This document shows, in pieces, positions 1-36,320 of a stretch of 36,320 nt of DNA; position 1 is the stretch's first letter; each line of letters begins with the position of its first letter. Under the pieces are notes generated by a model that had not been told where the DNA came from, made no database searches, and saw only the letters and a program-made list of their open reading frames with translations. This stretch comes from Tidjanibacter sp. (GTDB taxonomy: Bacteria; Bacteroidota; Bacteroidia; Bacteroidales; Rikenellaceae). The position numbers and the translations under genes were made by a program. The DNA lies in assembly GCA_017631375.1 (NCBI GenBank), contig JAGBTK010000059.1:1-36320 (forward strand). Direction: 5' to 3'.

Positions 1-171
1 TGCAGTTGCGGTTGCGGTTGCTGTTGCGGTTGCGGTTGCAGTTGCAGTGCCCATCATACTCTTGGGTATGAAAAATCGTACCCGCGCAGCTATTGGGGGA
101 GCTCGGTGGTTGAGAGGGGAGTGGCTGTTGCGGTTGCAGTTGCGGTTGCGGTTGCAGTTGCAGTTGCAGTG
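1..171. repeat. GTTGCN hexamer tandem arrays within a ~122-bp duplicated unit
   Basis: Bases 1-48 and about 123-171 are tandem hexamers of the form GTTGCG/GTTGCA/GTTGCT. Both arrays run into the same sequence (GTGCCCATCATACTCTTGGGTA), and the second copy lies exactly 122 bp after the first, so this is a duplicated unit. The first array is cut by the window edge, so its true length is unknown. In one frame it reads as an Ala-Val run, which is a by-product of the hexamer and not evidence of a protein. No gene is seen between 1 and 527. Confidence 0.8.
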
Positions 172-367
172 CCCATCATACTCTTGGGTACGAAAAATCG
201 TATCCGTGAATATGTTGGTGGTGATGGGCTGGTTGGAGTAGCCTCTTTCGACTTTTTTTATGCTTGGGTACGAAAAATCGTACCCGTGCAGCCATCAGGG
301 TGCGTGGTAGTTGAGATAGGTAGGGCGGTTACCCCATACTCCTGGGTACGAAAAATCGTACCCGTGA
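58..367 (+). repeat. Four copies of a short hairpin repeat (GGGTACGA-AAAA-TCGTACCC)
   Basis: A 20-nt stem-loop occurs at 64-83, 186-205, 266-285 and 344-363: an 8-bp stem and an AAAA loop, embedded in a ~45-bp less conserved unit (CATACTCTTGGGTA... CCCGTGnAGCCATT). Start-to-start distances are 122, 80 and 78 bp. Two copies differ from the consensus at one stem base each (T69 opposite G78; T203 opposite G188). Both changes leave a G-U wobble if the plus strand is transcribed, but give A-C mismatches on the minus strand. The irregular spacing and palindromic unit do not fit a CRISPR. It is probably an intergenic REP/MITE-like family; I do not recognise it. Confidence 0.8.
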
Positions 368-527
368 AGCCATTGGTGATCTTTTGGGGTGGTAGGTAGA
401 GGGTGGTGGATTGTCTATTGTAGTTGCGAAGACTAATTCTGTCATCTATGGATGTAAAAAAAAAGGTGGGGAGTTGTGTATTTTTTGTGGGTTGTGTGAA
501 AAATAGGTGAAAAAGTAACAAAAATCG

Positions 528-559
528 TTTGTTAAATATGTGATATATAGGTAATTTTG
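528..559 (+). promoter_or_regulatory. Bacteroidota-type promoter for the peptide-lipoprotein unit
   Basis: TTTG at 528-531 and TAATTTTG at 552-559 are separated by 20 nt, matching the -33/-7 consensus of the phylum's primary sigma factor. Transcription would start near 565, giving a leader of about 100 nt before the small ORF at 667. Bases 364-527 hold nothing I can name. Confidence 0.65.
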
Positions 560-666
560 TGGCGCAATCAGTTGTGGGGCGAGTGTCTGTCTGTGGTGGC
601 AGGTGTCGGTCACACACTTTTTCGTGTAATTACTTAAATATAACATAATTAACTATTTGCAATAAA

Positions 667-801
667 ATGAAAACTACTAATTTTATCGGTTACATCAGCC
701 CTGCTATTGATGTAATTGAGGTTGCCGTTGAGAACGGCATTGCTGCTACCGGCGGTGGCGATATTGACGATGTACCTGTAATTGATGGTCCCGACTTCTA
801 A
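667..801 (+). CDS. 44-residue peptide with an internal Gly-Gly-Gly (candidate secreted or processed peptide)
   Basis: This ATG-started frame (MKTTNFIGYISPAIDVIEVA...) has an A/T-rich start region typical of the phylum and ends 14 nt before the lipoprotein gene, so the two are probably co-transcribed from the promoter at 528-559. The N-terminal half has the pattern ISPAIDVIEVAVENGIAA. Residues 29-31 are Gly-Gly-Gly, followed by an acidic tail of 13 residues (DIDDVPVIDGPDF). Short proteins with a similar 'SPxxxVxxVxVExGxAxSGG' layout are common next to surface-protein genes in Bacteroidales, but I know of no assigned function. The Gly-Gly could be a double-glycine leader cleavage site, which is inference only; no transporter gene is adjacent. 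It is short but its context is strong. Confidence 0.65.
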   Translation: MKTTNFIGYISPAIDVIEVAVENGIAATGGGDIDDVPVIDGPDF

Positions 802-815
802 TTCTTCGGCACGTT

Positions 816-3101
816 ATGAAAAAGATTCTTAAGAGCCTCGTGTTGGTGGCAGCAGCTGTCGCAACACTCACTTCGTGCGAGAAAGCACCTGAGACCAATC
901 CTACCCCCGAGGAGTTCACCCTGACCGTGAATGCAGCCCTTCCCGCTCCCGAGTCGGGTCGTACCTATCTGGGCGATAAAGATGGCGACGCCTACCCCGT
1001 TCTGTGGAGTGAGGATGATAAGATTCGTTTGTATGAGGTTAGTTATGCATCTAATGGCGGTCAAGAATTTACATCTGGAACTAGCCAGAGTAAATACAAA
1101 CAGTCTGAGTCTATTGTAATAAGTGACGATCATACAACTGCTACTTTCCCTGAAATCAGTCTTGCGTCGCCTATAGCAAATGCAGACTATTTTGACTATA
1201 TTGCTTATTATGGCAATACTGAGTCGATGGGAATGTATCGTAGATATAACAATCCTCCTTATCTTAAAGTTACAATTCCTAATGCACAAACTCCTAAGGT
1301 TGTAGATGGTGCTGTGCAGTTTGATTCTGCTGCTGCATTGATGGCAGCAAAGAGTCTTTCGCATATTAATCGTCAAGCAGAACTTAATTTTACCTTCAAG
1401 CACCTTGTAGCATATGGTATGCTGAATATTACCAATTTCAATAGTGGTAGTGATAAAGTTGTTAGCGTTACTTTTGGTAATACAAATCACAATATCGTAG
1501 GTCAATCGAGATATCTCTATACCGATGCAAATGACGCTACTGTGATTGATAGTTCGAATGTTTATAAAGAGGTAACCATCAATGTAGCGGCACTAGATGT
1601 TAGCTCTGCTAATTTTGTTGTTCCTTTTGCGATTGCTCCCACTACCTTTGCTTCTGGTGATGAGATTTTCATTTCTGTTGCAACCGAGTCGGGTACTACA
1701 TATACAAAGGAGATTACTTTGACTGATGATCAAGCTAAGAACTTTGATTTCAAGCAGGGCACTATTGTAGATTTCTCGGCTAATTTTAACGGTGTATTAG
1801 CAGATACTCCCACGACTATTGCTGACATTTTGGCTGGTGCTAATGACGAGGTATTTAAGGTAGATGGCACTGTAGGCGCTGTAACCAAACAGTCGTTTAT
1901 CCTTGTTGATGCTACTGGTGTACTTAATATTTATGTAAAAGCCGCACCTAAGGTTGATGGTGTCAATTTAGAAGTAGGTGACAACGTAACGGTAAAAGGC
2001 ACTAGAGGTGAGTATCAACACGCTGTACAGCTGACAAGCCCTACTATTACTGCTCGTGATGGTCAGTCTTATACTCTTCCTACTCCTGAGGAGTTTGATG
2101 CTGCAAAGTTGGATGCATATTACGCTAACCCCGAGACTATCAAGTTGGTTAAGATTAGTGGAGTCTATTCGGTATCGGGTACCTATTACAATCTTAATGT
2201 TGCTGGCTTGAATAGAGCTACGGGTGGTAGTTTCTATCAGTTGCCCGATGCAGTTATTGGTGACATCCAGAGCGGTACTCCTGTAGTTGTAGAGGGTTAC
2301 CTCGTAGGTTATAATAATAGTGGTTATGTGAACATCCACGCTGTTAAGATGGAAGCAGATAATAGCCCTTATTTGTTGGTGGCCGAGGATGAGTATCAGA
2401 TAGCTGCTGCAGGTGGCAATGTGGAGATTGAGGTTAGTACCAATGTTACAGGTTGGACTGCTGCCGTTACTGGTATTGCAGGTGCAACTGCTACTCCTGC
2501 TGAGGGTAAGGTTACTGTGACTATTCCCGCGAATACTGCTGATGAGGAGCGTACTGCTACCGTTACCCTTTCGGGCACTGGTGTAGCTAATGTTGTGGTT
2601 ACAATTAAACAGAAAGGTTTGGTAACAACAAACGATACTTATGAGTTGGTAACAAGTGTTGATCAACTTAAAGATGGTGTTGAGATTTTGATTGTTGCTA
2701 AAAATGGTGAGAAATATTATGCAATGAATAATACATTGTCAAGCAAGAAATATCCTACCTCCGCTGTTAGTGTGAATAATAACAAAATTATGATTGCTTC
2801 GGATAATAGCACTATCGGTGTTATGACCTTAGGTGCATCAAATGACAAATGGACGCTTCAATGTGGAAGCGCATATATTGCTTATGACAGTAGTACCAAT
2901 TTTAAGACCGTAGCAAGTGTAAGCGATAATAAGGGCGAGTGGACTATTGCGCTTGATGCAAATAGTCAAGCTACTATCACAAATGTTAATTCAACAAGAG
3001 TATTCTTAATGAATAACAATAATATATTTGGAGCGTATGCTGCAAGTAATATTGGCAAGGATGGATATTTTACCCCTCAGATTTTTAAAAAGGTAAACTA
3101 A
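816..3101 (+). CDS. Fimbrillin-like lipoprotein with OB-fold-like and BACON domains
   Basis: This is a 761-residue surface lipoprotein. Residues 1-21 form a lipoprotein signal peptide with lipobox LTSC (acylated Cys21), so it should be sorted to the outer membrane. Residues ~30-320 resemble Mfa-like fimbrillin domains (the motif GRTYLG followed by W-S-E-D-D-K-I and the later FKHLVAYGMLNI). Residues ~328-420 look like an OB-fold/DUF5689-type module (FKVDGTVGAV... ILVDATG). Residues ~518-601 are a BACON domain (AAGGNVEIEVSTN... TATVTL). Residues ~605-761 are a C-terminal beta-rich region of unknown role. BACON domains are usually linked to carbohydrate or mucin binding. It follows the 44-residue peptide by 14 nt and is closed by a strong terminator. 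The exact ligand is unknown. Confidence 0.85.
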   Translation: MKKILKSLVLVAAAVATLTSCEKAPETNPTPEEFTLTVNAALPAPESGRTYLGDKDGDAYPVLWSEDDKIRLYEVSYASNGGQEFTSGTSQSKYKQSESIVISDDHTTATFPEISLASPIANADYFDYIAYYGNTESMGMYRRYNNPPYLKVTIPNAQTPKVVDGAVQFDSAAALMAAKSLSHINRQAELNFTFKHLVAYGMLNITNFNSGSDKVVSVTFGNTNHNIVGQSRYLYTDANDATVIDSSNVYKEVTINVAALDVSSANFVVPFAIAPTTFASGDEIFISVATESGTTYTKEITLTDDQAKNFDFKQGTIVDFSANFNGVLADTPTTIADILAGANDEVFKVDGTVGAVTKQSFILVDATGVLNIYVKAAPKVDGVNLEVGDNVTVKGTRGEYQHAVQLTSPTITARDGQSYTLPTPEEFDAAKLDAYYANPETIKLVKISGVYSVSGTYYNLNVAGLNRATGGSFYQLPDAVIGDIQSGTPVVVEGYLVGYNNSGYVNIHAVKMEADNSPYLLVAEDEYQIAAAGGNVEIEVSTNVTGWTAAVTGIAGATATPAEGKVTVTIPANTADEERTATVTLSGTGVANVVVTIKQKGLVTTNDTYELVTSVDQLKDGVEILIVAKNGEKYYAMNNTLSSKKYPTSAVSVNNNKIMIASDNSTIGVMTLGASNDKWTLQCGSAYIAYDSSTNFKTVASVSDNKGEWTIALDANSQATITNVNSTRVFLMNNNNIFGAYAASNIGKDGYFTPQIFKKVN

Positions 3102-3123
3102 TTCTTAGTGTTGAATAAAAATT

Positions 3124-3163
3124 TTGCGCCTGTCGAGTGAATCGGCAGGCGCAAGTTTTTTTT
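3124..3163 (+). terminator. Intrinsic terminator after the BACON lipoprotein
   Basis: The arms TTGCGCCTGTCGA (3124-3136) and TCGGCAGGCGCAA (3142-3154) form a 13-bp stem with one G-T pair and a 5-nt loop, followed by eight T residues (3156-3163). It lies 22 nt after the stop codon of the lipoprotein gene. Confidence 0.93.
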
Positions 3164-3242
3164 GTGTGGTGGTTTTGGAGTGGGGTGGTGCTCCCGAGGA
3201 GTGCATTGGTGTTCTCGGGGAGAGTGGGAGGTTGTGGGGTTG

Positions 3243-4652
3243 TCAGCGTTTGAAACAGGTCTTCATCTTGCGGGAGGGGCGGGTGAGCTCCTGCTCCACG
3301 ATAGCGGTAAGCACATCGGGGGCATCGTGCCAGCGGTTGGCGCGGAACTTACGATTGTACGAGAGCAGGTGTGAGGCTAACTCCGGCCAGCGATACTGCC
3401 AATCCGAGGGCATAGTAATCCTGCGCAACACCGTAGAGGCATTTGAGAGAATACGCGCCTCTTTGTTCGCGCTCTGGTGAAACCAGGTCACATTGGCCTC
3501 GGGGACAAGGCGCATCAGTGTACGCGCAAAGCCACGACCGCCATTGTTGCTCTCCACAACCACATCGCGTGTGCCTACGCGGCGGAGCATCTCGGCAGTC
3601 AGCTCCTCCGTGACCTCCATACGCTCTCGCGAATAGACCACATCCTCGACATAGATATCGCCATCAGCCCCCACCGAGTAGCAGACCGAGCAGAGGTGGT
3701 CGTCGCCCGTGTCTGCCGTGTCGGTATAGTTTGCCCTGCGCACAATATCCCTCGGCAGGCTCTCCCAAGTGCGAAACCTGTCGCCATAGAGCAGTCCCTC
3801 CTTATTGTTTGGGTTGCCCTGATACATAGCCTCAAATCGCAGAGGGTCGAGCTGACGCTTCTGCGCCAGAAGTGCTGCGCTGTGACGCTCCGGCCACAAG
3901 GCCTCATCAATGGCGCGAGGGTCTATCTCGGTGGCGGGGGACTCTTTGAGGGCTTGCAGGTCGAGCCTGAGCCACTCATCGGGCGAGGTATTCTCCAACT
4001 GACTCCACTCGGTGAGCGGTACAACCTTCTCGCGCGAGGAAATCAGCCCAATCAGATCCTCCTCGTGCCAACGAGTAAAGACAATAATCTCCTGCGAATA
4101 GTTGTGCAGGCGTGTGCGTATAACTGAGGTGTACCAATCCCAACAATTCTCGCGAATGACGGGCGAGTTGGCCTCCATAGCATCCTTGTAGAGGTCGTCG
4201 ATGATTACTACATCGACCGTGTTGCCCGTCAAAGGCCCCTCTCTGCCCACCGCTGTCAGGTCGCCCGAGTGACCGATAATCTCCACCTCTTCGGCAGTGC
4301 GCAGGTGAGAGCCTCGCGAGCCGGCACTCTTGATTGTGGTGTCGGGGAAGAGCGAATTGTAGGCCTCCGAATCTATGATGCGCTGCACTCGTTTGTTGAA
4401 ACGGCGAGCCAGTGAAGCACTATAACTCGCAATGGCAATATGCAGATCGGGGTTGAGCCCCAACATATAGGCGGGCAACAGCACCGACGAACCGAGCGAT
4501 TTGCCGTGCTGAGGGGGTATGGTTACCATCAGCCGTCGGATGCGTCCCTCAGCAAAGGCCTCCAATACACGATAGTAGGTGGTGTGGTAGGGCGAGAGCG
4601 TGAGGAAGGGCATTACGGTTGTGGCATACTCCGAAAAACTTCTCTTATCCAT
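3243..4652 (-). CDS. Phage terminase large subunit (packaging ATPase/nuclease)
   Basis: The protein has 469 residues and is the motor that drives DNA into a capsid and cuts it. The N-terminal ATPase domain shows Walker A PPQHGKS (46-52), Walker B VVIID-D (148-153) and the coupling motif FTRWHEEDL (192-200). The RNase H-like nuclease domain shows Asp in YTDTADTGDDH (~311), Glu in VVVESNNGG (367) and Asp in WHDAPDVLTA (443/446). All key acidic residues are present, so it should be active. I chose the ATG at 4652 (MDKRSFSEY); the longer frame to 4724 would overlap the preceding gene, which ends at 4673. It is transcribed away from the repressor and is separated from the other packaging and capsid genes by rnhB and a membrane-protein gene. 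That split is unusual, because terminase, portal and capsid genes normally sit together. Confidence 0.93.
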   Translation of the reverse strand: MDKRSFSEYATTVMPFLTLSPYHTTYYRVLEAFAEGRIRRLMVTIPPQHGKSLGSSVLLPAYMLGLNPDLHIAIASYSASLARRFNKRVQRIIDSEAYNSLFPDTTIKSAGSRGSHLRTAEEVEIIGHSGDLTAVGREGPLTGNTVDVVIIDDLYKDAMEANSPVIRENCWDWYTSVIRTRLHNYSQEIIVFTRWHEEDLIGLISSREKVVPLTEWSQLENTSPDEWLRLDLQALKESPATEIDPRAIDEALWPERHSAALLAQKRQLDPLRFEAMYQGNPNNKEGLLYGDRFRTWESLPRDIVRRANYTDTADTGDDHLCSVCYSVGADGDIYVEDVVYSRERMEVTEELTAEMLRRVGTRDVVVESNNGGRGFARTLMRLVPEANVTWFHQSANKEARILSNASTVLRRITMPSDWQYRWPELASHLLSYNRKFRANRWHDAPDVLTAIVEQELTRPSRKMKTCFKR

Positions 4653-4672
4653 ATATATAATAGGTATAAGAG

Positions 4673-4981
4673 TTAGTCTATAAACAGGCTCCTGAGGTAG
4701 CGGAACGAAAAGTCGTTCAGGCACTCCACGCCGTCAATTTTGGTGCTGAACTCCCACCACACGGGAACGATGTCGGTGATGTCGGCAGGCGAGGTGCCGT
4801 TGCGATAGACGATCAGCGCACTTGTCAAACTACACTCCATCTCGGGGTGGGGAATCGAAATCGTGCCACTGAACCATTGTTTGTCGTCGATAGCCTCGGC
4901 TAAGTGTCTAACCACCGAGGCGTAGAGTGCGGGGGTGATCTCCACTTCACGCACACCTTCTCTTTTTTCTCTCTCTTTCAT
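4673..4981 (-). CDS. Small conserved protein upstream of the terminase (unknown function)
   Basis: This 102-residue soluble protein starts 20 nt before the terminase and is probably co-transcribed with it from the leftward promoter at 5139-5170. The N-terminus is charged (MKEREKREG), followed by an alpha-beta segment (VEITPALYASVVRHLAEAID) and the pattern IVPVWWEFST. I do not recognise a named family. Position would allow a small-terminase or packaging-accessory role, but I see no helix-turn-helix, so that is only a guess. The leader from the predicted start site to the ATG is about 150 nt. Confidence 0.75.
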   Translation of the reverse strand: MKEREKREGVREVEITPALYASVVRHLAEAIDDKQWFSGTISIPHPEMECSLTSALIVYRNGTSPADITDIVPVWWEFSTKIDGVECLNDFSFRYLRSLFID

Positions 4982-5101
4982 AATCTGAACTTTTGTTTAA
5001 TTAATTAACTTAATAAATGCGCTTTAACTACTATTTCTTCACTCTTTTGATGAGTTCGGCACGGTTAATGAGTAAAAAATTAGATAGTTTCGTATGTTTT
5101 A

Positions 5102-5133
5102 TTTGGTTTTTATAAATAAATTGTTTATGTTTG
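5102..5133 (+). promoter_or_regulatory. Rightward promoter of the S24 repressor
   Basis: TTTG (5102-5105), a 20-nt spacer and TATGTTTG (5126-5133) match the Bacteroidota -33/-7 consensus exactly. The predicted start is near 5140, giving a leader of about 70 nt. It overlaps head-on with the leftward promoter at 5139-5170. Confidence 0.8.
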
Positions 5134-5138
5134 CAGTA

Positions 5139-5170
5139 CAAAGATAAGTTCAAAAAGTAGAATTGTCAAC
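5139..5170 (-). promoter_or_regulatory. Leftward promoter of the terminase unit
   Basis: On the minus strand, GTTG (5170-5167), a 20-nt spacer and TATCTTTG (5146-5139) form a near-consensus promoter. Its -7 box is only five bases from the -7 box of the repressor promoter. The two boxes form an inverted repeat, so polymerases bound here would exclude each other. Confidence 0.65.
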
Positions 5171-5211
5171 ATTAAAAGTTAAATAATTATACATTTAATT
5201 CGTAACTCATT

Positions 5212-5907
5212 ATGACTGAGCATGAAAAAAGCGTAGGAAGAAGGTTGAAGGAATTGCGAAGAGAACTTGATTGGACTCAGGATCAGTTGGCGAAATTGTT
5301 GGGAGTGGGTAAAGGTGCTATCTCAATGGTAGAGACAGGCAAGAGTGCGCTCTCCGAGCGAAATAAGCATATCTTGGTTCACGAACTAAATATGAACCCT
5401 GACTGGATTGAAACGGGTAAGGGCGAAATTTTTAACTCCCCTCGTGAGCAGGTGTTGAGCTTTCGCGCAATGACAGATCATAATCTGCCATATCAGTGTG
5501 TGCCTCTCTATGCTATGGAGGGAACTGCGGGCCTTGTGCCTCTCTTTGATGATGCGCAGGCGCATACCCCCGTGGATTATATCCATATCCCCAATATGCC
5601 CAAGTGTGACGGTGCTATCTATATTGTAGGCGACAGTATGTATCCCTTGCTTAAGAGTGGCGATATTGTGCTCTATAAGCAGTTGCAGCACATTGACGAT
5701 ATCTTCTGGGGCGATATGTATCTTCTCTCGGTGGATATCGATGGTGAGGAGTATGTTACCGTGAAGTATATTCAGAAGGCCGATCAGGATGGATATGTGC
5801 GTCTGGTGAGTCAGAATCCTCATCACGCAGACAAGGATATAGAGATTGAGCGCATCAGGGCTATTGCCTTTGTCAAGGCAAGTATTCGTATGAACTCGAT
5901 GCATTAA
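5212..5907 (+). CDS. LexA/CI-like repressor: XRE helix-turn-helix plus S24 self-cleaving peptidase
   Basis: The protein has 231 residues. Residues ~8-62 are an XRE/Cro-CI DNA-binding domain (LKELRRELDWTQDQLAKLLG, GKGAISMVETGK). Residues ~95-225 are an S24 peptidase domain with the nucleophile Ser142 in GDSM, the general-base Lys185 in TVKYIQK and a plausible self-cleavage bond Ala106-Gly107 in EGTAGL. The spacing resembles LexA (cleavage bond to Ser 36 residues, Ser to Lys 43). Proteins of this type bind operators as dimers and cut themselves in the presence of RecA-DNA filaments, so DNA damage would relieve repression. It lies between the terminase unit and the structural operon, so it is the obvious candidate regulator of both. 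A terminator follows the stop codon. Confidence 0.9.
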   Translation: MTEHEKSVGRRLKELRRELDWTQDQLAKLLGVGKGAISMVETGKSALSERNKHILVHELNMNPDWIETGKGEIFNSPREQVLSFRAMTDHNLPYQCVPLYAMEGTAGLVPLFDDAQAHTPVDYIHIPNMPKCDGAIYIVGDSMYPLLKSGDIVLYKQLQHIDDIFWGDMYLLSVDIDGEEYVTVKYIQKADQDGYVRLVSQNPHHADKDIEIERIRAIAFVKASIRMNSMH

Positions 5908-5920
5908 AATCGCAGTCTGA

Positions 5921-6056
5921 TAAAATGATTTCAGCCCCGCTATGTTGGCGGGGCTGAACTATTTTAAAAAGGATATGGGGAAGACTCCCGTCTGCCCCAT
6001 CTCATCAGGTTAGGTTAGTTAGGTTAATGAGGTACGGGAAGATTCCCGTATAACAT
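5921..6056 (-). ncRNA. Candidate structured small RNA, antisense-oriented downstream of the repressor
   Basis: A consensus leftward promoter (6062-6092) faces a stretch with no open frame that holds four stem-loops in series: TACGGGAA/TTCCCGTA (6033-6050), CTCAT/ATGAG enclosing AGGTT repeats (6001-6005 with 6027-6031), ATGGGG/CCCCAT with an inner GAC/GTC stem (5975-6000), and the G+C-rich terminator stem 5930-5958. The predicted transcript is about 130 nt and converges on the 3' end of the repressor gene. I do not recognise a known RNA family, and transcription is inferred from promoter and fold only. Confidence 0.5.
5929..5966. terminator. Bidirectional hairpin terminator of the repressor gene and candidate sRNA
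   Basis: TTCAGCCCCGC (5930-5940) and GCGGGGCTGAA (5948-5958) form a perfect 11-bp stem with a 7-nt loop. Short T-rich tails follow on both sides (CTATTTT to the right; ATCATTTT read on the minus strand), so it can end both the repressor mRNA and the leftward small RNA. The tails are weak compared with other terminators in this window. Confidence 0.75.
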
Positions 6057-6061
6057 CAATA

Positions 6062-6092
6062 CAAAGATAGAGTCTATTTTTAGATTTACAAA
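6062..6092 (-). promoter_or_regulatory. Leftward promoter of the candidate small RNA
   Basis: On the minus strand TTTG (6092-6089), 19 nt and TATCTTTG (6069-6062) match the phylum's promoter consensus. No open frame lies to its left before the repressor's terminator. Bases 6093-6211 are A/T-rich and hold nothing else I can support. Confidence 0.65.
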
Positions 6093-6211
6093 CATTTCTA
6101 ACTCTATTTTGGCACTTTTTTAATTTTTTAGTTTTGCCTTTTTCCGAGAGGGATATTTTTTAAAATTTTAATAAATGTTTGTAAGCGATTTATTAAAAAT
6201 TTTTAAAAAGG

Positions 6212-6246
6212 AAAACCGCCTCTAAATGCTCTCTGAGGCGGTTTTT
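6212..6246. terminator. Bidirectional hairpin terminator
   Basis: AAAACCGCCTC (6212-6222) and GAGGCGGTTTT (6235-6245) form an 11-bp stem with a 12-nt loop, with a T run to the right and an A run to the left. It should end leftward transcription from the membrane-protein gene. Bases 6247-6394 contain no further gene. Confidence 0.85.
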
Positions 6247-6394
6247 GAATTTCAAGACTCGTTCTTATTATTAAAATTCCCAACTTATAGGTGAGATTTA
6301 GTTATAGTTTGTAAGTGGATAACAAAAATCGAGAAAAATGTTAAATTTTTCTCAAACTCCCGTTTGATTCCGAATTTTCGAAAAAAAACGCACC

Positions 6395-7375
6395 TTAGAA
6401 GAGGATTGCGCCTATTGCCAAAACGATAAGCAAAAGGTAGCTGATCAGTGTGATGATGTGCGGCCAGCGGGCGAAAAAGAGGTGGGCGATGACGGCAAAC
6501 CCGCACGCAAACATAGCATAAAAGTAGGGGTTGGGCTCTGTGTAAAAGAGCATAGTCAGCGCGCCGACTGCAATAAGGGTGAAGTGCCAATTGATCTTCT
6601 TGGGGCGTGTGCGTATACTCGAGTCGGCAACTAAGAGCGAGAGGATCGAGCAGAGGATGAGCAGTACCATAAAGGCGAGCAGAAGGCCCTCGCTGAGTCG
6701 CTCCAGAGTGAAGAGTTCGGCAATGCGAAATTCGCTGCCGTTGGTGGTGGGCAGGTGTTCGCTGAGTGTGACAGCCACGCTCTGCTCTCCAAACAGCCAC
6801 CACAACCAGGTACACAAGACGGTAGGAAGTACCATACCACCTATACCTGCCAGCCACTCACGCGGGGTGCGCTCATAGATAGGCATCATCAGGAGTGAGA
6901 TGAGTGCTATGGGCAGAGCCGCAGGGTAAAGTAGCGGGATGATGCCGATAAAGAAGTATCCCTCAAAGACCGGAGCGAAGATTAGGGTGCGCTTGAAGCT
7001 GTGAATCAGGCGGCTTGCTCCTATCAGGAGTAGCATTGCAGTAAGTTGCGGGATGGTCGAACCTGTCTGTACCGTTGTGGCGCAGGCGGCTATGGTGTAG
7101 AGTACCATAGGCACAAAGGAGCGCACTACAGAGGCTGAGTAGCGGGTTACGATGCGGGCGGCAAGCAGGGAGTTGACAATGATGAGTAGGGTGGCTATGG
7201 CTGCGCCAAAGAAGGAGCCTGTACCTCCGAAAAACCTCTCGATAGCCTCTGCAGTCGGTGTGGCCGCAGCTATCGCTTCGTGCTGGCCATAGGTGGCTAC
7301 CACACCGCAGAGCAGGAGTGCTCCTTCGGTGAGAAGTATTATGGCTGCGGGCTGTTTGAGGATATCTGTCTTCAT
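6395..7375 (-). CDS. Multi-pass inner-membrane protein (DUF6427-like)
   Basis: The protein has 326 residues with about nine to ten hydrophobic segments, among them AAIILLTEGALLLCGVVA near residue 10, the run after FFIGIIPLLYP, and a hydrophobic C-terminus. Short charged loops join them and there is no catalytic motif I can name. It resembles the uncharacterised DUF6427 membrane proteins of Bacteroidota, which are ordinary chromosomal genes. It is transcribed away from rnhB and sits between the two halves of the phage-like cluster, so its location is notable even if its function is unrelated. The start ATG at 7375 is the first in frame. Confidence 0.75.
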   Translation of the reverse strand: MKTDILKQPAAIILLTEGALLLCGVVATYGQHEAIAAATPTAEAIERFFGGTGSFFGAAIATLLIIVNSLLAARIVTRYSASVVRSFVPMVLYTIAACATTVQTGSTIPQLTAMLLLIGASRLIHSFKRTLIFAPVFEGYFFIGIIPLLYPAALPIALISLLMMPIYERTPREWLAGIGGMVLPTVLCTWLWWLFGEQSVAVTLSEHLPTTNGSEFRIAELFTLERLSEGLLLAFMVLLILCSILSLLVADSSIRTRPKKINWHFTLIAVGALTMLFYTEPNPYFYAMFACGFAVIAHLFFARWPHIITLISYLLLIVLAIGAILF

Positions 7376-7424
7376 TGTCTGTTGTTTTCGCCTTCAAAAA
7401 TAGTACTTTTTTCGCCAAATTCCC

Positions 7425-7432
7425 TATTTTTG
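7425..7432 (+). promoter_or_regulatory. -7 element for rnhB
   Basis: TATTTTTG matches TAnnTTTG and lies 21 nt before the rnhB start codon, so the leader would be about 15 nt. No good TTTG lies at the -33 distance. Confidence 0.5.
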
Positions 7433-7453
7433 CACTATCAATTCTTGGGATAA

Positions 7454-8053
7454 ATGTTACTCGAAACCTCATATATGAAAGGTGTGCTCGAAGCGGGTTG
7501 CGACGAGGCGGGGCGTGGTCCTCTCGCTGGACCTGTCTTTGCGGCGGCTGTGATTCTGCCCGAGGGGTTCTCTCATCCGTTGCTCGACGACTCGAAGAAG
7601 ATGAGCGAGAAGAACAGACTGCTGCTGCGCGATGTGATTATGCGCGATGCGGTGGCGTGGGCTGTGGCTGAGGTGTCGCCTGAGGAGATAGATCGCATCA
7701 ATATCCTGCGTGCATCGTTCGAGGCTATGGCGCGAGCTGTCGAGTCGCTGTCAGTTGCTCCGCAGCATCTGCTGATAGACGGCAATAGGTTTTTCTCTCG
7801 TTTGGATATCCCCTATCGCTGTGAGGTTAAGGGGGATGGTAGGTTTGCCAATATCGCTGCGGCATCGGTGCTTGCCAAGACTGCACGCGATGAGCGTATG
7901 ATGCAGCTTGCCAAAGAGTTCCCCGGATATGGATGGGAGAGAAATAAGGGCTATCCTACCCGCGAGCATCGCGCGGCTGTGGCTCGTCTGGGTGCTACTC
8001 CGCACCATCGCCTCTCTTTCCTGCACGAGAAAGATCAACTTACCCTGTTTTAA
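7454..8053 (+). CDS. rnhB: Ribonuclease HII
   Basis: This 199-residue enzyme cuts RNA in RNA-DNA hybrids and removes single ribonucleotides from DNA. The hallmark [14 protein letters not shown] (Asp17, Glu18) and [11 protein letters not shown] are present, with further active-site acids in LLIDGN (Asp109) and [10 protein letters not shown] (Asp146). The C-terminal YPTREH and HHRLSF motifs are also typical. Length is normal for the family. The start at 7454 fits homologues that begin ~16 residues before the DEAGRG motif. It is a core housekeeping gene lying directly before the capsid-particle operon; 261 nt including a separate promoter separate the two. Confidence 0.96.
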
Positions 8054-8198
8054 TCCTCTTGTTTTTGGTTCTGCTCGGGTTGGCTTGTTGTGATAATGAG
8101 TCGGCAATGCGTGTATGCTTTTGGCTCGGATAGAGAAGATGGGGAAAAAAAGTTGAAATTATTTTTGGTAGAAAATCAGATATTTAGTTCAGAAATTA

Positions 8199-8214
8199 TT
8201 CTTAAAGTTAAGAA
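8199..8214. promoter_or_regulatory. Palindrome upstream of the structural-operon promoter (possible operator)
   Basis: TTCTTAA-AG-TTAAGAA is a perfect 7-bp inverted repeat that ends 16 nt before the -33 element of the structural operon. A related core (TTAAAAGTTAA, 5172-5182) lies in the repressor leader. The position suits an activator or repressor site, but the region is A/T-rich and the similarity is short, so this is tentative. Confidence 0.3.
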
Positions 8215-8230
8215 AATTATCATTTAGGTC

Positions 8231-8261
8231 TTGACAAAGCAGAATTTAGGTTGTATATTTG
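8231..8261 (+). promoter_or_regulatory. Promoter of the capsid-particle structural operon
   Basis: TTG(AC) at 8231 and TATATTTG (8254-8261) are spaced by 20 nt from the end of TTG, matching the Bacteroidota consensus. The predicted start is near 8267, giving a leader of about 48 nt before the first gene at 8315. No other consensus promoter was seen up to 18126, so this one may drive the whole operon. Confidence 0.8.
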
Positions 8262-8314
8262 TTCAAAAATTTACTAAAACAACTTGAAAGAGTAACTAAA
8301 ACAACAAATTAAAA

Positions 8315-8725
8315 ATGCTGCGTCAGACCATTATTTCATCCATTGGGCGAGCGGCTGAGGCTCTCGGCTACTCGTTCCAGCCCCCAACAGCGTGTGCGCC
8401 CAAAGCACAAATTACCCAACTCCCTGCTGCCACAATTGCTCCGCTACGAATCGTATCTACAGAGGGGCGAAAAGAGCCGCGAGTAACCTATCGTGTAGTG
8501 CTCTCGCTCCTCTCGCCATGTAACTTTGCCAATGCCGACCGCGAACCTCTTTGGTCGGTGATGGAGCGCGATGCTATTGAAATATACCGAGTTATGGAGT
8601 TATCGCCTATGGTGTGTGCTGTCTCCAACTTCTCGGCAACACCCTCTTCACGCCCTCTTACCCGCTTCGGTGACTGCTCCCTGCGAGCAGAGTTCGACAT
8701 TGAGGCAATCTACTGCATTGAGTAA
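8315..8725 (+). CDS. Small phage structural-type protein (possible tail completion/connector)
   Basis: This 136-residue soluble protein is the first gene of the structural operon. It begins with a short helix (MLRQTIISSIGRAAEALGY) and continues with a beta-rich core (VTYRVVLSLLSPC, MELSPMVCAVSNFSATP, CSLRAEFDIEAIYCIE). The size, the ring-forming-type alpha/beta layout and the place before two larger tail-like proteins suggest a tail terminator or neck component, but no diagnostic motif is visible. The next gene starts 18 nt later. The call rests mainly on context. Confidence 0.65.
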   Translation: MLRQTIISSIGRAAEALGYSFQPPTACAPKAQITQLPAATIAPLRIVSTEGRKEPRVTYRVVLSLLSPCNFANADREPLWSVMERDAIEIYRVMELSPMVCAVSNFSATPSSRPLTRFGDCSLRAEFDIEAIYCIE

Positions 8726-8743
8726 CAAAACCCCCCATTGATT

Positions 8744-9739
8744 ATGATTGAAATTTTGCTGCCCGAGAACTATTCATCGGCCTACACAGGTGCACTCTAC
8801 TCTATTGACAAGGCCTCTAACTCCGACCCCTATGTGGTGGAGGTGATTGACAGCGCCAAGAGAGAGACGCTGGGCTTTCGTAGAGTTCAATTCCTGAATA
8901 ACAACCGTATCAACATTGCCCGCTACCTGTCGCGTGTGCTCAATCCGCAACCTCTTCACGCGGAGAGTGGCTGGGTGTTGCCCGAGGGGCGTAGCGTGGA
9001 GGCGCAACTGCTGATAGATGACGAGTTTACACCAAGCCGTACCTTTACCGCCTCGCTCACCAATCTGACCGGAAATATGCTCCTCTCCAAACTCACTCAC
9101 CGCACCGTTACGCCTCACGACATAGATGAGATTTCGCTCTTTGCCGAGCCGGGGGTGATTAAAATTAAGGTGGCTGTTGACTCGGAGAAGACATACCGTC
9201 AGCCAATCTCGGAGTACAACCACAGCGGCGGACTTATCACCTACAACTTTGATGTGATGAGCGCGATGCGAAAAGGGTATGATCCTGAGGAGGTACGCCG
9301 TTTCTGGCTCTATATTACCCTGGAGAACAAAGAGATAGCTTGCTTGCGATACTCCGTTATCCCTATCACCTCCCAGAGCGTAAGGCTCGGCTGGCTCAAC
9401 CCCTACGGAGCTGTCGATTACCACACATTCCGCTCGCTTGGCCGACTGCTCCGCACCGAGAAGGATAGGGTTGTGAGGGGCAGTAGTGTGCAGAGGGTGA
9501 GTACTGTTCGCTCGACCTATGTCTGGGAAGAGGTGCTGAGTAGCGGCTACCTGCCGTTGCAGAGTGCAACAGCGATGAGTTCCCTCTTCTCTTCGCCCAG
9601 AGTGTGGCGCATTGAGAATGGTGAGGCGCAACTTGTGGATGTGACCGAGGAGATGGTGACGGTGAGCGATGAGGAGCAGCTCTCAACACTGAGATTCTCG
9701 GTGCGCGATGCGGAACCACACCAAACCCAATTTTTCTAA
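8744..9739 (+). CDS. Tail/baseplate-type structural protein (unknown family)
   Basis: This 331-residue soluble protein lacks a signal peptide or membrane segment. I chose the ATG at 8744 (MIEILLPENYSS) over an upstream TTG at 8738. It is beta-rich with alternating hydrophobic strands (RVQFLNNNRINIARYLSRVL, VIKIKVAVDSEKTY, GGLITYNFDVMSAMRKG) and a repeated-module look. Position 18 nt after gene one and 48 nt before a 791-residue companion suggests a virion appendage component. I do not recognise the family by motif; homologues are to be expected in phages of Bacteroidota. The frame is intact and uses codons like its neighbours. Confidence 0.7.
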   Translation: MIEILLPENYSSAYTGALYSIDKASNSDPYVVEVIDSAKRETLGFRRVQFLNNNRINIARYLSRVLNPQPLHAESGWVLPEGRSVEAQLLIDDEFTPSRTFTASLTNLTGNMLLSKLTHRTVTPHDIDEISLFAEPGVIKIKVAVDSEKTYRQPISEYNHSGGLITYNFDVMSAMRKGYDPEEVRRFWLYITLENKEIACLRYSVIPITSQSVRLGWLNPYGAVDYHTFRSLGRLLRTEKDRVVRGSSVQRVSTVRSTYVWEEVLSSGYLPLQSATAMSSLFSSPRVWRIENGEAQLVDVTEEMVTVSDEEQLSTLRFSVRDAEPHQTQFF

Positions 9740-9787
9740 CATCCGCAACCTATCAGAGTTTTTAAAATAATTTAAAAATACAATGCA

Positions 9788-12163
9788 ATGGCAATTCAAC
9801 TCTATATAGATAATCGCCCGGCAGATATCGACAATCGCACCCGCATTGCGATTACTCTTTCGCTCGGAGCACTCACCAAACCTGAGGAGAGTGCGACGGG
9901 TTATACCAAGAGTATCTCGATCCCTGCTACACCCGCCAACCGCGCTCTGATGGGGGATAGCGAGCAGCTCCACTCGTTGCCTCTCTTTGGTGCGCACCAC
10001 CACAGTGCCCGTATCGAGGAGGAGGGATTTGTCCTTATCGAGGGGCCGATGCGACTTCTCGAGAGTACGATCGGTGGCGAGGAGAGATATCGTTTCAACA
10101 TTCTTGGCGCGTCCTGCGATTGGCTCGCATCGGCACGGGAGTCGCTCGCATCGCTCGCCATAGAGTATGAAAAGGTGATTAACTCCGCAACCATCGCACA
10201 AAGCTGGACCGAGAATGGTACTCCAGTTCGCTTTCTCCCCGTGCGTCGCGACCTCTACACAACGGAGATTGACAGAGGTGTGGATATCTATCCTCCGGCA
10301 CGAGTGCTGACTGTGAACGACTACCACCCATTCCTCCACATTGCTACTATGGTTGAGAAAATTTTCGAGGAGGCAGGCTACTCGGTGGAGTCCCGTTTTA
10401 TGCGTAGTACACTCTTCCGTAGCCTCTATATGAGCGGCTATTTCTCTGAGCGAGATGTGAGTCTGCTTGTGGCGGCTATGGATTTTCGTGCCTCGCGCTT
10501 CAAGTCGGCTACTGCAGTGGCTGAGCACGAGGGCAGAGTCTATTGCACACCCCTGACCAACTATCCCACGATAGGCAATCTGGTCGATACCGCCTCGCTC
10601 TCTGCCACCGATGAGGAGGGCAATAGAGCCTACGATGTCTATGACAATGGCGGCTGCTTTGGGACTGACGAGACGGGACGAGTGATGTTCAAACCCCTTG
10701 AGGAGGTGAGCGTGAGCTTTAAGCACTACTTCCACTATCTCACGGACTACCGTATGAAATCGTCGAAGGAGCTTGTGGGCTTTGACACTATCCGACTTGA
10801 CGAGGACGACACGCGCAAGTTTACCATTCTCAATCCCTTCCCGGATCGTAAGGAGGAGATAAACAGCGGTATGGAGTACAGAGTGGTGGTCTTTGGGGCG
10901 TCGGAGAGTGCGCACCACCTCTTGGTAGGCAGAGAGAGTCTGGATGATGGCTCAACCCGTTCGGTCACTCTGGCCGACTTCTACGGCGAGGAGGCACTCT
11001 TCATCTCCAACACTACCACAGGTAAGTTGCACGACATAGTGCTGTATCAAGGTGGGGATGTTTACAATGGCGATTGGGCAATCTACAACAGCTATATTGC
11101 CACACGCGGGCAGCGCGAGGTGAAGATTACCCTCACTGGACGACGAAAGAGTGCTACTGGTGGTGACCCTGTCTACTTCGATTTGATGTGTTTCGAGGGG
11201 GCAGAACCGGGTATGTCGCTCACCCTTCTGCCCGATACCTGCATCACCCCTATCTTCAACCCTCATCCAGGGGAGGGGAGCGAGATAGAATTTGCCGATG
11301 TGGCACGCCATAACTGCTCACGACTCGACTTGCTTGCCGCTCTCAGACAGATGTTCAACCTCCGCTTCTACACCGACGCTATCGCCCGTAAGGTGATTAT
11401 TGAGCCGTTAGATGACTTCTATAACTATCATACGGTGAATTGGAGCGACAAGGTGGACTACAACTATCCCATTGTGGTTGAGGAGGCAGGCAAGAGCGCA
11501 CCGCATACCGTGGTGTGGCGTTATCGCGAGGGCGATGGTGCAGTGGCACGCTACGACTCGGCACAGGGTGTAGTGCTGGGGTGTTGGGAGGCGACAGTCG
11601 ATAGCGCATCAATCTCTACAACGCGCTCGGTGAGTGTCAACCCCCTCTTCACCCCCTCGCTGAGTCAGCCCTGCTCGTTGCAGGGGTCGCCCTCGGCAAC
11701 CCTTATATCGGTGGGTGACAGACAGAGGTTGGTGCGAGGTGGCGATAGCCTAAATTTTCCTGCTAAGGTGGTGATATATAACGGTATGGTCCGTCTGCCC
11801 GAAGGCGAACAATGGGACTGGCCGAGTTATGGCGACTACTACCCACACCTCACCTTTCATAGCCCTGAGCAGGGATGGACACTCGGATTTGAAGACCGTG
11901 ACGGGGTGACAGGCCTGCACTCCCGATGGGATTCGACAGTCGATATCCTCTCCCACGCCCGCAGGGTGATACTCTATCTGCATCTTACGCCGACCGATGT
12001 TGAGCCTCTGGCGATGCCCGACAGATTGGCAGACGATTTTCGCGCGCTCTACACTCTTACGATTGATGATGAGCCGGCTCTCTATCGTTTGGAGGAGGTG
12101 TGCGACTATAACCCCGAACAGCCGTCGGTAAAGTGTAAGTTTGTGCAAGTGCTTAAAGTATAA
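9788..12163 (+). CDS. Large tail/baseplate-type structural protein, 791 residues
   Basis: This is the largest protein of the cassette. The N-terminal ~110 residues (MAIQLYIDNRPADIDNRTRI... ATGYTKSISIPATPANRALMG) resemble the N-terminal segment of baseplate or receptor-binding-associated proteins of phages infecting this phylum. The rest is beta-rich, with a block around residues ~540-600 (LLAALRQMFNLRFYTDAIARKVIIEP) that looks like a tail-hub 'late control/gpD-like' segment. There is no signal peptide, collagen repeat, coiled coil or long hydrophobic helix, so it is not a tape measure. The assignment to the tail is an inference from size, order and these resemblances. Confidence 0.7.
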   Translation: MAIQLYIDNRPADIDNRTRIAITLSLGALTKPEESATGYTKSISIPATPANRALMGDSEQLHSLPLFGAHHHSARIEEEGFVLIEGPMRLLESTIGGEERYRFNILGASCDWLASARESLASLAIEYEKVINSATIAQSWTENGTPVRFLPVRRDLYTTEIDRGVDIYPPARVLTVNDYHPFLHIATMVEKIFEEAGYSVESRFMRSTLFRSLYMSGYFSERDVSLLVAAMDFRASRFKSATAVAEHEGRVYCTPLTNYPTIGNLVDTASLSATDEEGNRAYDVYDNGGCFGTDETGRVMFKPLEEVSVSFKHYFHYLTDYRMKSSKELVGFDTIRLDEDDTRKFTILNPFPDRKEEINSGMEYRVVVFGASESAHHLLVGRESLDDGSTRSVTLADFYGEEALFISNTTTGKLHDIVLYQGGDVYNGDWAIYNSYIATRGQREVKITLTGRRKSATGGDPVYFDLMCFEGAEPGMSLTLLPDTCITPIFNPHPGEGSEIEFADVARHNCSRLDLLAALRQMFNLRFYTDAIARKVIIEPLDDFYNYHTVNWSDKVDYNYPIVVEEAGKSAPHTVVWRYREGDGAVARYDSAQGVVLGCWEATVDSASISTTRSVSVNPLFTPSLSQPCSLQGSPSATLISVGDRQRLVRGGDSLNFPAKVVIYNGMVRLPEGEQWDWPSYGDYYPHLTFHSPEQGWTLGFEDRDGVTGLHSRWDSTVDILSHARRVILYLHLTPTDVEPLAMPDRLADDFRALYTLTIDDEPALYRLEEVCDYNPEQPSVKCKFVQVLKV

Positions 12164-12181
12164 CTATTTACACATTTAACT

Positions 12182-12547
12182 ATGATGGAAACAATTACTG
12201 TTTACTCCTCGGCAGAGTCGGGGAGCGTGGAGGTCGTATCTCTGCCTGCAGAGGAGAGTAGCGTCACTCCGTCACCAATCAGTGTGGAGAGCAGCGGTGT
12301 CGAGAGGTGCGTGGAGAGGCGAATGAGCGTGGAGCAGCGTCCGAGCCTTGAGCAGCGAGTGAGTGCGGACAGGAGGGTGGTTAAGGTCAGCACAGAGAAC
12401 CCTGAGCCAACATTCCACATCACCCTTGCACAACTCAGCGAAGCAATAGCTTCGGCACTACGCTCGGTGAAGATCTATGTTGTCGAATCGGAGATTACCG
12501 AGGCCCAGCGTGCGGTGCGTGCTGTGGTTGAGGAGAGTCACTTCTAA
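12182..12547 (+). CDS. Small structural-associated protein with Ser/Glu/Val-rich centre
   Basis: The protein has 121 residues. Its first ~75 residues are low complexity, rich in Ser, Glu and Val with repeated VES/VER/VEQ units. The C-terminal part (FHITLAQLSEAIASALRSVKIYVVESEITEAQ) is ordered and ends RAVRAVVEESHF. The ending of the type 'VYVVESEITxAQxxVxxxxxxxxF' is one I associate with small proteins in structural clusters of Bacteroidota phages, of unknown role. It lies 18 nt after the 791-residue gene and 14 nt before the next. Two ATGs (12182, 12185) are equally possible starts. Confidence 0.7.
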   Translation: MMETITVYSSAESGSVEVVSLPAEESSVTPSPISVESSGVERCVERRMSVEQRPSLEQRVSADRRVVKVSTENPEPTFHITLAQLSEAIASALRSVKIYVVESEITEAQRAVRAVVEESHF

Positions 12548-12561
12548 CATCACCGGTGGCT

Positions 12562-12840
12562 ATGAGTACATATGAGAGATGGCTGCTCAGAATGGTTGAG
12601 CAAGAGTTGCCACGCGCTGCCACTAAGAGGGAGATTATGGAGTGGCTATCCGAAAAGGGAATCACCGATACCACAAATTGCCGACGAGTCGTGCTGAGCG
12701 ACTTTGTCGAGCAGGAGTGCTGCAGAGATAGAAGGGTCGGCAAAATAGATGCAATGCAGCGAGCTGCAGAACACTTCGGCTGTAGCTATGAAACGGTGCG
12801 CAACAGCATCTATTACAAACCAACAGGGAGTGAAAAATGA
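12562..12840 (+). CDS. Small helix-turn-helix protein within the structural operon
   Basis: This 92-residue protein starts at the ATG at 12562 (MSTYERWLLRMVEQELP); a GTG six bases upstream is possible. The C-terminal segment RAAEHFGCSYETVRNSIYYK has the shape of a helix-turn-helix (A-x-x-F-G-x-S-x-x-T-V-R). The middle carries two helices (TKREIMEWLSEKG; RRVVLSDFVEQECC). It sits between structural genes and the protease. The cassette has no annotated small terminase, and small terminases carry N- or C-terminal DNA-binding helices, so this is a possible candidate. A transcriptional or replication-type accessory is equally possible. Confidence 0.65.
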   Translation: MSTYERWLLRMVEQELPRAATKREIMEWLSEKGITDTTNCRRVVLSDFVEQECCRDRRVGKIDAMQRAAEHFGCSYETVRNSIYYKPTGSEK

Positions 12841-12856
12841 GAAAATTGTGATTGAA

Positions 12857-13672
12857 ATGAGAGATGAAAGAATCAAAATCCGCGCGGGACTATTCTCGCT
12901 CTCGGTAGATATCGAGGGTACAATAGGAGTTCCGGAAGCGGAGCAATTCGCAAATGAGGAGGAGAGGGTGGCGACCTATGAGAAATTTCGCACCTGTCTT
13001 ACCCGAATTCGCGAAAGTAATGCCCGCCACATAGTGGTTAACATACGCTCTACGGGTGGCGATGTAGAGGATGCGCTGCTTATCTACGAGGCGCTGCGTG
13101 AGTCGGGATGCAAGGTGACCACTCGTTGCTATGGCTATGTGGCCTCGGCTGCGACAATCATTGCACAGGCTGCCTCGCCCGGTCGCCGACAGATTGCCCG
13201 CTCGGCACTCTACCTTGTCCATCGCTGCCACAGCTTGTGCGAGGGCAATGCCGAGGAACTGAAGGCGACGCGCGATATGCTGGAGGCGACAGACCACCGA
13301 CTTGCTACCATCTATGCCTCGCGCTCGGGGCGTTCGACAGATGAGATGCTTGCCCTGATGAGCGATAATGGCGGTCGTGGCCGTTGGCTCTCGCCTGAGG
13401 AGGCGGTGTCACTCGGGCTGGCCGATAAGGTGATTGGCGACCGACGAGGCGATAAGGGTGGTGTGGCTGCAAGTGTAGTGCTCGATGAGAGTCTGCCCCC
13501 TCTCCCTGCCAAGCAGAGCGAGGAAGTGCCTGGCGAGGTGCAGGGCAGGGGCTTTATGGAGGCTCGCCCCACAAGCGTTGAGGCAGTGGAAGATCCCTCG
13601 CCGACAGAACGCAGACTATCTGCCAATCAGGTGGCATATATAAATGATGCACAGGTGATTAGCGACAGATAG
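12857..13672 (+). CDS. ClpP/S49-like prohead maturation protease
   Basis: The protein has 271 residues. I chose the ATG at 12857 (MRDERIKIRAG), 16 nt after the preceding stop codon; the open frame reaches further left but over the neighbour. The fold is ClpP-like: NIRSTGGDVEDAL (64-73), catalytic Ser97 in GYVASAATI, His122 in YLVHRCHS, and the closing GLADKVIG motif with its Asp. A flexible C-terminal tail (~60 residues, Pro/Glu-rich) follows. Such enzymes process scaffold and capsid proteins during prohead assembly. It lies 48 nt before the major capsid gene, the usual protease-capsid order. The C-tail might serve as scaffold. Confidence 0.85.
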   Translation: MRDERIKIRAGLFSLSVDIEGTIGVPEAEQFANEEERVATYEKFRTCLTRIRESNARHIVVNIRSTGGDVEDALLIYEALRESGCKVTTRCYGYVASAATIIAQAASPGRRQIARSALYLVHRCHSLCEGNAEELKATRDMLEATDHRLATIYASRSGRSTDEMLALMSDNGGRGRWLSPEEAVSLGLADKVIGDRRGDKGGVAASVVLDESLPPLPAKQSEEVPGEVQGRGFMEARPTSVEAVEDPSPTERRLSANQVAYINDAQVISDR

Positions 13673-13720
13673 ACGCAAAAACAACCAATAATTATTAAAA
13701 ATTTTTAAAAAGTATTAAAA

Positions 13721-14938
13721 ATGGCTAAAATCGAAACAATTAAGAGTTACACAGGTCACGATTTGGAGAATATCTTTTTCCGTCCTATGTTGACGGGTCC
13801 GAGTGCTGATGAGTTGGGTATCAAGGTGATGTATAATATGCCTGTTCCCACCACGCTCCACTTCTGGAAGCGTTCGGGCGATGTCCTCCACAAGTTTGAC
13901 AAGGCGGGCTGGGTTGGCTCGGCAGCTGCAAACAAGTTCCAGAAGACCTTGGATCTTAAGCGAGTGAAGGCAGAGGTGGGCTACTCGGCAGAGGACTACT
14001 TCTCGATGGTCTATGAACTTATCACCGCCAGCCCCGATGTCAATATGGAAGATCTCTCGGGCACCGAGCTTGAGGCTGCCGAGACCGCACTCTTCAAGCA
14101 GGATATCGCTGAGGGAATCCGTACCACTATGTGGCTGGGTAATACCGAGCGCGAGGGGTTCTGCAACACCTTCGATGGATTCCTGAAACATATTACCAGC
14201 GACCTCCTCTCGGGCGACAACGAGATCAAGACCGTGGGCTTCAAGAAGCAGGATCCTGATTGGGCATCGAAACTCTTTGCCGATATGTGGAATAAGTCAA
14301 CTGAGCAGTTGAAGGCACTCAAGAGCGAGGGTAATCTCGCGCTCTTTGTAAGCTCGGATGTCTATGCTCAGTATGAGAACGAGCTCAATAGCGCAGACTA
14401 CGAGTCGGCATACATCGCTCGTCAGGACGGCCGCACTCAGCTCCACTATCGTGGTGTGCCCATCGTGGATTTGCAGTTGGGCGGCTACTACGACCGTATT
14501 GATGACCTGCCCACCTCGTTTGCCATCTTTACCGATCGTCGCAACCTCGCACTGGCTGTCAATACCAGCGACTTCCCCGGCACTGAGGTTAAGATGTGGT
14601 ACAATCCCGACCAGATGGAGAATCGCCAGCGTGCTGTCTTTATGGCAGGTTGCGACTATCTGTTGCCAGAGCTTGTGACCTTTGCTTCCTGCATTGACCT
14701 GACCATCAACGCAACTGTAGAGCCCGAGCTTGTCTATGTGGAGCTGGTACCTGCTGAGGGATGCAGCATCCACCATATGAAGATAGTTGCCTACGACAAC
14801 GGTAAGGTTTCGGACACAACCGATATCCCCGGCAATGAGGCGTATGGCGAGTATGAGTACGAGGGTACAAATATGACAGGCGTACTCGTATCGACAACCT
14901 TTATGAACGGTATGACCGTAGATCAGCTCTTTGAGTAG
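13721..14938 (+). CDS. Major capsid protein (HK97-fold type)
   Basis: The protein has 405 residues and follows the protease in the classic order. The features fit the HK97-type capsid family of Bacteroidota phages: N-terminal helical region (ETIKSYTGHDLENIFFRPM), E-loop/P-domain segment with GTELEAAETALFKQDIAEGIRTTMW (~115-140), and the closing strand region (YRGVPIVDLQLGGYYDRIDDLP, NLALAVNTSDFPGTEVKMWYNPD, AVFMAGCDYLLPELVTFA). From about residue 325 an extra ~80-residue beta-rich, Tyr/Glu-rich region is appended (YVELVPAEGCSIHHMKIVAYDNG). The start region is extremely A/T-rich (TTAAAAATTTTTAAAAAG...), suited to high translation. It is a capsid by pattern and context. Confidence 0.8.
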   Translation: MAKIETIKSYTGHDLENIFFRPMLTGPSADELGIKVMYNMPVPTTLHFWKRSGDVLHKFDKAGWVGSAAANKFQKTLDLKRVKAEVGYSAEDYFSMVYELITASPDVNMEDLSGTELEAAETALFKQDIAEGIRTTMWLGNTEREGFCNTFDGFLKHITSDLLSGDNEIKTVGFKKQDPDWASKLFADMWNKSTEQLKALKSEGNLALFVSSDVYAQYENELNSADYESAYIARQDGRTQLHYRGVPIVDLQLGGYYDRIDDLPTSFAIFTDRRNLALAVNTSDFPGTEVKMWYNPDQMENRQRAVFMAGCDYLLPELVTFASCIDLTINATVEPELVYVELVPAEGCSIHHMKIVAYDNGKVSDTTDIPGNEAYGEYEYEGTNMTGVLVSTTFMNGMTVDQLFE

Positions 14939-14942
14939 GCGT

Positions 14943-15458
14943 ATGGCTTTGAGTGGATTTGCCCGCGCGTGCGCAAGGCGTAACGGCGGAATAGAGAAGA
15001 TAGGTCTGTTGAAAGCTGCCGATATATCCTCGGTGGAGTATGATGCAAGCGGCGACCTGTTTACCTCGCTCTCGCTCAAATCCGGAACTGCCATTGCTGT
15101 CTATCAGTTTGATGAGGATAGTGCGGAGTACAATGAGATACATCGTCGCACAGATGGCTCCTACTCGGTGGAGCATCGCCTAACTATGTCGCTCGGCAGA
15201 TTCGATGGCTCGTCACGCGAGGCCGTTGAGGAGATAGCCCTTAGCTCGGAATGTGGCGTGGTGGCAGTGGTGCGCACCTGCTCGGGAGAGGAGTTTGTGG
15301 TGGGCTACTCACAGGAGTTCGGTACAGAGCGACCTCTGCGTCTGATCTCAAGCGAGGCTACGACAGGTGCCAAACCATCGGACGCTACTCTGCGCAAACT
15401 GACACTCGGCTCTCTCGATACAGCTTCGGCGAGGGTGTTGGCAAACGGAGTGCTCTAA
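14943..15458 (+). CDS. Virion structural protein, possibly tail tube-like
   Basis: The protein has 171 residues and begins 4 nt after the capsid stop codon (ATG 14943; an upstream TTG at 14931 would overlap). It is beta-rich: ISSVEYDASGDLFTSLSLKSG, SVEHRLTMSLGRFDG, SECGVVAVVRTCSGEEFVVGYS, then TTGAKPSDATLRKLTLGSLD. The last pattern, a Thr-Gly-Ala-K-P-Asp loop before a final strand, recalls tail-tube proteins of long-tailed phages, but this is not diagnostic. An intrinsic hairpin follows at once, so the capsid and this gene may be made in excess of the downstream portal, as expected for tube and capsid subunits. Confidence 0.7.
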   Translation: MALSGFARACARRNGGIEKIGLLKAADISSVEYDASGDLFTSLSLKSGTAIAVYQFDEDSAEYNEIHRRTDGSYSVEHRLTMSLGRFDGSSREAVEEIALSSECGVVAVVRTCSGEEFVVGYSQEFGTERPLRLISSEATTGAKPSDATLRKLTLGSLDTASARVLANGVL

Positions 15459-15464
15459 TTGAAA

Positions 15465-15503
15465 TCCCCTTCGGAGGGGTAGCCTTCCGAAGGGGAATTT
15501 TTT
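15465..15503 (+). terminator. Internal hairpin terminator/attenuator within the structural operon
   Basis: TCCCCTTCGGA (15465-15475) and TCCGAAGGGGA (15486-15496) form a perfect 11-bp stem with a 10-nt loop, followed by TTTTTT (15498-15503). It lies between the capsid/tube-like genes and the portal gene. With no consensus promoter seen before the portal, read-through is needed to express portal, connector, holin and lysin. Confidence 0.88.
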
Positions 15504-15525
15504 AACATTAACACTTTTACAGATA

Positions 15526-16755
15526 ATGGATAATAAGAAGGTAAATTATTCGGCTAAACTTTTTACTCCGCGCAGCTCGGCACAAAATCCGTTTATGCCG
15601 GTGGTGAGGAGTGTGTCGGACAATCGCTTCTGGCGTTGGGGTGATGACAACCTCTTCCCCGTTGCGCTCAGTCTGCTGGCACGGCAGAGTACCACACACC
15701 GCCGAATCATCAACGACAAGGCAGACTACATCTCCGGCAAGGGGCTCACTTGTGACGAGGGGTTGCCACATATCACCTCGCTGATCAAGTGCGCCAACCC
15801 GACGGGCGATACCCTGCGTAGTGTGCTCAACCGTTTGGCGATGGACAAGGCACTCTTCGGAAATGCCTTTGCTGAGGTGGTGACAGATGCAGAGCGCACC
15901 TTTCTGGCACTCTTCCATCAGGATGCCTCGTTGTGTCGCCTCTCGCGTGACGGGGAAGGGGTACTGCTCCACCACGATTGGAGTCGCTCCTCGTCAGGAG
16001 AGATGAAGTATCTGCCTCTTTTCCCCGCCTTTGCTGAGGGTGAGGACGGCAAACTACACTCAATAATCCACTACAAGGATTACGAACCGATGTTCTCACA
16101 CTATGGAGTACCGCCCTACATCGCAGGACTTGGCGTGTCGACAATCGCCTATAAGACAGATCGTTGGAATATATCGCGATTGGACAACTCCTTCCAGCTC
16201 TCGGGTGTGATGATGCTCGATGGCGGTGTGGATAATGACCAGCAGGCGGAGGAGTTGATGCGCTCGGCACAGCGTAAGTTTGCGGGGCAGCCCGGACAAG
16301 TGATGTTTATGATTAAGGATTGCTCGGATGGGGACTCGTCCCGCTTTATACCCATCACATCGACCAACGAGGGTGATTGGCGCGATCTGCACGATCAGGC
16401 GACAGGCGATATTGTCGTTGCCCACTCGTGGTTTCGATCCCTGAGCGGACTCGACTACGGCAACGGTTTCAATGCAGACCGCATCATTCACGAATACGAG
16501 GTGGCACTCAATACGGTGATTCTCGGTGAGCAGGCCGAGCTGCTGGAGCCTATCAAGGAGGCGATAGAGCTTGTCTGGGGCGAGGATGCCTCGTCGCTCA
16601 CCATCATCAATCAGCCACCCTCGCGCAGCAAACCCCTGTATATGAAGGTGTGGGAGGCAAGGCGTGCGGATGGTCTGGACTATGATCCTGACGACCCCGA
16701 ACAGCAGCTCTATGTGGCTCAGGTGACTAAATACGGACTTCAAAATGTTGGATAG
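15526..16755 (+). CDS. Phage portal protein
   Basis: The 409-residue portal forms the twelve-fold ring through which the terminase packages DNA. The family pattern is visible: DNLFPVALSLLARQSTTHRRIINDKADYISGKG (residues ~40-70), NRLAMDKALFGNAFAEVV, and the later PYIAGLGVSTIAYKTDRWNISRLDNSFQLSGVMML with QAEELMRSAQRKFAG, then the stem-like ALNTVILGEQAELLEPIKEAI. Length is a little short but normal for portals of this phylum. It follows an internal terminator and is separated from the capsid gene by the tube-like gene, unlike the usual terminase-portal-protease-capsid order. Confidence 0.87.
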   Translation: MDNKKVNYSAKLFTPRSSAQNPFMPVVRSVSDNRFWRWGDDNLFPVALSLLARQSTTHRRIINDKADYISGKGLTCDEGLPHITSLIKCANPTGDTLRSVLNRLAMDKALFGNAFAEVVTDAERTFLALFHQDASLCRLSRDGEGVLLHHDWSRSSSGEMKYLPLFPAFAEGEDGKLHSIIHYKDYEPMFSHYGVPPYIAGLGVSTIAYKTDRWNISRLDNSFQLSGVMMLDGGVDNDQQAEELMRSAQRKFAGQPGQVMFMIKDCSDGDSSRFIPITSTNEGDWRDLHDQATGDIVVAHSWFRSLSGLDYGNGFNADRIIHEYEVALNTVILGEQAELLEPIKEAIELVWGEDASSLTIINQPPSRSKPLYMKVWEARRADGLDYDPDDPEQQLYVAQVTKYGLQNVG

Positions 16756-16757
16756 CG

Positions 16758-17225
16758 ATGGAGAAAAAGATGATTACGGCTGAGGAGGTTGTGGAACTCG
16801 CCTTTGGTGGCGATGCACATCTGGATAGGGCGAAAATATCGGAAGGGGTTATCATTGCGGCACAGAATAAGTTTATCCGCCCCGTTTTAGGAGTGGTATA
16901 TGATTTGGCACACACTGCTCCCTACGCAGCATTTGTCAACGAGTGGGTTAAGTTGCCCCTTGCGCTCTATATCAAGTGGCTTTTGCTGCCCGAACTGATT
17001 GTTGAGGTGGGGGCGTCGGGTGTTGTGGTGCGCTCGTGCGAGGACTATGTGAGTGCCTCCTCGCAGCAACTCCGAGTGATGATGCAACGACTGCGCTCGG
17101 AGGCTGAGGCACTGCTGGACAGAGCGGTTGAGGAGCTCGAAAAGAACGCTTCGCTCTACACTGCCTACTCCGCGAAAGATAATGTGCGCTGCCGCACCCG
17201 AATAGTTGGCGGAGTGGTGATTTAA
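16758..17225 (+). CDS. Head-tail connector-type protein
   Basis: The 155-residue, mainly helical protein starts 2 nt after the portal stop codon (translational coupling likely). It has MITAEEVVELAFGGDAHLDRAKISEGVIIAAQNKFIRPVLG at the N-terminus and a long helix (SSQQLRVMMQRLRSEAEALLDRAVEELEKN) at 105-135. The size, helix content and place after the portal match gp6/connector proteins (DUF6712-like) of this phylum's phages. The function is by context; no catalytic motif is seen. Confidence 0.75.
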   Translation: MEKKMITAEEVVELAFGGDAHLDRAKISEGVIIAAQNKFIRPVLGVVYDLAHTAPYAAFVNEWVKLPLALYIKWLLLPELIVEVGASGVVVRSCEDYVSASSQQLRVMMQRLRSEAEALLDRAVEELEKNASLYTAYSAKDNVRCRTRIVGGVVI

Positions 17226-17252
17226 CTTTTTTACTAAACAAACAGAAATAAG

Positions 17253-17720
17253 ATGAAAACGCTAATTGAGCAAAAATGTTTAAAAATTGCAAGTGGGGTG
17301 GTGGCGGGATGTGCAGGGCTCTTTGCGCCTGCCGTGCCACTGATGATGGCTGCACTGATGTTTATGGTGGTTGACTTTGTGACAGGTGTTCTGGCCGACC
17401 GAAGGATTGCGCAGAGCAACGAACAAGAGTGGCACTTTGAGAGTCGCAGGGCGTGGTGTAGTGTGAGGAAGATATCGCTGGTGATGGTCGGAATCGTGAT
17501 GGCTTCGGCTCTTGACGGCATTCTGGCTGGAGTAATCGGAGTGGATATTGCCAAGATATACACAGGCTTTGTTTGCGGAGTGGAGTTCTGGAGCTATCTC
17601 GAAAATGCCTCAGTACTCTCCGATAAGAAACTATTTCGCTCGCTGCGCAGTTTGGTTGGCGACCGACTGAGAAAAGTGACGGGCGACACTGTAAAAATCG
17701 GTGACAATGGGGCAGAGTAG
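17253..17720 (+). CDS. Phage holin (holin_4 family-like)
   Basis: The 155-residue membrane protein has about three to four hydrophobic segments: residues ~13-45 (ASGVVAGCAGLFAPAVPLMMAALMFMVVDFVTGVLAD), ~75-98 (LVMVGIVMASALDGILAGVIG) and ~105-122 (YTGFVCGVEFWSYLENASVL). The D-F-V-T-G-V-L-A-D motif and the basic tail are typical of Phage_holin_4 proteins, which open the inner membrane so that the endolysin can escape. Its last codons overlap the lysin gene by 14 nt. Retention of a holin means that particle release by lysis is plausible. Confidence 0.85.
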   Translation: MKTLIEQKCLKIASGVVAGCAGLFAPAVPLMMAALMFMVVDFVTGVLADRRIAQSNEQEWHFESRRAWCSVRKISLVMVGIVMASALDGILAGVIGVDIAKIYTGFVCGVEFWSYLENASVLSDKKLFRSLRSLVGDRLRKVTGDTVKIGDNGAE

Positions 17721-18126
17721 GGGGCTTAGGAATAACAATCCGGGCAATATCCGCCATTCGGCAGGCGTTACTTACCTCGGAGAGATTAAAGGTGCGGACA
17801 AGGAGTTCCGCACCTTTCGAACAATGAGTTTGGGCTATCGTGCAATTTTTGTGGTGCTGCATACCTATTGTCTGCGCTACGGTATCCGTACCCTCCGCGA
17901 GGCGATAGAGCGTTGGGCACCACCCACCGAGAACAACACTTCGGCCTATGTCGGGTTTGTTGTTCGTGAGAGTGGCAGGAGCGAGAACGAGCCATACGAC
18001 ACTCTCTCGGCAGAGGATATGATACCGATTGTGGAGGCTGTTTCGAGGATGGAGAATGGTGTGAGTGCTGTGGCTGAGGAGGTTGCTGAGGGGTGGTGGC
18101 TTTTTCATAAGGACTACAAGAGGTAG
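17707..18126 (+). CDS. Endolysin/structural protein P5-like (GLRNNNPGNIR family)
   Basis: The 139-residue protein starts at the ATG at 17707, overlapping the holin. The motif GLRNNNPGNIR at residues 6-16, followed by FRTFRTMSLGYRAIFV and ERWAPPTENNTSAYVGFV, is shared with a family annotated in Bacteroidota prophages as 'structural protein P5' or muramidase-like, and with lysozyme-like proteins whose R-N-N-N-P-G-N motif is part of the fold. The typical catalytic Glu is not obvious to me, so peptidoglycan cleavage is likely from the family and the holin neighbour rather than shown. It ends the operon; a G+C hairpin (18122-18139) overlaps its stop codon but lacks a T run. Confidence 0.7.
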   Translation: MGQSRGLRNNNPGNIRHSAGVTYLGEIKGADKEFRTFRTMSLGYRAIFVVLHTYCLRYGIRTLREAIERWAPPTENNTSAYVGFVVRESGRSENEPYDTLSAEDMIPIVEAVSRMENGVSAVAEEVAEGWWLFHKDYKR

Positions 18127-18217
18127 CGTTACGGCTACCCGGTTAGTTGCTATTGCTCTGCCGATCCTGCTGCTCGCAGACTGCGGAAGGTGTAGAAAAT
18201 GAAAATAGAGCGGAAAT

Positions 18218-18248
18218 TTTGCAGTTCGGGCTAAAAGATATATCTTTG
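18218..18248 (+). promoter_or_regulatory. metK promoter
   Basis: TTTG (18218-18221), 19 nt and TATCTTTG (18241-18248) match the consensus. The predicted start near 18252-18254 coincides with the 5' strand of the riboswitch stem P1, so the mRNA would begin with the riboswitch. Confidence 0.85.
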
Positions 18249-18250
18249 CG

Positions 18251-18301
18251 CCGTGGAACGATTTGGCCGCTTGCAGACCACGTTAAAAAAGTGCTAAAAT
18301 G
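18251..18301 (+). promoter_or_regulatory. SAM-II riboswitch in the metK leader
   Basis: The sequence matches the SAM-II class, a small H-type pseudoknot. P1 pairs CGTGG (18252-18256) with CCACG (18278-18282). The pseudoknot P2 pairs CGCTT (18268-18272) with AAGTG (18289-18293). The conserved blocks GATTT in the loop, TTGCA before the P1 3' strand, CGTTAAA after it and GCTAAAA at the 3' end are all present. S-adenosylmethionine binding would stabilise the pseudoknot and lower expression of metK, the enzyme that makes SAM. SAM-II is known from Alphaproteobacteria and Bacteroidota. This is recognised by eye, not scored by a covariance model. Confidence 0.85.
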
Positions 18302-18375
18302 CATCTCTTTTACTATGGCTCATCTCTGAGTTTGGTTGGGTGATGAAAATCTGCAAGCCCGCTATTTCCAATTAA
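18299..18375 (+). other. Two overlapping mini-ORFs in the metK leader
   Basis: An ATG at 18299 lies inside the 3' end of the riboswitch (GCTAAAATG) and opens a 14-codon frame (MHLFYYGSSLSLVG) ending in TGA at 18341-18343. The next ATG overlaps that stop codon (TGATG, start 18343) and opens a 10-codon frame (MKICKPAISN) ending at 18375. metK starts 31 nt later. The usual SAM-II element sits next to the controlled start codon; here it is about 105 nt from metK and next to the first mini-ORF. Both could be coincidental. Confidence 0.3.
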
Positions 18376-18406
18376 ATTGATTATTAATAATTTAAAGGAA
18401 TAAAAG

Positions 18407-19702
18407 ATGAGTTTTTTGTTTACTTCCGAGTCGGTGTCCGAGGGACATCCCGATAAGGTTTCGGATCAGATTTCCGACGCAATTCTTGATGAGTTTCTTC
18501 GCCACGACGCTACCTCTAAGGTGGCGTGCGAGACTCTTTGCACAACAGGTATGGTAATGGTTGCAGGTGAGGTGCGCTCCTCGGCATATGTCGATGTACA
18601 GGAGGTGGCACGCCGCGTGATTAATCGCATCGGCTACACCAAGAGCGAGTACCAGTTCGACGGTAATTCGTGCGGTATCCTCTCGGCAATTCACGAGCAG
18701 TCCAAGGATATCAATCGCGGTGTTGTTCGCGAGGAGGAGAGCGAGCAGGGTGCTGGCGATCAGGGTATTATGTTTGGCTACGCTTGCAACGAGACCCGCG
18801 AGCTGATGCCCGCAACCTTGATGTTGGCGCACGTTATTCTGAAAGAGTTGGCGGTGATTCGCAGAGAGGGCGAGGTAATGACCTATCTCCGTCCCGATGC
18901 AAAGAGCCAGGTGACTATCGAGTACGACAACGAGGGCAATCCTCAGCGCGTACATACCATCGTTGTTTCGACCCAGCACGATGAGTTTATCGTGGCAGGC
19001 GAGGGTCGCAGCGAGTCGGAGGCTGAGGCTCAGATGGCTGCAAGCATCAAGGAGGATGTTCGCACAATTCTGATCCCCAGAGTGAAAGCTCGTCTGGAGA
19101 GAGCAGGCGATAAACTCGCTGAGCTTATTGGCGAGGAGTATATCCTCCATGTTAACCCCACAGGTAAGTTTGTGATCGGTGGTCCTCACGGCGATACTGG
19201 TCTGACCGGCCGTAAAATTATTGTAGATACTTACGGTGGTCGTGGTGCGCACGGTGGCGGTGCCTTCTCGGGTAAGGACTCCTCGAAGGTGGACCGTTCG
19301 GCAGCTTATGCTGCACGCCATATCGCAAAGAACCTGGTAGCAGCAGGTGTTGCAGACCGTATTCTGGTGCAGCTCTCCTATGCTATCGGCATCGCACAGC
19401 CTCTGAGCATTTTTGTAGATACTTATGGCACTTCGCAGGTTAGCGTGAGCGATGGTGAGATTGCAAATATGATTGGTGAGGCATTTGATCTCCGTCCCCA
19501 CGCTATCGTTAAGCGTTTCGGCTTGAAGAATCCTATCTTCGAGGCTACCGCATCATACGGTCACTTCGGCAACCGCCCCTATACTCAGGAGATTACCGTA
19601 TATGACGAGCAGGGTGTCGCTACCAAGCGCGAGGTTGAGTTCTTCGGTTGGGAGAAACTCGACGAGGTGGAGAATATGAAAAAACTCTTTGCACTCGCAT
19701 AA
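18407..19702 (+). CDS. metK: S-adenosylmethionine synthase
   Basis: The 431-residue enzyme makes SAM from methionine and ATP. The N-terminal [21 protein letters not shown] holds the ATP/Mg-binding His-Pro-Asp-Lys (14-17). Further signatures are [12 protein letters not shown], the [28 protein letters not shown] block and [17 protein letters not shown]. Length and motifs are complete, so the enzyme should be active; the protein is slightly longer at the C-terminus than in enterobacteria, as is usual in this phylum. The upstream SAM-II element makes this a feedback-controlled gene. The hydrolase gene begins 4 nt after its stop codon. Confidence 0.97.
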
Positions 19703-19706
19703 GGTA

Positions 19707-20495
19707 ATGGAGAAATTTTTATTGTCGCGAGGTGTGGCTTTGATGGTGAGCGATAGCGGGGGCGAACTCCCTGCTATGCTCCTCCTTCACGGCTATCTCT
19801 CCTCAGGCGATGTCTTTGACGACCTTACAGCCAAACTGAAAAAGGAGTACCGCGTTATCAGCCTCGACCTGCCCGGTGCGGGTATCTCGGAGGTGGTTGG
19901 CGAGGTGCACACGATGGAGTGGATGGCCGATGTGGTGGCCGGCGTTCTGGAGCAGTGCGGTGTGGAGCGCGCTACGGTGGTTGGTCACTCGATGGGTGGC
20001 TATGTGGCGTTGGAGTTGCTTCGTGCCAAGCCTGAGATGGTCGAGAAGTTGGTGCTGATGCAGGCACTGCCCGTTGCCGACTCCGACGAGAAGCAGGCAG
20101 AGCGAGAACGCGAGTTGCGTGTGCTTGCCGAGGGCAAGAAGGATATGTTGGCACGACTGACACCCGAACACTCATTTGCCCCTCAGAACCGTAAGCGTAT
20201 GGCAGAGGAGATGGAGGCGATGGCCGAAAGAATCATCCTCACCGAGGATGAGGGAGCAATGGCACAGCTGCGCGGACTGCTCGCACGCGGTGACCAGAGC
20301 GATGTACTGAAAGGCTCATCGGTGCCTCTCTGCTTTATTTTCGGTCGCCACGATGAGCGAGTGAGCCCCGAGTGTGCTGAGAAAGTGGCTGCTGAATATC
20401 CTGAGGCTCAGGTGCTTTGGCTTGAAGAGTCTGGACACTTTGGATTCATTGAAGAGCCTGAGAAGGTGGTCGATGTGCTGCTCAGCAAAGCATAG
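19707..20495 (+). CDS. Alpha/beta hydrolase
   Basis: The 262-residue enzyme has the nucleophile elbow GHSMGG with Ser95, an acid in GRHDERV and the catalytic His in SGHFGFIEEPEKV. The N-terminal HGYLSSGDVFDDL supplies the oxyanion His-Gly. The domain between ~130 and ~205 is a helical cap. I chose ATG 19707 (MEKFLL), 4 nt after metK, rather than the upstream start that overlaps metK. The substrate is unknown; carboxylesterase, thioesterase and BioH-like enzymes share this layout. Being directly after metK it is probably in the same SAM-controlled mRNA. Confidence 0.88.
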   Translation: MEKFLLSRGVALMVSDSGGELPAMLLLHGYLSSGDVFDDLTAKLKKEYRVISLDLPGAGISEVVGEVHTMEWMADVVAGVLEQCGVERATVVGHSMGGYVALELLRAKPEMVEKLVLMQALPVADSDEKQAERERELRVLAEGKKDMLARLTPEHSFAPQNRKRMAEEMEAMAERIILTEDEGAMAQLRGLLARGDQSDVLKGSSVPLCFIFGRHDERVSPECAEKVAAEYPEAQVLWLEESGHFGFIEEPEKVVDVLLSKA

Positions 20496-20521
20496 ATATA
20501 CCTAAACAAAATCAAACAAAT

Positions 20522-21586
20522 ATGAAAAAACTATTTTATGTTGCGGTGCTCGCTTTTGTAGCATCATTTATGCTGTATGGTTGCTCGGAGCCGAAAGAGC
20601 CTAAGCAGGAGATTAGAAACTGGGTATGGGTAACTCCTCATCTATGTGAGGGTGAGGCCGAGTGGACTGAGTTACTTAGCTCGTACAAAGAGGCAGGTAT
20701 TGATGCCGTATTGGTCGAGAACGAGGTTCCTGAGGGTATATTCGCTGCCGGCGAGAAGAGCGGAGTGGAGATTCATCTCTGGTGGTGGTGTGTAAATCGC
20801 CGTGGCGATGAGCAAGCTCATCAGCACCCTGAATGGTTTGCTGTAAATAAGAATGGTCTCTCCTGCTACGACAATCCCCCCTATGTAGATTACTACAAAT
20901 GGGTATGCCCCTCGCAGCCAGAGGTGCAGGAGTATCTGTTACAGCGATTTGAGGAGGTGTGTCAGATCGACTCGCTCAGTGGTGTGAGCCTTGACTATGT
21001 GCGATACTCTGATGCAATACTGCCCGTGACACTCCAGCCTAATTATGGTATTGTCCAAGATAAGGTATATCCCGAGTGGGACTACTGCTATTGCGACTAT
21101 TGCCGTGAGGAGTTTAAGCAACTCTACGGCATTGATCCTATGGATATTGAGGAGCCCTCAGAGCACGAGGAGTGGATGCGCTGGCGCTGGGATTCGATAA
21201 CCAAAGTAGTAAATCAGATGGTTGAGATTGCTCATCGCTACGGCAAGACGATAACCGCTTCGGTATTCCCGACACCCGAGATGTCGCGCCAGATGGTGCG
21301 TCAGGACTGGTCGGCCTGGAATCTTGACTATGTGTTGCCGATGATGTACCATAACTTCTATGCCGAAGATATTGAGTGGATTGCCGACTGCGTGGAGGAG
21401 AGCCTGACCGAAGTTGACTATCCTGTATATGCCGGTATTATGATGGGACGCAATGCAGATCCACAGCAGATTGTCGATATCTACAACCTTGTGCGCGAGC
21501 GTGGTGGTGCAGGAGTGAGTGTGTTCTCCGGTGGTTCGTTTAGCGAGGCCCAGCGTGAGGCTCTGGGGCGTCGTATGACCGAATAA
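20522..21586 (+). CDS. Glycoside-hydrolase-like lipoprotein (GHL10/YngK-type)
   Basis: This 354-residue lipoprotein has a signal peptide and lipobox (LYGC, Cys21). The body (WVWVTPHL... IDAVLVENEVPEGI... GVEIHLWWWCVNR, GVSLDYVRYSDA, FPTPEMSRQMVRQDWSAWNLDYVLPMMYHNFY) has the layout of the TIM-barrel glycoside hydrolase-like family GHL10, with a conserved Asp-Tyr-x-Arg-Tyr after strand 4. CDYC at ~193-196 may bind metal. The substrate is unknown, presumably a surface or host polysaccharide. The gene lies 26 nt after the hydrolase and 2 nt before the CBM9-like gene, so the two are likely a functional pair. Confidence 0.8.
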   Translation: MKKLFYVAVLAFVASFMLYGCSEPKEPKQEIRNWVWVTPHLCEGEAEWTELLSSYKEAGIDAVLVENEVPEGIFAAGEKSGVEIHLWWWCVNRRGDEQAHQHPEWFAVNKNGLSCYDNPPYVDYYKWVCPSQPEVQEYLLQRFEEVCQIDSLSGVSLDYVRYSDAILPVTLQPNYGIVQDKVYPEWDYCYCDYCREEFKQLYGIDPMDIEEPSEHEEWMRWRWDSITKVVNQMVEIAHRYGKTITASVFPTPEMSRQMVRQDWSAWNLDYVLPMMYHNFYAEDIEWIADCVEESLTEVDYPVYAGIMMGRNADPQQIVDIYNLVRERGGAGVSVFSGGSFSEAQREALGRRMTE

Positions 21587-21588
21587 CT

Positions 21589-22311
21589 ATGCATAGACTA
21601 CTATTGATACTCACCGCTTCGCTGCTATATGTGTCGGCTGCGGCACAAACTCCGGCACAACTCAGTGTGCCACGCTTGCAACTCACTTCGGGTGGTGAGT
21701 GGTGGCAGGAGATAGATGCAGCGATGGAGAATGGCGATGTGCCATTTGTGATGATTGACCGGGTGGGCTGGTCGGAGCAATATCCGTACAAGCCACAAGT
21801 GAAGTTCCGAATAGCATATACTGAGAGCGATATTCTACTACAATATGATGTGGTGGAACAGGGTACAAGGGCTACCTGGGGCACTGATGAGGGTGCGCGA
21901 CCATATATGGACTCGTGTGTCGAGTTTTTTGTAGCCCCTTACTCGGATAGCCTCTACTACAACTTGGAGGTTACCTGTATTGGTGTTGCAACTTTCGATG
22001 GAGGTCCGATGGGTGGTGAGAGACCACGAGCGGGTAGTGAGGTAATGCAACAAATACGCCGTCACTCCTCTTTGGGTGCTGAGCCTTTTGGCGATACCTC
22101 CGAACAGACTCAGTGGCGCTTGACGATAGCAATGCCAATCAATCTGATATTGCCCGATGGCGAGAGTATCGAGGGGCGTACAATGAGGGCCAACTTCTAC
22201 AAATGTGGTGACCAAATGGCAGTACCGCACTATCTGAGTTGGTCGCCCATAGAGTGGTCAAGACCCAATTTCCATCTGCCCGACCAATTCGGATATTTGC
22301 AGTTTGAGTAG
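21589..22311 (+). CDS. Secreted carbohydrate-binding (CBM9-like) protein
   Basis: The 240-residue protein has a cleavable signal peptide (MHRLLLILTASLLYVSAAAQ, SPase I site AAAQ-T). The rest is a beta-sandwich: VKFRIAYTESDILLQYDVVEQGTRA, DSCVEFFVAPYSDSLYYNLEVTCIG, WRLTIAMPINLILPDG, and ends NFHLPDQFGYLQF, the pattern of CBM9-like domains (PF16011 type) that bind sugars through aromatic residues. It follows the GHL10-like lipoprotein by 2 nt, so a common transcript and a shared glycan substrate are likely. Confidence 0.8.
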   Translation: MHRLLLILTASLLYVSAAAQTPAQLSVPRLQLTSGGEWWQEIDAAMENGDVPFVMIDRVGWSEQYPYKPQVKFRIAYTESDILLQYDVVEQGTRATWGTDEGARPYMDSCVEFFVAPYSDSLYYNLEVTCIGVATFDGGPMGGERPRAGSEVMQQIRRHSSLGAEPFGDTSEQTQWRLTIAMPINLILPDGESIEGRTMRANFYKCGDQMAVPHYLSWSPIEWSRPNFHLPDQFGYLQFE

Positions 22312-22334
22312 CAACCGCGTTCTGCGTGATTATA

Positions 22335-22373
22335 TTAAAGCCGTGAATAACTCACTGTTATTCACGGCTTTAA
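22335..22373. terminator. Perfect 16-bp bidirectional terminator between convergent units
   Basis: TTAAAGCCGTGAATAA (22335-22350) and TTATTCACGGCTTTAA (22358-22373) are exact complements around a 7-nt loop. It closes the metK unit from the left and the polysaccharide-export unit from the right. Confidence 0.95.
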
Positions 22374-22396
22374 TTATCTGAAATGTGGAGTGCAAT

Positions 22397-23080
22397 CTAC
22401 CACTTCGCCTCTACTGCGTGTTGCAGGAGGATCTTGATATCTGTCAGTTCGTTGAGGTTGAGTTTGTTGCTGGTGACATACTCGCGCAACTCTGCCTTAT
22501 TCTTAGCGAAGGGTTTCTCAAGACTCTTGATGGTATTTGCGCGGTAGAACTTGTTCTTACGCACCACATAATACTCGTAGTGCTCCTCAAACACAAAGAG
22601 TTGATTGCTACTGAGTACGAACTGTCCGGTAGCCTCGTCGTAGTTCCTCACACGGTGCGAGCCGCTGGCAATCGACTGACCACCATAATCGCCTGCCGAG
22701 TGTGCCTCATTCTTTGCGGTGAGGTAGGAGATGCAGGTAATCGACATATCGCCATAGTCGCCCAAAATCTCAAACCACTTGCTGCCACGCCACACAAAAC
22801 GGCGGTCAACCATATCGACATACGATACCTGAGAGGGATCGGCAATATCCATCACCGTACCATCATTGTTCTTAAACTGGATGGTTTTGGTGTATAGGTT
22901 GTAGTTCAACAGACCCTGTGTGCGGGTGCCATTATTCAAAATCACCTGACCTGCAACGAATCCGGGGTACTTATAGAGTACCTTGGTCTGATCCTCGCCC
23001 TCACGCAACTCACGAATCTGCTGTGCAGAGAGAGTCATAGAGGAGATAAGGAGGGCTAATAATAGTAAAACTCTTTTCAT
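22397..23080 (-). CDS. Secreted protein of the polysaccharide export unit (unknown)
   Basis: The 227-residue protein has an SPase I signal peptide (MKRVLLLLALLISSMTLSAQQ). The mature part is beta-rich and begins IRELREGEDQTKVLYKYPGF; the block IQFKNNDGTVMDIADPSQVSYVDM is in its middle and the C-terminus is Lys-rich and helical (KNKAELREYVTSNKLNLNELTDIKILLQHAVEA). No named family is recognised. It is the last gene of the leftward unit, 23 nt after the Wzz gene, so it may be a periplasmic or outer-membrane accessory of export. Confidence 0.75.
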   Translation of the reverse strand: MKRVLLLLALLISSMTLSAQQIRELREGEDQTKVLYKYPGFVAGQVILNNGTRTQGLLNYNLYTKTIQFKNNDGTVMDIADPSQVSYVDMVDRRFVWRGSKWFEILGDYGDMSITCISYLTAKNEAHSAGDYGGQSIASGSHRVRNYDEATGQFVLSSNQLFVFEEHYEYYVVRKNKFYRANTIKSLEKPFAKNKAELREYVTSNKLNLNELTDIKILLQHAVEAKW

Positions 23081-23103
23081 AACACCTATCTGTTTGTAAT
23101 TAT

Positions 23104-24267
23104 TTATGCGTTCTGTTCATTCTCCTTCGCTGGGAGTTCCTTAATCCAGCCCTTCATCTTCTTGTTACCAATAACCTCAGCAATAAAGGGGATTGCCAAT
23201 ACTGCACCCACTCCTATAACGCCACCGAGGAAGGTATAGATAAACATAATTTTGGTGCGTGCCGGCTTGCTCTTCTTGACAGGCACGGTAACGGGCTTGA
23301 TGACGGTGAGTACGGGAGTGGTCTCCTTGACATTGATACGCGCCTGCTCCAATTGTGCTGCAAGGTCGGTATATACCGAGGCGGTGATGTTGTACTCGGT
23401 GTTGAGTCGCTCTTGCTGTACGCGTGCGGCAGCGGTAGTGAGGTTGTAGTTGGCGTCCATAAAGGCTGCGCGACGACTCTGAATCTCCTCTAGCTCGGCC
23501 TTCACCTCGTTGTAACGCTCCTCCACAAAGTCAAGATTGTCTTGCACCTTCTCAATCTTGTAGCGAGTGACATAACTCTCCAGATTGTCGAGCATCGCCT
23601 GCGCCAACTCTGCTGCGGCAAGGGGCTCGGGCATTGATGCGCTAATGCTGAGGTAGCCATTCTCGTCATCGAGGGTAAATTCTGTGATCCCGCCGATTAA
23701 CTTAAAACACTTCTCTTCCTTGGTTGTCATTGTGGTAATCTCGGGATGGATATCAATGCTTAGGCTGTCCGGCTCGGACTGCTTGCCACGCAATGCGCCA
23801 AGAATAACACCGGGCAGACCGATTGTGTAGCGTTTGATATAGTCGCCCACCGAAGGTTTGTTGTACTCGGGATTCATATAGTAGTCGAAGAGGGTGATGG
23901 GCTCTTCGAACTCTGCGAAGTGGAATTTGGTGTACATCAGATCCTTGCGGAAAGGTACGCTGCTGATGATATTCTCATACACATAGGGCGAGAGGGTTCT
24001 CGTATTGCTCGTATTGCTTACTCTGATACCGGCCAGAGCGGCAAGCGATGAGAGGTTATTGGTGGAGCTACTACTGCTGGTCTGCGGTACAATCTCGCAA
24101 TAGGCAGTATAGGACTTGGGACTAAACAGAGCCACCATAAGACCGACAACCATAAATACTACAGTCGTCTTGATAATCAGACCACGATTGTGCCACAACT
24201 TGGCAAGCAACTCGATAAGGTCAATCTCCTGCTCCTCGATGGGAGTCTGATGCTGATGTTCGTTCAT
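23104..24267 (-). CDS. Wzz/chain-length determinant-type polysaccharide co-polymerase
   Basis: The 387-residue inner-membrane protein has TM1 at ~30-50 (LIIKTTVVFMVVGLMVALF), a large periplasmic part with a coiled coil (~250-310: VQDNLDFVEERYNEVKAELEEIQSRRAAF), and TM2 at ~340-365 preceded by the proline-rich segment KPVTVPVKKSKPART. This is the Wzz architecture that sets O-antigen, capsule or exopolysaccharide chain length. No cytoplasmic tyrosine-kinase domain follows, so it is the kinase-free form. It lies 11 nt downstream of the SLBB protein. The glycosyltransferases and polymerase are not in the window. Confidence 0.9.
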   Translation of the reverse strand: MNEHQHQTPIEEQEIDLIELLAKLWHNRGLIIKTTVVFMVVGLMVALFSPKSYTAYCEIVPQTSSSSSTNNLSSLAALAGIRVSNTSNTRTLSPYVYENIISSVPFRKDLMYTKFHFAEFEEPITLFDYYMNPEYNKPSVGDYIKRYTIGLPGVILGALRGKQSEPDSLSIDIHPEITTMTTKEEKCFKLIGGITEFTLDDENGYLSISASMPEPLAAAELAQAMLDNLESYVTRYKIEKVQDNLDFVEERYNEVKAELEEIQSRRAAFMDANYNLTTAAARVQQERLNTEYNITASVYTDLAAQLEQARINVKETTPVLTVIKPVTVPVKKSKPARTKIMFIYTFLGGVIGVGAVLAIPFIAEVIGNKKMKGWIKELPAKENEQNA

Positions 24268-24278
24268 AGGGGTTGGCT

Positions 24279-26609
24279 CTATTTCAACATATTGATAATC
24301 GACATAATCATTGCTACCGAATAGGTTGTGCTCTGGAATACACTTGCAAGCTCAGCCAGATTGATAGGTCTTGCTGCAACCTTATAGGGTACAATCACCT
24401 GACAACCAGGCTCGATGCGTGCGCTGTTGCCGGTGTTGACCATACCGTTCATATAGACTACGATGGGTTTGCTCTTGTGGGCGTTTTGTGCATAACCACC
24501 AGCCATCTTGATATACTTCCTGACGCTCATGCCTTTCTGATAGCTAACAGAGTTGGGGTAGTTGACTGCTCCGAGAATCTGTACGGTGCTGTTGAGCAGG
24601 GGGATGGTAATCACATCACCATCGCGCAGAACGATATTGTAGTCCGAAGAGGGATCGGCAAGAGCCTTCTCCAGATTGATACCTACGGTATAGGTGTCAG
24701 CAAAGGCTTCGGCCAGCATATCCAATGTGAGAGTGTCGGTACTCTTCTTGTCCTCCTCGTCGAGCTGACCGATATTGTGCAATCGCTGCTGCGCCATAAC
24801 GCGCTCAATAGCCTGATTTTTAACCTGCTCCTCAGGGGTATATTTACGCATCAGATATGCACCCTTGATATACGCCTCAGGGGTAATGCCTCCCGCCTCG
24901 TTAATAGCATCAACCAGACGCATTCCGCGATAGGAGAGCGAGTAATCACCCGCAAATACTACCTCGCCATTGACAGTAACTCTGCTCTGGGTGATATAGA
25001 CAGGCGAACGACGCACAAATACCTGATCGAATGGCTGTAACTTAAAGTTGCTGCCACCCGCCATCTTCAAGTCGGGGTCAATCTCTACGGAGAAAGTCTC
25101 CAACAGATTTCTGTTTAATTCGGTACTCTTGCTATCCTTGATGCGGCGCGATACACTGATATTGACTGTCGAAGCCTCTTCCAGCAGACCACCTGCCTCG
25201 ATGAGAAGATCCTCAATTGTCATATTCTCGGCATAGGGATACTCGCCCGGCTCGCCAATAGCACCATAAATGGCAACGGTCTGCTCTTGACGCATACTGT
25301 CAATAGCGGTAATCACCAGACGGTCATTGCGCTGTAAGACAATATCTTCGGCGCTGCCATCCATCAAAGCTCCGAGATCAACGCTCACCATCTCGCTTGT
25401 CCAATCGGGCTTCTCGCGATAGATGATTGCTCGGTTGAGGAATGCATCGTTGCGCAGACCACCGGCTGCCTCTATAAGTTCCTTTGCGGTGGAGATATTC
25501 TCGTTCAGTGCATAGTCGCCATCACGATATACCGCACCCTCGATAGTTACTCGGTTCTCGTAATGGTCGTCAAGGCTGCCACTGATGAGAATGTCGTCAC
25601 CACCAAGCACCTCAAAGGTTGCAAAATCCTTTGCGTGAACTGTAAATACCTTATGCTCCTGACCCTCGCGCAGACGGTCGATATATACTCTCTCGGGGTT
25701 TGCAAGGGCATTGAAGCCACCCGCCATCTTAATAATATCTGCAATACTCTCACCACCTATAACCTCATAGCGCATCGGGCGACGAACTTCGCCGATAATC
25801 TCAACAGTGCCTTGCAGAGGCTCAACGATAATCATATCGTCATCGCGCAGGGAGATATTCATGGTCTGGTCGTTGTTGAGGAGGAAATTGTAAATGTCGC
25901 CCTCTACAACCAATTCGCCGGAGCGATAGACCTTAACCTGACGCAGACTACCAATTTTGCTTACACCTCCTGCCGCATAGAGTGCGTGGAAGAGCGACGA
26001 GAGCGACGAGAGAGTGTAGGTGCCGGGGTTGGCAACCTCACCCAAAATGTTTACCTGAATACTACGGATATTGCCAAGTGTGAGCTTTACCTGAGTTGAG
26101 CCGCTGTTGATACCGGCATAGATGCGGGCAAGCGAGCGTTTGAGGCGTGCATTGGCCTCCTTAACTGTATATCCAGAAAGAGTGATGGGGCCTACTCGGG
26201 GGATGTTGATAGTTCCCTCAGGCGATACGATGCGGGTGTAGTTTACCTCGGCATCGCCCCAAACATCAATCAGTACCTCATCGCCCGGACCGAGCATATA
26301 GTTGTCGGGGGTGGCGATGTTGAGGTTCGGCTCAAAGCTGAGTCCGCTACTGAAAATGTCGCGACCAAAGATGTTGCCGTCTGCGTGCTCTTCCGGTGCT
26401 GCCTGAATGATAATAGGAGCAGCATCGCGCACACGCTCCATGTCGGTCTCGGTTGCCTCGATCTCAGTTGTGCCGAGCGCAGCCTGTGCAGCCACAATAT
26501 CGCCGCCGCTCTGCTGGTATGCCTGCAATGCTTTCTGATAATCAACTTGTGCCGAGGCACTGATTGTTATTCCCAAAATAGTGAGAATCAGTATGATGGC
26601 TTTTTTCAT
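24279..26609 (-). CDS. Outer-membrane polysaccharide export protein with six SLBB domains
   Basis: The 776-residue protein starts at ATG 26609 (MKKAIILILTILG); the frame extends left of that but the MKK signal peptide (SASA-Q cleavage) sets the start. The Poly_export domain (~100-180: MLGPGDEVLIDVWGDAEVNYTR) is followed by six SLBB motifs, each ending A-G-G, for example VEIIGEVRRPMRYEV and VQILGAVNYPNSVSY. The C-terminus is hydrophobic (SVAMIMSIINMLK). It is Wza-like but much longer because of the SLBB repeats, as is common in Bacteroidota. It forms the outer-membrane channel for polysaccharide, with Wzz as partner. A possible leftward -7 box (TATATTTG) is at 26675-26668. Confidence 0.92.
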   Translation of the reverse strand: MKKAIILILTILGITISASAQVDYQKALQAYQQSGGDIVAAQAALGTTEIEATETDMERVRDAAPIIIQAAPEEHADGNIFGRDIFSSGLSFEPNLNIATPDNYMLGPGDEVLIDVWGDAEVNYTRIVSPEGTINIPRVGPITLSGYTVKEANARLKRSLARIYAGINSGSTQVKLTLGNIRSIQVNILGEVANPGTYTLSSLSSLFHALYAAGGVSKIGSLRQVKVYRSGELVVEGDIYNFLLNNDQTMNISLRDDDMIIVEPLQGTVEIIGEVRRPMRYEVIGGESIADIIKMAGGFNALANPERVYIDRLREGQEHKVFTVHAKDFATFEVLGGDDILISGSLDDHYENRVTIEGAVYRDGDYALNENISTAKELIEAAGGLRNDAFLNRAIIYREKPDWTSEMVSVDLGALMDGSAEDIVLQRNDRLVITAIDSMRQEQTVAIYGAIGEPGEYPYAENMTIEDLLIEAGGLLEEASTVNISVSRRIKDSKSTELNRNLLETFSVEIDPDLKMAGGSNFKLQPFDQVFVRRSPVYITQSRVTVNGEVVFAGDYSLSYRGMRLVDAINEAGGITPEAYIKGAYLMRKYTPEEQVKNQAIERVMAQQRLHNIGQLDEEDKKSTDTLTLDMLAEAFADTYTVGINLEKALADPSSDYNIVLRDGDVITIPLLNSTVQILGAVNYPNSVSYQKGMSVRKYIKMAGGYAQNAHKSKPIVVYMNGMVNTGNSARIEPGCQVIVPYKVAARPINLAELASVFQSTTYSVAMIMSIINMLK

Positions 26610-26791
26610 AGTCAACATTTCTAGAATATGTGTCAGCTCTAATTTTGATAAAAAATGTTTCAACCGACAAATATAACGATTTTTTTCTATTTTTAATATA
26701 GGTATATATCGGAGAGGGTAAAATAGATAATTCAAAATCGGCAGAGGGGTTATGGCTCCTCATTGCCCTCACAGAGGAGTCTGAAAGAGAT

Positions 26792-26821
26792 AAAAAAAAC
26801 AGCCGAGTTATCTCGGCTGTT
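26792..26821 (-). terminator. Intrinsic terminator of tdk
   Basis: Read on the minus strand, AACAGCCGAG (26821-26812) and CTCGGCTGTT (26807-26798) form a 10-bp stem with a four-base loop, followed by eight T residues (complement of 26799-26792). It lies 19 nt after the tdk stop codon. Confidence 0.95.
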
Positions 26822-26840
26822 GGTCTGAAGAGCAGATTTA

Positions 26841-27422
26841 TTAGAACCCATCTTTTGTCAGTTCGTTAAAGCAGTGTCGGCAAATCGGCTCGTAGATATC
26901 CTTTTCGCCCAGCACCACCAGCTTATCGTTCTTTGAAAGACGGTGTGAGTGCTGTGCCAGATTGCCGCAGCGAACACATATTGCGTGTACCTTGGTCACA
27001 TACTCTGCCTGCGCCATCAGAGCGGGCATCGAGCCAAAAGGCTTACCCATAAAGTCCATATCAAGTCCGGCAACAATGACACGGATACCGCTGTCTGCTA
27101 GCTGTTTGCACACTTCGGGCAGCGATTCGTCAAAGAACTGTGCCTCGTCAATACCCACTACATCGACATCCGAGCATAGCAGCAGGATATTTTGTGCCGA
27201 CTCGACGGGGGTTGAGGGGATAGCGTTACCCTCGTGCGATACCACCTCCTCTACCGAGTAGCGCACATCGATTTTGGGTTTGAAGATCTCCACACGCTGA
27301 TTAGCAAACTTAGCGCGTTTGAGTCGGCGGATAAGTTCCTCGGTTTTACCCGAGAACATCGAGCCGCATATCACCTCGATATAGCCACGGCGGCTGGCAG
27401 GCTCCATAAAAGGTTGTTCCAT
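26841..27422 (-). CDS. tdk: Thymidine kinase (type II)
   Basis: The 193-residue enzyme phosphorylates thymidine for salvage. The P-loop GSMFSGKT (20-27), the catalytic DEAQFF with Glu93, the thymidine-binding lasso region ([19 protein letters not shown]) and a zinc knuckle of Cys149-Cys152 and Cys181-Cys184 are all present, so it should be active. Length is normal. The ATG at 27422 is preferred; Met6 is an alternative. A promoter at 27465-27496 lies upstream. Confidence 0.96.
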
Positions 27423-27464
27423 ATTGTTGTTTAGGTTAACTGTTTTTTACAAATTCAAGGAGAG

Positions 27465-27496
27465 CAAAGATAACTCTTTCCCCTATATGGCGCAAA
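27465..27496 (-). promoter_or_regulatory. tdk promoter
   Basis: On the minus strand TTTG (27496-27493), 20 nt and TATCTTTG (27472-27465) give a full consensus; the predicted start is near 27459 and the leader is ~37 nt. Confidence 0.85.
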
Positions 27497-27537
27497 CTCT
27501 TTTGACAAAAAAGTTATCAACATTGGCAAACTTTCCC

Positions 27538-27545
27538 TATCTTTG
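27538..27545 (+). promoter_or_regulatory. -7 element for the MATE exporter gene
   Basis: TATCTTTG at 27538-27545 matches TAnnTTTG, 25 nt before the chosen GTG start. It makes the longer upstream frame impossible as a translated start, since transcription would begin near 27552. The -33 region is weak. Confidence 0.65.
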
Positions 27546-27570
27546 CACGCTGAAAGATAAATTGAACAAA

Positions 27571-28938
27571 GTGGATAATCAAAACGCACAACTGCTTGGT
27601 ACAGAGAAGATCGGTAAGTTACTGAAAACCTATGCTTTCCCTGCCATTATCGCGATGACTGCTTCGTCGCTCTACAACATCATTGACTCAATTTTTATCG
27701 GACAGGGTGTAGGCCCGATGGCTATCTCCGGCCTGGCAATCACCTTCCCGATTATGAACCTTTCGGCAGCATTTGGTACTCTGGTGGGTGCCGGTGCTGC
27801 TGCCCTTATCTCAATTCTGCTCGGTCAGCGCAACTACGAGGTGGCGAACAAGGTGCTTGGTAATGTGATGACTCTGAACACTATCATCGGTGTTCTCTTT
27901 ACCGTCATTACCCTCTCGTTCCTCAATCCTATTTTGGAATTTTTTGGTGCCAGCGAAAATACCTTGCCCTACGCAAGTTCCTATATGCGTATCAACCTGC
28001 TTGGTAATGCCGTTACGCACCTCTATTTCGGTCTGAATGCGGTGTTGCGTTCGAGCGGTCACCCCAAGAGGGCTATGGCGGCAACAATTCTGACTGTGGT
28101 GCTCAATGCAATTCTCGACCCTATCTTCATCTTTGTACTCGATATGGGTGTTCAGGGTGCTGCGATTGCTACTGTCTTGGCACAGTTGGTGTCACTCGTC
28201 TGGCTGCTCTCGATTTTTGCGGACAAGAAGGAGATGCTCCACTTCCGCAAGGGTGTCTTTTCGTGGGATAGCCGCATTGCTCGCGAGTCGCTCTCGATCG
28301 GTATGGCACCATTCCTTATGAATGTGGCAAGCTGCTTTGTGGTACTCCTTATCAACCAGCAGCTTAAAACACACGGTGGCGACCTGGCCATTGGTGCATA
28401 CGGTATCGTAAACCGAATAACCTTCATCTTCCTGATGATTGTGATGGGTCTTAATCAGGGTATGCAACCCATCGCAGGATATAACTATGGCGCAGGGCAG
28501 TTCTCGCGTGTTATGGATGTGTTGAAAAAGACCATCTTCTGGGCCTCGGCAATCACTGTTTTCGGCTTTCTGCTCGGTATGGTATGCCCCTCGGTGCTTG
28601 TTTCGGCCTTTACCTCGGATGAGGAGTTGGTGGCTATTGCTACTCGTGGCTTGCGACTGGTATTGCTCGCCTTTCCTGTTGTGGGCTTCCAGATTGTGGT
28701 GTCGAGCTTCTTCCAGAGCCTCGGTATGGCAAATAAGGCTATCTTTATGTCCCTTTCGCGCCAATTGCTCTTCCTGATCCCTTTCCTGATCTTTATGCCC
28801 GGTCTTCTTGGCACCGATGGCGTATGGCTCAGTATGCCTATGGCGGATGGTATCTCGGCTATCGTGGCGGGCATCCTTCTTGCAGGCTTTATGCGCAAAC
28901 TGAAGAAGGGCGAGGTGAAAACCAAACAGATTGACTAA
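27571..28938 (+). CDS. MATE-family multidrug/cation exporter
   Basis: The protein has 455 residues from the GTG at 27571 (translated VDNQNAQLLGTEKIG). The long frame to the left is excluded by the promoter at 27538-27545, and family members begin M-D-N-Q. Twelve hydrophobic helices in two homologous halves are visible, with typical motifs PAIIAMTASSLYNIIDSIFIGQGVGP in the N-terminal half and NQGMQPIAGYNYGAGQFSRV in the second. Such exporters use an H+ or Na+ gradient to remove cationic compounds. The substrate cannot be predicted. The kinase-like gene follows after 19 nt. Confidence 0.9.
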   Translation: MDNQNAQLLGTEKIGKLLKTYAFPAIIAMTASSLYNIIDSIFIGQGVGPMAISGLAITFPIMNLSAAFGTLVGAGAAALISILLGQRNYEVANKVLGNVMTLNTIIGVLFTVITLSFLNPILEFFGASENTLPYASSYMRINLLGNAVTHLYFGLNAVLRSSGHPKRAMAATILTVVLNAILDPIFIFVLDMGVQGAAIATVLAQLVSLVWLLSIFADKKEMLHFRKGVFSWDSRIARESLSIGMAPFLMNVASCFVVLLINQQLKTHGGDLAIGAYGIVNRITFIFLMIVMGLNQGMQPIAGYNYGAGQFSRVMDVLKKTIFWASAITVFGFLLGMVCPSVLVSAFTSDEELVAIATRGLRLVLLAFPVVGFQIVVSSFFQSLGMANKAIFMSLSRQLLFLIPFLIFMPGLLGTDGVWLSMPMADGISAIVAGILLAGFMRKLKKGEVKTKQID

Positions 28939-28957
28939 CGAAACTACTGAATGAGAT

Positions 28958-29566
28958 ATGGATAAGAAAGTGATTATTTGTGTCGGTCGCCAGATGGGCA
29001 GCGGTGGCAAGGAGGTTGCCGAACTGCTGGGCAAGCGTCTGGGAATAAAGGTGTTTGACCACGAACTTCTGGCAGAGGCAGCGCGTGAGAGCGGCATCAG
29101 CCCCGAACTCTTCGAGAAGGCTGACGAGCAGGCAAAACGCAAGAGTGGTTATCTGGGAGGTAATATCTTCTCGTCGGGCACTCACTCGGGCTTTTTGAGT
29201 AACGACCGCCTCTTCAAGATGCAGAGCGATGTCATTCGCTCGATTGCCGAGAAGCAGTCGGCTATCTTTGTGGGTCGTTGCGCTGACTATATCCTGCGCG
29301 ATATGGAGGGTGTCTACTCCGTATTTATCACCGCCAATCGTGCCGACCGCATCGCCCGTATTGCCTCGCGTCGTTCGCTCAGCGAGAGAGAGGCAGAGGC
29401 TTGTATCGACCAGACCGATCGCAAACGCTCGTCGTACTATGGCTACTACTCCTTCAAGACTTGGGGCGCTGCCGAGAGCTACGACCTGTGCGTCAACTCG
29501 TCGCTGCTGGGTGCTGAGGGTACTGCCGATGCAATTGTTTCTTTTGTCGATAAATGCAATAAGTAG
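28958..29566 (+). CDS. Cytidylate kinase-like P-loop protein
   Basis: The 202-residue P-loop protein has a GRQMGSGGKEVAELLG motif near residue 10, similar to the cytidylate_kin2 (AAA_33-like) family. It is often annotated 'cytidylate kinase-like'. The segment DYILRDMEGVYSVFITANRADRIARIASRRSLSEREAEACIDQTDRKRSSYYGYY carries the Arg-rich lid and DRKRSSYY, typical of the family. Real cytidylate kinase activity is not shown for this group. It is read with the MATE gene and hslR-like gene. Confidence 0.85.
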   Translation: MDKKVIICVGRQMGSGGKEVAELLGKRLGIKVFDHELLAEAARESGISPELFEKADEQAKRKSGYLGGNIFSSGTHSGFLSNDRLFKMQSDVIRSIAEKQSAIFVGRCADYILRDMEGVYSVFITANRADRIARIASRRSLSEREAEACIDQTDRKRSSYYGYYSFKTWGAAESYDLCVNSSLLGAEGTADAIVSFVDKCNK

Positions 29567-29572
29567 CTCATT

Positions 29573-29977
29573 ATGAGTGATGTGAGAATAGATAAATGGC
29601 TCTGGGCAGTGCGCATCTACAAGACGCGTAGTGATGCAGCAGAGGCTTGTCGTACCAATAAGGTGACTATCAACGGTAGTCACTGCAAGCCTTCGCGCGA
29701 GGTTAAGGAGGGTGATGTGGTAGGAGTGCGCAAAGTCCCCTATATGACCTATACCTGGCGTGTGCTGGGGTTGATTGACAAGCGTCAGGGAGCGCAGAAT
29801 GTGGCAATGTTTGCCGAGAATATCACCCCTGAGAGTGAGCTTGAAAAACTATCCGCTCCTCGCGAGACCATCTTTATCCAGCGCGACAGAGGTACGGGTC
29901 GTCCTACCAAGAAGGAGAGAAGGGATATGGATTCGTTGATGGATACCTTCTATTATGAAGGTGGTTATGATGAGTAA
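29573..29977 (+). CDS. hslR: S4-domain RNA-binding protein (HslR/Hsp15-type)
   Basis: The 134-residue protein has an S4 domain at residues ~4-60 (RIDKWLWAVRIYKTRSDAAEACRTNKVTINGSHCKPSREVKEGDVV), the hallmark of Hsp15, which in E. coli binds 50S subunits carrying stalled nascent chains and helps rescue them. The C-terminus is basic and Asp-rich (GRPTKKERRDMDSLMDTFYYE). It starts 6 nt after the kinase-like gene. Confidence 0.9.
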   Translation: MSDVRIDKWLWAVRIYKTRSDAAEACRTNKVTINGSHCKPSREVKEGDVVGVRKVPYMTYTWRVLGLIDKRQGAQNVAMFAENITPESELEKLSAPRETIFIQRDRGTGRPTKKERRDMDSLMDTFYYEGGYDE

Positions 29978-30007
29978 AAAAGCCATATAATTGGTGAATT
30001 TGGTGTT

Positions 30008-30068
30008 GGGGGAGCCTTGCCGACCACTTACATACATAGAGTATGCGCGTGGCCGTCAAGACTCCCCC
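30008..30068. repeat. Long imperfect stem-loop of intergenic repeat type
   Basis: The arms 30008-30027 (GGGGGAGCCTTGCCGACCAC) and 30049-30068 are complementary at 17 of 20 positions, with a 21-nt A/T-rich loop. No T run follows directly, and it is followed by further repeats. It may be a remnant mobile element (MITE-like) or a weak terminator for the hslR unit. Confidence 0.7.
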
Positions 30069-30078
30069 GCCTAAAATT

Positions 30079-30292
30079 CCCTCAATTCTATGACTTTTTT
30101 GGGTCGCAGACCCGTTTCTATTGAGTAGAGTGTTTGGGGACTGTTTTGTGGTTGCCTCCGTACTGCCCTTTGTGGGGAAAATAGAAAAGCGTCTGCGACG
30201 CCCCTCAATTCTATGACTTTTTGTGGGGATTGGGGTTGTAAAGGGAGAAATAGAAAAGCGTCTGCGACGCCCCTCAATTCTATGACTTTTTA
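30079..30292. repeat. Direct and inverted intergenic repeats (CTCAATTCTATGACTTTTT unit)
   Basis: A 42-bp sequence is exactly repeated at 30181-30222 and 30250-30291, 69 bp apart; its tail CCCTCAATTCTATGACTTTTT is present a third time at 30079-30099. Inside the copies lies the small hairpin GCGTC-TGC-GACGC; the first unit instead carries GGGTC-GCA-GACCC in inverted orientation. The minus-strand frame 30071-30277 that spells KVIELRGVADAFLF repeats is a by-product. The 319 bases between hslR and the chromate gene hold only these repeats. Confidence 0.85.
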
Positions 30293-30296
30293 TAAC

Positions 30297-30818
30297 CTAA
30301 TACAACAAAACTCCTGCTATTGCGGAGAGAATTATCAGCAGTATCGGGTTTATCTTTTTTCGGCAGGCGATTAGGCAAGTGCCAAATATCACCCAGCTCT
30401 TCCAATCAATAAAGGTCTCGGGGCCGAGCAGCATCAGTGCCGAAGCACCAATCATACCTACCATAACGGGGCGCATTGTGGCAATCACATCCTTCATCAT
30501 ACGATTCTCGCGTAGTCGCAGATAGTAGTGGGTGAGGGTGAGCATAATCGTCATTGCCGGCAGGCATACCGCAAAGGTTGCCAGCAGTGAGCCCCATACA
30601 CTACCCGTCACCACATAGCCGACATAGGTGGCACTATTGATGGCAATAGGGCCGGGTGTCATCTGCGATATGGCGACAATATCTGCCCATTCGCCGGCTG
30701 TGAGCCATCCGCGTTGGGTGACTATCTCATTCTGTATCAGCGACAACATAGCATAGCCGCCACCAAAACCAAAGAAGCCGATTTTGAGATACGAGAGCAG
30801 TAGTTGCAGATAGATCAT
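30297..30818 (-). CDS. Chromate transporter, half-size ChrA, second subunit
   Basis: The 173-residue membrane protein starts at ATG 30818 (MIYLQLLLSYLKIGFFGFGGGYAML), which overlaps the stop codon of the preceding gene (ATGA, 4 nt). It has about six hydrophobic segments. The family's FGFGGGYAML and ISQMTPGPIAINSATYVG motifs are present. Half-size ChrA proteins act in pairs as one transporter of chromate or, more generally, sulfate-like anions. Its partner is the gene just upstream. Confidence 0.9.
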   Translation of the reverse strand: MIYLQLLLSYLKIGFFGFGGGYAMLSLIQNEIVTQRGWLTAGEWADIVAISQMTPGPIAINSATYVGYVVTGSVWGSLLATFAVCLPAMTIMLTLTHYYLRLRENRMMKDVIATMRPVMVGMIGASALMLLGPETFIDWKSWVIFGTCLIACRKKINPILLIILSAIAGVLLY

Positions 30819-31357
30819 TGTCCGTCCCGCCTCCATCGGGTGTCCCATAATCCGTAACCTACGCCCGCCACAATGCCTAAGATAATGAAGAGAACGGGTG
30901 AGATGCCTACCATCCAGATAGCTGCAGCAATAGCCGCCGCGATAGCGATTTTCCACCACTTCATACCACGCATAAAGCCGATAATCGGTGCGGCAATCAG
31001 TGCGACCACAGCGGGGCGCATACCCTTGAATGCCGCCTCAATTGCGGGATATTCCCTGAAATCGGCAAGGCAGGCTGCGATGAGCAAAATGATTAGGAAT
31101 GAGGGTATTACGATACCCAGCATAGTAGCTACGGCACCTTTGAACCCCTCTACTCGGTAGCCTGTGAAGACTGCCATATTGAGTGCAATAGGGCCTGGCG
31201 CGGATTGGGCGAGAGAGAGCAGGTCGTCAAACTCCTCCTTGCTGAGCCAGCCGTTACGCTCCACCGCCTCGTGTTCGACGAGCGATATCATAGCATAACC
31301 GCCACCAAAGGTGAAGGCACCAATGCGGAGAAATCGTATAAATAGCCTGCCCAACAT
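30815..31357 (-). CDS. Chromate transporter, half-size ChrA, first subunit
   Basis: The 180-residue membrane protein has the motifs IGAFTFGGGYAMI and LAQSAPGPIALNMAVFTGY, equivalent to those in its partner but different in sequence, as expected for paired half-size ChrA subunits that face each other. A Trp/Arg-rich tail (WDTRWRRDGQ) ends the protein. It is 27 nt after rsmE and overlaps its partner by 4 nt, so all three share a unit. Confidence 0.9.
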   Translation of the reverse strand: MLGRLFIRFLRIGAFTFGGGYAMISLVEHEAVERNGWLSKEEFDDLLSLAQSAPGPIALNMAVFTGYRVEGFKGAVATMLGIVIPSFLIILLIAACLADFREYPAIEAAFKGMRPAVVALIAAPIIGFMRGMKWWKIAIAAAIAAAIWMVGISPVLFIILGIVAGVGYGLWDTRWRRDGQ

Positions 31358-31384
31358 CTTCTTCGTCTGTTCCGTGTATGAGTG

Positions 31385-32101
31385 TTATTTGGCTGAGAGT
31401 GTGTTCTTTACCTGTGCAATCATTGCCGTAGCGAGTGCTGCGGTCTCGGTGCGCAGACGCTCATTGCCGAGAGTGACCTCCACAAAGCCTGCTGCGCGTG
31501 CCGCCTCAATCTCTCGGGGCGAGAAATCACCCTCAGGACCAATCAGCACCAACGCATCCTCACCCGCACCGAGCAGGTCGCCCAGATAGATACGCTCGCT
31601 CTCCTCCTCGCAGTGGGCGATAAACTTCTTACCCTCAAAAGGCATAGCAAGCACTTCGCCGATAGGGGTGAGCTCGTCGAGAGTGGGGAAGAGGGTTTTG
31701 AGCGACTGTTTGGCAGCACTGACAATAATTTTTTCGCCTCGGTCCTTACGCAATACGCGCCTCTCGCTATGGTCGCAAACGATAGGGATTACCCTGTCGA
31801 TACCCACCTCGGTAGCCTTCTCCAGAAACCACTCGTAGCGGTCGGTATTTTTAGTGGGGGCAACAGCAACGGTGAGTCTATAACCACGCGTACCCCAATC
31901 CTCAATCTGCTCGACAATTTTTACCGTGCAGCCTGCTTGGTCGGCATCGACAATCTCGGCACGATAGAGGGTGCCGCGACCATCGGTGAGATTGACCATA
32001 TCGCCACGACCCAGACGGAGTGAGCGGGTGCAGTGACGGCTCTCCTCAGCAGAGAGTGTATAGAGTGGTGGAGTGAGATCGGGTGCGTAAAATAGTTGCA
32101 T
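31385..32101 (-). CDS. rsmE: 16S rRNA (uracil-1498-N3)-methyltransferase
   Basis: The 238-residue enzyme methylates U1498 in 16S rRNA using SAM. The N-terminal PUA-like part (FYAPDLTPPLYTL... HCTRSLRLGRGD) and the SPOUT-type trefoil-knot region LVLIGPEGDFSPREIEAARAAGF-VEVTLGNERLRTETAALATAMI near the C-terminus are typical, and the family's ATKNTDRYEWFLEKATEVGIDRVIPI is present at ~80-110. The protein starts at MQLFYAPDL. Confidence 0.95.
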   Translation of the reverse strand: MQLFYAPDLTPPLYTLSAEESRHCTRSLRLGRGDMVNLTDGRGTLYRAEIVDADQAGCTVKIVEQIEDWGTRGYRLTVAVAPTKNTDRYEWFLEKATEVGIDRVIPIVCDHSERRVLRKDRGEKIIVSAAKQSLKTLFPTLDELTPIGEVLAMPFEGKKFIAHCEEESERIYLGDLLGAGEDALVLIGPEGDFSPREIEAARAAGFVEVTLGNERLRTETAALATAMIAQVKNTLSAK

Positions 32102-32154
32102 TTTAGACTAAAATTAGATTACTTTGCGCAAAGAAAATAAAATCACTCCAAAAT

Positions 32155-34395
32155 ATGAAATTCTTTTTGCGAATAGTACTCATAATACTCCCCATTTGCC
32201 TCACTTCGTGTAAGGATAAGGGGGTGGGAGCGCAAGAAAATCCTCTCTTTGCCGAGTGGAGCAACCCCAATGGTATGCCTCTGCTGGCGGAGATTGGACC
32301 TCAGCATTTTGCTGCGGCAATTGACAAGGCATTGGTAGAACACAACGAGGAGATTGAGGCTATTGCCAACAACTCCGAGCCGGTGACCTATGAGAATACG
32401 GCTTTGGCACTTGAGGAGAGTGGTCGTCGCCTGACCGACCTCTCCGCTCTGCTCCAACTGCTTACCGAGAATATGAGTGGCGGGTATGTTGATGTGGCAA
32501 AGGAGCTGTTGCCCAAGGTGGAGGCGCACAATAGTCGTATGGCGCAGAATCAGCCTCTTCTCAAACGCATCATTGCTCTCCGTCGCGACCATAACTTGCT
32601 CTCCGACTCGCTTCAGCAGAGGGTGGTGGCAAATCTCTACCGCAAGGCTGTCAAGAGTGGTGCGTTAATTGACGAGGAAGGTCGAAAGAGGGTAGCAGAG
32701 ATTGATAGTCTGCTGATGCTTAGTTCGTTGGAGTACTCCGAGAGAGTGACTAAGGCCGAAGACGAGTATTGTATGTTGCTTGGTGCGGAACAGCTTGCAG
32801 GCATCCCCGTTGCCGAGCGCAACCTCTCCAAGTCGCTTGCTGTGGCTCTGGGCTTTGAGGAGCGTTGGCTCTACAATCTGTCGCCTGTGAGTGCCGAGGC
32901 ACTCCTCACAACAGCCGGACAGGATACCCTGCGTAGCCAACTCTATGAGGCCTATATAAATAAAGGACTAACCCCCGAGGCCGACAACCGCAAACTTGCT
33001 GCCGAGATGGTGGCTCTGCGTGCCGAGCGTGCCGAATTGGTCGGTCTATCCACCTATCATCAGATGGTGGCCTATGGTGAGCAGTCGCAGGATGTGGGAG
33101 TTGCAAATCGAATCATCGACTCGTTGCGCCGAGCAATGCCCGCAAGTCTGAAGGTGTCGTTGGAGAGATTGAATAAGATCAATGCCCGAGCTAAGGATAC
33201 CACAATCCTCTCGGCCGCAAATATGCTCTATATGCAGGAGCGTGTGCGCGATGAGTATGCGGCGCTGACGGTGGATGATGTGATGCCCTATTTCTCGTTG
33301 GAGAATGTGCGTCTGGGTGCTTTTTGGCTTGCCAACCGTCTTTATGGACTTACTTTCACTCCGCTCTCTATCAATAGCTATAATTATGAGGTATCTTCCT
33401 ATTCGGTAGCCGATTACGAGGGCAGCTCGTTGGGAGTTCTCCTCTTCGATCCATATTCCCGCACGGGTAAACTCTCAGGTATGCGCACCACCGAGCTGAT
33501 GGCTCCCCGCGTGGTGGGAGATACCCTCCGTCAGGGTGCTGTGGTGGCTATCTCTGCCTCGTTCCGTCACTCGGCGAGTCAGCCGACCACCCTCACTACC
33601 TGGCAGGCGCGTGAGCTATTTGGCGAGTTTGGTCAGGCGATAGCCATATTTCTGAGTGACTACGATCTCCCATCACTGCGCAAGTGGGATAACGACTATG
33701 CGGCACTTCCCGAGCTGGTTATGGAGCAGTGGGCATTGCGTCCCGAGTTGTTGAACAACTACGCCCTGCATTACTCCTCCGGCATTTTGCTCGATAGAAA
33801 TGTGATGCGAAAAGTGCAGGTGGCTGATACTTTGGATAGTAAACTCTTGTTTGCGCGCAGACTCGCCTTTGCGGATGTGGACAGAAAACTTCACTCCTCC
33901 GCAACGGCAGATGTGACTGCGATTGTTAAAAATGGCACTGTTGCCGAGGGTATTGCGCCTCTTTATGGCGAGGGTGCGCTTATGCCTCTCTTTGCCATCG
34001 GGTCGCCTGAGGCAGGTCGCTATGGTGACAGATTGTGGGCTGAGATAGTCGCTGCCGACATTTTCTACACCTTCAGCCAGAGTGGGGATATCTTTGATAA
34101 GGCGATGGCACGCCGTCTGCGCACTCTCTTGGAGATGGGTGGCGCGTGGGATGCCGAGGTGCTCTACCGCGATTTTAAGGGTGAGGATGTGAGCTACCTG
34201 CCGTGGCTGGTTGGCGTGGGCTTTGCCGATGAATCGATACTTCTGCCTCCCGAACTCGAAGAGGAGGGAGAACAAGCGTTGGGGGTCGATGAGGGTTATC
34301 GCATAATCCGCTCGTTCGGCAGGGGTGATGATGCACCTCGTCCGAATCGTCCTACCGACCCCACTCGCATACCGGAATCCAAAGTGGAGTTGTAA
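32155..34395 (+). CDS. M3-family oligopeptidase homologue, catalytically dead (pseudo-peptidase lipoprotein)
   Basis: The protein has 746 residues and the length and alignment of M3 oligopeptidase A/peptidyl-dipeptidase Dcp proteins, but is a lipoprotein (LTSC, Cys19). The C-terminal domain is well kept (LWAEIVAADIFYTFSQSGDIF). The active site is not. The zinc motif HEFGH is replaced by Gly490-Glu491-Phe492-Gly493-Gln494, so both zinc His are gone while Glu491 remains. The third ligand, normally Glu in (V/F)E(L/F)PSQ, is Ala in AALPELVMEQW. The later catalytic His/Tyr segment is also altered. The reading frame is intact and long, so the loss is likely to be functional rather than decay. It may be a binding or regulatory protein. 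Confidence 0.85.
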   Translation: MKFFLRIVLIILPICLTSCKDKGVGAQENPLFAEWSNPNGMPLLAEIGPQHFAAAIDKALVEHNEEIEAIANNSEPVTYENTALALEESGRRLTDLSALLQLLTENMSGGYVDVAKELLPKVEAHNSRMAQNQPLLKRIIALRRDHNLLSDSLQQRVVANLYRKAVKSGALIDEEGRKRVAEIDSLLMLSSLEYSERVTKAEDEYCMLLGAEQLAGIPVAERNLSKSLAVALGFEERWLYNLSPVSAEALLTTAGQDTLRSQLYEAYINKGLTPEADNRKLAAEMVALRAERAELVGLSTYHQMVAYGEQSQDVGVANRIIDSLRRAMPASLKVSLERLNKINARAKDTTILSAANMLYMQERVRDEYAALTVDDVMPYFSLENVRLGAFWLANRLYGLTFTPLSINSYNYEVSSYSVADYEGSSLGVLLFDPYSRTGKLSGMRTTELMAPRVVGDTLRQGAVVAISASFRHSASQPTTLTTWQARELFGEFGQAIAIFLSDYDLPSLRKWDNDYAALPELVMEQWALRPELLNNYALHYSSGILLDRNVMRKVQVADTLDSKLLFARRLAFADVDRKLHSSATADVTAIVKNGTVAEGIAPLYGEGALMPLFAIGSPEAGRYGDRLWAEIVAADIFYTFSQSGDIFDKAMARRLRTLLEMGGAWDAEVLYRDFKGEDVSYLPWLVGVGFADESILLPPELEEEGEQALGVDEGYRIIRSFGRGDDAPRPNRPTDPTRIPESKVEL

Positions 34396-34397
34396 GA

Positions 34398-34439
34398 AAT
34401 AAAATAAGCGACAATCACCCGATTGTCGCTTATTTTATT
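34398..34439. terminator. Bidirectional terminator between convergent genes
   Basis: AATAAAATAAGCGACAAT (34398-34415) and ATTGTCGCTTATTTTATT (34422-34439) are perfect 18-bp complementary arms around a six-base loop. It ends both the M3-like gene and, from the other side, the DUF4932 gene. Confidence 0.93.
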
Positions 34440-34454
34440 GTGTTTCGCAGCCTT

Positions 34455-35588
34455 TTAATATGCGTTAAAGTTGTTGATGACTTTAATGATTTCCGGCATA
34501 AAGCCCTCTAAATTTTTATATTTCTCCGATTCGTTCTCAAATCTCTCAAGTGCCTCTACGACTGCTCGAACCAATATAAAACCTTTGCTCTCCGCGTGTA
34601 CGATGTATGGCTCCACCCACTCTTGCTGATTGTGGGTACGCAAATAACTGATGGTACAAGAGCGTACCAATGTTTCGTACATCATAATCTCCGGCTGACC
34701 ATACGCCTGCTCTGCCATCTGTTCCCCGACCGTTTGGAAGATATCTTTTGCCTTGGCGGAGATAGATGACCAGTATTTGTCGATGAGGGGGTTGCAGTAT
34801 GGGTGGCTGAACTCGTGGATTATCAGATTTGTATCGCCGCCAAAACGTATCGTACTGCCACTCTGCGACAAACTGCCAAAGACAGGCGTTAACAACAAAG
34901 TGCCGTCGCTACGCTGCAACGAGATGCCGTTGTTGTGGGAGCCGATCATAAAACTCAGAATAATGCGGGATGCGAGCTTGTTGTTATTACCATAAAAGGT
35001 GTCAAACCAGGTGTAGTCGATATCGCAGGCTGACTTGAAAGCAGCGAGAGCCTGCTTCTGCTCGGCTTGGGTGGATACAAACCAATCGTGGAAATGGGAA
35101 GTTTTGTAGAAATCGTTTATCGCACTGAGCATCTCTTTCTTCATCGTTTTGCTCCAGCGATCAAAACTCGTGTTGCTCCCTTCCTTATAGTTTGTAGCAA
35201 AAACAATTTTATCCGGTTTGTAAAAGATAAGTTGGTTTGCATATCCGGTCACTGCATCATAGGCAACACCTCTCTGTTGGTAACTTTTTGCCAAACTTAC
35301 AGCTTTGTGATTAGTCATATGAGCAAAATAACTATCAGCACTCTCTGCGACAGATGGAACATTACATCCATTGTAGTAACCAGGCGAACCTGCCAAACGA
35401 AATATTAACCCCATCAATTCAACGGTTTCGCTAACATACGGTTCCTTATTATGACCACTCTCTGTCTCAGGTAGAATTTCTGTAATTGCATAGGGATCTG
35501 GCTTTGGTTTCTTTGTAAAATCGTGTACGGGGTCCTCCGAGCAAGAGAACATCAGGGCTGCAATGACTAATAGGATGTATCGTTTCAT
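34455..35588 (-). CDS. DUF4932-type zinc metallopeptidase lipoprotein
   Basis: The 377-residue protein starts at ATG 35588 (MKRYILLVIAALMFSC; lipobox MFSC, Cys16). A longer frame to 35642 has no signal peptide in that position. The zinc motif HEFSH (within NLIIHEFSHPYCNPL, ~residue 265) is kept, as is the later segment GEQMAEQAYGQPEIMMYETLVRSCTI, which carries the third-ligand Glu. This fits a gluzincin of the DUF4932 family. A substrate is not known. It stands out beside the dead M3 homologue because this one keeps its HExxH motif. Confidence 0.85.
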   Translation of the reverse strand: MKRYILLVIAALMFSCSEDPVHDFTKKPKPDPYAITEILPETESGHNKEPYVSETVELMGLIFRLAGSPGYYNGCNVPSVAESADSYFAHMTNHKAVSLAKSYQQRGVAYDAVTGYANQLIFYKPDKIVFATNYKEGSNTSFDRWSKTMKKEMLSAINDFYKTSHFHDWFVSTQAEQKQALAAFKSACDIDYTWFDTFYGNNNKLASRIILSFMIGSHNNGISLQRSDGTLLLTPVFGSLSQSGSTIRFGGDTNLIIHEFSHPYCNPLIDKYWSSISAKAKDIFQTVGEQMAEQAYGQPEIMMYETLVRSCTISYLRTHNQQEWVEPYIVHAESKGFILVRAVVEALERFENESEKYKNLEGFMPEIIKVINNFNAY

Positions 35589-35617
35589 AAATATCAACAT
35601 TGGGAGAGGGAATTTAC

Positions 35618-35657
35618 AAAAAAAAGAGCGAGTGATAATCAATGACTATCACTCGCT
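35618..35657 (-). terminator. Intrinsic terminator of the tRNA-Leu gene
   Basis: On the minus strand AGCGAGTGATA (35657-35647) and TATCACTCGCT (35637-35627) form an 11-bp stem with a nine-base loop; a run of eight T residues follows (complement of 35625-35618). It starts 3 nt after the tRNA. Confidence 0.95.
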
Positions 35658-35660
35658 AAG

Positions 35661-35742
35661 TGCCCAGAACAGGACTCGAACCTGCAAGCCTCGCGGCACT
35701 CGCACCTGAAACGAGCGCGTCTACCAATTTCGCCATCTGGGC
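35661..35742 (-). tRNA. tRNA-Leu (anticodon CAG)
   Basis: On the minus strand the sequence begins GCCCAGA and ends TCTGGGC-A, so the acceptor stem is a perfect 7 bp with discriminator A. The anticodon arm CTCGT-TTCAGGT-GCGAG has loop TTCAGGT and therefore anticodon CAG (Leu, CUG codon). The TTCGAGTC T-loop is present and the long variable arm of a class II tRNA is visible (TGCCGCGAGGCTT). The length is 82 nt. CCA is not encoded. The terminator at 35618-35657 follows directly. Confidence 0.97.
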
Positions 35743-35819
35743 ATCAGCGATAGGCATTGGCCTTTCGGGAGTGCAAATATATAAACTTTTCTTCTATTCA
35801 AGAATTTTTTGCACTGTTT

Positions 35820-35850
35820 TTTGCTTTTTTTCGCAATTTTCTTATTTTTG
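35820..35850 (+). promoter_or_regulatory. Promoter of the small secreted protein gene
   Basis: TTTG (35820-35823), 19 nt and TATTTTTG (35843-35850) match the consensus. The predicted start near 35855 excludes the longer frame that begins at 35809. Confidence 0.75.
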
Positions 35851-35886
35851 TATGGAGATAATGTTTTATTCCATAAACCTAATACT

Positions 35887-36312
35887 ATGAAAAAGACGAT
35901 TTTACTATGTGTGGCACTCTTGGCGGTGTCGGCACTCTCGGCACAGCATAAAGTCTATTGCCAGATTACCAAAACCAACGATGGCAAGGGACTCTTCTCA
36001 AATTCAATTGCAATCTCTATCGATTATGGTCAGATCAGAGGTGCTTTCTCTGACGACCGTCTGGTGGATGAGAATGGCGACAATGTGGTCTTTAACTCGA
36101 TGGTCGATGCAATGAACTATATGTCGGCACTCGGCTGGGAGTTCGAGCAGGCCTACACGACTGTCAGTGGCAGCGATGGCGATACCTCGTCAAAAGTCTA
36201 TTGGATTTTGAGCAAAACGGTTGAGGATGAGGAGAATGCCACCGAGGGGCTGAAGAGTGCGGAGATCTATTACGAGGAGCAGAAAGCACCTAAAAAAATA
36301 GCAACTCAATAA
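35887..36312 (+). CDS. Small secreted protein (unknown function)
   Basis: The 141-residue protein starts at ATG 35887 with an SPase I signal peptide (MKKTILLCVALLAVSALSAQ). The mature part is a beta-rich domain (VYCQITKTNDGKGLFSNSIAISIDYGQ) with ALGWEFEQAYTTVSG and a Glu/Lys-rich tail. The pattern 'xxVDAMNYMSxxGWExxxxY' resembles small DUF4177-like proteins, which occur in many bacteria with unknown function. It has its own promoter. Confidence 0.8.
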   Translation: MKKTILLCVALLAVSALSAQHKVYCQITKTNDGKGLFSNSIAISIDYGQIRGAFSDDRLVDENGDNVVFNSMVDAMNYMSALGWEFEQAYTTVSGSDGDTSSKVYWILSKTVEDEENATEGLKSAEIYYEEQKAPKKIATQ

Positions 36313-36320
36313 AACAAACA

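Follow-up and report, generated by a model that had tools for sequence, protein, structure and literature searches.

The 36,320-nucleotide stretch analyzed here (the window), a contig from a genome of the Bacteroidota family Rikenellaceae, carries two modules of particle genes that form part of a domesticated, vertically inherited virion system. This two-locus system of the Rikenellaceae most likely makes gene transfer agent (GTA) particles. A sequence-only reading of the window had pointed to particle genes at this locus, an observation that our analysis confirms and finds to extend more widely than first seen. The same reading suggested a GTA. Its domesticated particle is well supported, given the near-universal presence of the genes, rpoB-like trees, purifying selection and the lack of integration genes among the scanned ORFs, while a GTA in the strict sense, which packs and delivers host DNA, is an inference.

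Two particle modules in the window

The window contains a rep-terL module (3243–5907) and, separate from it, a 9.8 kb head, tail and lysis operon (8315–18126). Their features are as follows.

3243–4724, minus strand: TerL, large terminase with ATPase and nuclease (PHROG 38, head/packaging, E = 2.4e-84; PF03237)
4673–4981, minus strand: small protein between rep and terL (working label "terS?"), without a family match; beside terL in 27 of 30 terL loci
5212–5907, plus strand: XRE/S24 repressor of the self-cleaving type, divergent from terL (PF00717, E = 5e-14; PF01381)
8231–8261, plus strand: head/tail operon promoter, TTGACA-N17-TATATTTG
8315–8725, plus strand: g1, 136 aa, conserved family without a database match
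8738–9739, plus strand: g2, 333 aa, structural candidate, conserved family without a significant match
9788–12163, plus strand: g3, 791 aa, predicted tail/baseplate hub fold with a C1q/TNF-like insert (about residues 225–492)
12182–12547, plus strand: g4, 121 aa, present in a subset of relatives
12556–12840, plus strand: g5, 94 aa, small HTH-like protein as judged by eye (PHROG 27644 only, E = 0.0014)
12749–13672, plus strand: head maturation protease, ClpP/S14 type (PF00574, E = 2.4e-28; PHROG 94, E = 1.2e-37)
13721–14938, plus strand: major capsid protein, HK97 fold by predicted structure, with a weak PHROG match
14931–15458, plus strand: g7, 175 aa, between capsid and portal, conserved in many relatives
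15526–16755, plus strand: portal protein (PF04860, E = 2e-10; PHROG 11226)
16758–17225, plus strand: DUF6712 head-tail connector candidate (PF20459, E = 1.8e-9)
17253–17720, plus strand: holin (PF05105, E = 1.4e-9)
17701–18126, plus strand: lysin-like protein (PHROG 873, E = 5.7e-38; no Pfam match)

The terminase, head protease, portal, connector, holin and lysin-like genes of the sequence-only reading were all found intact by PHROG or Pfam matches, and the repressor indeed has the self-cleavage domain ascribed to it. The protease ORF overlaps g5, and its true start is therefore probably downstream of 12749. The capsid assignment also holds, as the weak PHROG match (E = 4e-8) is backed by the predicted HK97 fold, for which Foldseek TM-scores were modest (about 0.3–0.56 among the matches listed). 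A capsid profile compared by sequence with PDB chains returned nothing at E ≤ 1, the RcGTA capsid included; only the fold is common. The several tail-type genes that had been proposed fared unevenly: the 791-residue g3 shows a tail-hub fold in its predicted structure, although Foldseek alone is weak (best E = 1.3e-5), whereas the 136- and 333-residue proteins had no significant match among PHROGs, Pfam and PDB sequences. Family and database comparisons yielded no identity for g1, g2, g4, g7 or a g0-like upstream gene; g1 is a possible neck or tail-terminator protein.

Two tape-measure families, PF10145 and PF20155, were tried in nine genomes. PF10145 had matches in four (over the cut-off in two) and PF20155 in two (both over the cut-off), while four genomes, including the window's own, had neither. 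Matches over the cut-off fell in three of the nine genomes and none was tied to the particle system; in one of them (G030) about 12 kb separate the PF20155 gene from that genome's other TerL.

The tail is thus incomplete as known, which makes DNA delivery uncertain and brings into play a domesticated particle without gene transfer, that is, a PBSX-like killing particle that packs host DNA, or an empty or cargo-loaded capsid. Such a particle would fit the retention of the tail hub, holin and lysin and the failure of the two tape-measure families to reveal a full tail gene set in the nine genomes, and PBSX provides a precedent (PMC7667829, partial text). We nevertheless regard it as unlikely, if well short of negligible. 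The TerL ATPase and nuclease motifs are intact in most genomes, with catalytic motif residues conserved in 30–31 of 31 sequences, which argues that DNA packing is under selection. In addition, comEC, a DNA uptake gene, sits immediately after the operon in 18 of the 22 loci with a comEC match, an adjacency that points to uptake; recipients of RcGTA need ComEC (PMC10883770, partial text).

Distribution, inheritance and selection in the Rikenellaceae

Of 160 family genomes, the window's own included, 141 have the portal gene and 144 have TerL. Among the 102 high-quality Rikenellaceae genomes, each gene was found in 98, nearly always as one close copy, and 96 genomes had both while two had neither (Fisher p = 0.007 for these genomes). 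One gene without the other was detected in 9 of the 160 genomes, some of which are incomplete. By contrast, 24 genomes from other families of the order yielded no TerL and a single portal (28% identity). Trees of the portal, of TerL and of rpoB, each built for 21 genomes, have 10–11 of 18 splits in common (shuffled maximum, 3), with Mantel r values of 0.84–0.89, and conflict in places, as in G028. In all 80 named loci, the operon genes that were detected share a single order and strand. A point against the GTA reading is that G035 and G029 showed no g1–g3 within the 20 kb examined at the portal. Comparison with related genomes, proposed as a check in the sequence-only reading, therefore revealed a system that is near-universal in the family, nearly always present as one close copy, and follows rpoB in its trees.

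The second proposed check, purifying selection, gave the same picture. Median dN/dS values ranged from 0.06 to 0.40 across 14 particle-system genes and two host genes with close pairs (pairs with dS of 0.05–0.7 kept, those with dN ≥ 0.5 dropped); the medians were 0.10 for TerL, 0.25 for the portal, 0.40 for the capsid, 0.29 for the hub and 0.08 for metK. An earlier run that admitted dS up to 1 gave medians as high as 0.97 for short, rapidly evolving genes, g7 among them. For the DUF6712 gene, 3 out of 72 pairs exceeded 0.9 even after filtering. Disruptions that appear real in these assemblies are a split portal in G006, an internal stop in the TerL of G028 and a TerL in two pieces with stops in G027. 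Single stops in many portals, considered as a sign of decay, were rejected as such for the checked cases: G027 and G029 have none inside the tblastn match and G028 has one only at residue 370 of 372.

The chromosomal position of the system is not conserved across the family, and neighbors recur only in groups of loci. A family-wide location between rnhB and metK, which the sequence-only reading had named as a supporting sign, did not hold up: among named loci whose sequence reaches far enough, rnhB occurs within 5 kb upstream in 9 of 39, and metK within 5 kb downstream in 1 of 72. Nor was the "DUF6427-like gene" supported; its best Pfam match is DUF6057 at 29.1 bits, below the cut-off of 29.8. 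In the window, metK has its own SAM-II riboswitch (18247–18307) and the only tRNA, for Leu (35660–35742), is 17 kb away. Where flanks of the loci are recognizable, they are host genes. The integrase and replication genes noted as missing, and further tail genes, were likewise absent from the scanned ORFs, which lie beyond the first 0.8 kb of the window; ten right-hand ORFs (22385–35642) comprised nine with host-type Pfam matches and one without a family, with no integrase or replication gene. Across 10 genomes with 201 integrase matches in all, none of the matches listed was less than 10 kb away from the portal or TerL gene.

How the two modules are placed relative to each other bears on the alternative of a prophage lineage, ordinary or cryptic, with very wide occurrence in the Rikenellaceae. 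In 10 assemblies of at most five contigs, portal and TerL are separated by 18 kb to 2.6 Mb in seven and by less than 3 kb in three. Thus, the system forms a contiguous block in only 3 of 10 and is mostly unlinked, yet the modules co-occur and track rpoB. Further TerL copies in these genomes (35–47% identity) are patchy among the matches listed, as expected of true prophages. Pattern scans of IMG/VR yielded no more than 3 matches for the portal and 8 for the capsid, and eight of the nine distinct contigs are 4–13 kb pieces of the operon, the ninth being the phage-like L134, with a portal 31% identical. A prophage lineage would account for the clearly viral nature of the genes, the broken copies, and the phage-like order in G035 and G029, in which terL directly precedes protease, capsid and portal; according to a survey, some Alistipes species also have prophages in nearly all strains, almost all incomplete (PMC10841027, partial text). 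Set against the single close copies, the purifying selection, the host-gene flanks and the lack of a nearby integrase among the matches listed, however, we deem this reading very unlikely. A satellite-like element of the capsid-forming PICI type that packages itself would explain why the genes are few and include a capsid and a terminase, but is highly improbable because no integrase (in the window or among the matches listed for 10 genomes) or replication gene (in the window) was found and, with the modules mostly unlinked, self-packaging could not carry both.

Regulation and a proposed mechanism

The operon promoter fits the Bacteroidota consensus. A match to the motif TTGA-N17..22-TAnnTTTG precedes g1 in 17 of 28 upstream regions compared to 0.18 expected from shuffles. 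The repressor is encoded on the strand opposite terL wherever it was found, and its residues S142 and K185 are conserved in 27 and 28 of 28 sequences, respectively. A search for a 14-mer operator upstream of rep did no better than chance. A 15-mer palindrome, picked by eye after the sequences had been seen, is enriched upstream of rep, where 22 of 27 cases agree with it in at least 9 of 12 letters (in shuffles, 3.5 on average and 9 at most). In the head promoters it is slightly enriched (8.2 versus 7.2), but the promoter's own likeness to the palindrome makes that null unfair. The operator link from rep to the head operon is therefore weak, post hoc and suggestive only.

Judged from its genes, the system is best read as a GTA. 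In such a scheme, the S24 repressor would keep terL, and perhaps the head operon too, silent until its self-cleavage, brought about by damage or stress, released them. The operon would then produce heads of the HK97 type and a short tail capped by the hub, TerL would pack pieces of the host chromosome into these heads, and holin and lysin would open the cell to let the particles out. These particles may bring DNA to relatives, where uptake would proceed via ComEC. The locus itself could hardly travel as a phage, because its packaging genes usually sit apart from its head genes and neither integration nor replication genes turned up beside them. For a more specific version we see about an even chance: an ancient Rikenellaceae GTA that arose independently and, going by the literature found, is the first in Bacteroidota, composed of a packaging module that responds to damage and an operon for head, tail and lysis that in some Alistipes is co-transcribed with comEC, which would couple particle making and DNA uptake.

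If true, this would represent a capsid-borne route of chromosomal gene exchange across nearly a whole family of gut Bacteroidota, and might account for the "incomplete prophages" in nearly all strains of some Alistipes species. The repeated evolution of GTAs and their upkeep by selection would also become testable in culturable gut anaerobes.

Comparison with known systems

The Rikenellaceae capsid has no sequence match to the RcGTA capsid (E ≤ 1), and the gene order of RcGTA and the other alphaproteobacterial GTAs is different. The nearest phage TerL, 46% identical, comes from phages of Bacteroides fragilis, B40-8 and B124-14 among them. The IMG/VR contig L134 resembles the operon in its portal, after which the next gene occupies the DUF6712 position, but is phage-like with other genes; phages of this type are perhaps the ancestral kind. 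PBSX of Bacillus subtilis likewise combines domesticated particle genes with lysis genes, but has a full contractile tail and a single locus. Its particles pack random host DNA that is not transferred (PMC7667829, partial text).

Characterized GTAs come from few lineages, namely Rhodobacterales, Bartonella, Caulobacter, Desulfovibrio, Brachyspira and Methanococcus voltae, to which Faecalibacterium has been added (PMC12946183, partial text). No report of a Rikenellaceae or Alistipes GTA was found in the open-licence PMC literature, outside which most subscription papers lie; PMC4568480 contains both "Alistipes" and "gene transfer agent", in its available text on other matters. Within the accessible part of PMC12946183, no Bacteroidota GTA is named, only lateral transduction in Bacteroides, and 2 of 25 GTA-like events are given without a family.

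The closest layout is that of FpGTA of Faecalibacterium, which is also a two-locus system and was present in all twelve Faecalibacterium genomes examined (PMC12946183, partial text). As far as that text describes FpGTA, both systems belong to gut commensals and combine a head operon of about 10 kb with a second, unlinked operon, and both are probably short-tailed. They differ in phylum, and the Rikenellaceae system, which is known from genes alone, spans a whole family, has rep and terL as its unlinked module and carries its lysis genes within the head operon.

The two modules and their borders

Contig C61, which is the window in its entirety, is 36,320 bases long and comes from a draft genome of 1.6 Mb with 85% completeness. 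Its particle genes and their surroundings are as follows.

4981-3243, minus strand: small protein and TerL (large terminase), second module
5212-5907, plus strand: repressor, second module, left of the operon
6395-7375: membrane-protein ORF, which, like rnhB, lies between the two modules
8231-8261: operon promoter
8315-18126, plus strand: head/tail/lysis operon, 12 genes from g1 to lysin
18247-18307: SAM-II riboswitch preceding metK (Rfam RF01726, 52 bits)

The operon runs in the order g1 (136 aa), g2 (333), g3 (791), g4 (121), g5 (94), ClpP-type protease, capsid (405), g7 (175), portal, DUF6712 protein, holin and lysin. Of 28 regions upstream of g1, 17 contain a promoter of the same form, where shuffled sequences would give 0.18. 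On the right follow the metK riboswitch, which marks that border of the operon, then metK and other genes; nine of ten right-hand ORFs matched Pfam families such as Wzz, SLBB, thymidine kinase, MatE and peptidase M3, and the Pfam scan assigned no family to the tenth.

A portal scan of the species genome collection gave 150 coding stretches, 80 of which were kept as named loci. Their record titles name Rikenellaceae, Alistipes or Tidjanibacter in 79 cases and "Bacteroidales bacterium" only in one, and the closest portal, at 90% identity, is that of Tidjanibacter sp. RGIG6250. The order and strand of the detected operon genes are identical in all 80. TerL and the divergent repressor form a unit apart from the operon: among 10 assemblies with at most five contigs, seven (G030, G064, G092, G099, G122, G129 and G183) have 18 kb to 2.6 Mb between portal and TerL, and three (G035, G072 and G084) have less than 3 kb. 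In genomes G035 and G029, terL stands immediately ahead of protease, capsid and portal, an arrangement that we infer may be ancestral; no g1-g3 were detected within the 20 kb taken there.

The TerL module itself shows local variations. Loci L210 and L213 carry an additional gene ahead of terL, phage small-terminase-like by eye, that was not seen in the window's module. An N-acetylmuramidase gene (PF11860, E 9e-68) adjoins TerL in G016 (L200:8713-9339), and a homologue of this endolysin gene lies beside the repressor-TerL module in G013 (L199). The TerL matches at G085:C3:18495-20006 and G109:C31:6285-7778 are each split in two by ~130-150 bases, the pieces sharing one open frame (734 and 718 aa, respectively), possibly an in-frame insertion.

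Distribution and shared history in Rikenellaceae

Among 60 genomes (own included), portal was found in 33 and TerL in 32; 36 of these are Rikenellaceae, of which the same 32 have both, and the 24 from other families of the order yielded one portal, at 28% identity, and no TerL. In a wider draw of 160 Rikenellaceae genomes (own included), 141 have a portal match and 144 a TerL match at E <= 0.001, partial and some distant matches counted. Of the 102 high-quality family genomes, 96 have both genes, four have one alone and two have neither, which puts portal and TerL at 98 each (Fisher p 0.007; joint counts derived from listed absences). Over the full 160, the corresponding table (138/6/3/13) gives a p of 3e-12, a value inflated by incomplete genomes. 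Nearly all genomes have one close copy of each, second close copies among the matches listed being a portal in G020 (62%) and a TerL in G080 (56%). At least five genomes carry additional TerLs of 35-47% identity, as true prophages would lead one to expect.

Portal, TerL and rpoB trees were compared for the 21 genomes having all three. Of 18 splits, portal and rpoB share 11, TerL and rpoB 10, and portal and TerL 11 (shuffled-label control: mean near 0.2, maximum 3), with Mantel r of 0.84, 0.85 and 0.89, respectively, values matched by 0 of 2000 permutations. Some splits differ, and G028 changes place. G031 and G033, in which both modules are absent, form one clade at the unresolved family base of the rpoB tree, consistent with either a single gain after that split or a single loss.

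Host neighbourhood and comEC

The recognisable flanking ORFs of 18 loci are all host genes (rnhB, corA, rimP-nusA-infB neighbours, thymidine kinase and others), alongside several without a name; corA, mqnA, nusA, rimP and infB were named by eye. Within 5 kb upstream, the 39 named loci with at least 2.5 kb of sequence there show corA in 20, an mqnA-like gene in 17 and rnhB in nine. Over the same distance downstream, the 72 with enough sequence show comEC in 20, nusA in nine and metK in one. Integrase matches (PF00589) in 10 genomes numbered 201; among those listed, none comes as close as 10 kb to portal or TerL, and the shortest distances are ~20-23 kb, measured from portal (G129, G122 and G030), which puts these integrases roughly 13-16 kb from the operon edge.

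comEC, identified by Pfam PF03772 (E 4e-47) on L078 and by tblastn at the remaining loci, is present in 22 of the 80 named loci. In 18 it lies on the same strand directly after the last detected operon gene (L076, L078-L080, L082-L084, L088, L089, L093, L096, L107, L108, L111, L113, L121, L126 and L129), with a gap of 34-35 bp in nine and a chosen start that overlaps the operon in two; it is farther away in two others and on the opposite strand in two. The particle genes and this DNA-uptake gene could share a transcript. Excerpts from work on the alphaproteobacterial RcGTA state that uptake of delivered DNA requires ComEC (PMC10883770, PMC6209664).

A domesticated particle and its known counterparts

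This two-module particle system is domesticated, since a prophage is not expected to persist as nearly a single copy, split for the most part into two unlinked parts, throughout the tree of an entire family. Pattern scans of viral contigs gave three portal and eight capsid matches on nine distinct contigs; eight are 4-13 kb fragments of this operon, and the ninth, L134, is different and phage-like, with a portal 31% identical. No portal match with 80% query coverage was found in 50,697 phage records, where the closest TerLs are from Bacteroides fragilis phages (46% identity). Two human faecal scaffolds titled "Bacteriophage sp." and lacking annotation, L264 (MT838805.1) and L265 (MT838736.1), match the operon: in one the match is the end of a portal lying at the scaffold edge (68% across 22% of the query), in the other it is g3 (36%). 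They may carry host-encoded GTA-like genes rather than phage genes. As a contrast case, the second TerL of G030 (C1, ~1.59-1.61 Mb; 35% identity), with a TMP_3 tape-measure gene ~12 kb away, probably belongs to an ordinary prophage of that genome.

For close pairs (dS 0.05-0.7; pairs not independent), median dN/dS (number of pairs) was 0.10 (6) for TerL, 0.25 (278) for portal, 0.28 (75) for protease, 0.29 (69) for lysin, 0.29 (46) for g3, 0.32 (95) for holin, 0.36 (72, three above 0.9) for the DUF6712 protein, 0.40 (14) for g2 and 0.40 (227) for capsid. Host metK gave 0.08 (9) and rnhB 0.08 (1), the particle genes evolving faster than metK. The TerL Walker A, Walker B and nuclease aspartates are conserved in 30-31 of 31 sequences, and the S24 serine and lysine of the repressor in 27/28 and 28/28. 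Some copies are disrupted: the G006 portal and the G028 and G027 TerLs.

Among domesticated particles, a gene transfer agent (GTA) fits best on two grounds: comEC, and the conservation of TerL and portal, which make up the DNA packing machine and rank with the best-kept genes. The main rival is a killing particle without gene transfer. For the GTA reading, we infer a route in which a damage signal would lead to the particle and the particle to DNA delivery.

A prophage survey, as excerpted, describes certain species, in Alistipes and other genera, of which nearly all strains have prophages, hardly any of them complete (PMC10841027), and the phage B124-14 report, in the part consulted, found the terminases closest to that of the phage in gut Bacteroidetes, B. 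fragilis and Alistipes among them (PMC3338817). The open-licence PMC literature, a scope outside which most subscription papers fall, yielded no GTA report for Rikenellaceae. The nearest report is that of the Faecalibacterium FpGTA, which in the portions consulted mentions lateral transduction rather than a GTA where Bacteroidota are concerned and leaves two of 25 GTA-like events without a stated family; there, FpGTA has two operons, like the Rikenellaceae system (PMC12946183).
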